This document shows, piece by piece, positions 1 through 64,000 of a stretch of DNA of 64,000 nt. The notes under the pieces are model-generated. The model was not told the DNA's origin and ran no database searches. It saw only the letters and a list, made by a program, of their open reading frames with translations. The position numbers and the translations under genes were made by a program. Positions within the stretch are counted from its first letter, which is position 1. Each line of letters opens with the position of its first letter. The DNA is from Leptasterias polaris (lineage: Eukaryota; Echinodermata; Asteroidea; Forcipulatida; Asteriidae). The stretch spans positions 3,949,501-4,013,500 of the forward strand of contig JAZGTN010000170.1 in the NCBI GenBank assembly GCA_037783415.1. Reading direction: 5' to 3'.

Positions 1-700
1 TTTCAGGGTTTGCTTGTACGATGGCAGCAACTGGATAATGTTGTGGTCCGAGTTACCTAGTTTCGGACGCACCCTCTCTGAATATGCAGATGCGATGTTT
101 CCATAGCATAAGTCCAAGACTGCATCCACTCTCGTTGGTTTTTTAACAAACTGATGATATGAGGGTAACGCTTGATGTAGTCTGCAATGGTTAAAATCTC
201 CCAAAATGAATATAGCAGAGTCTGCAGGGGAGGTACTTTCCAGTCGTTGAATTCTGGAAGCATTTGCCTCACTTGCAACTATTGGCTTTGGGTTGAATAT
301 AGGCGATCATAATAAAAATTTGGTTGACCTCCCTTGGCAAATAATTAATAGGGTCTAAGTCCAACTATTAAAAGCTCATAATCAGGGGTGCAGATTTTCT
401 CTTTTAACGACCAGTTATTGCACCAAGCATTATTGATGTACAAACATACACCTCAACCTTTTGATTTTCCAGAGTCTGATGATCTATCCCCTCGAAATTT
501 GGCAAGTCAACGGCGCTGTCAGGAATATTGTCATATTAGCCAGGTTTCCGAAAATTACATAAGACATGTCTCACGGTATTCATGTAGGTATCGTGTACAC
601 GCATTTAGTTCATCCATTTTATTTGATAGAGATCTTACATTACACAGTAAAATGGTCGGTAGGGGTGGATTTGCCCGTCGAGCTCTTGTACATTTCCGTA
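1..700 (-). mobile_element. LINE remnant, endonuclease domain
   Basis: Minus-strand translation, with frameshifts, gives pieces of an AP-type endonuclease of a non-LTR retrotransposon. The N-terminal motif NVRSLSNKMDEL lies near 590-620, a GDFN motif near 200, and a terminal SDHN motif near position 40. These motifs are typical of L2/CR1/jockey-like LINE open reading frames. The frame is broken, so the element is dead. It lies downstream of gene L exon 1 on the same strand, so it sits in intron 1 of that gene. The matching part of gene A intron 1 (near 20340) lacks it. The reverse transcriptase part, if any, is off the left edge. Confidence 0.7.
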
Positions 701-1019
701 TACCTCCACGTTTTCCTCTTTTCCTAGGTTTGATTTCTTGTGGGAAGTCTTCATAGTCCATCGGTTTGTACGATGACCGTGGTTGAAGGGCAGTTAGTGC
801 TGACCTTGTATATGTAATTATATCAGTGCCGCCAGTTGATTCAGCGCCAGGGTAGGCAGAAACACACATCCAATATCGAGACAGTAATAAAAACACCAGC
901 AAACACCGGAAGAATGAAGAATGATCGTATAAATGAATCCCTCCTCCCACTAAAACATTTTTTAACTGAATGTATAATTTATGCTTGACGATTAATTTTT
1001 CCAACTGTTTCGAACTTAC

Positions 1020-1168
1020 CAAGGGCAGATTCTATTCAGTGCCCGTGCAATCCACTGGTCACTTGAGGCCGATGAAATGACTGTCAACACGAAGAATAAG
1101 AGTAGCATCCAAGAAGAATATGATTGGAAGTTCAAAATACGAGAGTTCCTGCAGAAAAACAATGCCAT
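1020..1168 (-). CDS. Gene L exon 1: signal peptide exon of a third receptor paralogue
   Basis: Reading leftwards from ATG at 1168, the exon encodes a hydrophobic leader (core WMLLLFFVLTVISSAS) followed by DQWIARALNRICPW, and stops at a consensus donor (TTG|gtaagt) in phase 2. Sequence, donor and phase match exon 1 of gene A (20481-20668) and gene B (37720-37919). It is shorter because a basic stretch between leader and DQWI is missing. The remaining exons would lie left of the window. It is therefore either the 5' end of a further tandem receptor gene or an orphan exon. The flanking DNA on both sides is also duplicated, which favours a whole-gene copy. Confidence 0.6.
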
Positions 1169-2221
1169 CTTGCTTCGATGTCAGACTGCATATAACGCCA
1201 TGTGTACTAACTATACGCAGCACAGTAGTAGACCAGAAATATCAGTAGGTTGCCTCAAAATTGTCCACGTTATTGTTCCAATAACTTTATGAACATCTTA
1301 TAAAATCTCACAAAGGCAATCACAAAGGGTCCTCTTTCTGAACAGTTGGTCTTTATCATGCACGGCATACCCAACCACATAGACTCTCTCAACAAAACGT
1401 ACAAATTGCTGTCCCTTGTCAAGTTGATATTATATGGACACACTTCATGGTTTTGTTCTAATAAAACCACCGGAAAAAGATGTCGCTGAAATTTCCTCTG
1501 TGCTGGTTGTTGCCATTTCCTCATAAACATGGGTAGGTCAACCAGTGGTTTGGAATAAATTAAACTGTGGTAGCGTCACCATTTTTGGTGCGTCAATTTA
1601 ACGTGTAAAGAATACATCACCATGAGGTCAGCCGTTTTTTGGGGGAAAACCCACAAAAATGTTTACTTTTTTGTTTGCATGTGTCATAAAGCTAGGTCAC
1701 TGTTGCTTCACTACTTTGAAACACAGTAGTGACGACACCAAATTGAAAGTAAAACTATTTATAGTAATTACCCTGAATTTATACAAATTGTTTTAGTCTT
1801 TTCATTTTGCATTTTCTTATATAAAGCACTTGACGTGGTTTAGAGTGGGGCGGGGATGGGATTGGAGGAAAATGCCCCACATACTCTGTATTTTCAGAAT
1901 TGTTTTCCCTCAAAAAAAGTTTTAAAATAGTTTGCTGAACTAATATCTACATGATACAAATAAAAAGGAAAAAATGCCATTAAGTGGCACTTTAGGGGTA
2001 AATTTATGACATTCTGGCTCAAAAATTGTTTTCCACATTTCCTAACATCAGTATTTCTCTCGTTTAAATATTAGTCTGAAAGCTTAATGAATATTAATTT
2101 CGTATTAGAAACCTTTTTTCTTCACATTATTTTCCTCTTAAATGATGTCATTTTGAGAAAACTGTTTCTGAAAACCTTTAAAACTAACCGCAACAGCTGA
2201 TTTCGGTTGTTATAGTCAAAC
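1169..2221. other. 5' flank of gene L, duplicated upstream of gene A
   Basis: No convincing gene. The stretch is closely similar to 20669-21660 upstream of gene A, so it carries the duplicated promoter region of two array members. A minus-strand reading frame (1270-1530) is open in both copies. Most differences between the copies change the amino acid and one is an indel, so I do not call it a gene. A TTATATG stretch just upstream of the ATG is a weak TATA candidate. Confidence 0.6.
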
Positions 2222-2225
2222 TTAA

Positions 2226-3291
2226 AGTCACCTGGAAAGAGATATAATAATTATTCTTTTAATATAAGAGTATATGTTTATTAACAATAAAACAATTTTG
2301 TGAGTAATTGTTTGTCAGTATTTATATGTAAAAAAATAGATAAGTTGTTTGGGGGTGATTCCGCTCATCCCTTTTTGTGACGTCAATCGAGGAAGACTTC
2401 GCCGCGACCCCCCATCGACCCCCCTCGAACTTGCCTGCATTTACGTTGTATATACACGTGCACTGTAGTGAGATTGTACGTTTCGTTTGGTTATCCAAAA
2501 AGGGGATTTTTCTTGCATTTTTCCGGCAATGCCGACAGGTGTATTGCTGCTGGATGCAGCAAAACGACTAAAGATGGGGTCAGCCAGCATTTTTTTCCTG
2601 CAGATCCCAAATATAGGCAGTTACGGGCATCGAAAGTCAGGCTTAATAACGAGGGCAAAGTGGTCCGGTCCGACGTCGTTTTCAGCGCTATGCAGCGCTA
2701 TGCAGCGAACACTTTGAGCCGTCGTGCTTGGATACCCGGGATTTTTTCGTTGGTAGTAGTGTGCAAGGGAAGTTGCAGTGAAGCTTAGATTACCAGCGAA
2801 ATGTTTCTGGTGTTCGGATCGACTTGAGCTGTATGCCACGACGCCGCGGCACGCCGATCCGATAAATAGTTTGGCAAAGTAGGAAAAACAATACCTCGTA
2901 TTATCCGTGTTCTCGTTATGACCATGCTTGTATCTTCCATTTTTAAGACATAGAAACGGGCATGGGTCAGTTCGGGACCAGTGAAAAACCTCGAATAAAC
3001 CGGCGTCTCGTATTAGTCGACTATACACTGTCCTAGGATTGCGTCCGAATACGAAAACGCATCATACTGATCAGGTACCCAGACGTAATGTACGGGGCCA
3101 GACTACACATTTTCTCCTGCCTCGATTGACGTCACGAACAGCGCCATGTAAAGGGGGGGCCTATTTTTTTAATTTGTAATTAAAATACAATTTTTTAACC
3201 TTAGTTAATTGTTTATTCACATTCCACTCATAAAAATGTATATAATAATGACAAAAGCTTTATTTTGACAAAATACCACTGCCAGGTGCCT
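2226..3291 (+). mobile_element. Kolobok-like DNA transposon with a THAP-domain fragment, copy 1
   Basis: The element is bounded by TTAA on both sides (2222-2225 and 3292-3295), with terminal inverted repeats of the form AGGCACCTGG (left copy one mismatch). It contains plus-strand frames that together spell a THAP zinc-finger: RCIAAGCSKT, HFFPADPKYR and a later LCSEHF-like segment. The frame is broken between these pieces. TTAA target sites plus a THAP domain are hallmarks of Kolobok-type transposons. Subterminal TGACGTCAATCGAGG and its complement form a second inverted pair. At about 1.07 kb it is far too short for a full transposase, so it is non-autonomous. A second copy lies at 52531-53507. 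Confidence 0.7.
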
Positions 3292-3410
3292 TTAAGGACA
3301 ATGTGTTTGCATGCTGACGAGTGAGAAAGGTTTTCACTTTTTTTTCCTCCTGATATCAAGTAATAAACACCAGGGAAACTGACTGGGTAAATTTGTTAAT
3401 GATTTTGGGG

Positions 3411-3611
3411 TTTGAACAAAGAAAAATTGACTGTAGCGGGATTTGAACCAACGACCTCCGGATTAGCGTGCCGGTGCTCTACCAACTGAGCTATCTAGCC
3501 CCGTGTTGGCGGTCTCCCTTTTTTGTCAATATTCCCTTAAGGGTGATGGTATACTTGGGTGTGATCCCTGTTTACACGGCAGTTTACGGTTGAATGGCTT
3601 CTGACTGGCAC

Positions 3612-3642
<31 letters not shown>

Positions 3643-3890
3643 ATCCAAGTGTGTAACAGCCTGCAATCGTGGACCCTCCTTTGTTCAACTCTTTGTGCTA
3701 GCAACCGTGCACCACAATGCTTTCCTTTGTGATAGCAACCGTGGACCTATTGTCCTCTTTTGTTACAGGTATTGAACAAATGGAGTACGCCAACATAGGG
3801 CTAGATAGCTCAGTTGGTAGAGCGCCAGCACGTTAATCCGGAGGTCGTTGGTTCAAATCCAGCTCCAGTCAATTTTTCTTTGTTCAAATC
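3411..3890. repeat. Inverted pair of tRNA-like sequences (SINE/foldback)
   Basis: A minus-strand tRNA-like unit (about 3430-3503) and a plus-strand unit (about 3799-3872) face each other. Both have an A box (GCTCAGTTGGTAGAGC) and a B box (GGTTCAAATCC). Both are followed by the same tail, GTCAATTTTTCTTTGTTCAA. The anticodon positions differ (GCT versus GTT) and position 33 is not T, so they are not believable working tRNA genes. The inner 290 bases hold a poly-C/AC microsatellite (3611-3642) and nothing coding. The arrangement is a foldback built of tRNA-derived SINE ends. Confidence 0.6.
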
Positions 3891-5536
3891 ATAAAATTAT
3901 TTCCCCTGACTTACACAACGGATTAGTCCACATTTTCACCGGTATGTTATTTCATGTCAACAGTTGATCACACAAAACATGAACACAGTCAGCGACTATT
4001 TCGTCCACTCTTCCGATCCTGTATAACACCTTTAACTGAACTCTGTACGTGAGTTCTTGAAATTCGAATAGTGATCCTGATGCTAACAACTGGTACACAG
4101 TTGTGCCAGGACATGAATAGTCAACCAAAACAAATCGGTTTCACGATGTTTTGTATTACCTTCCCTTTTCTATGAAATGCAAAGGGACACTGTGTAAGCC
4201 AAGGGCCCGTGCTCAATATTTTGGTTACAAATATCTGCTAATGAAGTCATTTTAAACATAATGACTCTAATGAGACTGAGCCGTATCCGAATTAGTCTAC
4301 GAATATGTATCAAAACAGCGGTTTTGTTTTAAACCAGATGTTTGATACAGATATCTCTTATCCGGTAATTCATGTTGCGATATCGACGACACGTTTTAAC
4401 AAAATGAACGTCGCCAATCAAGACTTGGTTGTTATTACCGTCTGGTTGGACCTGTCTAATGGAAACGGTTAACCATGTACACTCTAGGCCTGCATTTCTT
4501 ACTCTAGGCCTGTTGGTAACTTAGTAATCGTTTTAAACGTACCTTGGCATGTTCATGAGGACTCCTTCTGTACAATCAAGGCTTCACTGCTGGCAGAAGC
4601 TCCATCTCACCCTGCTTCTCCCTCTATTGTAGTTGTGGGCTTGCTGTTTTTGACACAGCGCCGCGGAAAGAGAATGGCTTGATAACTTCTCTTATGCTCA
4701 ACAATGAAGGGATGTCTTTTTGTCCTGTTTTCCTTTTAAACTTATTTCTGATTCAGGTTGTTATGGGATGGTTTTTCTGATATTTTAATGCTTCATAATC
4801 TTGACTAGTCTGAATCATGCAGCTTTTGTCTCTTATTTTAATGTTAAGTAACGATTAAACTTTAAAGGGAATATGCAAGTTGCTTGTATTATTTAAACAC
4901 CCGAGAAGCCCTAAGAAGACACTTGTTGATTTTTTGTTGGTTTTTTTGTTTTTTTGCATGAAGACAGAGAAGCCACAATGTTTGCTCAAGTCTTGTCTCT
5001 ATGGTGTAACCAATGAATTCATTGTGTGTTTATCACATGAAAGATGTATTTTGTAATTAAGCAATATTTACTAAGGTTCACTTGACTAAATAAGTTGGCT
5101 TTGCCAGTGAAAATGTGCATGACGTTTTATTTGTTTACTTTATAAAACAAGAAGAGAAGTGTGCAGCTGTGTACATTAAACGACCCTATATGGTGTTTTA
5201 GTAGTTTACATTGTGTTGACTATATCTAAGACGGTTTCTGGCATACTATCTTTATGACAACTTGTATTAATTTAACATGTAGAACTTCAGTTTGATGCTT
5301 CACCTGGAAAATTGAAATGAGATCCAAATCTGCCACGAACAACATGCCATACAAGGAAAGGCCCACTGGGATTCTTGACATCACAATAAAACCATACAAG
5401 TTGACAAAATCAACAAATGCTGCATGAGCTTCCTGTAGAAATTAGGGAATTGGGTTATATCTTCTCTTACCATTCGATGTCCCAAGATTCTGCCCTCTAC
5501 CTGTGAAGTACAACCACATCGTCAGAAAACCAGTAC
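3891..5536. other. Non-coding spacer
   Basis: AT-rich sequence with stops in all frames. I see no gene, tRNA or clear transposon ends. It has no obvious counterpart in the second spacer. Confidence 0.5.
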
Positions 5537-5704
5537 CACACACTCCATAGAAACCTTCAACTTCAATGGTCAGCCAGATACACACTCCATAGAAACCTTC
5601 AACTTCAATGGTCAGCCAGATACACACTCCATAGAAACCTTCAACTTCAATGGTCAGCCAGATACACACTCCATAGAAACCTTCAACTTCAGTGGTCAGC
5701 CAGA
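5537..5704. repeat. 42-bp tandem repeat, four copies
   Basis: Four head-to-tail copies of a 42-base unit beginning ACACACTCCATAGAAACC are nearly identical. Because 42 is a multiple of 3, a minus-strand frame stays open through it (14-residue repeat). There is no start context, splice site or neighbour to support coding. Confidence 0.85.
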
Positions 5705-8700
5705 TTCGGTGAAAGTATCTGAGAATAAAAATGTTTCTGTAATATTATAGTTATAAGATAAAGTAACTTTTATTTATCTATCTATTTATTTATTTGTTAA
5801 GGCTTTTTTTTCAAATAGTTGAGTGATGTCAAAAAATGGTGTTTAATGCATTGTGTGAAATCAAAATGGCCACCAAATCTGGCAGTCTTTGTGGATTTTG
5901 TGTTTTTAGCCCGTTTTTACATGCTAATTTCTACCTTTTCAAAACCAGAAATACTAAAGAACCCTCAGTTAAGCATCATCATTGCACCCTGAGCCCCCAA
6001 GGTGGCGAGAATACAAATTTCTAAGTGGAAATGTTTTTGTTTGACCCAGCGATTAAAATAAACAACTTTGCAAGGTTGTAGGCCTATAGCATTTTGAAAA
6101 GTATTGGGCACAGGGAGCCCCGACCTGCCCCAATCCACCCCATCCCAAAAGAGCAAGGTCCTGATAGTTTAAGTTATGTTTGCAAATTGATGGCCAAAAG
6201 TTTGACATGAAATGAGTCTCAGTATTTCTGCTATGTTCGAACCACGTTAATTTGAAAGTTAACGGATGTTTTTGAGAATCAAGAGCTTTGCAGTCGTTCT
6301 AAATTAATCTCCCAAAATTGTTGTTGCTATTTTCCTGTGATTTGTCCATGTGCCATTTTCTTTTTCTACGTATTTCTTTCATTCCATTATATCTGAAAAT
6401 GGGAGCCACCTTTTCATTCAAAATCGCAGAACTAGTTTAGGAATGATTTACGGTCAGATTATCTGCCTTTAAAGGCAAATACGAAACAGAAAGCACATCA
6501 TACAAAAGACGTGTATAATAATTTCAGGGATACACACTATAATTTTAATAACAAATAAAAACAGTATTTATGTTGCTCCTATGCCCACTCCATCCCACAC
6601 TTTCTTAGTGTGAATATGTTGGGCTTTGTTTAAGTTTTTTAAACATTTCTCTCGAGGAATTGATAGCTATAAAACGTTTAGTATTGACCTCTACACAAGA
6701 ACAATCTAGAGGACATTATTCTTTTCGCGGTAGGAACTCTAGTACTGGGCCAATAAGTCCCTAATCTGTAATTCACGATCCACCATCATCACTAACTACA
6801 ACCGGTAGAGGGCGCTATATCTATATGAACCGCTTTAAAGGTTGCACCCCAGTAAATACACTTCCCATAGAATACAATGTACTATGCTAAATATTTAAAA
6901 CTACACAACAAATACTTAGAAGTCTTACAAGTTTTTGCTGTGATTGGGAAATTATCCATTTTTGACTCCTGAACTTTTATCCTCTGCTCAATTTGATGAT
7001 GTCCCTACACCTCTCGGCAAATAGGACCATTTATTTCAGGGCATATTTCATCCAGAATACCTCAACAACCCCGGTCACAATTGGGTAAAATGTTATATTT
7101 TGAGAGCCTACAAAATTTAATGAGGACGACGATCTGTTTTCTCCCTGTTTGGTGGGGTGCACAATCTAAATAAGCTTCCAATGCAACTAATGCTAAAAGC
7201 CAAATTAATATTCAAAATACTTTTAAAGAATGTGTTTCTCAGCCTCTTGAAAACAAACCAATGTTTTCTGACAACTTAATATCACTTTTCCTTTAAATTG
7301 TTGACAGGTTAGCCGTTTGGCTTTTAGCTCATCCAAAATAAAAACAACCCTGGACGCCCAAACTGGCTAGCAAACTCCATAGGCCCTATATATTAATGGA
7401 AAAATTATCCTTTCCCTTTTAGCAAAGTAGGGCAATTTTTTTAGGGCTAGTTTACCCCCAAATGCTCCAGGTTGAAAGTCCACATCCCCATCAGGGGCAA
7501 AATTGGATCATTTTTCAACAGACCAGAAGAGTCTTGATATTCACATCTGTCCTTATTATTATTATTTTTTCGAAAACAAGAAATAGCGGAAATTTATTTA
7601 TAGGACCACCTTAAAAATAGTCAATTAACATCTAGGACTGTTCTAAGCCTGTAGCTCTGCACATTATGACGTCATATCATTGCAAATTATATTCCTGGTT
7701 AAACACCCCTGGGCCCAATTTCATTAACCTGTTTAACGCTGAATCCAACCACCACCACATTTACTGACTTTTCCCAATATTTAGCTTGGATTGTATTATA
7801 TAGAAAAGTGTTGTCATCAGGGTTCAACTGTTACCATGGCAACCTTTTGGTTGACCTTGTGTTAAATTTGTGATTATTTTTATTATATTAAAACAAAATT
7901 TCCACAAGAAAGAAGTAATGTTGTGTCACGTGCTAGTGTTACAATTTTACATGTATTGTGGAAATTCAAAATGGCTGCCACATTCGGTGGTCATTGTGGA
8001 TGATGTGTTTACAGTCCCTACTTAGGGTTCAAGCTATATCAACTTTTTAAACAATATTATTTATATACTAATTTACAACTTACTTTGCAGACCAAGAAAT
8101 ACTACAAAATCGTAACAAAGTCTCATCATTGCACCCAGGGCCCTCAAAGTTGACGGGAATGAGTGGAAAAACTTAAACGAAAAACCCTTTTCCCCTCCGA
8201 AATGGGATAGACTCATGATTAAAGCGCCCCTTACGATGACCCACAGAAATACAAATTCAATGTCATGTTATTGTTATGCCAAAATAAACAAGTTTGCAAA
8301 TTTGTATACCAGTGGACAAAAACAATACGGAAATTATGGAGAAAAATTAGCTTTTTTATAATTATTTTTGAATTTTTCTATTGAACTTGTTGAATTGAGC
8401 ACATTGTGGCAAGTTTCATAAACAATTTGAACTTTGGAAAATAGTCCAAAAGTCCAAAGAATTCCGGTCATGATACAGTATTACATGATACATGATACAT
8501 GATACATGATACTGATACATGTTTACAGTAATTCTGCTGCTTAGCATACTTACACTTTGCAAAGTAAAACATGAGTGGGGCACCAGTTGTAGCAATGTAA
8601 ACTTTGGTGAGTAACGATTGGTAACCTGTCAGCTAAAAGCAAGATTTGTCTTTCCTCAGCAAGGTTTTATGCTCACACGATTTATGAAATTTAGCCCAGA

Positions 8701-8824
8701 TATGATTAAATTCACGGAGCGAAACATTGAACTACTGATTACCTGTTGACGGTCTGATGAGTCTTACTCTGGGAGCCAATAAGCGATTTTGAGATGAGGT
8801 GGACACAATACTTTGACACTATTA
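5705..8824. other. Non-coding spacer, partly duplicated at 22880-24214
   Basis: No gene seen. From about 6640 onward the sequence aligns with 22880-24214 at high identity, including the stretch reading CCGGTAGAGGGCGCTATATC. This marks the tandem segmental duplication. A short GATACAT run lies near 8480-8520. Confidence 0.6.
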
Positions 8825-8830
8825 GTTTGG

Positions 8831-9545
8831 TATGGTGTTCCATATGTGCCACTCCTTCCGTCGCCTTTTCAATTTTGTCGGTCGCCTTTTCAATTTTGTC
8901 CGTCGCCTTTTCAATTTTGTCCGTCGCCTTTTCAATTTTGTCCGTCGCCTTTTCAATTTTTTCCGTCGCCTTTTCAATTTTGTCCGTCGCCTTTTCAATT
9001 TTGTCCGTCGACTTTTCAATTTTGTCCGTCCCCTTTTCAATTTTGTCCGTCGCCTTTTCATTTTTGTCCGTCGACTTTTCAATTTTGTCCGTCGCCTTTT
9101 CAATTTTGTCCGTCGACTTTTCAATTTTCTTCCGTCGCCTTTTCAATTTTTCAGGCGCATTTTTTTTCTGAAACGGCCACGTGACTGTCACATGATGACC
9201 ATGTGATGATTTGTTGGCAAAGAAAAATGATTGGATACCTCAACCATACTGTCTATGTACAGGCTTTGCTTAGTAAATCAAGAATGGAACTGAAAAAGGA
9301 TATTATCGTAGTTATCTGGTCTCGACTGTGGATGAAGCAACGTATACATTTTGGCAACTGCGGTATGCCTCACAAAGGTCGAATTTCCTTCGGAGTCATG
9401 TGATAGTCACCTGGTAGTCACGTGGACCCACGATGGAAAAATTGAAAAGGCGACGGACAAAATTGAAAAGGCGACGGACAAAATTGAAAAGGCGACGGAC
9501 AAAATTGAAAAGGCGGAAAGGAGTGGCACATTATGGAACACCATA
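8831..9545. mobile_element. Foldback transposon with 21-bp minisatellite arms
   Basis: Termini TATGGTGTTCCAT and its near-complement (ATGGAACACCATA) face each other. They are flanked by a perfect 6-bp direct repeat GTTTGG (8825-8830 and 9546-9551). The left arm holds about 13 copies of a 21-base unit (TCCGTCGCCTTTTCAATTTTG); the right arm holds about four copies in inverted orientation. The second spacer near 25670 reads straight through with one GTTTGG, so it preserves the empty site and the boundaries are firm. There is no transposase. Long open frames here are artefacts of the 21-base period. Confidence 0.85.
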
Positions 9546-9551
9546 GTTTGG

Positions 9552-12500
9552 GGTAAATTTGTCTGTACACATCAAAACCAAACAGTACACTCCACCATAT
9601 TTCAATTACAAAAAGGCTAATGACATTTAGAGTAGAGAATTTGATTTCTTTGTCCGAAAATGGACAAAAGTATAATGGCTGAAAATTAATGTATATTTTA
9701 TGACTCACATCACCCATCTTTTGTACACCACTGCAACAAACAAGCAATAGGGCTAGCAATTATATTATGCTCCACCCCAGAACCGCCATTACGTGCCCAA
9801 ACAGCCCGGACTCACTGTAATATTATTTACCCACGTGGACGCCGTTATTCTGACATGGTGGGCGGGGCTGAGTGGTGCAGCTGTTGTATGCTGCGGACAA
9901 GGTGCAGAACCCGACAGCCACTTTTTCGCCAATTCACAAAAACAAGTATCAACATTATTACAACAATATTATGTTGTAAGTCAGAAAACTGGCAGTCGGT
10001 TAAAAAAACCACTCTTACCAAATTAACATCCTATAAAGTAAGAATTTGCCTCAATATTACGTTACACTGGACTTGAACTGAAGTTTTCCTTAAAATAAGT
10101 GTGTGGGGGGGAGGGTTAAGAGAAGAGAAAGGAAGCAAGCGTCTTTTTGAGTTGAATTAATTTTCACTGAGCAGTCGCGTTTTCACTAAAAATTGACATT
10201 AGTAGTCTGTAGACAGTTATAAAAAATTATTTAATTATGACCAAGGGATTCGGAACAATAATTTGTGATGTGATCAAGCTAAATGAATCGTTTGCCGAAA
10301 ATATCAGTATGGAGAAACAAGCCAAAACAGGTCAACATGGGTGAAATTTTCAAAAATGTTTTTTTTAATATATCTTATTTATATTAGCAACTTCCTTCCT
10401 GATAAATAGCGTCAAAATTAGGGTTAAAATTAGCATTGACAGAAAATCTGCCAGTGTATTTTCAATAAACAACTCTACTTTAAACCCCCTTTTCTCAGTT
10501 TTATTCTCTCGCATCTCTTGGTGTTTCTACTTTCACAAGTTTTGAACCGAAGGTGGTATCAACATGGGGTTTTAACAGTATTAAAGCATAGATTATGCTC
10601 TTATCAAATGAATAAAAAAGTAAAAAAGACCTGGGTCGACAAACGACTCATTTTGCTTGATCGCATCACATTTGGCTCTTTACCTTCAAGGTTTGTGAAC
10701 TTCATTGCAGTAACACACATTCCGTTCCCTCTTGTTTGGAAACGCGGCAGCATTAGCCATCATCGGTGTGCCGGGTGTAGCAGCTGTCCTCCCGCTGCAC
10801 TGGAGTACCAGTACCGGGGGGCTGTGTGTTTTAGCTCCGATACCCCGGGCTGGATTAGTCTTCTGTGTTTATTGGGGCATATTTAATGTTTATCAGTATC
10901 GTAGTTGCCTACCAACTCAAAGTCATTCTGTTTAACGGTATGCAAGTGGAACTGGTGCCAATCTAAGGAGCTCGAACATCAACTGAAAGTTCAACAGAGA
11001 AACAAGCCCGATGTGGAGGTACTTTCTACAGATGTCTTCAAGAAAAAGCTTTGACTCTATCCTATAGTTTTCTTGTTCCTCGCAGCTCAACATCAATGTC
11101 GGCAATTTTGGTTCTCAACTCCGTGGCAAATTAATGAAGAAATTGAGCTGGTTACAGTTTGATATAGAATATTGATAGTTCGTTAGAAAGAGCGGGTGTT
11201 TTTTTTCCTCAGGCGAGCAAGTGTAGAGCTAGCTGTGTCCAGTCCCGCTATCCGTGCATAAAACTAGTATGAACAGCACGTGTTTCACCCGCTGCTGTTG
11301 TCGAAAACAAAGCGTCCCAAAAGGAAACGCTTATTTGCTTAACGATGATATTTGAATACAGTTTGGCAAAGTCTTGGGTCAAAGAATGCAGGGGATTAAT
11401 GTGAGATGCATGGAAACACCTGACAGGACACAAACAACGCTGTAGCTGTTTCTATACATGGGTACTTGCCAGTTAAATGTAAGATTTCCTTTTCTAAAAG
11501 AAAGCAAGGACGTGGTGCTTGCATTTTTCTGAGCAAAGTGTTTTTTTTTAGGTTACAAACCACAGGGGAAACTGACAGAGTATTTTGTATTGTAAACCGG
11601 GTGAGATACCTGGCTATACAGCGGTGTGTGGTCAGTTATGTGACTTCGAACTTTGTGGCGCCCCGAATAAAATATAATGACAACACCGGGAGACTGCCAA
11701 CATTAGTGTTATGCCGCAGATTCAAATCCACGTGTATTGTATTTATTTTTTCTCAAAAGAAATGAAAACTGCAACAAAAGTAACTCAAAGGAGGTTCAGT
11801 AAAAAATAAAAAAAATAAAAAAAAAATATCAAAGTTCTTTATAAACCTTTATGTTTCTCTAGAGATATTTTATATGGAATTCCTGTTGAAACTGGAAGGC
11901 AAGGTAGTTTAAAACACGATGACGGGTTTTGGTTTGTATCGGGAAATTGGTAGGTTCCATTCGAGTTCTGGTATTTATCTGAAAATACTCAAGCCGGCCA
12001 ATTCGACAGCCACTAGATAACTCGATCGTTTTGTGCTTTGTAATCAACTATTATTTTGTGAAAGTTTCATGGTGTCATTTTGTCTTGAAACTGTATTTTT
12101 AACTATTTGACTTGAAACCTGATGAAACGTTAAATGTCTACAAAACAAGTAATACATTTATAGAAATGCACAGCACGACTGCAACAAACAATTTTTTTTC
12201 AAAATCATTCATTTATTAAGCAAACGTTTGGTTACTCTTAGATGCTTACATTATTGTTCAGCAGAATATTTCACATAAAATTTATGTTACTCAATAAGTC
12301 ACGTTGTTTTGAATCTCCTCGGTTTTCTCTCCATTTTAATTTCCGAGTTCAGCTCATGATTTGTAAGAGGGCATCCGGGGACATGGACATCAATCAATGA
12401 TGAAGTCATCCCCACATTACAAATAGTTGTGTAAACTTTACCGCGCTCTTCCCTAAACTTAATTGCGCAAAAATACATTGAAAAGTTAAGAATTAAAGCT

Positions 12501-14796
12501 TAATATACTTACTTTATGTCTAATATCTTTTAATAAACCTTTTTATTCTCTAAATCGTCTTTGTACATCAATTTAATAAAATAATCCACATTTTCTATTT
12601 ACAGGTGGGTACTGGTCGGTTGGTTGTTTTAGTGATTCTTGATTTTTGCAAACAACTTTTACCCAAGTTGTTTGTAAATAATATTTTTGTATCGAGTAGA
12701 TTTGTTTTGCAGTTATGCATCAAAGTAAACTACAACGTGGTGTCTAACACCAACAGTCACCAATTATGCTAATTTAAAAAAATGTTTTATAAGCGATTGG
12801 TTGCGTCCGTTTCCAATGAACCACCGGCTGCATTGAACCACCGGCTGCATTGGTAGCTAATTAATTATAATTTTGCATACACACTCTTTCTTAGTCTACA
12901 CTGCTACGATCTCGGTCATAACTCAATGGATCCCCAGGCCCCTGATCAATGTTGCTCTCATTACGCAGTCTGCACTCCAGCTTTGGTGGTTACTATATCA
13001 TTATTATTCGCATTATTATGATATATTCGGTCCAGATTTCAACTAACATGCACCAATACAAAAAACAAATTTTTGTCAGTGTTCCGTTAATAGTAACAGA
13101 GCGGTAACAGAAAAGCGAGAACAACTATTGGACTCAGATGACAAGACAAACTCATTCTCCAATAGCCAGGATTAATAGAAGTCGAACCAAACCACTGTGA
13201 CTCGAAAACCCATTAGATCCAGTCTTAAAACAAGAAAAGAATCCGAAACAAATAAATATATAGAAATAACAACATTGGGTGAGAGACGGGGAGGGTAATT
13301 TTTAATGTCAGGTGGCCCAAGCATTTTGGCCGGAATTGTAGCTTGTGTTTTTAATAGACTGTGCAAGTCTCGCGCGTACTCGAACATTGGGAGCCATTAA
13401 AGTGAGCCAGTGGTTTTCCTTCACGCGTTAAAGCAATGTACTTGGGACCAAAAGTGGTCAGAAAATGTTTCAAAACGCGCGAGACTTGCACGGTCTATAT
13501 ACGCTGACCTACTCATGAGCTGCCGATGACGTGGGAACTACAGGAGCGGTTGACCGTTGCTTTCCCCAGAATCGTTAGGTCGACATTCTGTGTGTGTGAA
13601 TAATAACAGGACGGTTTCGGTTAGTCCGTGGAGGGGAGACAGTAGATCAGTCAAACAAATTATTATATGATACAAAAACAATGCGTTTCAATAATTTGAA
13701 AACTTGCTGTCAGTGGTTTTTTTTATTGATGTTGTCCTCAAGACACGAAGTTGATTTCTGATTGATTGATTGATCTGGTTTGAAAGGCATGACAGACTCA
13801 ACATAATACAACATAGTTAATAACAAATAAAATGTTCAGTCAAATATTGTTTTACTTTTGTTGTAAGTCTATTCTTTATCTCATTATTAATAGAGGAAAC
13901 ATTTCACTTGAGAAACTTGGTTTAGCCGTTCAGCTGTTTTATACAATTCATTTGGGTCATATCCGTGCAAAAACATTCCCAAACTAACAAACCATGTCAT
14001 CTCCCAAATAGAAATGTGATTTGTTTTCCTCAAAAATAAAATGAAGAAACATTTGATTTGTTTAAATGATTGATATCTGCAGGCCCTCAGAAGATAACAT
14101 GAATTCCAAGTAGATTTTCAAAATATGTTTTTGACTATAGTGTTAAAAGCGCAGAAAGTGTTTCTAGTTTTTCCAAACCTTGTGGGTTGGGGCCTAATTT
14201 TTTGAACGATAATTACGTTTTCAAAACATTCGCTCAAGTACCTGATTAACTATCTTTCTTTTGAACTACAGCCTTCAGTGGTTGATTATCACATGCTGAT
14301 TTATGGGCACAAGTATCAAAAAGATACATTAAAGGTCACATGTGAAAGTCTCAGCTTAATACAGTGTCTATTGCTGAGGAAACAGCAAAAAACGTTCACG
14401 GTAATTTCACAAGAATGTCGATTCCATCCACGCTAGGCAAGGTGAGGCGGGTACCAACCGCATCTCTGGCCACATCATTCGCGAATGGACACCAGCCCTC
14501 AGATATCTGATAAACGAATCGTTAAGTTGGATTCAAATGTTTTGGGGTAAAACTTCTCCAAATCAAATAACGAAGGGAGTCCTTTCTCAACATAGTTTCT
14601 ACTAACAACAGTTGCAGTGTTTCCCTATATAAGTAAGTATTTTTTACTAGTACTAATCCCCTATAAACCAGGGTTGCTTGTTTGATTTAAAGTTCTTTTC
14701 GCAAATCATAGCTTTAAAGGCTAGTATTAAAACTTTTTTGAATAGAAACGATGATTATAAATTAACAATATAGTGCTTATAAACTAAATAATCAGA
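9552..14796. other. Spacer downstream of gene A, duplicated at 25660-32062
   Basis: No supported gene. Most of it aligns with the segment downstream of gene B. A short region (10690-10900) is the broken counterpart of the open frame at 26436-26990. Long AT-rich stretches carry stops in every frame. Confidence 0.6.
12817..12850. repeat. 17-bp tandem repeat, two copies
   Basis: Two perfect copies of TGAACCACCGGCTGCAT. The duplicated spacer has three copies (29231-29281), so the repeat changed number after the duplication. Confidence 0.85.
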
Positions 14797-14802
14797 TTTA
14801 TT
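14797..14802 (-). terminator. Polyadenylation signal of gene A
   Basis: AATAAA on the minus strand, about 40 bases past the gene A stop codon. The same signal sits at the same distance in gene B (32063-32068). Confidence 0.6.
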
Positions 14803-14841
14803 GTTTTGCGAAATTACCTTTGTGGGTTTCAACAGAGAAAA

Positions 14842-17800
14842 CTACACCTGGGCGTAGGGTTCAGCGTGGTCATAGCTTCTGATGATGGGCGCACAAAGCG
14901 GATGCTGTACCTGCTGATGTTCGGCAGATCCTCCATCGCCGACCTTCGGTTCCTCGTACGGCAGATGTTCGGCAGATCCTCCATTGCTGGCCTTTGGTTC
15001 CTCGTACAGCACAAGTTCGGCATATCCTCCATTGCTGGCCTTCGGTTCCTCGTACAGCAGAAGTTCGGCAGATCCTCCATTGCTGATCTTCGGTTCCTCG
15101 TACAGCAGAAGTTCGGCAGATCCTCCATTGCTGATCTTCGGTTCCTCGTACAGCAGAAGTTCGGCAGATCTTCCTTCGCTGATCTTCAGTTGCTGGTACG
15201 GCCGAAGTTCGGCATATCCCCCGGGATCGTTGCTCTTCAGATCCTCGTATGCATTCACGTTTGTCTGTACATTATCATTATCATGGGTTGGACTGACTTT
15301 CCTCTCGAATCGGCTCACAGCTAGGTAACCATCTTCATCCAATTCCACACTGCTCAAAAATGAAAAAACACGTTGTCTTTAATGTCAAGGGGTACTTTTG
15401 GTAATCACTCAACAAGTTAATCACCATAACAACTTACTTGGTAAGGAACACTGGAGAGCCGTTGATATAATAAAACATTTTTAGAAACAACCCCTCTGAA
15501 GAGAAAGAGATAATTTTCACCCAAAAATCTGAATCTGAGAAGAGCTTCAGATATGAAACTTTTCTCACACAATTCTATGCAAAAGGGGAGGTTTTTTCTT
15601 TCATTATTTTCTTGCAACATAGGGACTTGACCAATACTGAGCCAAAATGTTTTCAAAGTTTGTTTTATGCATACTTTGGGACACACCAAGTGAGTATATT
15701 GGTCTTTGACAATAGCAAAAGTATACACTGCCTTTAATCGAGAGAAGAAAACCAAACGATTTTTTATTTAAAAAAAAATTTTTTTTGGGGGGGGGGGGTA
15801 ATTTAATATATTGGTCAAATAGTGGAGGCTTTTTCTTGTATCATATCACCATAATAATTAGGATATCAAATAATAAGAAAGTAATATTCTAGGATAGCGG
15901 CAAAACGCACCCATTTCCTCCTCCGGACGTCACTTCTGCCGGAGTCGTCGTGAAGTTGCTTCTTCGTCGATAAAGCGCCACCAAGAGACATAATGCCAAC
16001 GCCACCACCACCACCAGAGGAGGCCATATGTACCAATGGTCAAGATAGGTTGATCCCTCATTTGGGGGTGGGACATAAATGGTTCTTGATGTCACCAATC
16101 GTGGAGAATCTCCTCGAATAGTTAGAAAGGGTGCGGATGTCGTGGTCGTGGTGGACGGAGATAGCGAAGAAGCTGCAGGGAGTCGGTATGGCAACATACA
16201 CATGATTATAAATACTTGTCATTGTGGGCATATCTTCTAAAGGGAGGAAATACCTTTGATAATTACTCCAACAATTAATGACCATAAACACTTACTTCAT
16301 GGTCAGAAGAACTGCAGCTGTTGAGAGTGTAAAACATTTGACAAACGATTCCCTTCTCGGAATGTGGTTTAAGAGAAAGGCTTTCAAAAACATGTCAATC
16401 ATCCTGAAAAATGTTCCTGCATGAAACGTTTTTCAGATTGTCTATTTCAAATACGGATTAATCTTCCTGCGTGGACATAACCGCTCCGGATTTCCGGCGA
16501 TATCTCAAAAACGGTACCACCTTTTGAAATGAAATTTTCACAGTCAGGTTAGTTTTATTGTATGACATCTACACATAAATATAGGATTAAAACAATCGAG
16601 CGGTTCCTAAAACCAAAGATATACTTTGCATTTAAATATAGGTCTGGTAACTTTAAAGAAAAGAGACAATAAGCATACACTTTACAATAACATTTAGCTG
16701 AGACTTTCACATGTGACACTTATTGTATCTTTTTTATGATTTTGCCTGTAAAGAGGTTGTACGTTAACAAAAATCAATCTATTAGTTGCCTCACAATTTT
16801 AAAGTACATCATAGAGAGGCGCAAACCAAACAGAACTTACCATCGGTGGAAATAACAAGTGAAGATACGGGTGCGCCTGGTGTTACTGCAGTGGACGTAC
16901 AAGGGCTACAGGATAAAATATCAAAGTGTCGCTCATATCAATAAGGTAAAACCGAAAATTAAAAAACCTGGCTTAAAAGAACTTCGACATAATTACTATT
17001 GCCCAAATAGTGATTTGAGAAGTATTGATTGATTATTTAAAAAAATTGACGGTCAAGCCCAAAATATATATATATATATGTTCATGCTAGTCATGACAAA
17101 TTTATTGATAGACGCCTTTATCCGTTTGGTGGGTGTCCTAAGTTTTTCTTCAGGCATTGTTATCAAAATAATCAATGAATTATTGTGGAAGTAGACAGGA
17201 ATTTGTTTTTCCTCTGCTTAACTCACATTCATGTGACGTCATCTCGCCTGAGAAGAGATAGGTAGTTCAATTGTTCTAAATAGTACGAAGTTATAAATAT
17301 GTATTTCATTCTACAACTGGTCGTGTTTTTGAAGAAGAAACAATATAGATACATATGGAAAATCTGGAAAAGTTGAAATACTAACGCTATTGTTATAAGT
17401 AATGAAACCACTCAAGCCTCATGATTAAAAAAAGTGGGCTGGCAGCGTCCTCCTGACTGCACCAACCTTGAAGGTAGGTCTTGTGCAATTCATATGGGTT
17501 TATGGCAAATGTTGGGGTCATTCTTAGAGGAACAACAATTACTACTATTATTATCTGTGATTACCAACCTGGTAATAATTACCAATATTACCCGGTGGTA
17601 ATGTTGTCTGTGCTGTTGTCGTTATTGGTGGTGTTGAGCACAAACCATAGAAATATTGGAGGAAAATTTGATTTATTTGAGCCGTTTGTCTCTCGAAAAT
17701 ATTGGCTAAAAATAAAACGTCAAATTTATGTTTCTTCGTTCAACTGTTTTTTTTTCTTTTTTTTTTCTTCTTCTTCTATTGGCTGTGACGCCACACTGCA

Positions 17801-20668
17801 CCACATCACAGTAAACAACCTAAATATGTGCAGCAAAGGAGTTATATCACTGAAGATTGGAGACGTGTCATATGAAAACTGATATAGGAGTCAGAACTTC
17901 AAAGATCTAACCGGTACCTTTTGTCATCTTGCATTTGTTAGGCTGATTCTTCTCAACTAAGTTTAAGTAAGGCCACAATCAATTACAATTTTCTCCAACA
18001 CATGATAATTTAATTTCTTTTTTAATAATTGTTTGTGTGTTTGTATTTTTGTTAACTTGAAACTGTCTATTCCCTACAAAAATGTCACATATCACAGTGT
18101 GTTGACTGTGTGGTCATTGTCACCACTATGAGTATGAATCAATCTCACTGTGTATAAGGCCTATGACCATTATGCACAGCGTTTCAAGCTCTTATGAATG
18201 CCTACTTTACATGAAAATACCATAGGTGCTGTATAGAATAACAGTATGATAGTAACTCACCTGGCGATTCTACTTTCACATAAATCACCAATTGGAGCAT
18301 CGTACTGAGGGTGCTGAGTGTTTATTCTCCACTCCTCGCTGTATCCGATACGTAATATGCCTTCACTGTTGATGCAAGCACACTCGTCCTTTTTCGGGCC
18401 ATCTTTACACCCGTCGTAGGGTGCTGGGTAGCCAGGAGGTGAATATCCATAACAGGTACCGAGGCTCATGCGCCTGGGTCCACGTACGTCAAAAGGCTCA
18501 AGTACTACCGTTATGTAAAATAAACACAGATCGAGGTTGTGGCGTGTCGTGGCCGAGCGGTCTAGGTCACCGGACCTAAGCTCTGGTGTTTTCAGCAGCA
18601 GAGTGTGGGTTCGATACCCGGTCATGACACTTGTGCCCTTGAGCAAGGCACTTAACCATAATTGCTTCGAAAAAGTTGGGAAGGTAGTGCATTCTGCTCT
18701 ACCAGACAGGCTCCTAGTGGATGATACCCATGCCTACATCCTTAAGGACTGTGAAGGGGGTAACCCTGTTTCAGCCCCAGGAGTAGGAGGCAACGTGCCC
18801 CTGGTGTCAATTGATTTGGGTTGATAGCCCAAATCAGTTATGTGTAGCCCTCACCTTGAGTGGCCGTCCGTGGCCTTGTGAGTTAGGCGATATCTCAAAA
18901 AAAAAAATAGAATATTACTCGCATGCTGCAGTTCTCAGCAAATCTAACTTGTTTAGAATTACGAAATACATTTTTTTTTAAATACTACAATGGTTCATTG
19001 TGATTCGAAGACACACCAATTCAACACGCTGTCAATCATTCTCTTAGTCTTGGTGAAAGACCTTCTCTTGTTGATTTGTCACAATTTTCCCCACGAGAGG
19101 GTGCTATCATCCACCAACCGCTCTCACAACATAGCGCCCTCCCGTGGGGAAAATTGTGACAAATCAACAAGAGAAGGTCTTTAACCAAGACTATCATTTT
19201 CTGTGTGTAAGAAAATAAAATATTAAAAATCCTTTACATACGGGCTGAGAGAAATTTTCAACAGGACACAAATACTCAAATAGATTTTTGTGATCGTAAC
19301 ACTGGTTAAATGGCTGCCCCCATCAACTATTTTGTGTTGTTGTTGTTGTTGTTGTTGTTCTTGATTTTTCTTCTTTTTTTCTTTGGGGATGTATCTATAA
19401 TACTTAATAGAAAGAATTACGCATTTCGACCATTAGTTTCAGGTGAAATCTTTGAAACACTGTTGGTAATACGCCTCGATCTGATTTAAAATATGATCAT
19501 GTTATTTATGCCTTAAATGTCTACTCACCAATGAAGTTTGTCGGTGTTTCGGAACATGCAACCGCTGGATTACTACTCTGCGTGCAACCAATCCAGCCCT
19601 GGCATTCAGCCCTGAACGTAACAATCCGCACAATAATGATAAAGTAATCGTTAAAGGGTGAATCAAAATAATGCTGCAGTACAAATGAAGGTGATGAAAT
19701 TATGTTAAAAAGCTTGGTGTGTGAACTAAACGAACAAAATATAGATAGTAGGACGAAGAATCTTTTGGTAGGTATCCATTTTCAGAGTCTGCCCAAAATC
19801 TAAAACATTGCGCCTTTTTCTTATAAAGACTTTTCATTTGACCATACAGTGGCAGAGAGGGCTGATTCACACTTCCAAATTAACTGTAGCAGCTTGACTG
19901 CCACATACGTAGTCTATCCACATAGCAACAGTTGCAGTAGTCTTGGCCCAAGACGTCAGTGATCGATAATGGATAGTGTACTGCGCTCCGTTACAACTCG
20001 TTACAGCGCGCCCTCTTGTGGCTTGAATTACCCAACTTGACTAGCTCTCACTAAGTGAGAGCTAGTCAAGTTGGGTAATTCAAGCCACAAGAGGGCGCGC
20101 TGTAACGAGTTGTAACGGAGCGCAGTACACTATCCATTATCGATCACTGACGTCTTGGGCCAAGACTACAGTTGCAGCCGCAGCCTCAACTACGGATACG
20201 GCCTGAGCTGAGATTATATCCGCCTGACATGCTTTCACAGAAATTGTCTTTAAGACAAATAATTTTTAATAACGACGAAAAAGAACACGCATTAGTCTCT
20301 AACGAAAGAAACCATTGTTAAGAAATCACATCACTTGATTACTTCTAACGATTGGTAGCCTGGTGTTTTTATCGAAGAATGATCGTAATATAAATGAGTC
20401 CCTCCTCCCACTAAAACGTTTCTTAACTGAATGATAGGCCTATGCTTGACGATTAATTTTTCCAACTGTTTCGAACTTACCAACGGCAGATGCTATTCAG
20501 TACCTGAGCAATCCACGGGTCGCCGTTTCTCTGGCGTTGTCTTCGCTGCTTCATATAGTCTGATCGTGAAGGAACAATTGAGGCTGATGAAATGACTGTC
20601 AACATGAAGAATAAGAGTAGCATCCAAAATGAAACACGACAGTTCTTCCAGAAAAACAACGCCATCAT
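14842..20668 (-). CDS. Gene A: single-pass receptor with ITAM and YEEP-repeat tail, six exons, 449 aa
   Basis: Exons read leftwards: 20668-20481, 19611-19529, 18504-18261, 16905-16841, 16172-15911, 15349-14842. All junctions are AG/GT (exon 5 donor gtgcgt) and the phases 2-1-2-1-2 agree; the total is 1350 bases. Residues 1-30 are a signal peptide ending VISSAS. Residues about 60-175 hold ten cysteines (ICRW, ECQGWIGC, CYG, GCKDG, ECACINS, DLC, PCT). Residues 195-235 are a Thr/Ser/Pro stalk, 242-261 a membrane span, and RRR follows as stop-transfer. The tail has Y289-LAV, an ITAM (Y315EDL, seven residues, Y326AEL) and YEEP at 348, 364, 380, 396 and 412. ITAM tyrosines normally recruit Syk/ZAP-70-type kinases, and pYxxP motifs recruit Crk-type SH2 domains; use of either here is inferred. 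The ectodomain matches no family I know. Introns carry MITEs and a SINE. Confidence 0.8.
14920..15207 (-). repeat. 48-bp coding repeat, six units, gene A tail
   Basis: Six in-frame 16-residue units of the form LLLYEEPKISNGGSAE. The first unit is diverged (YQQL instead of YEEP) and the last two vary around the tyrosine. One unit reads GGYAEL and so gains an extra YxxL. Confidence 0.9.
15383..15733. mobile_element. TTAA-flanked MITE in gene A intron 5
   Basis: TTAA lies at both ends (15379-15382 and 15734-15737), and the interior matches the elements at 60036-60403 and 61771-62255 (landmarks CTCAACA, TTGATATAATAAAACAT, TCTTTCATTATTTTCTTGCAAC, GGTCTTTGACAAT). It is non-coding. The gene B intron has the same element, so it predates that duplication. 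A diverged relative lies at about 16220-16650. Confidence 0.7.
18544..18908 (+). mobile_element. tRNA-Leu-derived SINE in gene A intron 2
   Basis: The 87-base head (18544-18630) folds like tRNA-Leu, with A box TGGCCGAGCGGTCTAGG, loop CCTAAGC (UAA) and B box GGTTCGATACC. The body contains GCACTTAACCATAATTGCTTCG and GGCAACGTGCCCCTGGTG and ends in an A-rich tail. Relatives occur at 33798-34206, 55120 and 58594. The gene B intron lacks it at this place. Confidence 0.8.
19045..19193. mobile_element. 149-bp MITE, TAGTCTTGG ends, 9-bp TSD
   Basis: The ends are TAGTCTTGGT and its exact complement, with arms of about 70 bases. The flanks TCATTCTCT (19036-19044) and TCATTTTCT (19194-19202) form a 9-bp target duplication with one mismatch. 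It is in gene A intron 2 and has no coding capacity. A 9-bp duplication suggests a Mutator-like parent. Confidence 0.75.
19938..20168. mobile_element. 231-bp near-perfect palindromic MITE, 9-bp TSD
   Basis: The whole element is one palindrome centred at 20053, with arms of about 115 bases and almost no loop. The ends are TAGTCTTGGCC and GGCCAAGACTA. A perfect 9-bp duplication CAGTTGCAG flanks it (19929-19937 and 20169-20177). It lies in gene A intron 1 and shares its ends with the MITE at 19045-19193. Confidence 0.85.
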
Positions 20669-23600
20669 GCTTCGATGTCAGACTGCATATAACGCCATGT
20701 GTACTAACTATACGCAGCACAGTAGTAGACCTGAAATATCAGTAGGTTGCCTCAAAATTGTCCACGTTATTGTTCCAATAACTTTATGAACATCTTACAA
20801 AATCTCACAAAAGGTCCTCTTTCTGAACAGTCGGTCTTTGTCATGCACGGCATACCCAACCACATAGACTCTCTCAACAAAACGTACAAATCGCTGTCCC
20901 TTGTCAAGTTGATATTATATGGACATACTTCATGGTTTTGTTCTAATAACACCACCGGAAAAAGATGTCGCTGAAATTTCCTCTGTGCTGGTTGTTGCCA
21001 TTTCCTCATAAACATGGGTAGGTCAACCAGTGGTTTGGAATAAATTAAACTGTGGTAGCGTCACCATTTTTGGTGCGTCAATTTAACGTGTAAAGAATAC
21101 ATCACCATGGGGTCAGCAATTTATTAGGGGAAAACCCACACAAATATTTACTTATCTTTTCGAATGTGTCATAAAACTAGGTCAGTTGCTTGACTACTTT
21201 GAAACACGGTAGTGACGACATCAAATTAAAAGTAAAACCATATATACATATTTCGTAATTACCCTGAATTTATACGAAAAAATATAGTCTTACTATCAGT
21301 TTTAACTTGGGTTTCCTTTTATAAAGCACTTGACGTGGTTTTAGAGTGAGGCGGGGTTGGTTTTGCAGGAAAATGCCCCACATACTATGTATTTTTTAGA
21401 TTTCCCCCCCTCAAAATTGGGAATGAAATAGTTTGCTGAACGCAAATCTAGATTATATAAATAAAAAACTTTAAAATGCCATTAGGTGGTGTTTTAGAGG
21501 CAATTGTATGAAATTCTGGCTCAAATAACTTCTTTTTTCTTTCCACATTTCCTAACATCTATTTAAGTACTTCTTTCGTTTAATTTAATGTTTTAGTCTG
21601 AAAGCTTACTGATTATGAATTTTGTAATAAAAACCTTTTTCTGCAAATTATTTTCCTCTTAATGGTAGACTCGGCTCCCACGGTTAAAATACCATGAAAC
21701 TGAATTTCTGAATAGGATGTGTGGTGGCCTTGACATTCCACTCCAAACACATGAGGAAATAACATTATTCAAAAATAGACAGGAGATCACGTTTTTCGAA
21801 AATCTCAAATTGTCCAGTTTATTAGAGGAACTAGTTAATGTTTTGAGTATAGCAGGCGTAATACCAAGTTTAATTTTTGTTTGTTTATTTAATTGTTTGT
21901 CTGTTTGTTTGCTCGTTTATTTATTTGTTGGTTGGTCAAGATGACCTTCCCAACAAGGGAACTCGACAAAGCTTCCACAGGGGGGATATCAACAGCCAAT
22001 CTCTCATACATACACTGGTTTAACGTCTGTGATTATGAATTGCACAATTCAATTGTGCTAAAGTACGGCAATACTTATTACAGCCATTGTTAAATCAGCG
22101 GCTAGTTTGGCTTGATTCGAACCGACAACATTTTGATTGCAAGACCTGGAGTCTAACCACGTGACCATGGTGACGTTGGGGGAGGGAGCAGGGTATAACC
22201 CTAAGGTAAAACAAACAAAATAACAATAGGCCCATGTTTGGTTTTTTTAATTGGCAATCAAAATCTATAATAAAAATAACTTGATGGCCCCGCGTAAAAA
22301 CAGTCAAAGCACTTGCTTTTGCCCCACCCTAACCCCGCCCATAAGTGTGTGGCTCCTCTAACCACCCGCACCCTGCATAAAAACGGCACCAGGTCCCCAC
22401 ACCTACGTCAGAAGACCCCCCCCCCCCCGACACTCCACTTGGGTTCAGAGATCCAGTGCCCAAACAGAAGTTGGTTTTTTCACATGAAATAAATAGACGT
22501 TAAAACAGAATTAGCTTTTTCAAACTGCTTACCAACTGTTTTGATCCACAAATTTCCAAACCATCCGTGAAAATAAATCACTCAAAAAAAGCCAGAATTT
22601 CTCAAATGCAACAAAGAAATCAGACAAGAAGACACTGATTTAAAGAACACAGAATTAAAGCGATTTAATTATGTAACTATCAACAACTTCAAATACTGAT
22701 TGGGTTTAACAAATGTAAAATGATTAAGTTAAACAAACGTACATTCAGAACAGACCTTATACAAAATAAGAATATCTTACGGGCGAATACTTCAACAGGG
22801 TTGAGATACGGGCGAGGACTTCAGCACCAGAAGATACAGCGAAGAATAAACACACTCTGGCAAACGATCAACACTTTTTAGATATTTCTCTCGAAGAATT
22901 GATAGCTTTAAAACGTTCAGTATTGACCTCTACATAAGAACAATCAAGAGGACATTATTCTCGTCGCGGTAGGAACTCTAGTCTTTGGCCAATACGTCCC
23001 TTTTCTGTAATTCACGATCAACCATCATCACTAACTACAACCGGTAGAGGGCGCTATATCTACATGAGCCACTTTTAGGGACGCACCCATCTCTATATAC
23101 TGTCAGTATATAGAGATCAGTGGACGCACCATCTAAATAAGCTCTCCATAGCAACAAATGCTTAACGCCAAATTAATATTCAAAACATGTTTAAAGAATA
23201 TGTTTCTCAGCCTCTTAAAAACAAACCAAATATGTTTTCTGATAAGATCACAAGAAATAGCGGCCAAATATGTATAGGACCACCTACAAATTAATAATCA
23301 ATGAACATCTAGGACTGTTCTAAGCCTGAAGCTCTGCAAAATCTGACGTCAGATCATTGCAAATTATATTCCTGGTTAAACACCCCTGGGCCCAATTTCA
23401 TTAACCTGTTCAACACTATCAGAAACCAGGGATGGGGGGGGGGGGGGGGGGGCGCATTTTTGCCCGTAACCTTTTAACGCTGAATCCAACCACCAACAAA
23501 TTTACTGACTTTTTCCAATATTTAGCTTGGATTATATTATATAGAAAATGTTGTCATCAGGGGTCAGCTGTTACCATGGCAACCTTTTGGTTGACCTTGT

Positions 23601-24214
23601 GTCAAATTTGTAACGTTTTTATGCAGCAGTGATTATTTTTATTATATTAAAACAAATTTCCACAAGAAAGAAGTATTAATGGGTCACGTGCTGGTGTTAC
23701 ATGCATTGTGGAAATTCAAAATGACGGCAACATTCGGTGGTCATTGTGGATGATGTGTTTACAGTCCCTACTTAGGGTTCAAACTATATCAACTTTTTTT
23801 TACAATATTAATTATATGCTATTATTTACAACCTACTTTTCAGACCAAGAAAAACTTAACAAAATCGTTAATAGCGTCTCATCATTGCGCCCACAGGACC
23901 CTCAAAGTTGACGGGAAAAAGTGGAAAAACTAAACGAAAAACCCTTTTCTCCGAAATGGGATAGACCAATTATTATTAAAGCGCCCCGAACGATGACCAC
24001 AGTAATACAAATTCAATGTCATGTTATTGAATATGCAAAAATAAACAAGTTTGCAAATTTGTATAGCATTGGAGAAAAAATAAACCGACAATTATGGTAA
24101 CCTGTCAGCTAAAGGTAAGATTTGTCTTTCCTCAGCAAGGTTTTATGCTCTCACGATTTATGAAATTTAGCCCAGATACGATTATATTCACGGCGCGAAA
24201 CATTGAACAACTGA
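20669..24214. other. 5' flank of gene A and spacer
   Basis: No supported gene. 20669-21660 matches the gene L flank; 21670-22060 matches 38930-39330, marking a third repeat of the spacer; 22880-24214 matches 6640-8738. A poly-G run lies at 23434-23451. Confidence 0.55.
22095..22200 (-). repeat. tRNA-like SINE fragment
   Basis: On the minus strand an A-box-like TGGTCACGTGGTTAGACTCC is followed by a B box GGTTCGAATC at tRNA-like spacing. It is probably the head of a tRNA-derived SINE. The anticodon arm does not support a working tRNA. Confidence 0.5.
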
Positions 24215-24217
24215 TTA

Positions 24218-25585
24218 GGCCTCCAAAAAATTGTTCAGTTGCCCTCCAGTTAAAATATTTGAAGGGGTAGGTCGGTCGGGATTTTTTTGGTTATATATTT
24301 TTTTTCTCCTTGACTATCCTTTCAAGATTGAAATGCATTGGAACTAATCCCAAATACAATGTCTTTCAATACATTGATCTTGTACTAGCAGTAGTGTGCA
24401 GAAGTACATAAAGAATGAAAAGACAAGAAACATTCAACTTCATGTGTTTTGAATGTTCCAAAAAATAACCTTTTAAAAAGATATTTCAAACAATAATTGT
24501 GCGACTTACTCCGAATTACTTTCCGCGATGTGTAAAGGGTGCCGCTATTTTGGAATGATCCCAATCATGCCAATCAAAATACGACGTCATTGGCCGGTCG
24601 GGCTGTGGGCGGAGCGTATAAGTAAAGCAACCATTGAAATGTTCGCACCCTCGCTCCGCCCACAGCATGGCCGGCCGATGACGTCAGATTTTGATTGGCA
24701 TGATTGGGATCATTCCAAATTGGCGGCGCCCATTACACATCGCGGAAAGTAATTCAGAGTAAGTCGCACAATGTTTGAAATATCCTATTAAAAAGTTATT
24801 TGTTTGAACATCCACAACACACAAGGCAAACTAAGAGCTAGGTGAACACATTTAGCTGGTTTAAACTGCCATATGGCCTGTAGGAAATGCGTTTTGAAAT
24901 GGTTATCGCTTGGCTTAAAAAGAAATCGGTGGGACGTGTGGCCAAGGATTCAGCTTGGTGGGGCTACTTTTTTGCATGTTGCTACTGCGTGAGGCCAATG
25001 CACAACATGTGATGGTTCATTCAATTTAAAAACGTGTAGATTGAGTCATGGGTAATTTGGGAGTGTAATCGGCTATTGTTTTACTCTAGAAGTATCCGTT
25101 CTATATACCTGCAAAAAAGCAACTGGCCAAGTTAAAAAAATTACCGTTTGATGTCAGCAGCCAATTCTATCTGGTACTCGCGCTCAAAACAAGTGTTGGG
25201 TACCAGCGAATCCTCAAGTGATGCGATCGCCTATCCGAATTTGGGCTGTATGCCAGCATTCTGTCTGCAGTTCATGTCATGTGCGATGTTGCGTGGGATC
25301 GATCCGAGGTACCGTAGATGGCCGGGCACGTTGCGTATGACTACGAGTTTAGCGGCACACAAAATGCACGTAAAATGTTGATCTCCTGCATGTTTACTTT
25401 AGGATTTATGCTTTGCAAATTTGTTTCAGCTTATTGGGAATAAATAGTTTGTTTAATTTGGATAAACACAGAAAATTTGTAAGTTTCATTAAAAAATTAA
25501 TAACGAAAAAAAAAAAAACGACCCGAGATTTCAGCATTTTTGGGTCGGTCGCGGAGGGCAACTCAACAAGTTTTTTTTTTTGGCC
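24218..25585. mobile_element. TTA-flanked non-autonomous transposon (PIF/Harbinger-like)
   Basis: The ends start GGCC and share AAAAAA and GTTGCCCTCC as subterminal inverted repeats, with 3-bp TTA on both sides (24215-24217 and 25586-25588). The first spacer keeps the empty site: 8730-8745 reads through with one TTA. A TWA target of 3 bp with GG-starting ends fits PIF/Harbinger. No transposase is visible. A second palindromic element is nested inside. Confidence 0.65.
24445..24815. repeat. Long inverted repeat nested in the TTA element
   Basis: Arms of roughly 150 bases face each other around a loop near 24610-24640. The central matches include TTTCCGCGATGTG/CACATCGCGGAAA and ATGATCCCAATCATGCCAAT with its complement. 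Probably a separate MITE. Its target duplication could not be settled by eye. Confidence 0.7.
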
Positions 25586-26429
25586 TTACCTGTTGACGGT
25601 CGGATGAGTATTACTCTGGGAGCCAATAAGCGATTTTGAGATGAGGTGGGCTCAATACTTTGACACTATTAGTTTGGGGTAAATTTGTCTGTACACATCA
25701 AAACCAAACAGTACACTCCACCATATTTCAATTACAAAAAGGCTAATGACATTTTGAATAGAGAATTTGATTTCTTTGGCGACTTGTGAATCCGAAAATG
25801 GACAAAAGTATAATGGCTGCAAATTAATGTATATTTTATGACTCACATCACCCGTCTTTTGTGCTGCAACAAACAAGCAAATAATAGGCCTAGCAATTAT
25901 GCTCCGCCCAATAAAGTGATTGACCAATCAGAACTGCGAACACGTTCTCAGCAGCCCGGACTCGCTGTTATTATTTACCCACGTGGACACCGTTATTCTG
26001 ACATGGTGGGCGGGGCTGAATGGTGAAGCTGTTGCATGCTGCGGACAAGATGCCGAACCCGGCAGCGATTTTGTTTTGCCAATTCACAAGTGCCCCCACC
26101 CACCCCCACCCCCCACCCCCCACCCCCCACCCCCCAAACAAATATCAAAAATATTACAACAACATTATGTTACCAAATTAACATACTATAAAGTACAAAT
26201 TTGCCTCAAATATGTCACAATGGACTTGAACTCAAATTTTCCTTAAAATAAGTGGTGGGGTTTTTTTAAGAGAAGAGAAAGGAAGCAAGTGTCTTTTTGA
26301 GTTGTATTAATTTTTACCGAGCAGTTGCATTTACACTGAAATTTGACAACAGTAGTCTGTAGACAGTTATCAAAAGGTATTTAATTATGACCGAGGGATT
26401 CGGAACAATAATTTTTCTCTTTACCTTCA

Positions 26430-26990
26430 AGGTTCATGAACTTCATTGCAGCAACACACATTCCGTTTCCTCTTGGTTGGAAACCGGCGGCAGTAGCCAT
26501 CATCGGTGTGCCGGGTGTAGCAGCTGTCCTCCCGCTGCACTGGAGTACTGGTGGTGTAGCTCCAGTACCGGGGGGGGGGGGGGGGGGGGGGGCTGTGTTT
26601 TTCAGCTCCTGTGTACACCGGGCTGGATTCGTCTTCTGTGCTTATTGGGGCATAATGTTTATCAGTACCGTAGTTGCCTACCAACTTTTCTCTAAAGGGG
26701 AAGTCCTTCTGTTTAATCGGCATGCAAGTGGAATTGGTGCCAATCAGTCTAAGGAGCTCGGCAATCTAATGAAAGTTCAACAGAGAAATAAGCCCGATGT
26801 GGAGGTACTTTCTACAGATGTCTTCAAGAAAAAGCAATTGGCCTCTATCCTAGAGCTTTCTTGTTCCTCGCAGCTCAACATCAATGTCAACGCTGTAGCT
26901 GTTTCTATACATGGGTACTTGCTAGTTAAATGTAAGATTTCTTTTTCTAAAAGAAAGCAAGGACGTAGTGCTTGCATTTTGCTGAGCTAA
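26430..26990 (+). other. Open frame of unknown status, broken in the duplicate
   Basis: A 184-residue plus-strand frame starts at 26436 with a hydrophobic N-terminus (IIGVPGVAAVLPLHW) and a second hydrophobic stretch (GIMFISTVVAYQL). A poly-G run in its middle could shift the frame. The duplicate at 10690-11060 is frameshifted and interrupted. An acceptor-like TTCATTGCAG precedes it. I recognise no family. It may be a decayed exon or chance. Confidence 0.25.
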
Positions 26991-27158
26991 GTGGGTTCTT
27001 TTAGGTAAAAAACCACAGGGGAAACTGACTGGGTAGTTTGTATCGTAAACCGGGTGTGATCCTGGCTATACAGCGGTGTTAGGTCAGTTGTGCGACTTCG
27101 AAATTTGTGACGCCCGAATAAAATACATTGACATTACAGGGAGACAGTCAACATTAGG

Positions 27159-28166
27159 TATGGAATTCCATATCTGCCGTCGTGCGTCGTGCGTCGTGCG
27201 CCGTGCGCCGTGCGTCGCCCGTCGTGCGTCGCCCGTCGCCCGTCGTGCGTCGTCCGTCGCCCGTCGTGCGTCGCCCGTCGTGCGTCGTCCGTCGCCCGTC
27301 GTGCCTCCTCCAAATTATCCCACGTTGAATTTTATTTTTTGGGGCAAAAATAACACTTGGTTTGAAAATAATAACCTTGTCGTATTAAATAAGTACTGTA
27401 AATAAATAAATAAAACTCAGCGGTAGATTGTATTTCTAGGCATAACTCATAATTATTGTGCACAACCATGACTTCAGGCCTTGTAAGTTGTATTGTAATA
27501 TTTCTGTCTGTTACATGTACACGATATCACAAATCAGACCCCCGGACATACCATAGTAACGTCGAACTGATGCAGTAAATACTCATAATGTTAGATTCCC
27601 TAATAGTTTCCACGAGATGAACTTATTCAGCATTATTTTGATGCCAGATACACATACAGTGAAATTTGTTGTATGCTGAAGCTTCGACATGACTTCAATT
27701 GCAGGTACGTACACACAAGACTTTAGAAAAGTGTTTTGTTAGCACTATAGGCTATAGTGCTGATATGCTGAAATCTTGAAATCCTTGGCCCTATCCCCCT
27801 GGCATAAAATTAAAATAAAAAATAAAAGATATATTTTTATTCTGAAATTCAAACCAAGTGTTATTTTTGCCCCAACAAATAGAATTTTACGTGGGATAAT
27901 TTAGAGGAGGCACGACGCACGACGGGCGACGGGCGACGGGCGACGGACGACGTACGAGGGGCGACGGGCGACGGGCGACGGGCGACGGGCGACGGGCGAC
28001 GGGCGACGCGCGACGCACGACGCACGACGAAAAATGGCATTATTATATGGAACTGAGAAATGGCAGAAATGGGATACAATAAAGAGCAAGAGGCGACGGA
28101 CGACGGACGACGGGCGAAGCACGACGGGCGACGTGCGACGGACGACGGCAGATATGGAACACCAGA
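27159..28166. mobile_element. Foldback element with GTCGTGC/GTCGCCC minisatellite arms
   Basis: The left end TATGGAATTCCATATCTGCC faces GGCAGATATGGAACACC at the right. Inside are GC-rich arms of GTCGTGC/GTCGCCC-type repeats (27176-27305, inverted at 27905-28025 and 28085-28150). A second inverted pair (CCAAGTGTTATTTTTGCCCC at 27850-27872 and its complement) lies further in. The end sequence resembles the foldback at 8831-9545. The target duplication is unclear, and the first spacer lacks the element. Confidence 0.7.
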
Positions 28167-29230
28167 GAGGGGCTTCAGTCAAAAAAAAAGAAAAACAAAA
28201 CACCTCAGTGATAATTTTAACGCAAGAAATCAATATCAAAGTTCTTTATAAATCTTTAAGGTTTCGCTTGAATTGTTTTATTATTATGGAATTCCTGTTT
28301 GAACCGGAAGGTAAGGTCAGGGTTTGTATTTAGATGCTGCTGGGTTGAGTTTGTATCGGGAAATTGGTAGGTTCCCTTCGAGTTCTGGTATTTATCTGAA
28401 AATACTCAAGCCGGCCAATTTGACAGCCACTAGATAACTCGATCGTTTTGTGCTTTTTAATCACTTATTATTTTGCGAACGTTTTCACGGTGTCATATTA
28501 TGTTGAATCTGTATTTAACTATTTGACTTGATACTTGATGAAACGTTAAATGTCTACAAAACAAGTAATACGTTTATAGAAATGCACAGCACGACTGCAA
28601 CAATACTTCAAAATGAGTCATTTATTATTTAAAAGCAAACGTTTGGTTACTCTTAGATTTAAGCTTACATTATTGTTCAGCAGAACATTTTACATAAAAT
28701 TAAATGTCACTCAATAAATCACGTTGTTTTGAGTGTCTCTTGGTTTTCTCTTCATTTTAATTTCAGGGTTCTGTTCATGATTTGTAAGGGGGGCATCCGG
28801 GGACATGGGCATCAATCAATGAGGAAGTCATCCCCGCCCCCGAAAATAAATAAACAAATACAAAAATCTTCACTTTACCGCACTCTTCCCTAAACTTAAT
28901 TGCGCAAAATACATTAAGAAGTTAACAATTAAAGCTAAAGCAATTACGGATACCTGAATAGTTTTACTTTATGTCTAATATCGAACTAAATCGTCTTTGT
29001 ACATAAATTCAATAAAATAATCCACATTTTCTATTTACAGGTGGGTTCTGGTTGGTTGGTTGTTGTTGTTATTAAAATCTGATTTTTGCAACAACTTTTA
29101 GCAAATTTTTCAGTTATGCACAAAAGTAAACTACAGCGTTGTAGGCCTATCTAACACCAGTGACCAATTATGCTGATTTTTGGTTAAGTTTTTATATTTG
29201 TTATAAGCGATTGGTTGCGTCCATTTCCAA

Positions 29231-29281
29231 TGAACCACCGGCTGCATTGAACCACCGGCTGCATTGAACCACCGGCTGCAT
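29231..29281. repeat. 17-bp tandem repeat, three copies
   Basis: Three perfect copies of TGAACCACCGGCTGCAT; the first spacer has two (12817-12850). Confidence 0.85.
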
Positions 29282-29304
29282 TGTTAGTTAATTGGCCTAT
29301 TTTT

Positions 29305-29668
29305 AATAAGCCATTTGCGAGTTACATTGGAATAATGTCTGGTACAATGACTTGTTTAGTCACAAGTTACCGCTTAAATTTGAATTCCTCAGACTATCGA
29401 GACAGTTGCTATGTCACATGATTAGGGGCAAGCTTTTGTATAGCAACCTCCAGATGAGCAAACCCTGGTACCATTATGCCATACACATCCATTCAGAATT
29501 GTGTATGGGTGTTCACCGTCTCTTACGTAACTAAGCAAAAGCTTGCCCTAATCATGTGACATAGCAACTGTCTCGATAGTCTGAGGAATTCAAATTTAAG
29601 CGGTAACTTGTGACTAAACAAGTCATTGTACCAGACATTATTCAAATGTAATTCGCAAATGGCTTATT
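29305..29668. mobile_element. 364-bp inverted-repeat element
   Basis: Arms of about 133 bases start AATAAGCCATTTGCGA and end with the complement. They enclose a loop of about 100 bases. The first spacer (12850-12890) lacks it, so it inserted after the duplication. No clear target duplication is seen. Confidence 0.75.
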
Positions 29669-32062
29669 GTGCATACACTCTCTTTCTTAGTCTACACTGC
29701 TACGATCTCGGTCATAACTCAATGGATCCCCAGGCCCCTGATCAATGTTGCTCTCATTACGCGGTCTGCACTCCAGCTTTGGTGGTTACTATAATTATTT
29801 TCACATTATCTTGATATTTCGGTCCACTCTTCCACTAACATGCACCAATACACACAAAAAATTGTTGTCACTGTTTCGTTAATAGTAACAGAGCAGTAAC
29901 AGAAAAGCGAGAACAACTATTGGAATCAGATGACAAGACAAACTCATTATCAAATAGCAAGGATTAATAGAAGTCGAATCAAACCACTGTGACTCGAAAA
30001 CCCATTAAATCCAGTCTTAAAAACGAGAAAAGAATCCTAAAGAAATAAATTAATATATAAAAATAACAACATTGGGTGAGAGACGGGGGATGGTAAGTTG
30101 TATTGTCAGGTGGCCTAATCTTTTTGGCCGAAATTGTAGCTTGTGTTTTTAATAGACTGTGCAAGTCTCGCGAGTATTCGAACATTGTGAGCCATTAAAG
30201 TGAGCAAGTTTATTTCCTCCACACGTTAAAGCAATGTACTTGGGACCAAAAGTGGTCCCCAAAATGTTCCAAAACGCGCGAGACTTGCACGGTCTATATA
30301 CGCTGACCTACTCATGAGCTGCCGATGACGTGGGAACTACAGGAGCGGTTGACCGTTGCTTTCCCCAGAATCGTTAGGTCGACATTCTGCGTGTTTAAAT
30401 ATTAACAGGTCAGTTTTGGTTAGTCCGTGGAGGGAAGACAGTAGATCAGTCAAACAAATTATTATAATGAGTTTCAATAATTAGAAAACTTGCTGTCAGT
30501 GTTTTTTATTGACATGAAGTTGATTTCCGATTGATTGCTCTGGTTTTAAGAAGGCATAACAGACTCAACATAATACAACATAGTTAATGACAAATAAAAT
30601 GTTCAGTCAAATATTGTTTTACTTTTGTTGTAAGTCTATTCTTTATCTCATTATTAATAGAGGAAACATTTCACTTGTATGAGAAACTTGGTTCTGAGCC
30701 TGTTCAGCTGTTTTATACAATTCATTTGGGTCATATCTGTGCAAAAAAACCATTCCCAAACTAACAAACCATGTCATCTCCCAAATAGAAATGTGATTTG
30801 TTTTCCTAAAAACAAAAACCGAAGAAACATTTGATTCGTTTTAATGATTGATATCTGCAGACCCTCAAAAGAGAAAATTAATTCTGGAAGATTTTCAAAT
30901 TATTTAAAAAGCGTGTTTTCCTTTTGACCGTTGGAAACAGCTAGCCTGCAGAGAAGTAGTGTATTTTGATATCATTAACATCGCAGGGTATACACCATGA
31001 TTACAGACCTACTTGAACGAAAACGGCAACAAATCATCTTTGCTGAAATTCATTCATAATGTTTTCAACCAATAAGGAAATTTAGTTCACATGAGATTAA
31101 ACACATTTTAACTAGGTAAACAACAATCATTTATTTTTGAACACCCTTCTCCGGTACTTTTCAGAAATATTCGCAAAAAACCCTGTTACATCATCACTCA
31201 TGTCATGTGATGTGTGGGAGCTCCGTTTTGTATGGCCGCTTTGTTGCAGCATGGATGTATAACAAAGCAAACTCCCACACATGACGTCAAAGTATTGTAA
31301 TTTTGACGCACGCCGTCAACGGCAGAAGTGTTTCTAGTTTTTCCAAACCTTGAGGTTGGGACCTAATTGTTTTGATCGATAATTACGAAAAATTCAGTAG
31401 TGTACAATTATCTAAATTAAATGTAAATGATAAACAAACGCATTATAAACAAGTTTAAATAGCATTCCCGTTTAAAACAAATTCGCTCAAGTACCTGATT
31501 AATTTTCTCCTTTTGAACTACAGCCTTTAATGGTTGATTATTACAGGTTACATTAAAGGAAGGCCATATATTGGTTCTTGTCAACGTAATGCTGATTTAT
31601 TGGCACAAGTATCACAAACGATACAGTAAAAGTCACATGTCAAAGTTTCAGCTAAATACAGTGTCTATTGCTGAGGAAACAGCAAAAAACGTTCACGGAA
31701 GCAAGGTGAGACGGGTATCAACCGCATCTCTGGCCACAGCATTCGCGAATGGACACCAGCCCTCAGTTATCTGATAAACGAATCGTTAAGTTGGATTCAT
31801 TGAGGTAAACATTCTCCAAATCAAATAACGAAGGGAGTCCTTTCTCAACATAGTTTCTACTAACAACAGTTGCCGGCTTCCTAAGTAAGTATTTTTTTGA
31901 CTAGTACCAATCCATGACCATACCTTTGATGATACCTATTATTATAACCAGGGTCGTTTGTTTGATTTAAAGTCCTTTTCGCAAATCATAGCTTTGAAGT
32001 CTAGTATTAGAACTTTTTTGAATAGAAACGATGATTAAAAATTTATAAACTAAATACTCAGA

Positions 32063-32068
32063 TTTATT
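32063..32068 (-). terminator. Polyadenylation signal of gene B
   Basis: AATAAA on the minus strand about 40 bases past the gene B tail stop, at the same place as in gene A. Confidence 0.55.
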
Positions 32069-32107
32069 GTTTTGCGAAATTACCTTTGTGGGGGTCAACA
32101 GCGAAAA

Positions 32108-35100
32108 CTACACCTGGGCGTAGGGTTCAGCGTGGTCATAGCTTCTTATGATGGGCGCACAAAGCGGATGCTGTACCTGCTGATGTTCGGCAGGTCCTCC
32201 ATCGCCGACCTTCGTGTCCTCGTACAGCACAAGTTCGGCAGATCCTCCATTGCTGGCCTTCGGTTCCTCGTACAGCAGAAGTTCGGCAGATCCTTCATTG
32301 CTGGCCTTCGGTTCCTCGTACAGCACAAGTTCGGCAGATCCTCCATTGCTGGCCTTCGGTTCCTCGTACAGCAGAAGTTCGGCAGATCCTCCATTGCTGA
32401 TCTTCGGTTCCTCGTACAGCAGAAGTTCGGCAGATCCTCCATCGTTAATCTTCAGTTGCTGGTACGGCCGAAGTTCGGCATATCCCCCGGGATCGTTGCT
32501 CTTCAGATCCTCGTATGCATTCACGTTTGTCTGTACATTTTCTTTATCGTGGGTTGGACTGACTTTCCTCTCGATTCGGCTCACACAGGGGCGTCGATCG
32601 CTACTGAAAAGTAGGGGGGACGGGCGAGCAAGTCTTGAAAAAATACATCTTACATTATTTGCACCCCACACCATTACTTGTACATTTAATTTCTGTGTTA
32701 CATTTTCCCTATTTTTTGTTTGACCAGGAGGCAAGTTACAGGGGGTGATATTTAACAATAACATCATCCGAAATGGGGTTTGGGCCTGGGTTTCCCTTAT
32801 GTAAAACCGAGATTCTAACAAATACAAACATCATATTCGCAATCCTTTTTAATTGAAACCACATTGCGACAATTTCTTCAGTAAAATTGAGAGAGTTTTT
32901 GATGTTTTTTGTTTCTTCTTTCGTTTTTCTTTTATTTTGTTTTTAGAATAAAAAATAATAACACTGAACAAACTGCTCCTATTTATTTTAATGGATTTTA
33001 CTATATTTTGTGTGTTGTGCAATTTATTGTAACAAAATGTAACACATTTGCACTTGCACGCACACACAGACTTCCTTTGTGGAGGGATCGTGTACCGTAC
33101 ATTATAGCATACACAAACGACACATTGAATGCTAACAAGGTATGTAAGCGGGATGTCTTGGACGAAACTTCGTCTATTGTCTGTATTATAGAAACGGAAA
33201 TAGGCCCAAAATACCATTCTGCGCGTAGTCCATCAGAAAAAAAGATGAAAATGAAGAAAACATTTCACCGTTTGTTCGCTATTCTTATATTTGAACAAAA
33301 ATTGTAATGAAATATTAAATCAAGAAAATGGTGTATATTTTTATATTGTTTTGCATATTTCTAATGAACAGTCAATCAAAAAGTGGGGGGGACATCTGAT
33401 ATGCTGTCCCCCCCAGTCTAAAAAGTGGGGGGGGGGACATGTCCCCCCCGTCCCCCACCCATCGATGCCCTTGGGCTCACAGCTAGGTAACCATCTTCAT
33501 CCAATTCCACACTGCTCAAAAATGACAGAAACACGTTGTCTTTTGTCAAGGTGTACTTTTGGTAATCACTCCATGTTAATCACCATGAAAAGTTACTTGG
33601 TAAAGAGCACTGGCAGCGAGCCGTTGATATTTTATTATAAAACATTGTTAGAAACAACCCCTTTGAGGAGAAATAGATAATTGTTCACCACCAAATCTGA
33701 ATCAATCTTAGAAGAACTTCAGGCAAGAAACTTTTCTCACCCAATTCTATATAGGTAACAAGGAAGTTTTTTCTTTCATTATTTTCTTGCAACAATACTT
33801 GGTTCTTATATAGGGAGCGCTTTTTATCATACCCTTAGGGGCGAAACAAAGCGCTCAGTATTTTCCTGCAAGGTATGTGGAGCTACGTTTTTGAAGAACG
33901 AGACCCTTTTCTTATAGCACCATGTAATGGTTTACAAGATGCTGTGGCGCAATATGCTGCCGATCAAACCAGGAACACCGGGACGAACCCCTTCTCTTTA
34001 CGATAAGTGCACTGGGTTCTTTTACGTGCATTACACAACACACGGGGCCAACGTCTTTACGTCCCATCCGAAGGACGAAGCAATAATGGTTAAGTGTCTT
34101 GCTTAAGAACACACGTGTCACGACCGGGACTCGAACCCACACCCTGCTGATCGAAAACACCAGAGCTTGAGTCCGGTGTTCTTATCCGCTCGGCCACGAC
34201 ACGCCACCAACATAGATGACCAATATTGAGCTTAATTTTGTTTACAGGTTTTTTAATGCATAGGTACGTTGGGCACACCAAATGAGGATATTGGTCTTTA
34301 ACAATTAGCAAAAGTATACCCTGCCTGTAATCGAGGGGGGAAAATGGGGGGGGGGGGTCAATTAAATATATTGGTCAAATAGTGGAGGCTTTTTCTTTTA
34401 TCATATCACCAAAATTAGGATATCAAATAATAAGAAAGTAATATTCGAGGATGGCGGCAAAACGCACCCATTTCCTCCTCCGGACGTCACTTCCGCCGGA
34501 GTCGTCGTGATTGTGCTTCTTCGTCGATAAAGCGCCACCAAAAGACATAATGCCAACGCCACCACCACCACCAGAGGAGGCCATATGTACCAACGGTCAA
34601 GGTAGGTTGATCCCTCGTTTGGGGGTGGGACATAAATGGTTGTTGATGGCAACAATCCTGGAGTAGTTGATGAAGAATATACATATTTAGTTACAAAGGG
34701 TGCGGATGTCGTGGTGGACGGAGATAGCGAAGAAGCTGCAGGTAGCAACATAGACATTATTAAATACTTGTCATCTTGTGGGCAACTCTGTACTCAAAAA
34801 ATTAATTTCCCTAAAAACTTACTCCATGGTCAGAAGCACTGCAGCTGTTGATATAGTGTAAAACATTTTGACAAACGATTCCCTTCTCGGAATGTGGTTT
34901 AAGAGAAAGGCTTTCAAAAACATTTCAATCTGAGAAAATTCATGCAAAAAGTTGTTCAGGCTGTCTATTCCAAATACGGATTAGTGTTCTTGCGTGGACA
35001 TAACCGCTCCGGATTTCGGGCGATATCTCAAAAACGCTACTACCTTTTGAATTGAATATTTCCCAGTCAGGTTAGTTTTCTTGTATACGAGTACACAAAT

Positions 35101-37919
35101 GTAGGATTAAAACAATCGAGCGATTCTTAAAACCAAATATATACTTTGCATTTAACTATAGGTCTGGTAACTTCAAAAAAGAGAGACAATCAACTTTACA
35201 ATAAAATTCAGCTGAAACTTTCACATAAATGACACTTATTGTATCTTTCTTTATAATGTTGCCTATAAAGAGGCAGTACGTTGACAAAAATCAATCTATT
35301 AATTACCCCACAATTCAGTACATCAATAGAGAAGCGGAAACCAAACAGAACTTACCAAGTGAAGATACAGGTGCGCCTGGTGTTCCAGTGGACGTACAAG
35401 GGCTACAGGATAGTACCAACGTGTTGCTTGTATCAATAAGGTTAAACATAAAACTAAAAAACCTGGCTGGATAGAACTTCGACATAACTATTGCCCAGCA
35501 GTGTTCTTGGCCCATTGGCCAAAAGCTAGTTTTCTTCAGGTATTTTTTATCAAAATAACGAAGGAATTCTTCGTGGAAATGGACAATAATTTGTTTTTCT
35601 TCTGCTCAACTCACATTCATGTGACGTCATCTCGCCTGAGAAAAGATTGGTAGTTTCAATTGTTCTTAATAGTGCGAAATTATAAATGTGTTTCCTTTGT
35701 ATTTCATTCTACGACTAGTCGTGTTTTTGATTAAAACAAAAACAATATCTTGAAAATCTGGATAAGTTGAAATTCTAACGCTATTGTTATAAGTTATGAA
35801 ATTAGATACAATCACTAAATCCTCAGGATTAAGTATAAAGGGGGGTTGACAACGTCTTCCCAACTGCACCAACCTTAAAGGTAGGTCTTGTGCAATTCAT
35901 ATGGGTTTTTGGTATAATTATAGGGTCATTCTGTGTTTATATGTAGGAATTTGTCACGAGGGACGAAAATTACTACTGATATTATTTATGATTACCAACC
36001 TGGTGATTCTACTTGCGCATAAATCTCCAATGGGAGCATCGTCCTGAGGCTTGGTTTTCCCCTCCTCCCTATATCCGATACGTAATATGAGGTCACTGTT
36101 GATGCAAGCACACTGGTCCTTTTTCGGGCCATCTTTACACCGGTCATTGTATACTGCTAGAGTGCCGAAAGGTGATCCATAACAGGTACCGAGGCTCGTG
36201 CGACGTGGTTTAGGTACGTCAAAAGGCTCACGTTCTACAGTTATGTAAATTAAACACAGTGCGTGGTTAATGGAATAATATAACAATTCTGCGTTTCTCA
36301 GGATGTCCCACGAGTTTACGAAACACTCGTTTTAAACTACTTATGGTGTATTGTAGTCCGAAGGTACACCGTCTCAACAGTTAGTGCTGCAGGTAAGCCT
36401 AACAATGTGACTAAAGCATGAAACTTCTCACATGGATTCTATACCACATATTTTTTTTTATATGCGGAGGCACTTTGAATCTGACCTTTGATGACCCCGT
36501 GAGGTCACGTCATTGACCTAAATTACAGCAAACAAATTTTATATTACATGCTTGTTATGTCATTGGCCTGTAAACTGCTCAGTTTTATTTCCCTTCTTGC
36601 CGGCAGGCATTCTCGTAGCATTTTAATTGGTCATGCGGTGCAACCGCCATATTGAATATGTTCAGTGGTAGTGCGAGAGGTCGTCTTCAGCTGATCCGAC
36701 GCCATCTTGGGAGCCTCTGTGGTTGCTTTCCACGCATCCCAGTCCAGCATGAGTGTCCTCAACTCAGCGGTTTCTTGTTGCACTGCATCCTTCTTCACCT
36801 GGTCGACATAGGTGAGTCTCCTCCTGCCCATGCTCCTAGCTCCATTGGTGAGGGTTGGGAGGGGTTTTGTTTGTTGGGATGTTTGTTTGTTTGTTTTATT
36901 TCCTTCTTTTCACTAGAAGTTCGGATTAAGAGTACGAAGCATGAAACGTTTAGAAAAGAAAAGAATTTAAATGTAGGCCTAGTTATGTTGACCCAGAAAT
37001 TAAAAATAAAATTGTTCCTTCTAAAACATGCGTATGACCAGTCAGTGTATAAGGAATCTTTAATCCCGTATTAGTGTCCCGTAAGTGCATACTTACCTCT
37101 GAAGTTTCTCGGTGTGGTGATGGGACATGTACCCATTGCTGTGCTAATCCGAGGGCAGCCAATCCAGCCCTGGCATTCAGCCCTGAACGACACAAAGCAA
37201 AGATTTGAGTTAAAGTTGAAGGAAAAGTTAGGTGAATCAAAATGAATGCAGTAAAACGAATAGAGTTCTTCGAATGTAACCATCAGTTATAATTTGAAAA
37301 AATAATTTAAACAAAATGTAGAAAGGACTGAGATTTTTGTTGATATCCATTTTGGTTGATTTCCACCCACTGAAACCTTTTTCCGTTTATTTCTTCTTGA
37401 TAACTATTTATTTGACCAGGTAATACTAGGGAGGAATTAAGATTCTTTAAATGAAAGCTTGGGCCGTTTCCGAATTAACGGGTGTGACTGCGGCTTGCCC
37501 AATATGGACGCCATGGTGTATACATGTAACTATGCCAGGTTTTATTTATAGTTGTGTACCGCATATGCTTCAAAATCAACGGCATGATGGGTGCCGATGT
37601 GGCTTGGACTCGGATTTCACCCAGAATAGTGGTATAATAACAGTAATAAATAAATTCCTCTCTCATACTAATTATAAACATTTCTTTATAATACTTGACG
37701 ATCAATTCTTCAAACTTACCAAGGACAGAAACGATCCAGTACATATACAATCCACTGGTCATCACTAGGGAGTTGTCTTCGCTGCTTGGCCGTATAGCCT
37801 GGTAGTGAAGAAGCATTGGAGGCTGATGAAATGACTGTCCACGTGACAAATAAGAGCAGTGTCCGAGATAATGATTTGAGGTTCAAAATACAAGAGATCC
37901 CGCAGAAAAACAACGCCAT
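32108..37919 (-). CDS. Gene B: receptor paralogue with transposon-interrupted tail exon
   Basis: Exons read leftwards: 37919-37720, 37182-37097, 36234-36000, 35402-35356, 34735-34468, and a tail exon starting at 33511. Phases match gene A throughout. Exons 1-5 encode a signal peptide (ending TVISSAS), all ten ectodomain cysteines, a Ser/Thr/Pro stalk, and the same membrane span (PPLVVVVALALCLLVALYRRR). The exon 3 donor reads gttggt where gene A has gtgagt, so splicing may be weaker. The tail exon is split at 32586-33473 by a hAT-like element. Read through, the frame stops about 18 residues into the insert, leaving only YLAV of the signalling motifs. Outside the insert (33511-33474 and 32577-32108) the exon is 508 bases, as in gene A, with no other break. 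The loss therefore looks recent, and could be polymorphic. Confidence 0.72.
32186..32473 (-). repeat. 48-bp coding repeat, six units, gene B tail
   Basis: Six 16-residue units aligned one-to-one with gene A. Four retain YEEP; the first reads YQQL and the last YEDT. They are cut off from the upstream exon frame by the hAT insertion. Confidence 0.85.
32586..33473. mobile_element. 888-bp hAT-like non-autonomous transposon in gene B tail exon
   Basis: The ends CAGGGGCGTCGAT and ATCGATGCCCTTG are inverted repeats with few mismatches. A perfect 8-bp duplication GGCTCACA (32578-32585 and 33474-33481) flanks it, and gene A has the single GGCTCACA at the same codon. An 8-bp target and CAGGGGC-type ends are the hAT signature. 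Poly-G/C stretches lie near the right end. No transposase is visible. Confidence 0.9.
33540..34333. mobile_element. TTAA-type MITE in gene B intron 5, split by a SINE
   Basis: This is the same element as 15383-15733 in gene A, recognisable on both sides of a SINE inserted at about 33798-34206 (left piece ends CTTGCAAC, right piece resumes GACCAATATTGAGC). Confidence 0.65.
33798..34206 (-). mobile_element. tRNA-Leu-derived SINE
   Basis: The minus-strand head at 34202-34115 has A box TGGCCGAGCGGATAAG, loop CTCAAGC (CAA) and B box GGTTCGAGTCC. The body contains CACTTAACCATTATTGCTTCG. It is nested in the intron 5 MITE and absent from gene A. Confidence 0.8.
36631..36840 (-). mobile_element. LINE 3' remnant in gene B intron 2
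   Basis: The minus-strand frame begins GRRRLTYVDQVKKDA and continues DWDAWKATT. It resembles the conserved C-terminal segment after the reverse transcriptase of many LINEs (GRPRxxWxDxxKxD, then RxxWR). Only this short tail is present. Confidence 0.55.
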
Positions 37920-40432
37920 CTTGCTCTGATGTCAGCAGTCAATACAACAATACTAGACTGCAGTCGGTAGGCTTCAACGTCCTGTGCACTACTATACGCC
38001 CAAGCTGTTAGCCCCGAACAATTAATTTGCTTAAAAGAAATTTGCTTTGAATGAAAACTGTCTACTAACAATACTCTGATATCCACATGTGGAATCAAGT
38101 TACAGGATAAGGAAGCTGAATGACGGTTTCCTCCAGTTTTATTCAGAATCACTGATATTCCCTTAAAAAGACTATTGGTGAGTTTTGTAATCATTAAAAA
38201 AAAAAAAAATTAACTATCGAAAAGAAAATTAACTAACGTGTACAATATCCTACAACAATGCTAAAACAGTCTTCGATGTCTTCACAAAAGTGTGACTATC
38301 GACTTTGACAATGTTATCTCTCTTGGAATTCAACTTCCCTGAGCTGCCCAACAATAATCATAAGTTTTATTGTATACCTTTTCGGGTTAAAATTGCTACA
38401 TCCCCACCTGTCCTAGGAATGTGGGTGGGTATGGGCTTACCCAAGGGCCCATGCGGGTTCTTTTACACAATGGAACAATGGACCCCCACAAAATATTCTT
38501 TGTTAAGCTCACAGAGGAGCTCTTCAGAAAAGGGAGTAATAGAACAACAACAGCAAGACCCCACAAATCCGGGGTATCTCAAACAATCGGGGTATCTCAA
38601 ACAATTGGCACAAAACTGTACCCCACCGAGGAATGTCTACAGAAGGAGAACAATAGAGAAACAGACATTTTTATCAATGCTCTGAATTGAGGATTTGTCT
38701 GAATGAGATGAATCTGTCTCTAACCCGTTGAAACTGAGCACTTTAAACAAAAAGAGAATCCAGGTGTTTTGACAACTGGCGTATCCTTGGTTTGCTATCA
38801 TATCCAAAACCATAGGGGACGCCGCTAAAACAAAATTAAATTAAAACCATGAGAGAACGCGGCGAGAAGTCCCCGATTTACTTGGCTGACCCTGTTATTG
38901 TCGTGGGTGGACTTCTCTTCACGACTTGATATACTATCCCTTAAAAATACCATGAAACTGCATTTCTGAATAGGATGTGTGGTGGCCTTGACCTTCCACT
39001 CCAAACACATGAGGAAATAACATTATTCAAAAATAGACAGGCGATCACGTTTTTCGAAGATCTCAAATTTTCCAGTTTATTTCAGGAACTAGTTAATGTT
39101 TTGAGTAGCAGCCGTATTACCAAGTTTAATTTTTGTTTGTTTGTTTGTTTACTTGTTTGTTTGTTTGTTTGTTGGGTTGTTTGTTTACTTGTTTATTTAT
39201 TTGCTGGTTGGTCTAGATGATCTTCCCAACAAGGGAACTCGACAAAGCTTCCACAAGGGGGATATCAACAGCCAATCTCTCATACATATATACATTGGTT
39301 TTCGTCTGTGATTATGAATTGTACAGTTCAATTCTGCTAAAGAATTGTTGAGATGCTTAATTTTAAATAAAGTGCGTAAAAATATTATCGAAAATTTTCC
39401 GTTGGTTTATTGCAGCGGCTAACGTGTATGAATGGGTCCAGGTGGGAATTTCGTTACAAATGGTCTCCCCTAAAATGGCTACAAATATCGACATAATGTG
39501 AAAAAAATTATCGTTCATCCTCTGATTTGTTTCCATTAACGTAATATTTAGGAATAGATCTTTCATTCCTGAAAGTTTAATCAAAATCCCTCGGTACATC
39601 CTCTAGATATTTGACGATTTGTAAAAGTGTTTTTGGAGAGAATGGATCCCGCCAATACTTATTTTGCGTTCAAACGATCTCTGTTGACGGACGGGAACAT
39701 TTGCCGCAGGTAATTGTAATTCTGAGGCAACATACACATCTAAAACAGATATGTTATACATGTCGTTTAGGTTAAATATATGTTGTTTATTAAATAGTTA
39801 ATTTACTGAAGCAGTTGGCAAGGCAAACAAAAAATTTACAAATGTTTTCCGGTGTAAAGATTTTGTGAATTTACAACATTTGAAGATAACAATACCCTTT
39901 GATAAAATGGACTCGTCCAGGCAGTCTCAACGGCACGCAGCGGAGAGCAACCGTAAATTCAAATAGTGTGTATACTGTGCATACGTACACACACATCCGT
40001 TTACGTGGGGAGCTTCGACCAGTCCACGTCGCGATGGTCGAATGAGACTATTTTCAACGTAGGTGGCGCTACCCCTTCCGCCCCCCCCCCCGCCCCACCC
40101 CCCCCCCCCTTCCGCCCCCCCCCCCCCGCCCCACCCCCCCCCCCCCCCCCCCCTGTCCAGATCCAAGTAGATCAATGAATTTTAAACGAAAAGTTTAAAT
40201 GAAAAAAACTAACCACTGGTAATATATGGGATTTTATCTCACTGGGAATGTTTCGTCAAAATGAAGGGAACAAAAAATATGCCTTTCAGATGATTTTTAC
40301 GTCATACCAATACAGTCTAGCTTGGGGAAAACTTGTTCGAAAATTTTGTAATCAAGCGGGCACAAAAACCTCATATCATTCCATGTCTTTGATTGTCCAC
40401 TCAAAAACATACGAAGGCTAATCGAAGGAGCT
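37920..40432. other. Spacer between gene B and gene C
   Basis: No supported gene. 38930-39330 aligns with 21670-22060, so a third repeat of the array spacer begins here and is then lost. GTTT-rich microsatellite sequence lies at 39130-39205, and a poly-C/GC-poor run at 40079-40154 creates false Pro/Gly-rich frames. Confidence 0.55.
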
Positions 40433-41006
40433 GTGATGATGGATAGGCGGGCTGTGTTGAGTTTGCATGTTGCATGTATCCAAAAAGGTTCACCCAAACC
40501 AAACAGTGCTCTCTTAATCAACCTTAGTACTGATGACGTCACCATTTCCTTACCACTCTGCAGAAGAATGGAAAACCATTGTGTCTCTGCACAACTGTTG
40601 GAAATGCAGCACACAGCTACAACACTTTAGGCAATGTAGTAAACAAACCGTGATGTCATCGTTGATTTTATTAGTAGGTACTTTTCCTTACTTAGTATCT
40701 ACTGTTTTTAATATTTTTTGCTGTAATGCGCGGTTGATCATTTTTGTGGAAATCCGCGCAATATAAGTTTATAATTATTATTACTGTTATTAGTACAGGA
40801 GGGGTCAAGCTTTTTAACGCTGAATCTATCTCGAAGACCACTAAAAGGACTGATTTAATGGCAATAAAAACTTGCAGAAATAACATTAGTCAACACTTGA
40901 GCACACTTTGCAAAAAAGTACTATATAAAAAACCTGCAAAAAAGTACTATATAAAAAACCAACAAACAAACAAACAAACAAACAAACGAACAAACACGAG
41001 ACGAGC
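40433..41006. other. 3' flank of gene C
   Basis: No gene seen. A 20-base unit (AAAAGTACTATATAAAAAAC) occurs twice at 40913-40951, followed by (AAAC)n. Confidence 0.5.
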
Positions 41007-41012
41007 TTTATT
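41007..41012 (-). terminator. Polyadenylation signal overlapping gene C stop codon
   Basis: The stop context reads ACT AAA TAA AGC, so AATAAA overlaps the TAA. A signal here implies a very short 3' UTR, unless another site further left is used. Confidence 0.4.
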
Positions 41013-44000
41013 TAGTCACATTTCGCCAGAGGGGACCGCGGTCCATCTTGCTGTATGCTGACGTCAAGGACCTAGTCTGTCTCTTATCCATCTTCTGCGG
41101 TTCTGTAAACCCAGCCATGGGTGAGGGCGCTTTGGTTACTGTTGCCTTACCCTGTGACAACCCGTGAGCCTCAGCAGCAGCACCTTCAAACGGATCCCCG
41201 GGTTTCTCGGGGCCATCACGACCCGAGGTGCAACCACTCTGCGCGGGCTTTTCGGGATCAGTCAACTCAGGTTCAATGTGAGGCTGCTCCAAGATAAAGT
41301 AAAAGGGCGAGGCTGTTTCTTCGGTCAGGTGGCCATCACACTTCTCGTTTGGTGTGGTTTCGTCGACTGAGCATGGGTCGTTCCCGTCCGAACCAAGAGA
41401 AGTTTCAAACACAGGGTCTGGATAGTCGAAATCCACATAGCCTGTCGATCTACTGCGGTCGACGGGTGCTTTCTCGTTGGATGTGGTTTTGCCGACTGAG
41501 CATGGGTCCGAACCAAGAGAAGTTTCAAACACAGGGTCTGGATAGTCGAAATCCACATATCCTGTCGATCTACTGCGGTCGACGGGTGCTTTCTCGTTGG
41601 ATGTGGTTTTGCCGACTGAGCATGGGTCGTTCCCGTCCGAACCAAGAGAAGTGTCAAACACAGGGTCTGGATAGTCGAAATCCACATAGCCTGTCAATCT
41701 ACTGCGGTCGACGGGTGCTTTCTCGTTGGATGTGGTTTTGCCGACTGAGCATGGGTCGTTCCCGTCCGAACCAAGAGAAGTTTCAAACACAGGGTCTGGA
41801 TAGTCGAAATCCACATATCCTGTCGATCTACTAGGGTGGACAGATGCTTTCTCGTTGGGTGTGGTTTTGCCGACTGAGCAAGGGTCCCGCCCGTCAAAAC
41901 CATGAGTAGTTTCCAACACGGTATCTGGATGGTCGACATCCACATATTCTGACGATCTACTACGGTAGACAGTGGCTTGGATGGGAGTGTTTGGACCCGA
42001 TGATCCTACTTGTTGAGGCGGTGTTAAGAAGGCTGGCAACTCAGCTGAAGACGCACTATGTCCTGATGTGATCAGGTCTTTGATCTCCTCGTATGGTCCT
42101 TCGTAAGAGCCAGTGGTATTTGGTACTGGTAATGGGCGCCCCTGGCGTTTCAGTCCACCGCCGCTGGTCACGGGTGAATTCTTCCCCTGATTCGACTTTG
42201 GGTTATACTCGACATAGCCCTCTCGCGTTAACGGTACCCCACCTGATGATGCAGGTACAGGGGGCACCACTGGAATGATGATACGGTTATCTCCTTCCCG
42301 AATCCCCACTGCAATCTCATCTTCATACGTCTGATTGCTAAAACCACCTTTCAAAAATGGAAAAAGGTAAACCAAGTAGTGCAAAGAATTTACCGACTGT
42401 TGTGATTTATAATTCTTCCTGTAAACAGTTGGGATGGCATGCAGAGGGAGGGGGGGGGGGTGCACAGAGCTTCAATGAATTAAGGGTCTGCAATTCACCA
42501 AATCTCTATCAGTATTGATATAAACAATTTCAACCGGATGTTTGAGTGGAAATTACCTGTCCTGACGGGACCTGTGACATCAGCTCGGGGTTGCGGTTGT
42601 CGTCGTTTAATCTCGACTCCCATGTAGCCCGGGTCGTCCCAGTTAACACTAAAATGATAAAAACATCAGAAAATAAAATGACGTTTAGTTGAAATCATCG
42701 AATGGTCGTTGACCGGGTGACTTTTGCACACGGGCGGTGTCCGAATTAGCTGCTGTGGTGTGATCGTCACGTGAGCAAGCCATGAAGCATAGGAGGCACA
42801 TAGCAACAGCGCAAGCAAAAGCCGCATCCGTAGCCACAGCTGCAAATCCTGACATGGCCATTTACCACAACCGGGGAATAAAATAGGGGCTTTGATGGTT
42901 TCCTGTCCCGCTAGGACTAGATACCTCAATTGACTACCCCGCCGTTTTTGTACACGAACCATGATTATTGGACATTCATTGGGATTAAACCTTTTCGAAC
43001 TTTGCAGGTTTGGAAAACCACGGATTGCGCTTTCTTTACGGGGCTTGAAACAGGCGGATGTTGCCCAAGCCGGAACCCAAGTCCAAGCCCTTGTTTCAAA
43101 AGGTGCTTGTATTTAGACTGGCCCCCTCATTGCATCTGATGAAGACGGATGCTATTGGGTGGTTTTTGTACTTAAGCTAGTCTTGGTGCTACCACTACTA
43201 TTTCTTGCGAACATCATGTACCAATCATAGGCGCAATGGTAAGGACAAAGGCTTTCACTCAGCCCATTTCTTCCATCAGGGAAATTTGCTCGTTAATGTT
43301 AAATCAGCAAAACTTACCCTTGAACTTGTGTTGACCTCTCGCGCCGCTGACCTCGGCATAAGACGACGAGAATAGCAATTGTGATCAATGAAAGGAAGCC
43401 AATCCCGATGCCGATGAACTGGCCTCTCTGTTCTCCAGGATGTGACCCATTTGTATCTACATGTTATTGTTAGAGAAATGGTTAAAAGATGGTTAATTGG
43501 AATAACTTTCGGCATAATATCGACCGAACTGCCGCTACGTAGACATTTATACTATCTTTGAATCAATATAGGGTATGGCATTGGTACAGTTTGACAAACC
43601 TTTGCTAAAAGGTTGGTTTACTCTCAAGATAAGGTTGGCATGGGTAAAGTTTGTACAACCTTAGCTAAAGGTTGGTTTACAATCTTTGAATCAAGATAGG
43701 GTATGGCTTTGGTAAAGTTTGACAAACCTTAGTTAAAGGTTGGTTTACTCTCTCTCTGAATCAAGATAAGGTATGGCATGGGTAAAGTTTGTACAACCTT
43801 AGCTAAAGGTTGGTTTACTCTCTTTGAATCAAAATAAGGTATGGCATGGGTAAAGTTTGACAAACGGCTGCTTCAGGTTTGTATATACTCTCATTGAAGT
43901 TATATTTTTGTTTTAATACATAACATTTGATTACCCTTTTTGAATCAATGACTTTCGCTGCTTCTGGTGCTTCGATTCAAATAGTCAAGAGTATTGGCAT

Positions 44001-47000
44001 TTTGGTAATGTCTTCAGAGGGTAGCGTGGTCATTCTTTTTGAACCGAATTGGTATTGTCAAGAATCGTAAAACCGCTGGTACAAATATCTCACTCTCTAT
44101 TCATCAACACAGTGTACAGGTAGGCCCTATATTTTCATCAATATTATTAGAAACAGATAGCAAAATGAAATACCTGGAAGATATCATGGCAATGTCAACT
44201 TGGCAAAACTGTTTCCAATTATGATTTTAGTTAGTAGCTGCAAAACTCCCTTAATATACCTATAAGAGCTACGACGAACCGTGTGTTAAAATTGATGTTT
44301 GTAAAGCGGGTTTGTATTGATTATTTATACAAAATTCAAAATTCAAAATTAGCACGTGGTTTGTCATAATCCCCTGGTCAGTAGGGTTGTGGTTTAAGAT
44401 TATCGCAACTTTAGATTAACTTTCCTAATACGGATTATTATAAAAACATAACAGCGTCTGGTGCTTGTGTGGGAACAATGTGCCGAAAAATTCTGCAAAT
44501 GTTATTTACCTGTTGTGGTCGTTACCGTATCAGTGGTCGAGTTTGCGTAATCAGTGGAGGGACCAATTCCGATCCTGCAAGAAATTCGCTCATAATTATT
44601 ACCAACGATTTTTGTTTTAAAAATGTTTTCGAATCTACTTGTATCAGTCTCGTTACTAATTTTACTGTGAATTCGTTACGAAACTGCAGTAAACTTTTCA
44701 ATTAGGAAAATACCTTTGTAAACGAACAAATACACGTTATATATTGAACTTCATTATTATTTTTGGTGTATACATTCAACTGCATGTTTATCTCTCAAAT
44801 TTAATTAATCGAATTATATTATTACCTACACATACCGATAACGGGGCTGATTGTCTTATTTTAGTATTTGTTAGATATAATATTTGTTTATTTGTTCTCA
44901 TTTTTCAATAATGTAATTTTAAATGTTGTTAATTTCATGTAATTCAGTCTTTGGTTGCAATATGAATTTAGCAATAAACCAACTAATGATAATAAATAAT
45001 AATTATATGGTAAAAAGACAGTGTGATTTGTTTATTTTTTCGAATACGGGCGAAAATTTGAAGCCATAGCATTTCAACGAATACAAAACACTTTCGGTGC
45101 AATACTTTATTGAATTGTGCAAACAATACAAAATACTTAAAATGGACGTAAATAAAGAAATCAATTTGGATTTAGAAAATAATTTGGTCAGGGAATGGAC
45201 TCAATTTAATTCAATTCAACTCGACTAGAACAATAACTATATGAGACACAATGAAGCAGAGGCAAATATGGAGGCATATTCAAAAGACAAAGTCTTGTAT
45301 AGAAATGCCTAACAACAAATTAATGGATTTCTAAGCGGAACGTACAACAGAACATTCAGACAGGGACGAAAGGACAAACAAACAAAACAAACGCTACCAA
45401 ACGAGCTAGGACGGAACAAGAAGGGAAAACATAACTAGGAACTCATAAAGGTGAAGGACTCATCGTTGGCCTACGTTATATTCACGAATCTTAAACTTGT
45501 CCGTCCATTCTCGCACAATCAACATTTTCCTCAACAGGTGACGTCTATAAGAAGTGGTGTTTAGTCAAGAATACAATTTGTCATTGCATCCTATACTGCT
45601 TTGTGAAAATCCAAGCTTTAACAGTCTACTTGTTTATATCTAAACACTATCTTCAGCACTGACGTCAGCACTGCGTAATAGTAAGGCCTACAAAAAATGT
45701 TATTATGTTGACGTAACCCGACCTATACCCTAAAACAGGGGCCTACCCTGGATATTTTTAGTTTTTCCAGGAAAGAAATTTACTAATTAAAGTATATTGA
45801 AATCAGTTACAAATACGTTTAAAACCGTTTCTCTTCAATTGTATGGCCGATGTTCATTGGACTTTGGGATGCACAATGTTTTGCACAACATGCAGAAGAT
45901 CGTCACTGGCTGATAGTACTTTTATGCATGTATAGTCTCGTTCAACCAGTCTGCGACAAGTATTTGATGATGGGAAAGATTTCCCAAAATCTAGGCCATT
46001 TAAACACTGAAGGTATATATTGCTGGAATGTCCTACCCTATAGACTATAACAAAAATAAAAATAAAATAAAATAGTCCTACCTACTCCATTTTTCTGGCC
46101 CGTTACGCCAACTTTTAAAGGCCTAATCACTGTAATAAGCCGCAGTGGTACTGAACAGATCCAGGATCAGAGACAACTCGTCGACGTTTCATTGAGTCTA
46201 CTCTGATTGTCTTCATAAGAAAAGCAGAGCATGATTCTTCAGGAAGCACGCACGGTGATGGCAAGTTTAATCACTCTGTTTATCTACTTGTGTTTTTATT
46301 TACTGTGTTGGTTTGTGGGATTTTTCAGGCAATTACACAAGAATTACTGATACTCACTTATTAGGAAGAACAACTAGAACTTTATTACGTCAGCAATTAA
46401 AGGGAAGGTATAATTTTGGCTCAAATTTAATGGCAATACAAACTTATTGGTTAGAAGTACAGCAGCTATCGATAGTATAAAGCATTTTTATAAAAATTTC
46501 ACTTCGAAGTAATGTGGTAATGTAAAAAGATATCAGTTTTATGCCCCCAAAATTTAAATCTGAGAAACGTAACTGTCAGACGTTTCTCAGGTTGTGTTTT
46601 CCTATCAGGGATTCTTCTTCCTGGCTAGACTTGTGGACAAGTCGTTAAATGTCTGTCGCGGTGATAGCGGAACGGCTTTCTCGCAATATCCCGCGAGAGG
46701 GCTGCTCTGTGCGAGATTATTGCTCTCACGACTGGTCGCATTTACCGACTTGTGAAACCCGCTGGCGGTTTGTGCACGGCCTATGGGCACTTCAGCCGAA
46801 TTTGTACGGACGCATCTGATTGGTCAATTTCGTTATATCTATGAATATTCAAACAGTAGATGAATATTAAACATCAAATCCTGTACTGGATGGAGTTTTA
46901 TGTTGCTTTGATCATGCACGATCAAAACCAAACACTGAGTGGTGAGAGTGATTGTGTTCATGAATATTTTGACACAAGAAAATACGTATTCAAATTATGG

Positions 47001-50000
47001 GTACAACTTGTAAATAATTACAAAAAATCGAACGTAAGATTTTATTTCAGAGAGTCCGAGCGTGTTTGACAGTGCACAGCGTGTGGGGACATGACGTAAA
47101 ACACACGGGCAAATCGTGTAGCTGCATGCCATGGCGCGCAGAGTTTCTCTCGGCCGGGGCTCAGCACGACGGAAACACCCCTACCCGGCCCTAGCTAGCA
47201 TGCCAAGAGATAGCTGTACCTGGAAGCTCATGAACATGTGGGAGGGGTAGGGAGCCAGACCACCAACTACCTTGTCATTGCGGGTTTGTTAGTCGGTAAA
47301 CCTCGCTGATCGAATCCGCTGTTTTAAAATCGTTACGTTTCAATGTTCGGTGTACGTTCCTTTCCTCCGATTTGGAAATTAAATAAGATTTATGTCAATA
47401 AATAGGAAAACCACTCTTATATTGACGGTGCAATTAAGTTAAACAATTTGTGAGACAAAAACGAGCCCCCCACCCCAAAAAAAAAAACACACAAAACCAG
47501 AGCCCCTGAAGGAACAGGTGAAAAATAAATTAAAAATTAAAATGTGAAAAAAGATTCTCACTCTGAATTTCTTTTTCCACTCTCGACACACAAAATTCCA
47601 ACAAAGTCATTTCGTTTCCTCAAAATATTATTTAATTCAATCAAAATATAATTTTGTCACATAAAATTAATTTTTTTTTAATTTGTAAACAAAGTTGTGT
47701 TTTTCTAGGTAGCAAAATAGATTTTTCCTAGAAAATACATTTTTGTTCCCTCGAACACGCCTTCTTTCACCCGAAATACGATTTTGTTACCCAGAAATAC
47801 GCGTTTGTTCCCTGAAAGATACCCATTCGTTTCCTCGAAATATGATTTTGTTCGCACAAAATATAATTTTGTTCGCTCTAAATATGCTTTCGTTCAATAA
47901 AAATTATTTTTTCCACCGAAAGGAGATTTCTTTCCCTGAAAACAAGCTTTCGATTCATCAAAATACGACTTTGAATTAGTTGCCCGAAACATACTTTCAT
48001 TCGTCCGAAATATGCTTTCGTTCTATAAAAATATGAATTTTTTCCACCGAAAGGAGATTTCTTTCCCTAAAAACAAGCGTTTGTTTCATCAAAATACGAC
48101 TTTGAATTAGTTGCCAGAAATATACGTTCATTCGTCCGAAATATGCTTTCGTTCCCTTAATATACGCTCTCGTTCCTTCGCAATGAGATTTTGTTCCCCA
48201 AAATTCCTCTTTCGTTCCCTTAAGATAGCTAGCTTTTGTTCCCTTAAGATAGCTTTCGAAGCCCTGTAGTCCAATCACACAAATTTGTTAAATTCCCTTG
48301 TGAGGGGCGACTATGAGAGGGGACGAGTTTGTTGTCAGGGGGCGACTTTGCTAGGGGCGACTTTGTAGTTGGTGACTTTGTACATGTGTTTTTTGAAATT
48401 GGCGACTTTGCTAGGGGGGCGAGTTGACTGGTTTCCGTGTCTGTTGTTTATACACACTTAATACACACAATCACTGTAGAACACATCGGGTTAAATGATT
48501 GGAGCGATCAGTAACTATTCACGGAAGGCATTATTTATTTTTATGAGGCAAAACACACATCTTAAACAATTATTATAATAATGAATTTTAAGATAAGTTT
48601 ACTTTATTTCTTTAGTTACTAAATTAATGAAGGAGTTAACACCCACAAAACACACCCACAGATGTCTCAAGCGCAAGCATTCAGTACATTTACAGTAACT
48701 AAAATTACTACTACCCTTAGATAAAATGGACTCGTCTTCATGATCGTCGCTACAGCAACCGTAATGTACACTGCGTTCGTACATGAATAAATGAATATGA
48801 ACCGCCGGCGGGTTTCACAAGTCGTTAATGACGAAGAAGAGTTGGCAGCCAGCAACTTCGCGCGAGAGCAGTGATCTCGCGAGAGCATTCTTTTACGCGA
48901 CAGCACCAGATGCGACTCGACTCACCGCGACCATCATTAACGACTTGTCAACAAGTCTACTTCCTGGCATGCGTTGACATATTCTCTCCGGATTGTTGGC
49001 GATATCTCAGAAACACGACCATCTTTTGAAATGAAATTTTCACAGATTAGTTTTATTGTATATAATCTACATATGGAATTCAAACAACCAATCGGTTCCA
49101 AAAAACAAAGGTATACTTTGCCTTTAAATATTGAAATTCAGAAGGTGGATTGATTTATGTCTTCCAATTATTGGGAGAGACCTGGTCCTAGGTTTCTTGC
49201 CCATAAGTCGCAGGATGAGTCTAAAACGATACGCTGACCCGTTTCTTGGTCAGTCAGACGCCGAGGTCCAAACTGAGCCTCAAAATGGGTCGTCTCCACG
49301 GTTCTTCACCGGATCGATTCTGACCCAGAACCTCTTACGACTGAACCCATGTCCCCTCCACCCCCCGAAAAAACACCTTTAAAAAACCACCCCAAAAACA
49401 AAAACAACAACAAACAAACAAACAAACAACATCGACGACGATGACGACGACAACATGGGAATAATGGTGTGATAGGATAGGATATTAAACTTACCCATTA
49501 TCATCGTCACACTGCAACACTGTTACTTGACAACTGCAGTTGTAGGTACAATCTGGTGGTATACATGTGGGGCGAGAAAGGGTAAGTTTAATTAAATAGA
49601 TACCAGTCGAATAAGTAACTGCACTATACGAAACGAAGCGTGTCTACTACGATGCCAATCCCATATTTCAACCGCATTATTGCTCACAAAAATGTTGTGA
49701 GTAAATTATTTATTTTCTCGAAGAAATCTGGTTATGGTCGAAAAATGAAATGTATAAAATATTCTCAATCTATAAGCATACTGTAAACTTAATGGATTTC
49801 TGTCGAAAAATAATTAGGCCGTGCCTATTAGACCATTTCGCCTGACATCGTCATCACAATAATCTTGGTTGCAGCATTTTGGGTGTCCATGGATGCATGG
49901 AGGTAGGAAAAGTCGAGTACAAGGCTTTTTAGGCAACGAAGCGTTTACACGTTTACATGTTGACCCCCACACAATGGCGCGCTTTGCAGCAGTAGCCGCG

Positions 50001-53000
50001 TGTGACGTCAATGTCAGGGGTCAATATCAATTGTCTAAGCACCGATATTAGAAAAAGGAGCTGAGTTGTTGCTGCTGCTGCTGTTGTACACAGGAAAATA
50101 CAGAAAGCATTGCACTTAATAGTGTTTGCAAAGACCATCTAAAAATTGATAGTTTTAGGACTTATAAAGTGTGATCTTTTTCAATCTCTAACACTCATTC
50201 CGCATTTTTGGACGACGACGCTAACAGAAGGAAACCTGCTAAACAATATCTGCCGCATATTAAGCCATGGCTGAAGTATTCATATCTAATGTAGACTGTG
50301 ACGGTGTGTTGACGGGAACACCTAGCTCCCCGACGTCTGTGTTCAGGCCGTTTTGTAATAATTATTTACGTTTCGTTTAAGGTGTAGTGGTTTTTTTTGC
50401 TGTGTCCACATATTCCTTAAATGAATTCCTAAACTTCAGTAGCATGTCGAGCTAAAAAAAATCATGAACTACTAATATGAATTTAAACAAAATGATAAAA
50501 TAAACACATTACAAAAACAAAACAAAACCGTTATAACATAAAAAGAACACATGTATAACAAGTTATTTTAAGATGTTCTCCAATTAATCAGCACTGTTCA
50601 TAACTAAACTAAGTAAATGATGATAATTAAGTTTCAATATTGTGAGTTAAATCTGACACAATTCTAAAGTTAGTGATGTATAGCGCAAAACAAACAGTGT
50701 CTTTCAATCGGAATGAAGACGAAGTCATTTTTACCACAGAAAATAACTGTATTTAATGAAAAGGTTGTCTTCTTATATTTTGTTGTGCCCAGGATAGACT
50801 CATTCTTGTTAAAGGACAAACAGTATGTGTGACAAATTTAATCCTTTACCAAAACAAAATATAGTGGGGGAACACTAGTCGATTCGTCGACAAAGGGGTA
50901 CATGACCTAATGGTAAAATTTGTTGTAAGGTCCAATGTTGTAGGTATAGACATGTGGCAACTCTACCGATTGTGTACGTATGTATAAATCATGGAACAAT
51001 GTCCGTATGCGTTGTTCTGCCTAAAAGAATCATAATTTTTGAAATATCAATTTGGGTAAGAAGTATCGGGAGAAACAAAGACATAATATTAACAGAGATC
51101 GAGGAACCTATACTACGATGCCGTCGTTATAAACATGGAGCTACGGTAACGTGTTGGTTTTTCATGCGCGCCATCTGAATTTTGTGAGTTTATTTTCCAT
51201 GCTAATCGTAACGATGTGCAACTAAACAGTCTTGAGATGGACTATAGACAGTTAAGATTGTTTGGTAACTTGTAGAAGAAACATTCAAAATTGTTTAAAC
51301 TGTTGTACGGATTAAAAGGTTTGAGTACCGAACGATAAGGATGAATTTGTTGGTCCGAATGATCGTCCCTTAAAAAAAAGGGGGGAACACGTTGGGATGC
51401 AGTGATGGTCCATTTAGTGTGAGTGCATTTTTCTCTCAATAAGCTAAGAATTCAATAAATTTGTCTTTTACTTGCTAAAAGTAACAGCCAAATATTCGAT
51501 TCTAAAGAATCGAATTGACTGTACGCGTTATTAACACCAAATTATGGGGTAGCTTTTTTTATTCCACTGATAAATTGTTTTATTAAAAGACAAATAGGCC
51601 TATACAAAATTATCCTCGCATTATGTTGGTGGTGCAATTGCATGATGGTTTTACACACTAAGAATATAAATAACATAACACAAATTCAACGGTGTCATGC
51701 CGTCTTATCCTCGGCTCTCGCGACGCGGATTTTCATTAGCTAATTCACTCGGCCTAAACTCTTGTACTTCATGACTACTACCCGCTACATCAAACGATCC
51801 CATCGAAGGTACATTCGGTGCATTAGCCATTTTGGTATTTACTATTTATTAGTCCTATTACTTCACATTCAATGACTTTTGCCCCCTCGATTATATCAAC
51901 TTCTATTTACCCCCTTTATTTGTTCATCATTTTATTTTTTACTTGTTTATCTTGTCGGATCTAGATTTTAAGATCCCCCTTTGTTCTCCACATTCATTCA
52001 TCTCCTACTTATGACAGATCAAGATTTCTAGGTTCTTTTGTCCTGTACAGTAATCCCTCTCCAGTTGTCGGCTCAATTTTTCTAGGCCTCCTTTTTCCTC
52101 CTCATATCCCTTTGAATTGTCGGCTAAAGATTTTTTAGATTTTTGCATGCCTTTGTTCTCGGATTACCCACGTCATTTTAATCCCCCTAATCCCCTTTGT
52201 CTTATTGCTTCCCCATTGTTCTATTCCATCATGTCTATAGAAATGTCGGCTAAAGACCCTACTAACTAATTTTTTATTTTTGTAGTTGTGGTTTGTTTCA
52301 ATGCCATAACGACGTTCAAATCCACTGAAATAACAATAATACTTACCTCGATGGACAAAGAGTTTGACTTCCTTGCATGAATTCTTACAGGGCGTCGTCA
52401 TATCCTTCCCTCTCCCTGACAATTTGCTTGGGAGGAAACCACCACAAAATAAAAAGCAAACAATCAAAAAACTAAAATCTAACAAATTTACTGAAATTTG
52501 TTTTCCTTTATACAATAAAAAAAAACTGAAAGGCACCTGGCAGTGGTATTTTTTCAAAATAAAGCTTTTGTCATTAATATATACATTTTTATGAGTGGAA
52601 TGTGAATAAACAATTTGCCAAGGTTAAAAAATTGTATTTTTCTTTTAATTACAAATTAAAAAATAGGCCCCCTTTACATGGCACTGTTCGTGACGTCAAT
52701 CGAGGCAGGAGAAAATGTGTAGTCTGGCCCCGTACATTACGTCTGGGTACCTGATCAGTATGATGCGTTTTCGTATTCGGACGTCACCACCCAATGCAAT
52801 CGTAGGACAGTGTACAGTCGACTAATACGAGACGCCAGTTTATACGAGGTTTTTCACCGGTCCCGAACTGTCCCATGCGCGTTTCTATGTCTTAAAAACG
52901 GAAGATACGAGCATGGTCATAACGAGAACACGCGGATAATACGAGGTATTGTTTTTCCACCAGAAACATTTCGCTGGTAACCTAAGCTTCACTGCAACTT

Positions 53001-56000
53001 CCCTTGCACACTACTACCAACGAAAAAATCCCCGGGCTATCCAAGTGTTCGCTGCATAGCGCTGAAAACGACGTCGGACCGGACCACTTTGCCCTCGTTA
53101 GCCTAACTTTCGATGCCCGTAACTGCCTATATTTGGGATCTGCAGGAAAAAAATGCTGGCTGACCCCATCTTTAGTCGTTTTGCTGCATCCAGCAGCAAT
53201 TTTCGCTGGAAAAATGCAAGAAAAACCCCCCTTTTGGATAACCAAACGAAACGTACAATCTCACTACTTGCACGTGTACATGTATATACAACGTAAATGC
53301 AGGCAAGTTCGAGTGCGGCCGATGTTCAATCGAGGCGAAGTCTTCCTCGATTGACGTCACAAAAAGGGATGGGCGGAGTCGCCCCCAAACAACTTTATCT
53401 ATTTTTTTAACATATAAATACTGACAAACAATTACTCAAAAAATTGTTTTATTGTTAATATACATATACTCTTATATTAAAAAAAAAAAATCTATTTCCA
53501 GGTGCCTTGAAGGAAAATTGTTACCCGTTGAAGGAACGTTTAAAATCGTGTTCAAGGACACATCAAAAGGTTCGGGCAAATGTGAAATTTGTGATTAAGT
53601 TCTTCCCAAAAATTAACGCTGTACTCTCCTTTCATCTTTCTGAAAAAGAAATTTATGAAATTGTGCTCTAAATTACATTCTTATGGGCCAATTATGTTAA
53701 TGGTAGATTAAGTAGAACCTGCCCCATACCCTTCGATGTCTCCCTTTGGATGTTGGAGGGAGACCCCTAGTAAGGGAATCCTACGTAATTGTGTAGAGAC
53801 TGGAATAAAATCCCAATCCACATGCAAGACTCCGGACCGGGATTCGAACCGGGGTTCATGTAGACTTGATTTCAAGTCTGAGATCGCGGTTATTTCTCTG
53901 CATCAGCCACACAAAATTTCCCCCGCAGATTGGCTATCACGCGGTCTCAGCTCGCAATCTCAGACTTGACCCTTGTGTATACGGGATATTCCTTTATTCA
54001 CAACTGACATTTACATAACAACACTATGCCAGAGAGATGGCCAATCAGGAGGCCACAAAACTCCTGTTGGTTGCGTCTATTCCCAATAGGTTATAATCAC
54101 TTCAGCATTTTCTGTAAAATCGATTGAGTCATTGTTTTTTATTTTTATAGTGCTTTGTACGTATGCTATTTCTAATTTATACATAAAATAATACTAGATG
54201 TATTCTTAAAATATTGAAAAATAAACATAACAAATAACCTGATCCCTACAAGACGAAAAACTGTGTTCCCTTTATTTGAATGGAATCGTCTAATGATTTT
54301 CCCAACGTTTTTATTTATTTTGAATTTAAAAACTAGAATCACTTTGGGTTTTTTGTTTCCAAACTGTAAGTTGAATCACTGAGCAGAGGCAGATTAGTTA
54401 CATGTGATTCAATGTTGTATTTCTGTACTATATCCCGTGGTATAAACGGTCAAGTTTGAATGTGCATTTTATAGACGGCTTCTGAGATTCTGACCAATCA
54501 GAGTGTTCCGTCCACTTTTGGACTAATTCGCCACAGGGTGTGTACAAACCGAAAAACAATGTTCCCAAGTCTGTGATCGTAGGTTAAAGACGGAGGTTAA
54601 TCCACAAGAGGGCGCTATTTCAGGCAATTATGTATTGGCTATCAGGTAGACTAAAAACCACGAGCACAGACTTGGAACCAAGTCTTGGGTTCATGTACAG
54701 GCGATAGGCAGCAAAGAAACCACTGAGCCAATTGAAATCTTCAAAGAGGCGTACGAACAGATTAACAAATTGTCAATTTACCTGCTTGAATCTGTCTGCA
54801 CATCGACGGTGACCACCATGCAAGTAGGCCAAGTTGTGTTGCTACGTGGTTGGCCAAAACACACTTTTATGGTGAGTTGTGTACAGTTGTTGGAAATAGA
54901 AACATTGCGACAACAAACGTTGTTGCCATTAACAACTCTTGCTTTACCTGAATATGGAATCAAAATGATTTACATCAAGATTTGAAACTTAGATTTGCCT
55001 ATCAAACCAGCAACGGTAGAAGATTAATGCGTTGCTTTACTTTCTTACTTGCTGATTAAATCTCATTACTACTGACTGATCAGTAGAGGACATCATAAAA
55101 GTTTATCACTCGACTCGAGGTGTCGTGGCCGAGCAGTCTAGTTTATTGGACCCAAGCTCTGGTGTTGTTAGCAGTATGGATTCGATGCCCGGTCGCGCTA
55201 TTTTTTTCCAGCTCAGTTGTGGCAGAATCAACAGGGGACGCTGTTTACGGGGTTTTCGTCATGAAAAAAGATATGAATAATGCAGCTGTCGGCATCGCTA
55301 GCTAGCTAGCTCTGGGATCACAAGGCGCTGAGGACAGGCACTTTTCTTGTTGCGTGTAACGGTGGCTGGAGGATCAGGTGTATAATCATGGTCTAAGTGA
55401 ATAATTGACCTATGCATGATACACCAAAATGTTTGTTTGTGGGTGTGTTGGGGGTGTTTGTTTGTTTGTTATTTGTTTTGTACATACAACCGATATATTT
55501 TTGCATAAATGCCACAATACAAAGCGTTCATAACGTTAGGTTTCAGGTCTGTCGATGTTTTCTTTTTCCTTCATAGAACTTTGGTTGCACTCCTTTTCAA
55601 GCATGGCACGAGACAGTCATTGATTTTCTGCTATGGTAATTACCAATCAAAACTGCCACTTGGTGTCATTTTTGTACCGAGTCTGTTCAGCTCACCGTAA
55701 TGCAAACCGTGTGGCCTTCTTTTAAACAGTGTTGTCATGGAAGGTTCTGGTCTAACTAGTTATCTAAAAAGTATGGTGGCCCTGAAGGGACATCGCATAT
55801 CGCATACGTGTGCGCACACGTATGCAATGTCGTGAAACAAATCGCGAATGTGTGCGCACACGTATGCAATGTCGTGAAACAATTCGCGAATGTGTGCGCA
55901 CACGTATGCAATGTCGTGAAACAATTCGCGAATAATTATGTGCGCACACGTATGCAATGTCGTGAAACAATTCGCGAATGTGTGCGCACACGGTATGCAA

Positions 56001-58521
56001 TGTCGTGAAACAAATCGCGAATGTGTGCGCACACGAGTGCGAATATATTTGCGATGTCGTGAACGTTTATTGCATACCAAGTTGCATACCTTTGGGATGA
56101 TGTCATAGTTGCAGACAATTTGTTAGTGACCTAGGGAGTACGTGGCGCTACAGTCAGGCTCCTGTAAGCATGGCTATACAATAATGTGTACCCAGGAACT
56201 TGGCACCAGGCCAAGTTTCGCCAACATGTACTACAGCATATATAAGCTATCTACCTACAGCCTACTAATAAGCTTTTGACACAGTGAGTTATGATTTGTT
56301 AATTAATAAATTGTATTTTTATGGTATAAGGGGTGTTTCACTTTGTTGGTTTTCTAGTTACCTTGAGAAGCGTAGACAGTATGTAGTTATTGATGGAGTT
56401 GAATCTATTCCCCAGGTAATTAACTGTGGAGTTCCACAAGGATCAAATCTTGGACCTTTATTATTCTTGATTTATATTAATGATTTGCCTCTTTGTTGCA
56501 GGTTGCTAAAACCTGTGTTATTTGCAGATGATACTACTCTTTCTGCCTCTGGTGGAGATTTATTAACCTTAGCCACTGATGTAAATACAGATTTATTGAT
56601 TATTCAAGATTGGTTTCGGGCCAACAGGTTAATGGTTCATCCTGATAAAACTTATTATATTTGTTATTCATCTAAGCAAAAGGAATTATTTTTGCCTAAT
56701 GTTACGTTATGTTTAGAAAATTGTATTCTCAAAAAGGTTTCTTGTACTAGGTTCTTGGGATTGGAAACGGACAAAAATATGCTTTGGAAGGAACAAATTT
56801 CGTCAGTATGTAATAAGATTTCCAAAGCTAACTACATCCTTAATAGAACAAAGAACTTGTTGAGGATTAAAGACAGCTTGTTGATTTATAATTCATTGGT
56901 TAATTCTTATCTAAATTATGGTGTTTTGGCCTGGGGTGGCATGTATAAGGTATATCCTTCTTTATTTGGCAGACTTGTTACACTACAAAAGAAATGTATA
57001 AGGAATGCCTGTCATGCTAAATACAATGCGCATACCACTCCACTTTGTAATAAATTTAGAATTCTTAAGTTTGGTGATGTACTTAATGTTCACATTGTTA
57101 CCCATTATTACGATTACTTTCACAAATCACTTCCTGAGAATTTAAGCCATCAGTCTTTTTCCCACTAAACCAGGACTTGTACCATTATTCTACGAGACAA
57201 AGTAATTGTATTCATTGTAGTAGTAAATTTAGACTGGACGTTGCTTCAGGTAATTATCGTAACATTTTGCCTAAAGTTGTTAATGGTCTTCCTGATCACC
57301 TTAGACTTCTTCTGGTTAATTCATCCAAAAAGCTCTTTGTCAAACATCTCAAGAAATTCTATTTAAATAAGTACAATGTTTTTTCTTGTTCAAATTTCAA
57401 CTGCTACTCCTGCCTACACACAGCAAGACAATAGTTACCTTTTTCTATTCTATTTTTTGCATGTTTATTTTAGTACGTTTAATATGCTCACATTATTATT
57501 TTTATGTTTTGAACTTCCTACATTTATAACTCAACCAGGAAACTCATTGTTTGTATTTTCCAAAATTGTTTAATTTAACTGTAGTCCCAGGTGCTCCACA
57601 ACAGAAGGCCAGTCCTTCTCTGGATGTCACCCCCATTCATACTGTACTGTATTGTTTTCAAAAAAAAATATTTAAAAACATATTTGCATTGATCGTTGAT
57701 CATTATTTATCTGTATGTATGAAAGTATGAATGGAAAAAATAAAAATAAAAAACAAACAAACAAACAAACTTGTGCTATTACAATCAAGGTCGAAGAGTA
57801 AGCACGCGCGAGGGTATTTTACGGTCAAACACGCCCGTTTTATGTTAATAGCCCACGTTCGTCCTGGGAAAAAAAGAAATACGCCACCTGCCTCGCTTGC
57901 CTCACAACAATGACTACCGATACCGCTGCAATGACTACCGCTAATCTCACTGTAGGCAAGAAACCCCCCCCCCCCCAGATCATTATACATTTTATTCAAA
58001 GGTATGCAACTTGGTATGCAATAAACATTCACGACATCGCAAATATATTCGCAGACGTGTGCGCACATTATTCGCGAATTGTTTCACGACATTGCATACC
58101 GTGTGCGCACACATTCGCGAATTGTTTCACGACATTGCATACGTGTGCGCACATAATTATTCGCGAATTGTTTCACGACATTGCATACGTGTGCGCACAC
58201 ATTCGCGAATTGTTTCACGACATTGCATACGTGTGCGCATATATTCGCGAATTGTTTCACGACATTGCATACGTATGCGCACACGTTTGCGATCATGCGA
58301 TGTCCCTTCAGGGCCACCATAAAAAAGTGTTCCGATTGCACCGAAGGCTCGTACTTTTAGGATCTAAAAATTGCCGACTAGGCCTACCTTGTGAGCATTC
58401 ACAACATGCTCATTAGTGCTATAAATTTCACTAGTCAGTGTTGTAGGTCTCCCCACCGGTCTCGGTCTCCCCCTCCCCCTCGGACCGACCTCTCCGTCTC
58501 CCCCTCGGTTTCCCCCTCCCC

Positions 58522-58559
<38 letters not shown>

Positions 58560-59369
58560 ATCTAGTGGACTCCCAGGTCTCGACTACAATACTGACACTT
58601 AGTGCCCTAGGAGCAAGGTACTTAACCATGATTGCTTCGTAAAAACTACCAGCCATCGGCCCTATAATGGATGATACCCATGCCTACATTATCACGGACT
58701 GTGAAGGGGGTACACCTGTTTCAGCCCCAGCAGTAGGTGGCAACGTGCCCCTGGTGGCAGTTTATTTGGGTCGAAAGCCTAAATATAAGTGTTAGTCTTC
58801 ACCTTGAAGTGGCCATCCGGTGATTTTTATAGGCGGTCTCTCTTACAACAATGGCGCATTATATCATAGAGAAAGATAGCGTGTGCATAACAAAGTAGGT
58901 AGAAAATACAAATGTTCGCAGATTGAAACATAAATTAATCGTATAAAGATGGTCTTGGTGGAAAACTCCCCTTGAAATATTTTGTGCTTAAAATTCTGTA
59001 GTTTTTGACGAGTGATTTTAAATAACAAGTTTTGATCTCGCGGGTCCAAAATCTGAAGTTTGAAAACAGTGAAAACAAAACTGACATCTCGTGACATTCG
59101 ATTGAGCTAACCTTAACGTAAGTGTTATCTCTCATGTAGATTTGGTCACACAAAGTGCAAATACTGCTCTTTGACAATCTTACAAAATGTTGTCCGCTTG
59201 CTTTATATAGGTGACGTAACTTCACACAATTTCAGGGTCACTTTATTGTTTATCACTTTTTATCTTGTGGATTTCAAGGCACTTTGGGAAATCAATAGAT
59301 AAAGATTCTTACCATTGTAGCCGCAGAAGACTTTTTTTAAATTCATCAACGAACACGTGACTACAGAAT
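41008..59369 (-). CDS. Gene C: diverged receptor of the same family, long repeat tail (5' end not found)
   Basis: Exons read leftwards: 59369-59313, then either 52415-52347 plus 49552-49495 or 54947-54782, then 44574-44510, 43456-43318, 42648-42557, 42347-41008. All have AG/GT borders. The phases close along both routes (1-1-1-2-1-2-1 or 1-1-2-1-2-1). The ectodomain is cysteine-rich (CSLMNLKKVFCGYN; PCKNSCKEVKLFV; DCTYNCSCQ). The stalk is Thr-rich (DTVTTTTD), the membrane span FIGIGIGFLSLITIAILVVL, then RGQRRER. The next exon starts VNWDDPGYMGV, matching VELDEDGYLAV of gene A at the same phase-2 junction, which supports common descent. The tail of about 480 residues has TYEDEI, GYVEY, YEEI (Src-family SH2-type) and five 43-residue repeats carrying YVDF and YPDP. 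No signal-peptide exon was found to the right, so the 5' end is missing or beyond the window. Confidence 0.72.
41326..41961 (-). repeat. 129-bp coding repeat, five units, gene C tail
   Basis: Five in-frame units of 43 residues begin SRSTGYVDFDYPDPVF and include DPCSVGKTT. The first unit is diverged (YVDV, HPDT); the fourth lacks nine bases (GND). Units 2-5 are nearly identical in DNA, which implies recent expansion or gene conversion. Confidence 0.92.
43549..43870. repeat. Tandem repeat of about 65 bp in gene C intron
   Basis: Four to five imperfect copies contain AAGGTATGGCATGGGTAAAG and CCTTAGCTAAAGGTTGGTTT. Intronic and non-coding. Confidence 0.8.
44575..46396. other. Gene C intron sequence
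   Basis: AT-rich, stops in all frames; no further cysteine-rich exon or transposon ends seen. Confidence 0.5.
46626..48959. mobile_element. 2334-bp Mutator-like non-autonomous element, 9-bp TSD
   Basis: The ends TAGACTTGTGGACAAGTCGT and ACGACTTGTCAACAAGTCTA are inverted repeats, and a perfect 9-bp duplication CTTCCTGGC (46617-46625 and 48960-48968) flanks them. Inner inverted blocks (GTGAAACCCGC and complement, CGCGAGAG runs) extend the arms to about 185 bases. Arms that long plus a 9-bp target suggest a MULE. The interior has no transposase; it holds a degenerate minisatellite (47740-48260) and GGGGCGACTTTG repeats (48305-48420). The end motif resembles TAGTCTTGG of the small MITEs in gene A. 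Confidence 0.8.
47740..48260. repeat. Degenerate minisatellite of about 22-24 bp
   Basis: Many diverged units follow the pattern GTTCCCT-CGAAATACGATTTT with alternating lengths. On the minus strand they give an 8-residue pattern with KGTKAY-like repeats, but with stops and no gene context. Confidence 0.7.
49825..49965 (-). other. Cysteine-rich segment, possible decayed ectodomain exon
   Basis: The minus-strand frame contains STCKRVNASLPKKPC, then PPCIHGHPKCCNQDYCDDDV. The ending CC-x2-D-x-C-D resembles the C-terminal signature of Ly6/three-finger domains, and CDDDxxNG echoes the CDDDNG at the end of the neighbouring real exon (49495-49552). No donor of the required phase follows, so it is probably a broken or chance exon. 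Confidence 0.3.
49966..52346. other. Gene C intron sequence
   Basis: No gene, clear transposon ends or RNA gene seen. Confidence 0.5.
52531..53507 (-). mobile_element. Kolobok-like transposon with THAP fragment, copy 2
   Basis: The ends AGGCACCTGG and CCAGGTGCCT are flanked by TGAA on both sides (52527-52530 and 53508-53511), a TTAA-like target. The minus-strand frame reads IAAGCSKTTKDGVSQHFFPA, then KWSGPTSFSALCSEH, i.e. the C2CH and AVPTIF-region landmarks of a THAP domain. Deletions relative to copy 1 are seen near CSE. It lies in a gene C intron and is non-autonomous. Confidence 0.72.
53700..53990. repeat. SINE-like repeat with B box
   Basis: Contains GGGATTCGAACCGGGGTTC (complement of a tRNA B box) and lies in a gene C intron. 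It resembles part of the repeat at 62390-62690. Not a tRNA gene. Confidence 0.45.
54782..54947 (-). CDS. Gene C alternative ectodomain exon
   Basis: A 166-base exon has acceptor TTCCATATTCAG and donor CAG|gtaaat, phase 1 in and 2 out. It encodes NVCCRNVSISNNC, LTIKVCFGQ and TTWPTCMVVTVDV, with several N-x-S/T glycosylation sites. Its cysteine and hydrophobic pattern parallels exons 52347-52415 plus 49495-49552 taken together, and those also run phase 1 to 2. The two modules cannot be joined in series without breaking frame, so they look mutually exclusive. Which is used, or whether both are, cannot be seen from the DNA. Confidence 0.55.
55120..55200 (+). repeat. tRNA-Leu-like SINE head
   Basis: TGTCGTGGCCGAGCAGTCTA and GGATTCGATGCCCGG match the A and B boxes of the Leu SINE at 18544. 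Its body is not evident. Confidence 0.6.
55772..58321. mobile_element. 2550-bp foldback transposon with 42-bp minisatellite arms
   Basis: The ends TATGGTGGCCCTGAAGGGAC and its complement are flanked by a perfect 6-bp duplication AAAAAG (55766-55771 and 58322-58327). Each arm of about 320 bases has the terminal block, five to six copies of a 42-base unit (GTGTGCGCACACGTATGCAA ... ATTCGCGAAT) and an inner TTGCATACCAAGTTGCATAC block. The interior carries a LINE fragment. It is in a gene C intron. Confidence 0.88.
56275..57775 (+). mobile_element. 5'-truncated LINE with reverse transcriptase, inside the foldback
   Basis: A 294-residue frame (56284-57168) starts within the reverse transcriptase: YGIRG, then GVPQGSNLGPLLFLIYIND, FADDTTL, later NRLMVHPDKT and FLGL. 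A second frame (57177-57434) continues the C-terminal region after a stop. This is the pattern of an L2/CR1/jockey-like LINE. The 3' end is an A-rich microsatellite (57735-57772). No endonuclease is present. It is dead or nearly so. Confidence 0.8.
58440..58562. repeat. CCTCGG/GGTCTC microsatellite
   Basis: Pyrimidine-rich CCCTCGGTCTCC units end in a perfect (GGTCTC)n run at 58520-58558. Confidence 0.85.
58594..58840 (+). repeat. Leu-SINE body, 5' truncated
   Basis: Shares AGCAAGGTACTTAACCATGA, GGACTGTGAAGGGGGTA and GGCAACGTGCCCCTGGTG with the SINE at 18544-18908. It lacks the tRNA head. Confidence 0.7.
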
Positions 59370-60031
59370 CTGGTTCACTGATGGGTTACGAGAGAGAACA
59401 AATATATTAAAACAAAAGTAATCATCATCTGACGATTGCACAACAGTACAAAAAGGGCTGGTGTTGGACTGAATGAGTACAAAAGAAAAAGAAAGGATGA
59501 AAGGAAACTAAGAGATAAGAGGAATCAACCACTTCATATCTCAGTGCATGGCTCCTGATAATTATGATGGAAGAAGCTGCAAGTCCTTGTGACAGAGCGG
59601 AGGGATCAGGAAACTGATCAGTGTGCATGATTACTGCAGCGCATTGATCAGTTTCTGTATAGTAAGGGAAAGTCAGTGTAATGAAGCCATTGATAGAGAA
59701 AGTGAATTGTGTCTCCAATAGTTTGTATTTACATGTGCACATAAGCGCATAAGCACAAAGGCATGTAGGCACACCATGGAACATGGACACACAGGCACAC
59801 ACACACACCCTTACATATGGCAGTTATGGGGTACATCCATTGTTGCTATATTATTCCCTTTTCTGTATCTGTTGGGTACCACTAGAACAAAGAAAACCTT
59901 GTGGGGTAGCATTGTTTCATTGTTAAAAGTACCCCGTAAGATGGCATGTGAAAGCCCACGCCCCCACAGACGTGCCCACAGTTCTGTGTTGAAGTCACTG
60001 TGTGGACATTCCTTTGCTCTATAATATACAC
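59370..60031. other. Upstream of last visible gene C exon
   Basis: Searched for an upstream signal-peptide exon of gene C; none found. No other gene seen. Confidence 0.4.
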
Positions 60032-60035
60032 TTAA

Positions 60036-60403
60036 AGGCACTGAACACGTTTGGTTATTGTCAAAGACCAGTATTCTCACTTGGTGTATCCCAACATATG
60101 CATAAAATAACAAACCTGTGAAAATTTGGGCTCAATTGGTCGTCGAATTTGCAAGAGAATGATGAAAGAAAAAACACCCTTGTTGCATTACTTTGTGTGC
60201 TTTCAGATGCATAATTAAAGGCTTCAGCAAGAAGTCTTTTATTATTTGAGTGAGAAATTACCTCTTTCTCAAAAACTACGTTACTTCATAGGGAGCCGTT
60301 TCACACAATGTTTTATACTATCAACAGCTCTCCGTTGCTCGTTACCAAGTAAGTTTTTATGCTAACAATTATTTTGAGTAATTACCAAAAGTGTCCAGTG
60401 CCT
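60036..60403. mobile_element. 368-bp TTAA-flanked MITE (best-preserved copy)
   Basis: TTAA lies at both ends (60032-60035, 60404-60407). The ends AGGCACTGAACAC and GTGTCCAGTGCCT are inverted. The interior has TGTTTTATACTATCAACAGC and GGTCGTCGAATTTGC-like landmarks. The first six bases, AGGCAC, also start the THAP element ends, suggesting related mobilising enzymes. Confidence 0.8.
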
Positions 60404-61194
60404 TTAAGGAAAATCCTATTCCTTAACACTGTAACTAACACCTTGTGGACGTGTTTAAGTCCACATAGTGTTTGAAGTCCCTACATTATGTGGACCTCTT
60501 TTGTTCTCAGGTCCCCACTTCGTATGTAGCGTTAAAACACGCAGACACACCCAATTCAACAAAAAAAGTTCAACCATTTACCAAATATTTTGCTATACAT
60601 TACCTTTTGTCTGTTGTTCCTCCTGCTGTTCCCACAAACAGACAAACTAAAACAATCAATCTGCATTCCATTTTGAAGATGGAGCTTCTCTGTCCAAAGA
60701 CAGGGGATTCTAACTGCAGTGTTGTGGTTGAGAAATCTTCTACTAAGCTGTTTGTATGAATTATGAGATTTTGAACATCGACAGATAGGCTAAACCACAG
60801 TCATAGTTATTATTTCCTTGTTTTTCTAAACAGAAGTTCCGTTTCATTTTCGGCTCACTGGAAAGTGTTATGTTAAGTATCACTTTGTATATTAGTTCAA
60901 ACAAATTACTTTCACATTAAGTGTCAACGTCACATCCGTTCAAATTGCTTTAAAATGCAATACCGTGGTACATGTACAGTCAACTACTGAACGACCAACT
61001 GTCGAATAGGATGAGTTTCTGTATAGGCTGGTAGGCATCAGTTAAAAAGAGGCCTGATTGACAAAATAGATAGGTTTGACCGACGAACTATCTTACACTA
61101 GTTTCTTATTCTTATTTCCGTCCAAAAATGCCCTCCCGTGGATACCGAGAACTTTAGCTAAAGGGATCCGAATGGTGTGACAGACTGAAAACGT

Positions 61195-61440
61195 CCTCAG
61201 TTGATTGATTGATTGATTGAATTTATTCGGATAAAAATACAGCAAGAACATACCCAAAATACATACATGTACATAACAACAGGAGAAAAGACAATTAAAC
61301 AAGATAGAAATACTGCACAAAATTATCCAAGGATAGCCCAAAAAAGCCAATAACTTAGACTTATTTCCATTGGGGTCCTTACACAACGCATGGTTTTGAA
61401 ACACTATGTGGACTAACACGGGTCCACACATTTTTATATA
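61195..61440 (-). repeat. LINE 3' end
   Basis: A (TTGA)n run at 61200-61220 is followed by ATTTATTCGGATAAAAATAC. On the minus strand this is a LINE-like 3' tail ending in (TCAA)n repeats. No coding part is visible. Confidence 0.4.
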
Positions 61441-61770
61441 TATATATTTTTGTTTGTAGAGTTGGGTTTTCCATTTCGTGGATATGTTGGGTCACATCAA
61501 GTGTGGATACTGGGTCTTTGGCAATTACCACTGTGACGCATGTGCTTTAACTGTCATTGTTAATGAGACAGTTTATAGATTGCCATCGTGTTATAATAAT
61601 AGATTGCCACGAATATTTTGTTTTTCAAACATTGTTCAGTTGGTCAAGGAAGTGAATTTGTATCGATTTCAATACCGAAAAGGAAACAGATAAAAGAAAA
61701 TATATATCCCGTGTTATGTTCTGTTTGTGTGAAACTTTAGTATTATTGCAGCACTAAAGGTTATCATTAA

Positions 61771-62255
61771 AGGGGGGTATACCTTTGGTAATTACTCAAC
61801 AAAATAATATAAAAACTTAATGGTAAAGAGCACTGGAGAGCAGTTGATGTTATAAAACATTGTTTGAAGCGACCCCCTTTGAAGAAATGTAAATAGAGAA
61901 CGAGATATTAACAAATTATATAAACATTTCCTTAGTAAAAGAACACTGGAGAGCTGTTGATAATATAAAACGTTGTTAGAAACGATCCCCGTGAAGTAAT
62001 GGAGTGTTAGAGAAAGATAGTTTTCACCCCAAAATTTGAATCTTAGAATGGCTTCAGGCAAGGAGCCTTTCTCAGACACCTAAAAGCACACAATTCTATG
62101 CAACAAGGGTAATTTTTTCTTTCATTATTTTCTTGCAACTACGATTACCAATTGAGCCAAACATTTCACTCGTTTGTATTATAATTATGCATAACGTTGG
62201 GATACACCGAGTGAGGATACTGGTCTTTGACAATTACCAAAAGTATACCCTGCCT
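61771..62255. mobile_element. TTAA-type MITE with internal duplication
   Basis: The left flank is TTAA (61767-61770) and the right is TTAC. The interior matches 15383-15733. The central segment (GAGCACTGGAGAGCAGTTGA, then GAACACTGGAGAGCTGTTGA) is present twice. Confidence 0.65.
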
Positions 62256-62389
62256 TTACAGTTTAAGCAAAAGCCAAAAGAACAAATTTATGTCAGCTTT
62301 CCTTTCTCCAAGAGACGGTATCCTTAATCATTTAAGCTCCGTCTGTTATAAAATGATATTGTTGGAAAGATGTTTTAAAAGTTTAACAT

Positions 62390-62690
62390 TTCATTTCATT
62401 TCATTTCATTTATTAATTCTGGTTGTGAAGCCAAGGACTCTCAGAAAAGCGAACTTAATCACTGTACTAGCCAAGAACCCAGTGGAGAGAAGACAATGAA
62501 GGAAGTTTCAGTTTTAGATGTGGGAGGAAAACCCCAGAGAATTATTCCAGGGAAAACCCACGCAATCAGGCAGGGACTGAAAACCCAATCCACATAGTGC
62601 CCCAGGTGGGATTCGAACCGGGGTCCCATAATGATCATACAAATAACCCTCAAAATGGTGTGGTGTTTTCCCCTTTTTATTTTCTTCTTT
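62390..62690. repeat. SINE-like repeat with conserved core
   Basis: Contains GATGTGGGAGGAAAACCCC, GAAAACCCACGCAATCAGGC and GGGATTCGAACCGGGGTCCC. It resembles a core sequence shared by many deuterostome repeats. Preceded by a (TTTCA)n run. Confidence 0.5.
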
Positions 62691-62744
62691 TACTTCGTGA
62701 ACTAACACGATCCGTAATTTTTAGTAAAAATGTGGTTCTACAAA

Positions 62745-62795
62745 ATGGCGGACAGTTTTAGTTCAGAAGTAAAAGGAAAACCACACAACTTCGAG
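62745..62795 (+). CDS. Possible first exon of a plus-strand gene
   Basis: ACAAAATGGCG is a good start context. The frame MADSFSSEVKGKPHNFE ends at GAG|gtaact in phase 0. Seventeen residues cannot identify a family, and no next exon was found before the window ends. Could be chance. Confidence 0.2.
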
Positions 62796-63767
62796 GTAAC
62801 TTTGTGTGAATCATTATTTTCTGTTTTTTCTAAACACCTTTGCGACCATTATTCATTTAAAAACACTTTTTAACCCTCCGGGGAAGGGTTCAATTAGAAC
62901 CCATGAGAGGAATCAAGTGTACCGCAGTAAGAGTGAATTTTTATAAATTATTTCACAAAATTTATGTGAAGTTTACTTTTATTGTAGGCTTGCAACTGTT
63001 TGACAACATTCATAATTGTCCATATTGAGTATTCCAATATTCAGGTCTAAATTTCTTAATTTAATTTAATTGTCATACTAATTACTAATTTTTTTGCGTT
63101 TGACTAATTACACGTAGTTACATCGATTACTTAATTAAAGAAAACCATGTGGTGAGGTGGCTGAAGGGGATTTTGGGAGCAGTATTTTCTAAATTGATCC
63201 TTCGAATTGATGTGAAATGCAATGGAAAAGAGGATGGGGGTAAATTAATTATTGTTGAGTGAGTTATACACTATTAGTGGTTTTGCTGAGACAGCTACAG
63301 TACATGTGCTTCACCAGATGGTTAAAGCCCAAAGCGCCCAAATCGCACGAGGAGAGAACATTTCAAACGGCAGTTTATGAACAAACACGGAGTAATGTCA
63401 AAGCCCGGGCGATTTATTGCTAGTTTGGGCTCCCGGCTGCTGAGAGACACAGTCCTCCCGTTTGAAGTCCCGAACTGTATGCAAGTGTACGTTTTCTGAT
63501 GGAGCCGAAGCCTATAAACCAGAGTGATTGTTTCGAAAAGACCCTATAATTTGTCACACACAATTACATAGACTGCTTTGGACGCTATATATTTCATGGC
63601 AGCAGATTGTCTACAAACGGGCAAACGATTTAGACAATCTGCGTCATATGGGACTCATTCGAAAGCTGAACGAACACATTTCAATCATATTCTTTCCCAT
63701 TATATATATTTCTTTTGTTAATTTATTTTTCATTGTTCAGTTTCTAGTTCGGTTTCTAGTTCAGTTC
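62796..63767. other. Non-coding, AT-rich
   Basis: No supported gene. The sequence just before 63768 may hold degraded 5' parts of the LINE that follows. Confidence 0.4.
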
Positions 63768-64000
63768 GGTTTAGGAGCTATCTCAAAAATAGATCCCAAT
63801 ATGTATTTGTGAACGGCTTTAACTCACAATCTAGCTTTCTTACGCATGGTGTACCCCAGGGCTCAATTTTAGGACCTTTGCTTTTTTTATTATATATCAA
63901 TGACTTTACAAAGTCGTCTAATTTGCTTTCCTTTATATTGTTTGCTGATGACTCTAATTTATTCTTTTCCCATAGAAACCTTAACTACCTTAGTGATACA
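63768..64000 (+). mobile_element. LINE reverse transcriptase fragment, runs off the right edge
   Basis: The frame reads FRSYLKNRSQYVFVNG, then GVPQGSILGPLLFLLYIND and FADDSNLFF. These are the reverse-transcriptase blocks around the VPQG and catalytic ADD motifs. The upstream sequence is frameshifted. Same general class as the LINE at 56275-57775, but a different family by sequence. Confidence 0.75.

Follow-up and report, generated by a model that had tools for sequence, protein, structure and literature searches.

A tandem trio of predicted receptor genes with differing tyrosine-rich tails in the sea star Leptasterias polaris, and a mosaic gene among them

Results

The window analysed here is a stretch of 64,000 nt from the Leptasterias polaris assembly GCA_037783415.1 (contig JAZGTN010000170.1, positions 3,949,501 to 4,013,500). 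It holds the predicted receptor genes L (in part), A and B, arranged as tandem units spaced about 17–19.5 kb, and a further gene, C. The exons of these genes, their motifs and the junction described below are on the minus strand.

For gene A a model of six exons was derived, in which all splice sites are AG/GT and the intron phases are 2-1-2-1-2. The first-pass annotation had called this gene complete with 449 aa; the six-exon model is intact, but the product has 448 aa, the earlier figure including the stop. Exon 1 (20481–20665) encodes a predicted signal peptide, the basic stretch KQRRQRQR and the first cysteine, exon 2 (19529–19611) ectodomain cysteines 2–4 and exon 3 (18261–18504) cysteines 5–9. 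Exon 4 (16841–16905) contributes the tenth cysteine and the beginning of a stalk. The Thr/Ser-rich stalk continues in exon 5 (15911–16172), followed by a transmembrane helix (mean Kyte-Doolittle hydropathy of 2.74 over 19 residues) and an RRR stop-transfer sequence. Exon 6 (14842–15349) encodes a tyrosine-rich cytoplasmic tail.

Gene B has GT-AG sites and the same phases, with exons 1–5 at 37720–37919, 37097–37182, 36000–36234 (cysteines 5–9), 35356–35402 and 34468–34735 (stalk and transmembrane helix). Its exon 6 is split, as expected for a gene described earlier as complete except for one insertion. The part ahead of the insertion lies at 33474–33511 (VELDEDGYLAVS), and an open reading frame past it (32108–32578) holds four YEEP and one YEDT. 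The insertion of about 888 bp (32586–33473, bounds by arithmetic from the gene model) is hAT-like, judged from its ends, and is flanked by an 8-bp target duplication, TGTGAGCC, at 33474–33481 and 32578–32585. The reading frame entering it runs into a stop ending at 33418. By its sequence gene B as assembled is broken: the motif DEDGYLAV is kept and the YEEP array is lost.

Only exon 1 of gene L is located within the window (1020–1168; predicted signal peptide, first ectodomain cysteine, phase 2 donor). This lone exon turned out to belong to a full gene, the remainder of which lies beyond the left edge. Exons 2, 3 and 5 were found first, just outside the window, on the same strand and in order; the final model has seven exons and 620 aa, with ten ectodomain cysteines as in A and B. 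In window coordinates, exons 2–4 are at -2448 to -2366, -3418 to -3184 and -4168 to -4050, and exons 5–7 at -5396 to -5030 (transmembrane), -6434 to -6376 and -8671 to -7821. A genome search with the last exon matched only itself (E<=1, 1 of 2 scored) and gave no similarity to A or B.

Genome-wide searches with exon 3 (E<=10, 3 of 3 scored) and with the transmembrane exon (E<=1, 3 of 5 scored) both returned L, A and B only, numbers which are lower bounds. The models of A, B and L agree with the tandem set of membrane receptors with a fixed phase plan that had been suggested for this region, and the proposed local expansion holds as three tandem copies, but by these two exons it is a trio and not a large expansion. 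The intergenic part of the tandem unit (1169–14841) is collinear in blocks with about 20666–32107. At the far end of the family as first proposed, the piece at 59313–59377 is an exon candidate without support.

Gene C had been assigned to the same family from its 3' part. Its transmembrane exon (43318–43456; mean hydropathy of 2.76 over 19 residues) shares the phases 1 to 2 with that of A and B, and its first cytoplasmic exon (42557–42648, GVNWDDPGYMGV) has GV..D..GY..V in common with A, a match reached by 7 of 2000 shuffles over 75 residues. These juxtamembrane and phase features stand; the ectodomain, however, is at chance level. Candidate ectodomain exons of C gave no similarity to A (Smith-Waterman score 21, 93% of 2000 shuffles as good), the transmembrane exons of C and A are alike only at chance level (16% of shuffles as good), and C has one more exon past the transmembrane exon than A, as is also the case in gene L. 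Over the modelled exons, C therefore does not qualify as an L-A-B member by ten-cysteine ectodomain and phase plan. Its last exon (41008–42347) encodes a tail of 445 residues that contains five copies of a 129-bp repeat (YVDFDYPDP) and one YEEI, and a genome search found no second copy of this exon. Five YxxP were reached by 42 of 2000 shuffles and one YEEI by 2 of 2000.

In the alignment all ten ectodomain cysteines coincide between A and B, and likewise among A, B and L, which bears out the earlier description of ten common cysteines and shared phases in the first two. The recognition module of the three genes, as predicted, consists of exons 1–3 and the tenth cysteine in exon 4. Five exon pairs can be compared between A and B, and their lengths differ by 15, 3, 9, 18 and 6 nt, all multiples of three. 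A neutral simulation with the 118 differences observed between their exons 1–3 (5000 runs) left 0.7% of runs without a stop and kept all nine cysteines located there in 0.3%; both conditions were reached in 0 of 5000. Therefore, the conservation of the reading frame between A and B is not due to chance. The same differences fall on the three codon positions as 34, 46 and 38, hence show no third-position excess, which would also be compatible with relaxed constraint. Between L and A, exons 2 and 3 have a dN of 0.110 and a dS of 0.044 (nonsynonymous versus synonymous, p=0.23). Nonsynonymous differences exceed those of intron 2 (p=0.002); exon 3 is not above the compared part of intron 3 (p=1.0), and a sixth test, against pooled introns, gave p=0.023. 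Of the first five tests two were significant, but positive selection is not proved by these ratios, as the direct tests of nonsynonymous against synonymous differences were not significant (p=0.23 and 0.70).

The ectodomain had been said to fit no recognised family, and the searches of Pfam and the PDB agree with this. Pfam gave no match to the ectodomain at E<=10, and neither A nor L had a domain that passed its cut-off, Ig, sushi and C-type lectin-like domains included; membership of A or L in the Ig superfamily paired receptors, the FcoR family or the C-type lectin receptors was rejected on these grounds. The sole match in a PDB sequence search was PsbA (E 1.2, then 0.22 with three rows), which is not credible. 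A structure predicted for exon 3 only (80 aa, with the A and B sequences as rows) reached a mean pLDDT of 47 and found nothing in the PDB by Foldseek at E<=0.001 (best 0.65). None of the candidate stretches in prokaryote and viral contigs (17 and 16) was confirmed as a relative of the A/B ectodomain, and in the literature covered (titles and abstract openings, subscription papers mostly outside the scope) nothing was recognisable as the L-A-B family.

The family might merely look new if its ectodomain were a diverged small disulfide domain of a known kind, such as thyroglobulin type-1, TIL or LU, which we consider unlikely. The placement of CVDxxG is a feature of the thyroglobulin type-1 family, and by eye the gene A spacing C-x25-C-x14-C-x8-CxC-x31-C, with CINSEG in a corresponding position, resembles it. 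Against this, the lack of any Pfam match extends to thyroglobulin type-1, and the score of gene A with a custom profile was reached by 8.4% of 1000 shuffles with fixed cysteines and by 5.1% of full shuffles, that of gene B by 30% and 19% of the gene A shuffles, respectively. CWCV is the core hallmark of this domain; gene A has CACI in its place, and the assignment was dropped. LU domains carry CC or CN, both absent from the ectodomain; the TIL domain was compared by cysteine spacing alone.

The tails differ from each other. Genes A and B both have DEDGYLAV (15316–15339 in gene A), which resembles the hemITAM pattern of an acidic triplet, G and YxxL, but is YxxV, with V for L; in gene A, [DE]3GYxx[LIVM] was reached by 3 of 2000 shuffles. 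Both genes also have the ITAM-spaced YEDL-x7-YAEL (15205–15249 in gene A). In gene A the spacing fits and was found in 134 of 2000 shuffles, but the acidic residue at -3 is absent, so gene A is not a canonical ITAM receptor. Tandem repeats of 48 bp (14919–15219) encode 16-aa units with YEEP, of which A has five and B four; five YEEP in A were reached by 0 of 2000 shuffles, the repeats not being independent, and five YxxP by 1 of 2000. The tail of gene L, on the other hand, has the canonical ITAM DNQYNVL-x10-YSML, which matches [DE]xxYxx[IL]-x6-12-Yxx[IL] (15 of 5000 shuffles), whereas its two YxxP are at chance (half of 5000 shuffles as good). The ITIM pattern [SIVLT]xYxx[IVL] is absent from the tail of A, occurs once in L (LHYEAV) at chance level and four times in the tail of gene K (1.7% of 3000 shuffles). 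Common descent is not claimed for the tails of L and A (5.4% of 1000 shuffles as good), nor for L and C (92% of 1000 for part of C, 66% of 500 for full C), nor for K with C, L or A (24%, 15% and 77% of 500).

Judged from the alignments, gene A is a mosaic, its 5' half being of L type and its 3' half of B type. Its exons 1–3 are L-like, its stalk, transmembrane helix and tail B-like, and the switch is located at 17576–17594. The junction in intron 3 (17576–17638) joins the relic of an L-type exon 4 (about 17594–17638) to B-type sequence, and the latter begins at the donor of gene B exon 3. Between 19950 and 18701, compared in steps of 250 bp, A and L are 94–99% identical where aligned, and from 19450 to 18701 gene B cannot be aligned to A at all. 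From 17576 downwards A and B are 77–94% identical, and A and L share just 110 bp at 69%. The L-like half is itself patchy, since identity to L drops to 87–88% in 18200–17701 and there is none in 20200–19951. Divergence between L and A overlaps with that between A and B without being equal to it, so a single exchange event is not proved. The predicted chimera and the differing tyrosine tails are new with regard to the first-pass annotation.

Discussion

We propose that a single ectopic exchange, with breakpoints inside exon 4 of an L-like gene and at the end of exon 3 of a B-like gene, produced gene A together with the repeated intergenic unit. Since intron 3 is of phase 2 in L, A and B, the chimeric gene is in frame.

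By their models, the three receptors would each cross the membrane once with type I topology, a shared recognition module and a Thr/Ser-rich stalk being combined with interchangeable tyrosine tails. That they are of a paired immune type is in our view about evenly balanced. They would recognize non-self, or distinguish self from non-self, and signal through alternative tails of Src/Syk/Crk type. Binding of a ligand would cluster the receptors and Src-family kinases would phosphorylate the tail. Gene L would then recruit Syk via its ITAM; gene A would do so more weakly via DEDGYLAV and YEDL-x7-YAEL, and Crk/Nck-type adaptors via its YEEP array. Gene B may be a decoy or weak signaller, as, in the assembled form, it keeps DEDGYLAV but loses the array.

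The cytosolic scaffold p130Cas has tandem YxxP docking sites and recruits Crk/Nck. The tail of gene A has such tandem sites as well, there as 48-bp repeats in a receptor tail, and the genes could thus encode adhesion or developmental scaffold receptors, coupled by Crk/Nck to the cytoskeleton and with no immune role. This would suit the five YEEP and above-chance YxxP of A and the five YxxP and YEEI of C, yet we think it fairly unlikely, as gene L has a canonical ITAM and YxxP only at chance, and near-identical recognition halves with swapped tails are the pattern of paired immune receptors (PMC2832619). Receptors for gamete recognition or allorecognition under diversifying selection appear improbable. 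Botryllus and Hydractinia, too, have clustered, Tyr-tailed receptors that are candidates for allorecognition (PMC12065747), and nonsynonymous differences between L and A in exons 2 and 3 are not below synonymous ones, but this comparison is not significant and the exon 3 search yielded three copies only. Even less probable is a decaying array of duplicates, in which B would be a pseudogene and A would have arisen recently by accident, with no function of its own. The element in the tail of B, the missing third-position excess and the recombinant nature of A would all agree with decay; however, A, L and the part of B ahead of the insertion are free of stops and frameshifts, A and B differ in exon length by threes and the ten cysteines are retained.

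The paired-receptor reading has parallels in known systems. In the mammalian CEA family, paired receptors were made by exchange of tail-coding regions, near-identical recognition exons being recombined onto different tyrosine-motif tails (PMC2832619). CEACAM ectodomains are Ig-like, unlike the one found here, for which no Pfam domain, Ig included, passed the cut-off. In Botryllus schlosseri, the fester co-receptors (FcoR) and fester/uncle fester are of type I, lie in a cluster and have tails with ITIM, hemITAM or YxxI/L/V motifs, and uncle fester arose with exons 6–11 of fester but without its 5' end, so that here, too, one half of the gene is shared and the other is not (PMC12065747). FcoR differs by Ig and sushi ectodomains and 53 loci from the ten-cysteine ectodomain and three copies found here. 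In Dectin-1 a tri-acidic DEDG precedes the hemITAM, and Dectin-1/CLEC-2 resemble A and B in this arrangement ahead of a single-tyrosine motif; they are C-type lectins, CLEC-2 being type II (PMC11624271), whereas the receptors here are predicted type I, without a detected lectin domain, and the motif of A and B has V in place of leucine. An invertebrate paired-receptor system whose ectodomain fold belongs to no described family seems to us possible but doubtful. In it, a single binding module would have been recombined, through exchange that respects the exon phases, with ITAM, hemITAM/YEEP and truncated tails, so that one and the same recognition would lead to different signalling outputs.

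If true, the paired-receptor principle known from mammalian CEACAM, KIR and Siglec would have been invented independently, outside the Ig and lectin folds, and the recombination junction of a paired receptor would still be readable. The fixed exon phases would then have a role, because an exchange in intron 3 always leaves the chimera in frame. It would also become testable whether Syk-type signalling via swapped tails is how animals that lack adaptive immunity generally solve the problem of recognition.

Gene structure and coding constraint

Splice-site reading of gene A, one of three tandem receptor genes (L, A and B) with a ten-cysteine ectodomain, a stalk, a transmembrane (TM) segment and a tyrosine-rich tail, yields six exons on the minus strand (20481–20665, 19529–19611, 18261–18504, 16841–16905, 15911–16172 and 14842–15349). 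The splice sites of A are canonical, the phases run 2-1-2-1-2 and a stop follows 448 codons, which upholds the complete gene proposed in the first-pass annotation. Gene B (about 37919 down to 32108) has an identical exon and phase plan, and the ten ectodomain cysteines previously said to be common to A and B all align. In all five comparable exon pairs, lengths differ by multiples of three. The 118 differences between A and B in exons 1–3 introduce no stop and remove none of the nine cysteines of these exons, a joint outcome reached in 0 of 5000 runs of a neutral simulation. Because of these exon lengths and this simulation, the coding reading of A and B is sound even without RNA. In A (exon 1, 20481–20665) and B the signal peptide is followed by a run of basic residues (KQRR), possibly a propeptide site, where L has an 18-residue gap.

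For gene L, with exon 1 at 1020–1168, the 40 kb left of the window (negative coordinates) were examined for the missing exons. Exons 2, 3 and 5 were found there in the expected order and on the strand of exon 1, as predicted if exon 1 belonged to a gene of this family. The model, in which exons 4, 6 and 7 are our own splice reading, has seven exons, 620 aa and phases 2-1-2-1-2-1, and retains all ten cysteines.

Gene A is a mosaic

Gene A consists of an L-type 5' part and a B-type 3' part. Compared with L, A is 94–99% identical where aligned at 19950–18701 and 87–91% at 18450–17701; the similarity ends at 17594, except for 110 bp around the TM segment. The L-like part stops within L exon 4 (-4085), a piece of which persists in intron 3 of A, and after a short filler the B-like part starts at 17576, corresponding to the last bases of B exon 3 (36007). 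A and B align poorly in introns 1 and 2 (53% and 43% in a forced global alignment); in exons 4–6, introns 4–5 and the 3' flank their Jukes-Cantor divergence is 0.04–0.14.

The repeated unit comprises gene plus intergenic DNA: 9600 of the first 20450 bases are collinear in blocks with 20451–38600, the upstream region common to L and A is 95.4% identical over 571 aligned bases, and blocks common to A and B extend for some 5–8 kb beyond the 3' ends of the genes. We infer that the chimera A arose when an L-like gene and a B-like gene underwent one ectopic exchange, since such an event would leave the order L, chimera, B together with repeated intergenic DNA, as is observed. Noncoding divergences of 0.01–0.16 between L and A and of 0.08–0.21 between A and B in their shared part overlap but are unequal, so that there may also have been additional events or subsequent conversion.

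Searches of the 630-Mb assembly (334 contigs), in which the window occupies C170:3949501-4013500, give copy numbers to be read as lower bounds, as diverged copies may escape detection. Exon 3 of gene A and the TM exon were each found at three places, namely L, A and B (three candidates scored at E≤10 and five at E≤1, respectively). The last exon of L matched only itself (two scored), and that of gene C, a tyrosine-tailed gene at 41008–43456 on the minus strand, matched its own locus and an antisense stretch that overlaps it (eight scored).

In L-A comparisons, exons 2 and 3 together hold 25 nonsynonymous differences at 245 sites and 2.8 synonymous ones at 67 sites (p=0.23); for exons 1–3 the same test gives p=0.70. 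Nonsynonymous sites against intron 2 give p=0.002, exon 2 against the near intron p=0.0001 and exon 3 against intron 3 p=1.0. At most, these values are suggestive of selection. For the A-B stalk dN is 0.177 and dS 0.056, the latter based on only two synonymous changes.

Cytoplasmic tails and neighbouring genes

Judged by motif reading, all four tails carry putative signalling motifs. That of A contains DEDGYLAV, YEDL-x7-YAEL, YQQL and five YEEP within 16-aa repeats. In B the same motifs, with four YEEP, are split over both sides of an insertion in the last exon, an element of about 888 bp (32586–33473) which is hAT-like by its ends and flanked by an 8-bp target duplication; the reading frame as assembled stops inside it, 18 residues past DEDGYLAVS. 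The L tail is unlike those of A and B: it holds DNQYNVL-x10-YSML, a pattern that 15 of 5000 shuffles also reach, together with an additional YNTL, and its juxtamembrane tyrosine position reads GFSAV in an alignment by eye. The C tail has GVNWDDPGYMGV, YEEI and five 129-bp repeats.

About 21 kb past L lies another tyrosine-rich tail of 300 aa, gene K (-29241 to about -30145, minus strand; sequence segments L013:1-759 and the end of L012). It contains nine YxxL/I and two YDEP, each count reached by 0 of 3000 shuffles, and ends in EEIYNVLILE; an ITAM was absent under both patterns tried, and its similarity to the other tails was no greater than that of shuffles. K is a candidate member of the array, solely by position and composition. 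Including K and C, a span of about 74 kb holds at least five tyrosine-tailed genes or gene ends, all pointing the same way. By eye, L013:7690-8000 (minus strand) may hold the last two exons of a further gene, PLYSEVVGHDEKL...ENVQKPKG.

Repeats and other elements

Inverted copies of a dispersed repeat, 86–91% identical, lie at 2221–3296 and 52526–53512; the latter has a THAP match below the cut-off (E 0.003). Of 40 scored genome matches to 1020–3000, 38 are further places of this repeat (about 2220–3000). A tRNA-like short repeat in B intron 5 (34076–34217; tRNA-Leu at 34115–34205 by ARAGORN) has an inverted copy, 84.5% identical, in A intron 2 (18530–18669). Two tRNA genes or relics are located at 3799–3871 (plus strand; tRNA-Asn by ARAGORN and Rfam) and 3428–3500 (minus strand; Rfam only). 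Reverse transcriptase fragments (RVT_1) occur on the plus strand at 56272–57165 (E 3.9e-15) and 63725–64000 (E 3.8e-9). The former is flanked by 224-bp inverted repeat arms (55799–56022 and 58070–58293, 97% complementary) consisting of 42-bp tandem units.

Relation to known receptors

That the ectodomain fits no nameable family, as first claimed, held in searches of Pfam and of PDB sequences: Pfam gave no match at E≤10 and the PDB a weak one to PsbA alone. Elsewhere in A and L all Pfam matches were below the cut-off. A thyroglobulin type-1 identity was tested and found unsupported, and the sole structure model obtained was too poor for use. The features that define membership of the immunoglobulin, lectin and thyroglobulin type-1 families were not found. 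In working, paired receptors with recombination-exchanged tails (PMC2832619) and the Botryllus fuhc receptors (PMC12065747) are among the closest to L, A and B. Given this closeness, and the lack of the defining family features, L, A and B may work like a paired receptor while standing outside the immunoglobulin, lectin and thyroglobulin type-1 families.
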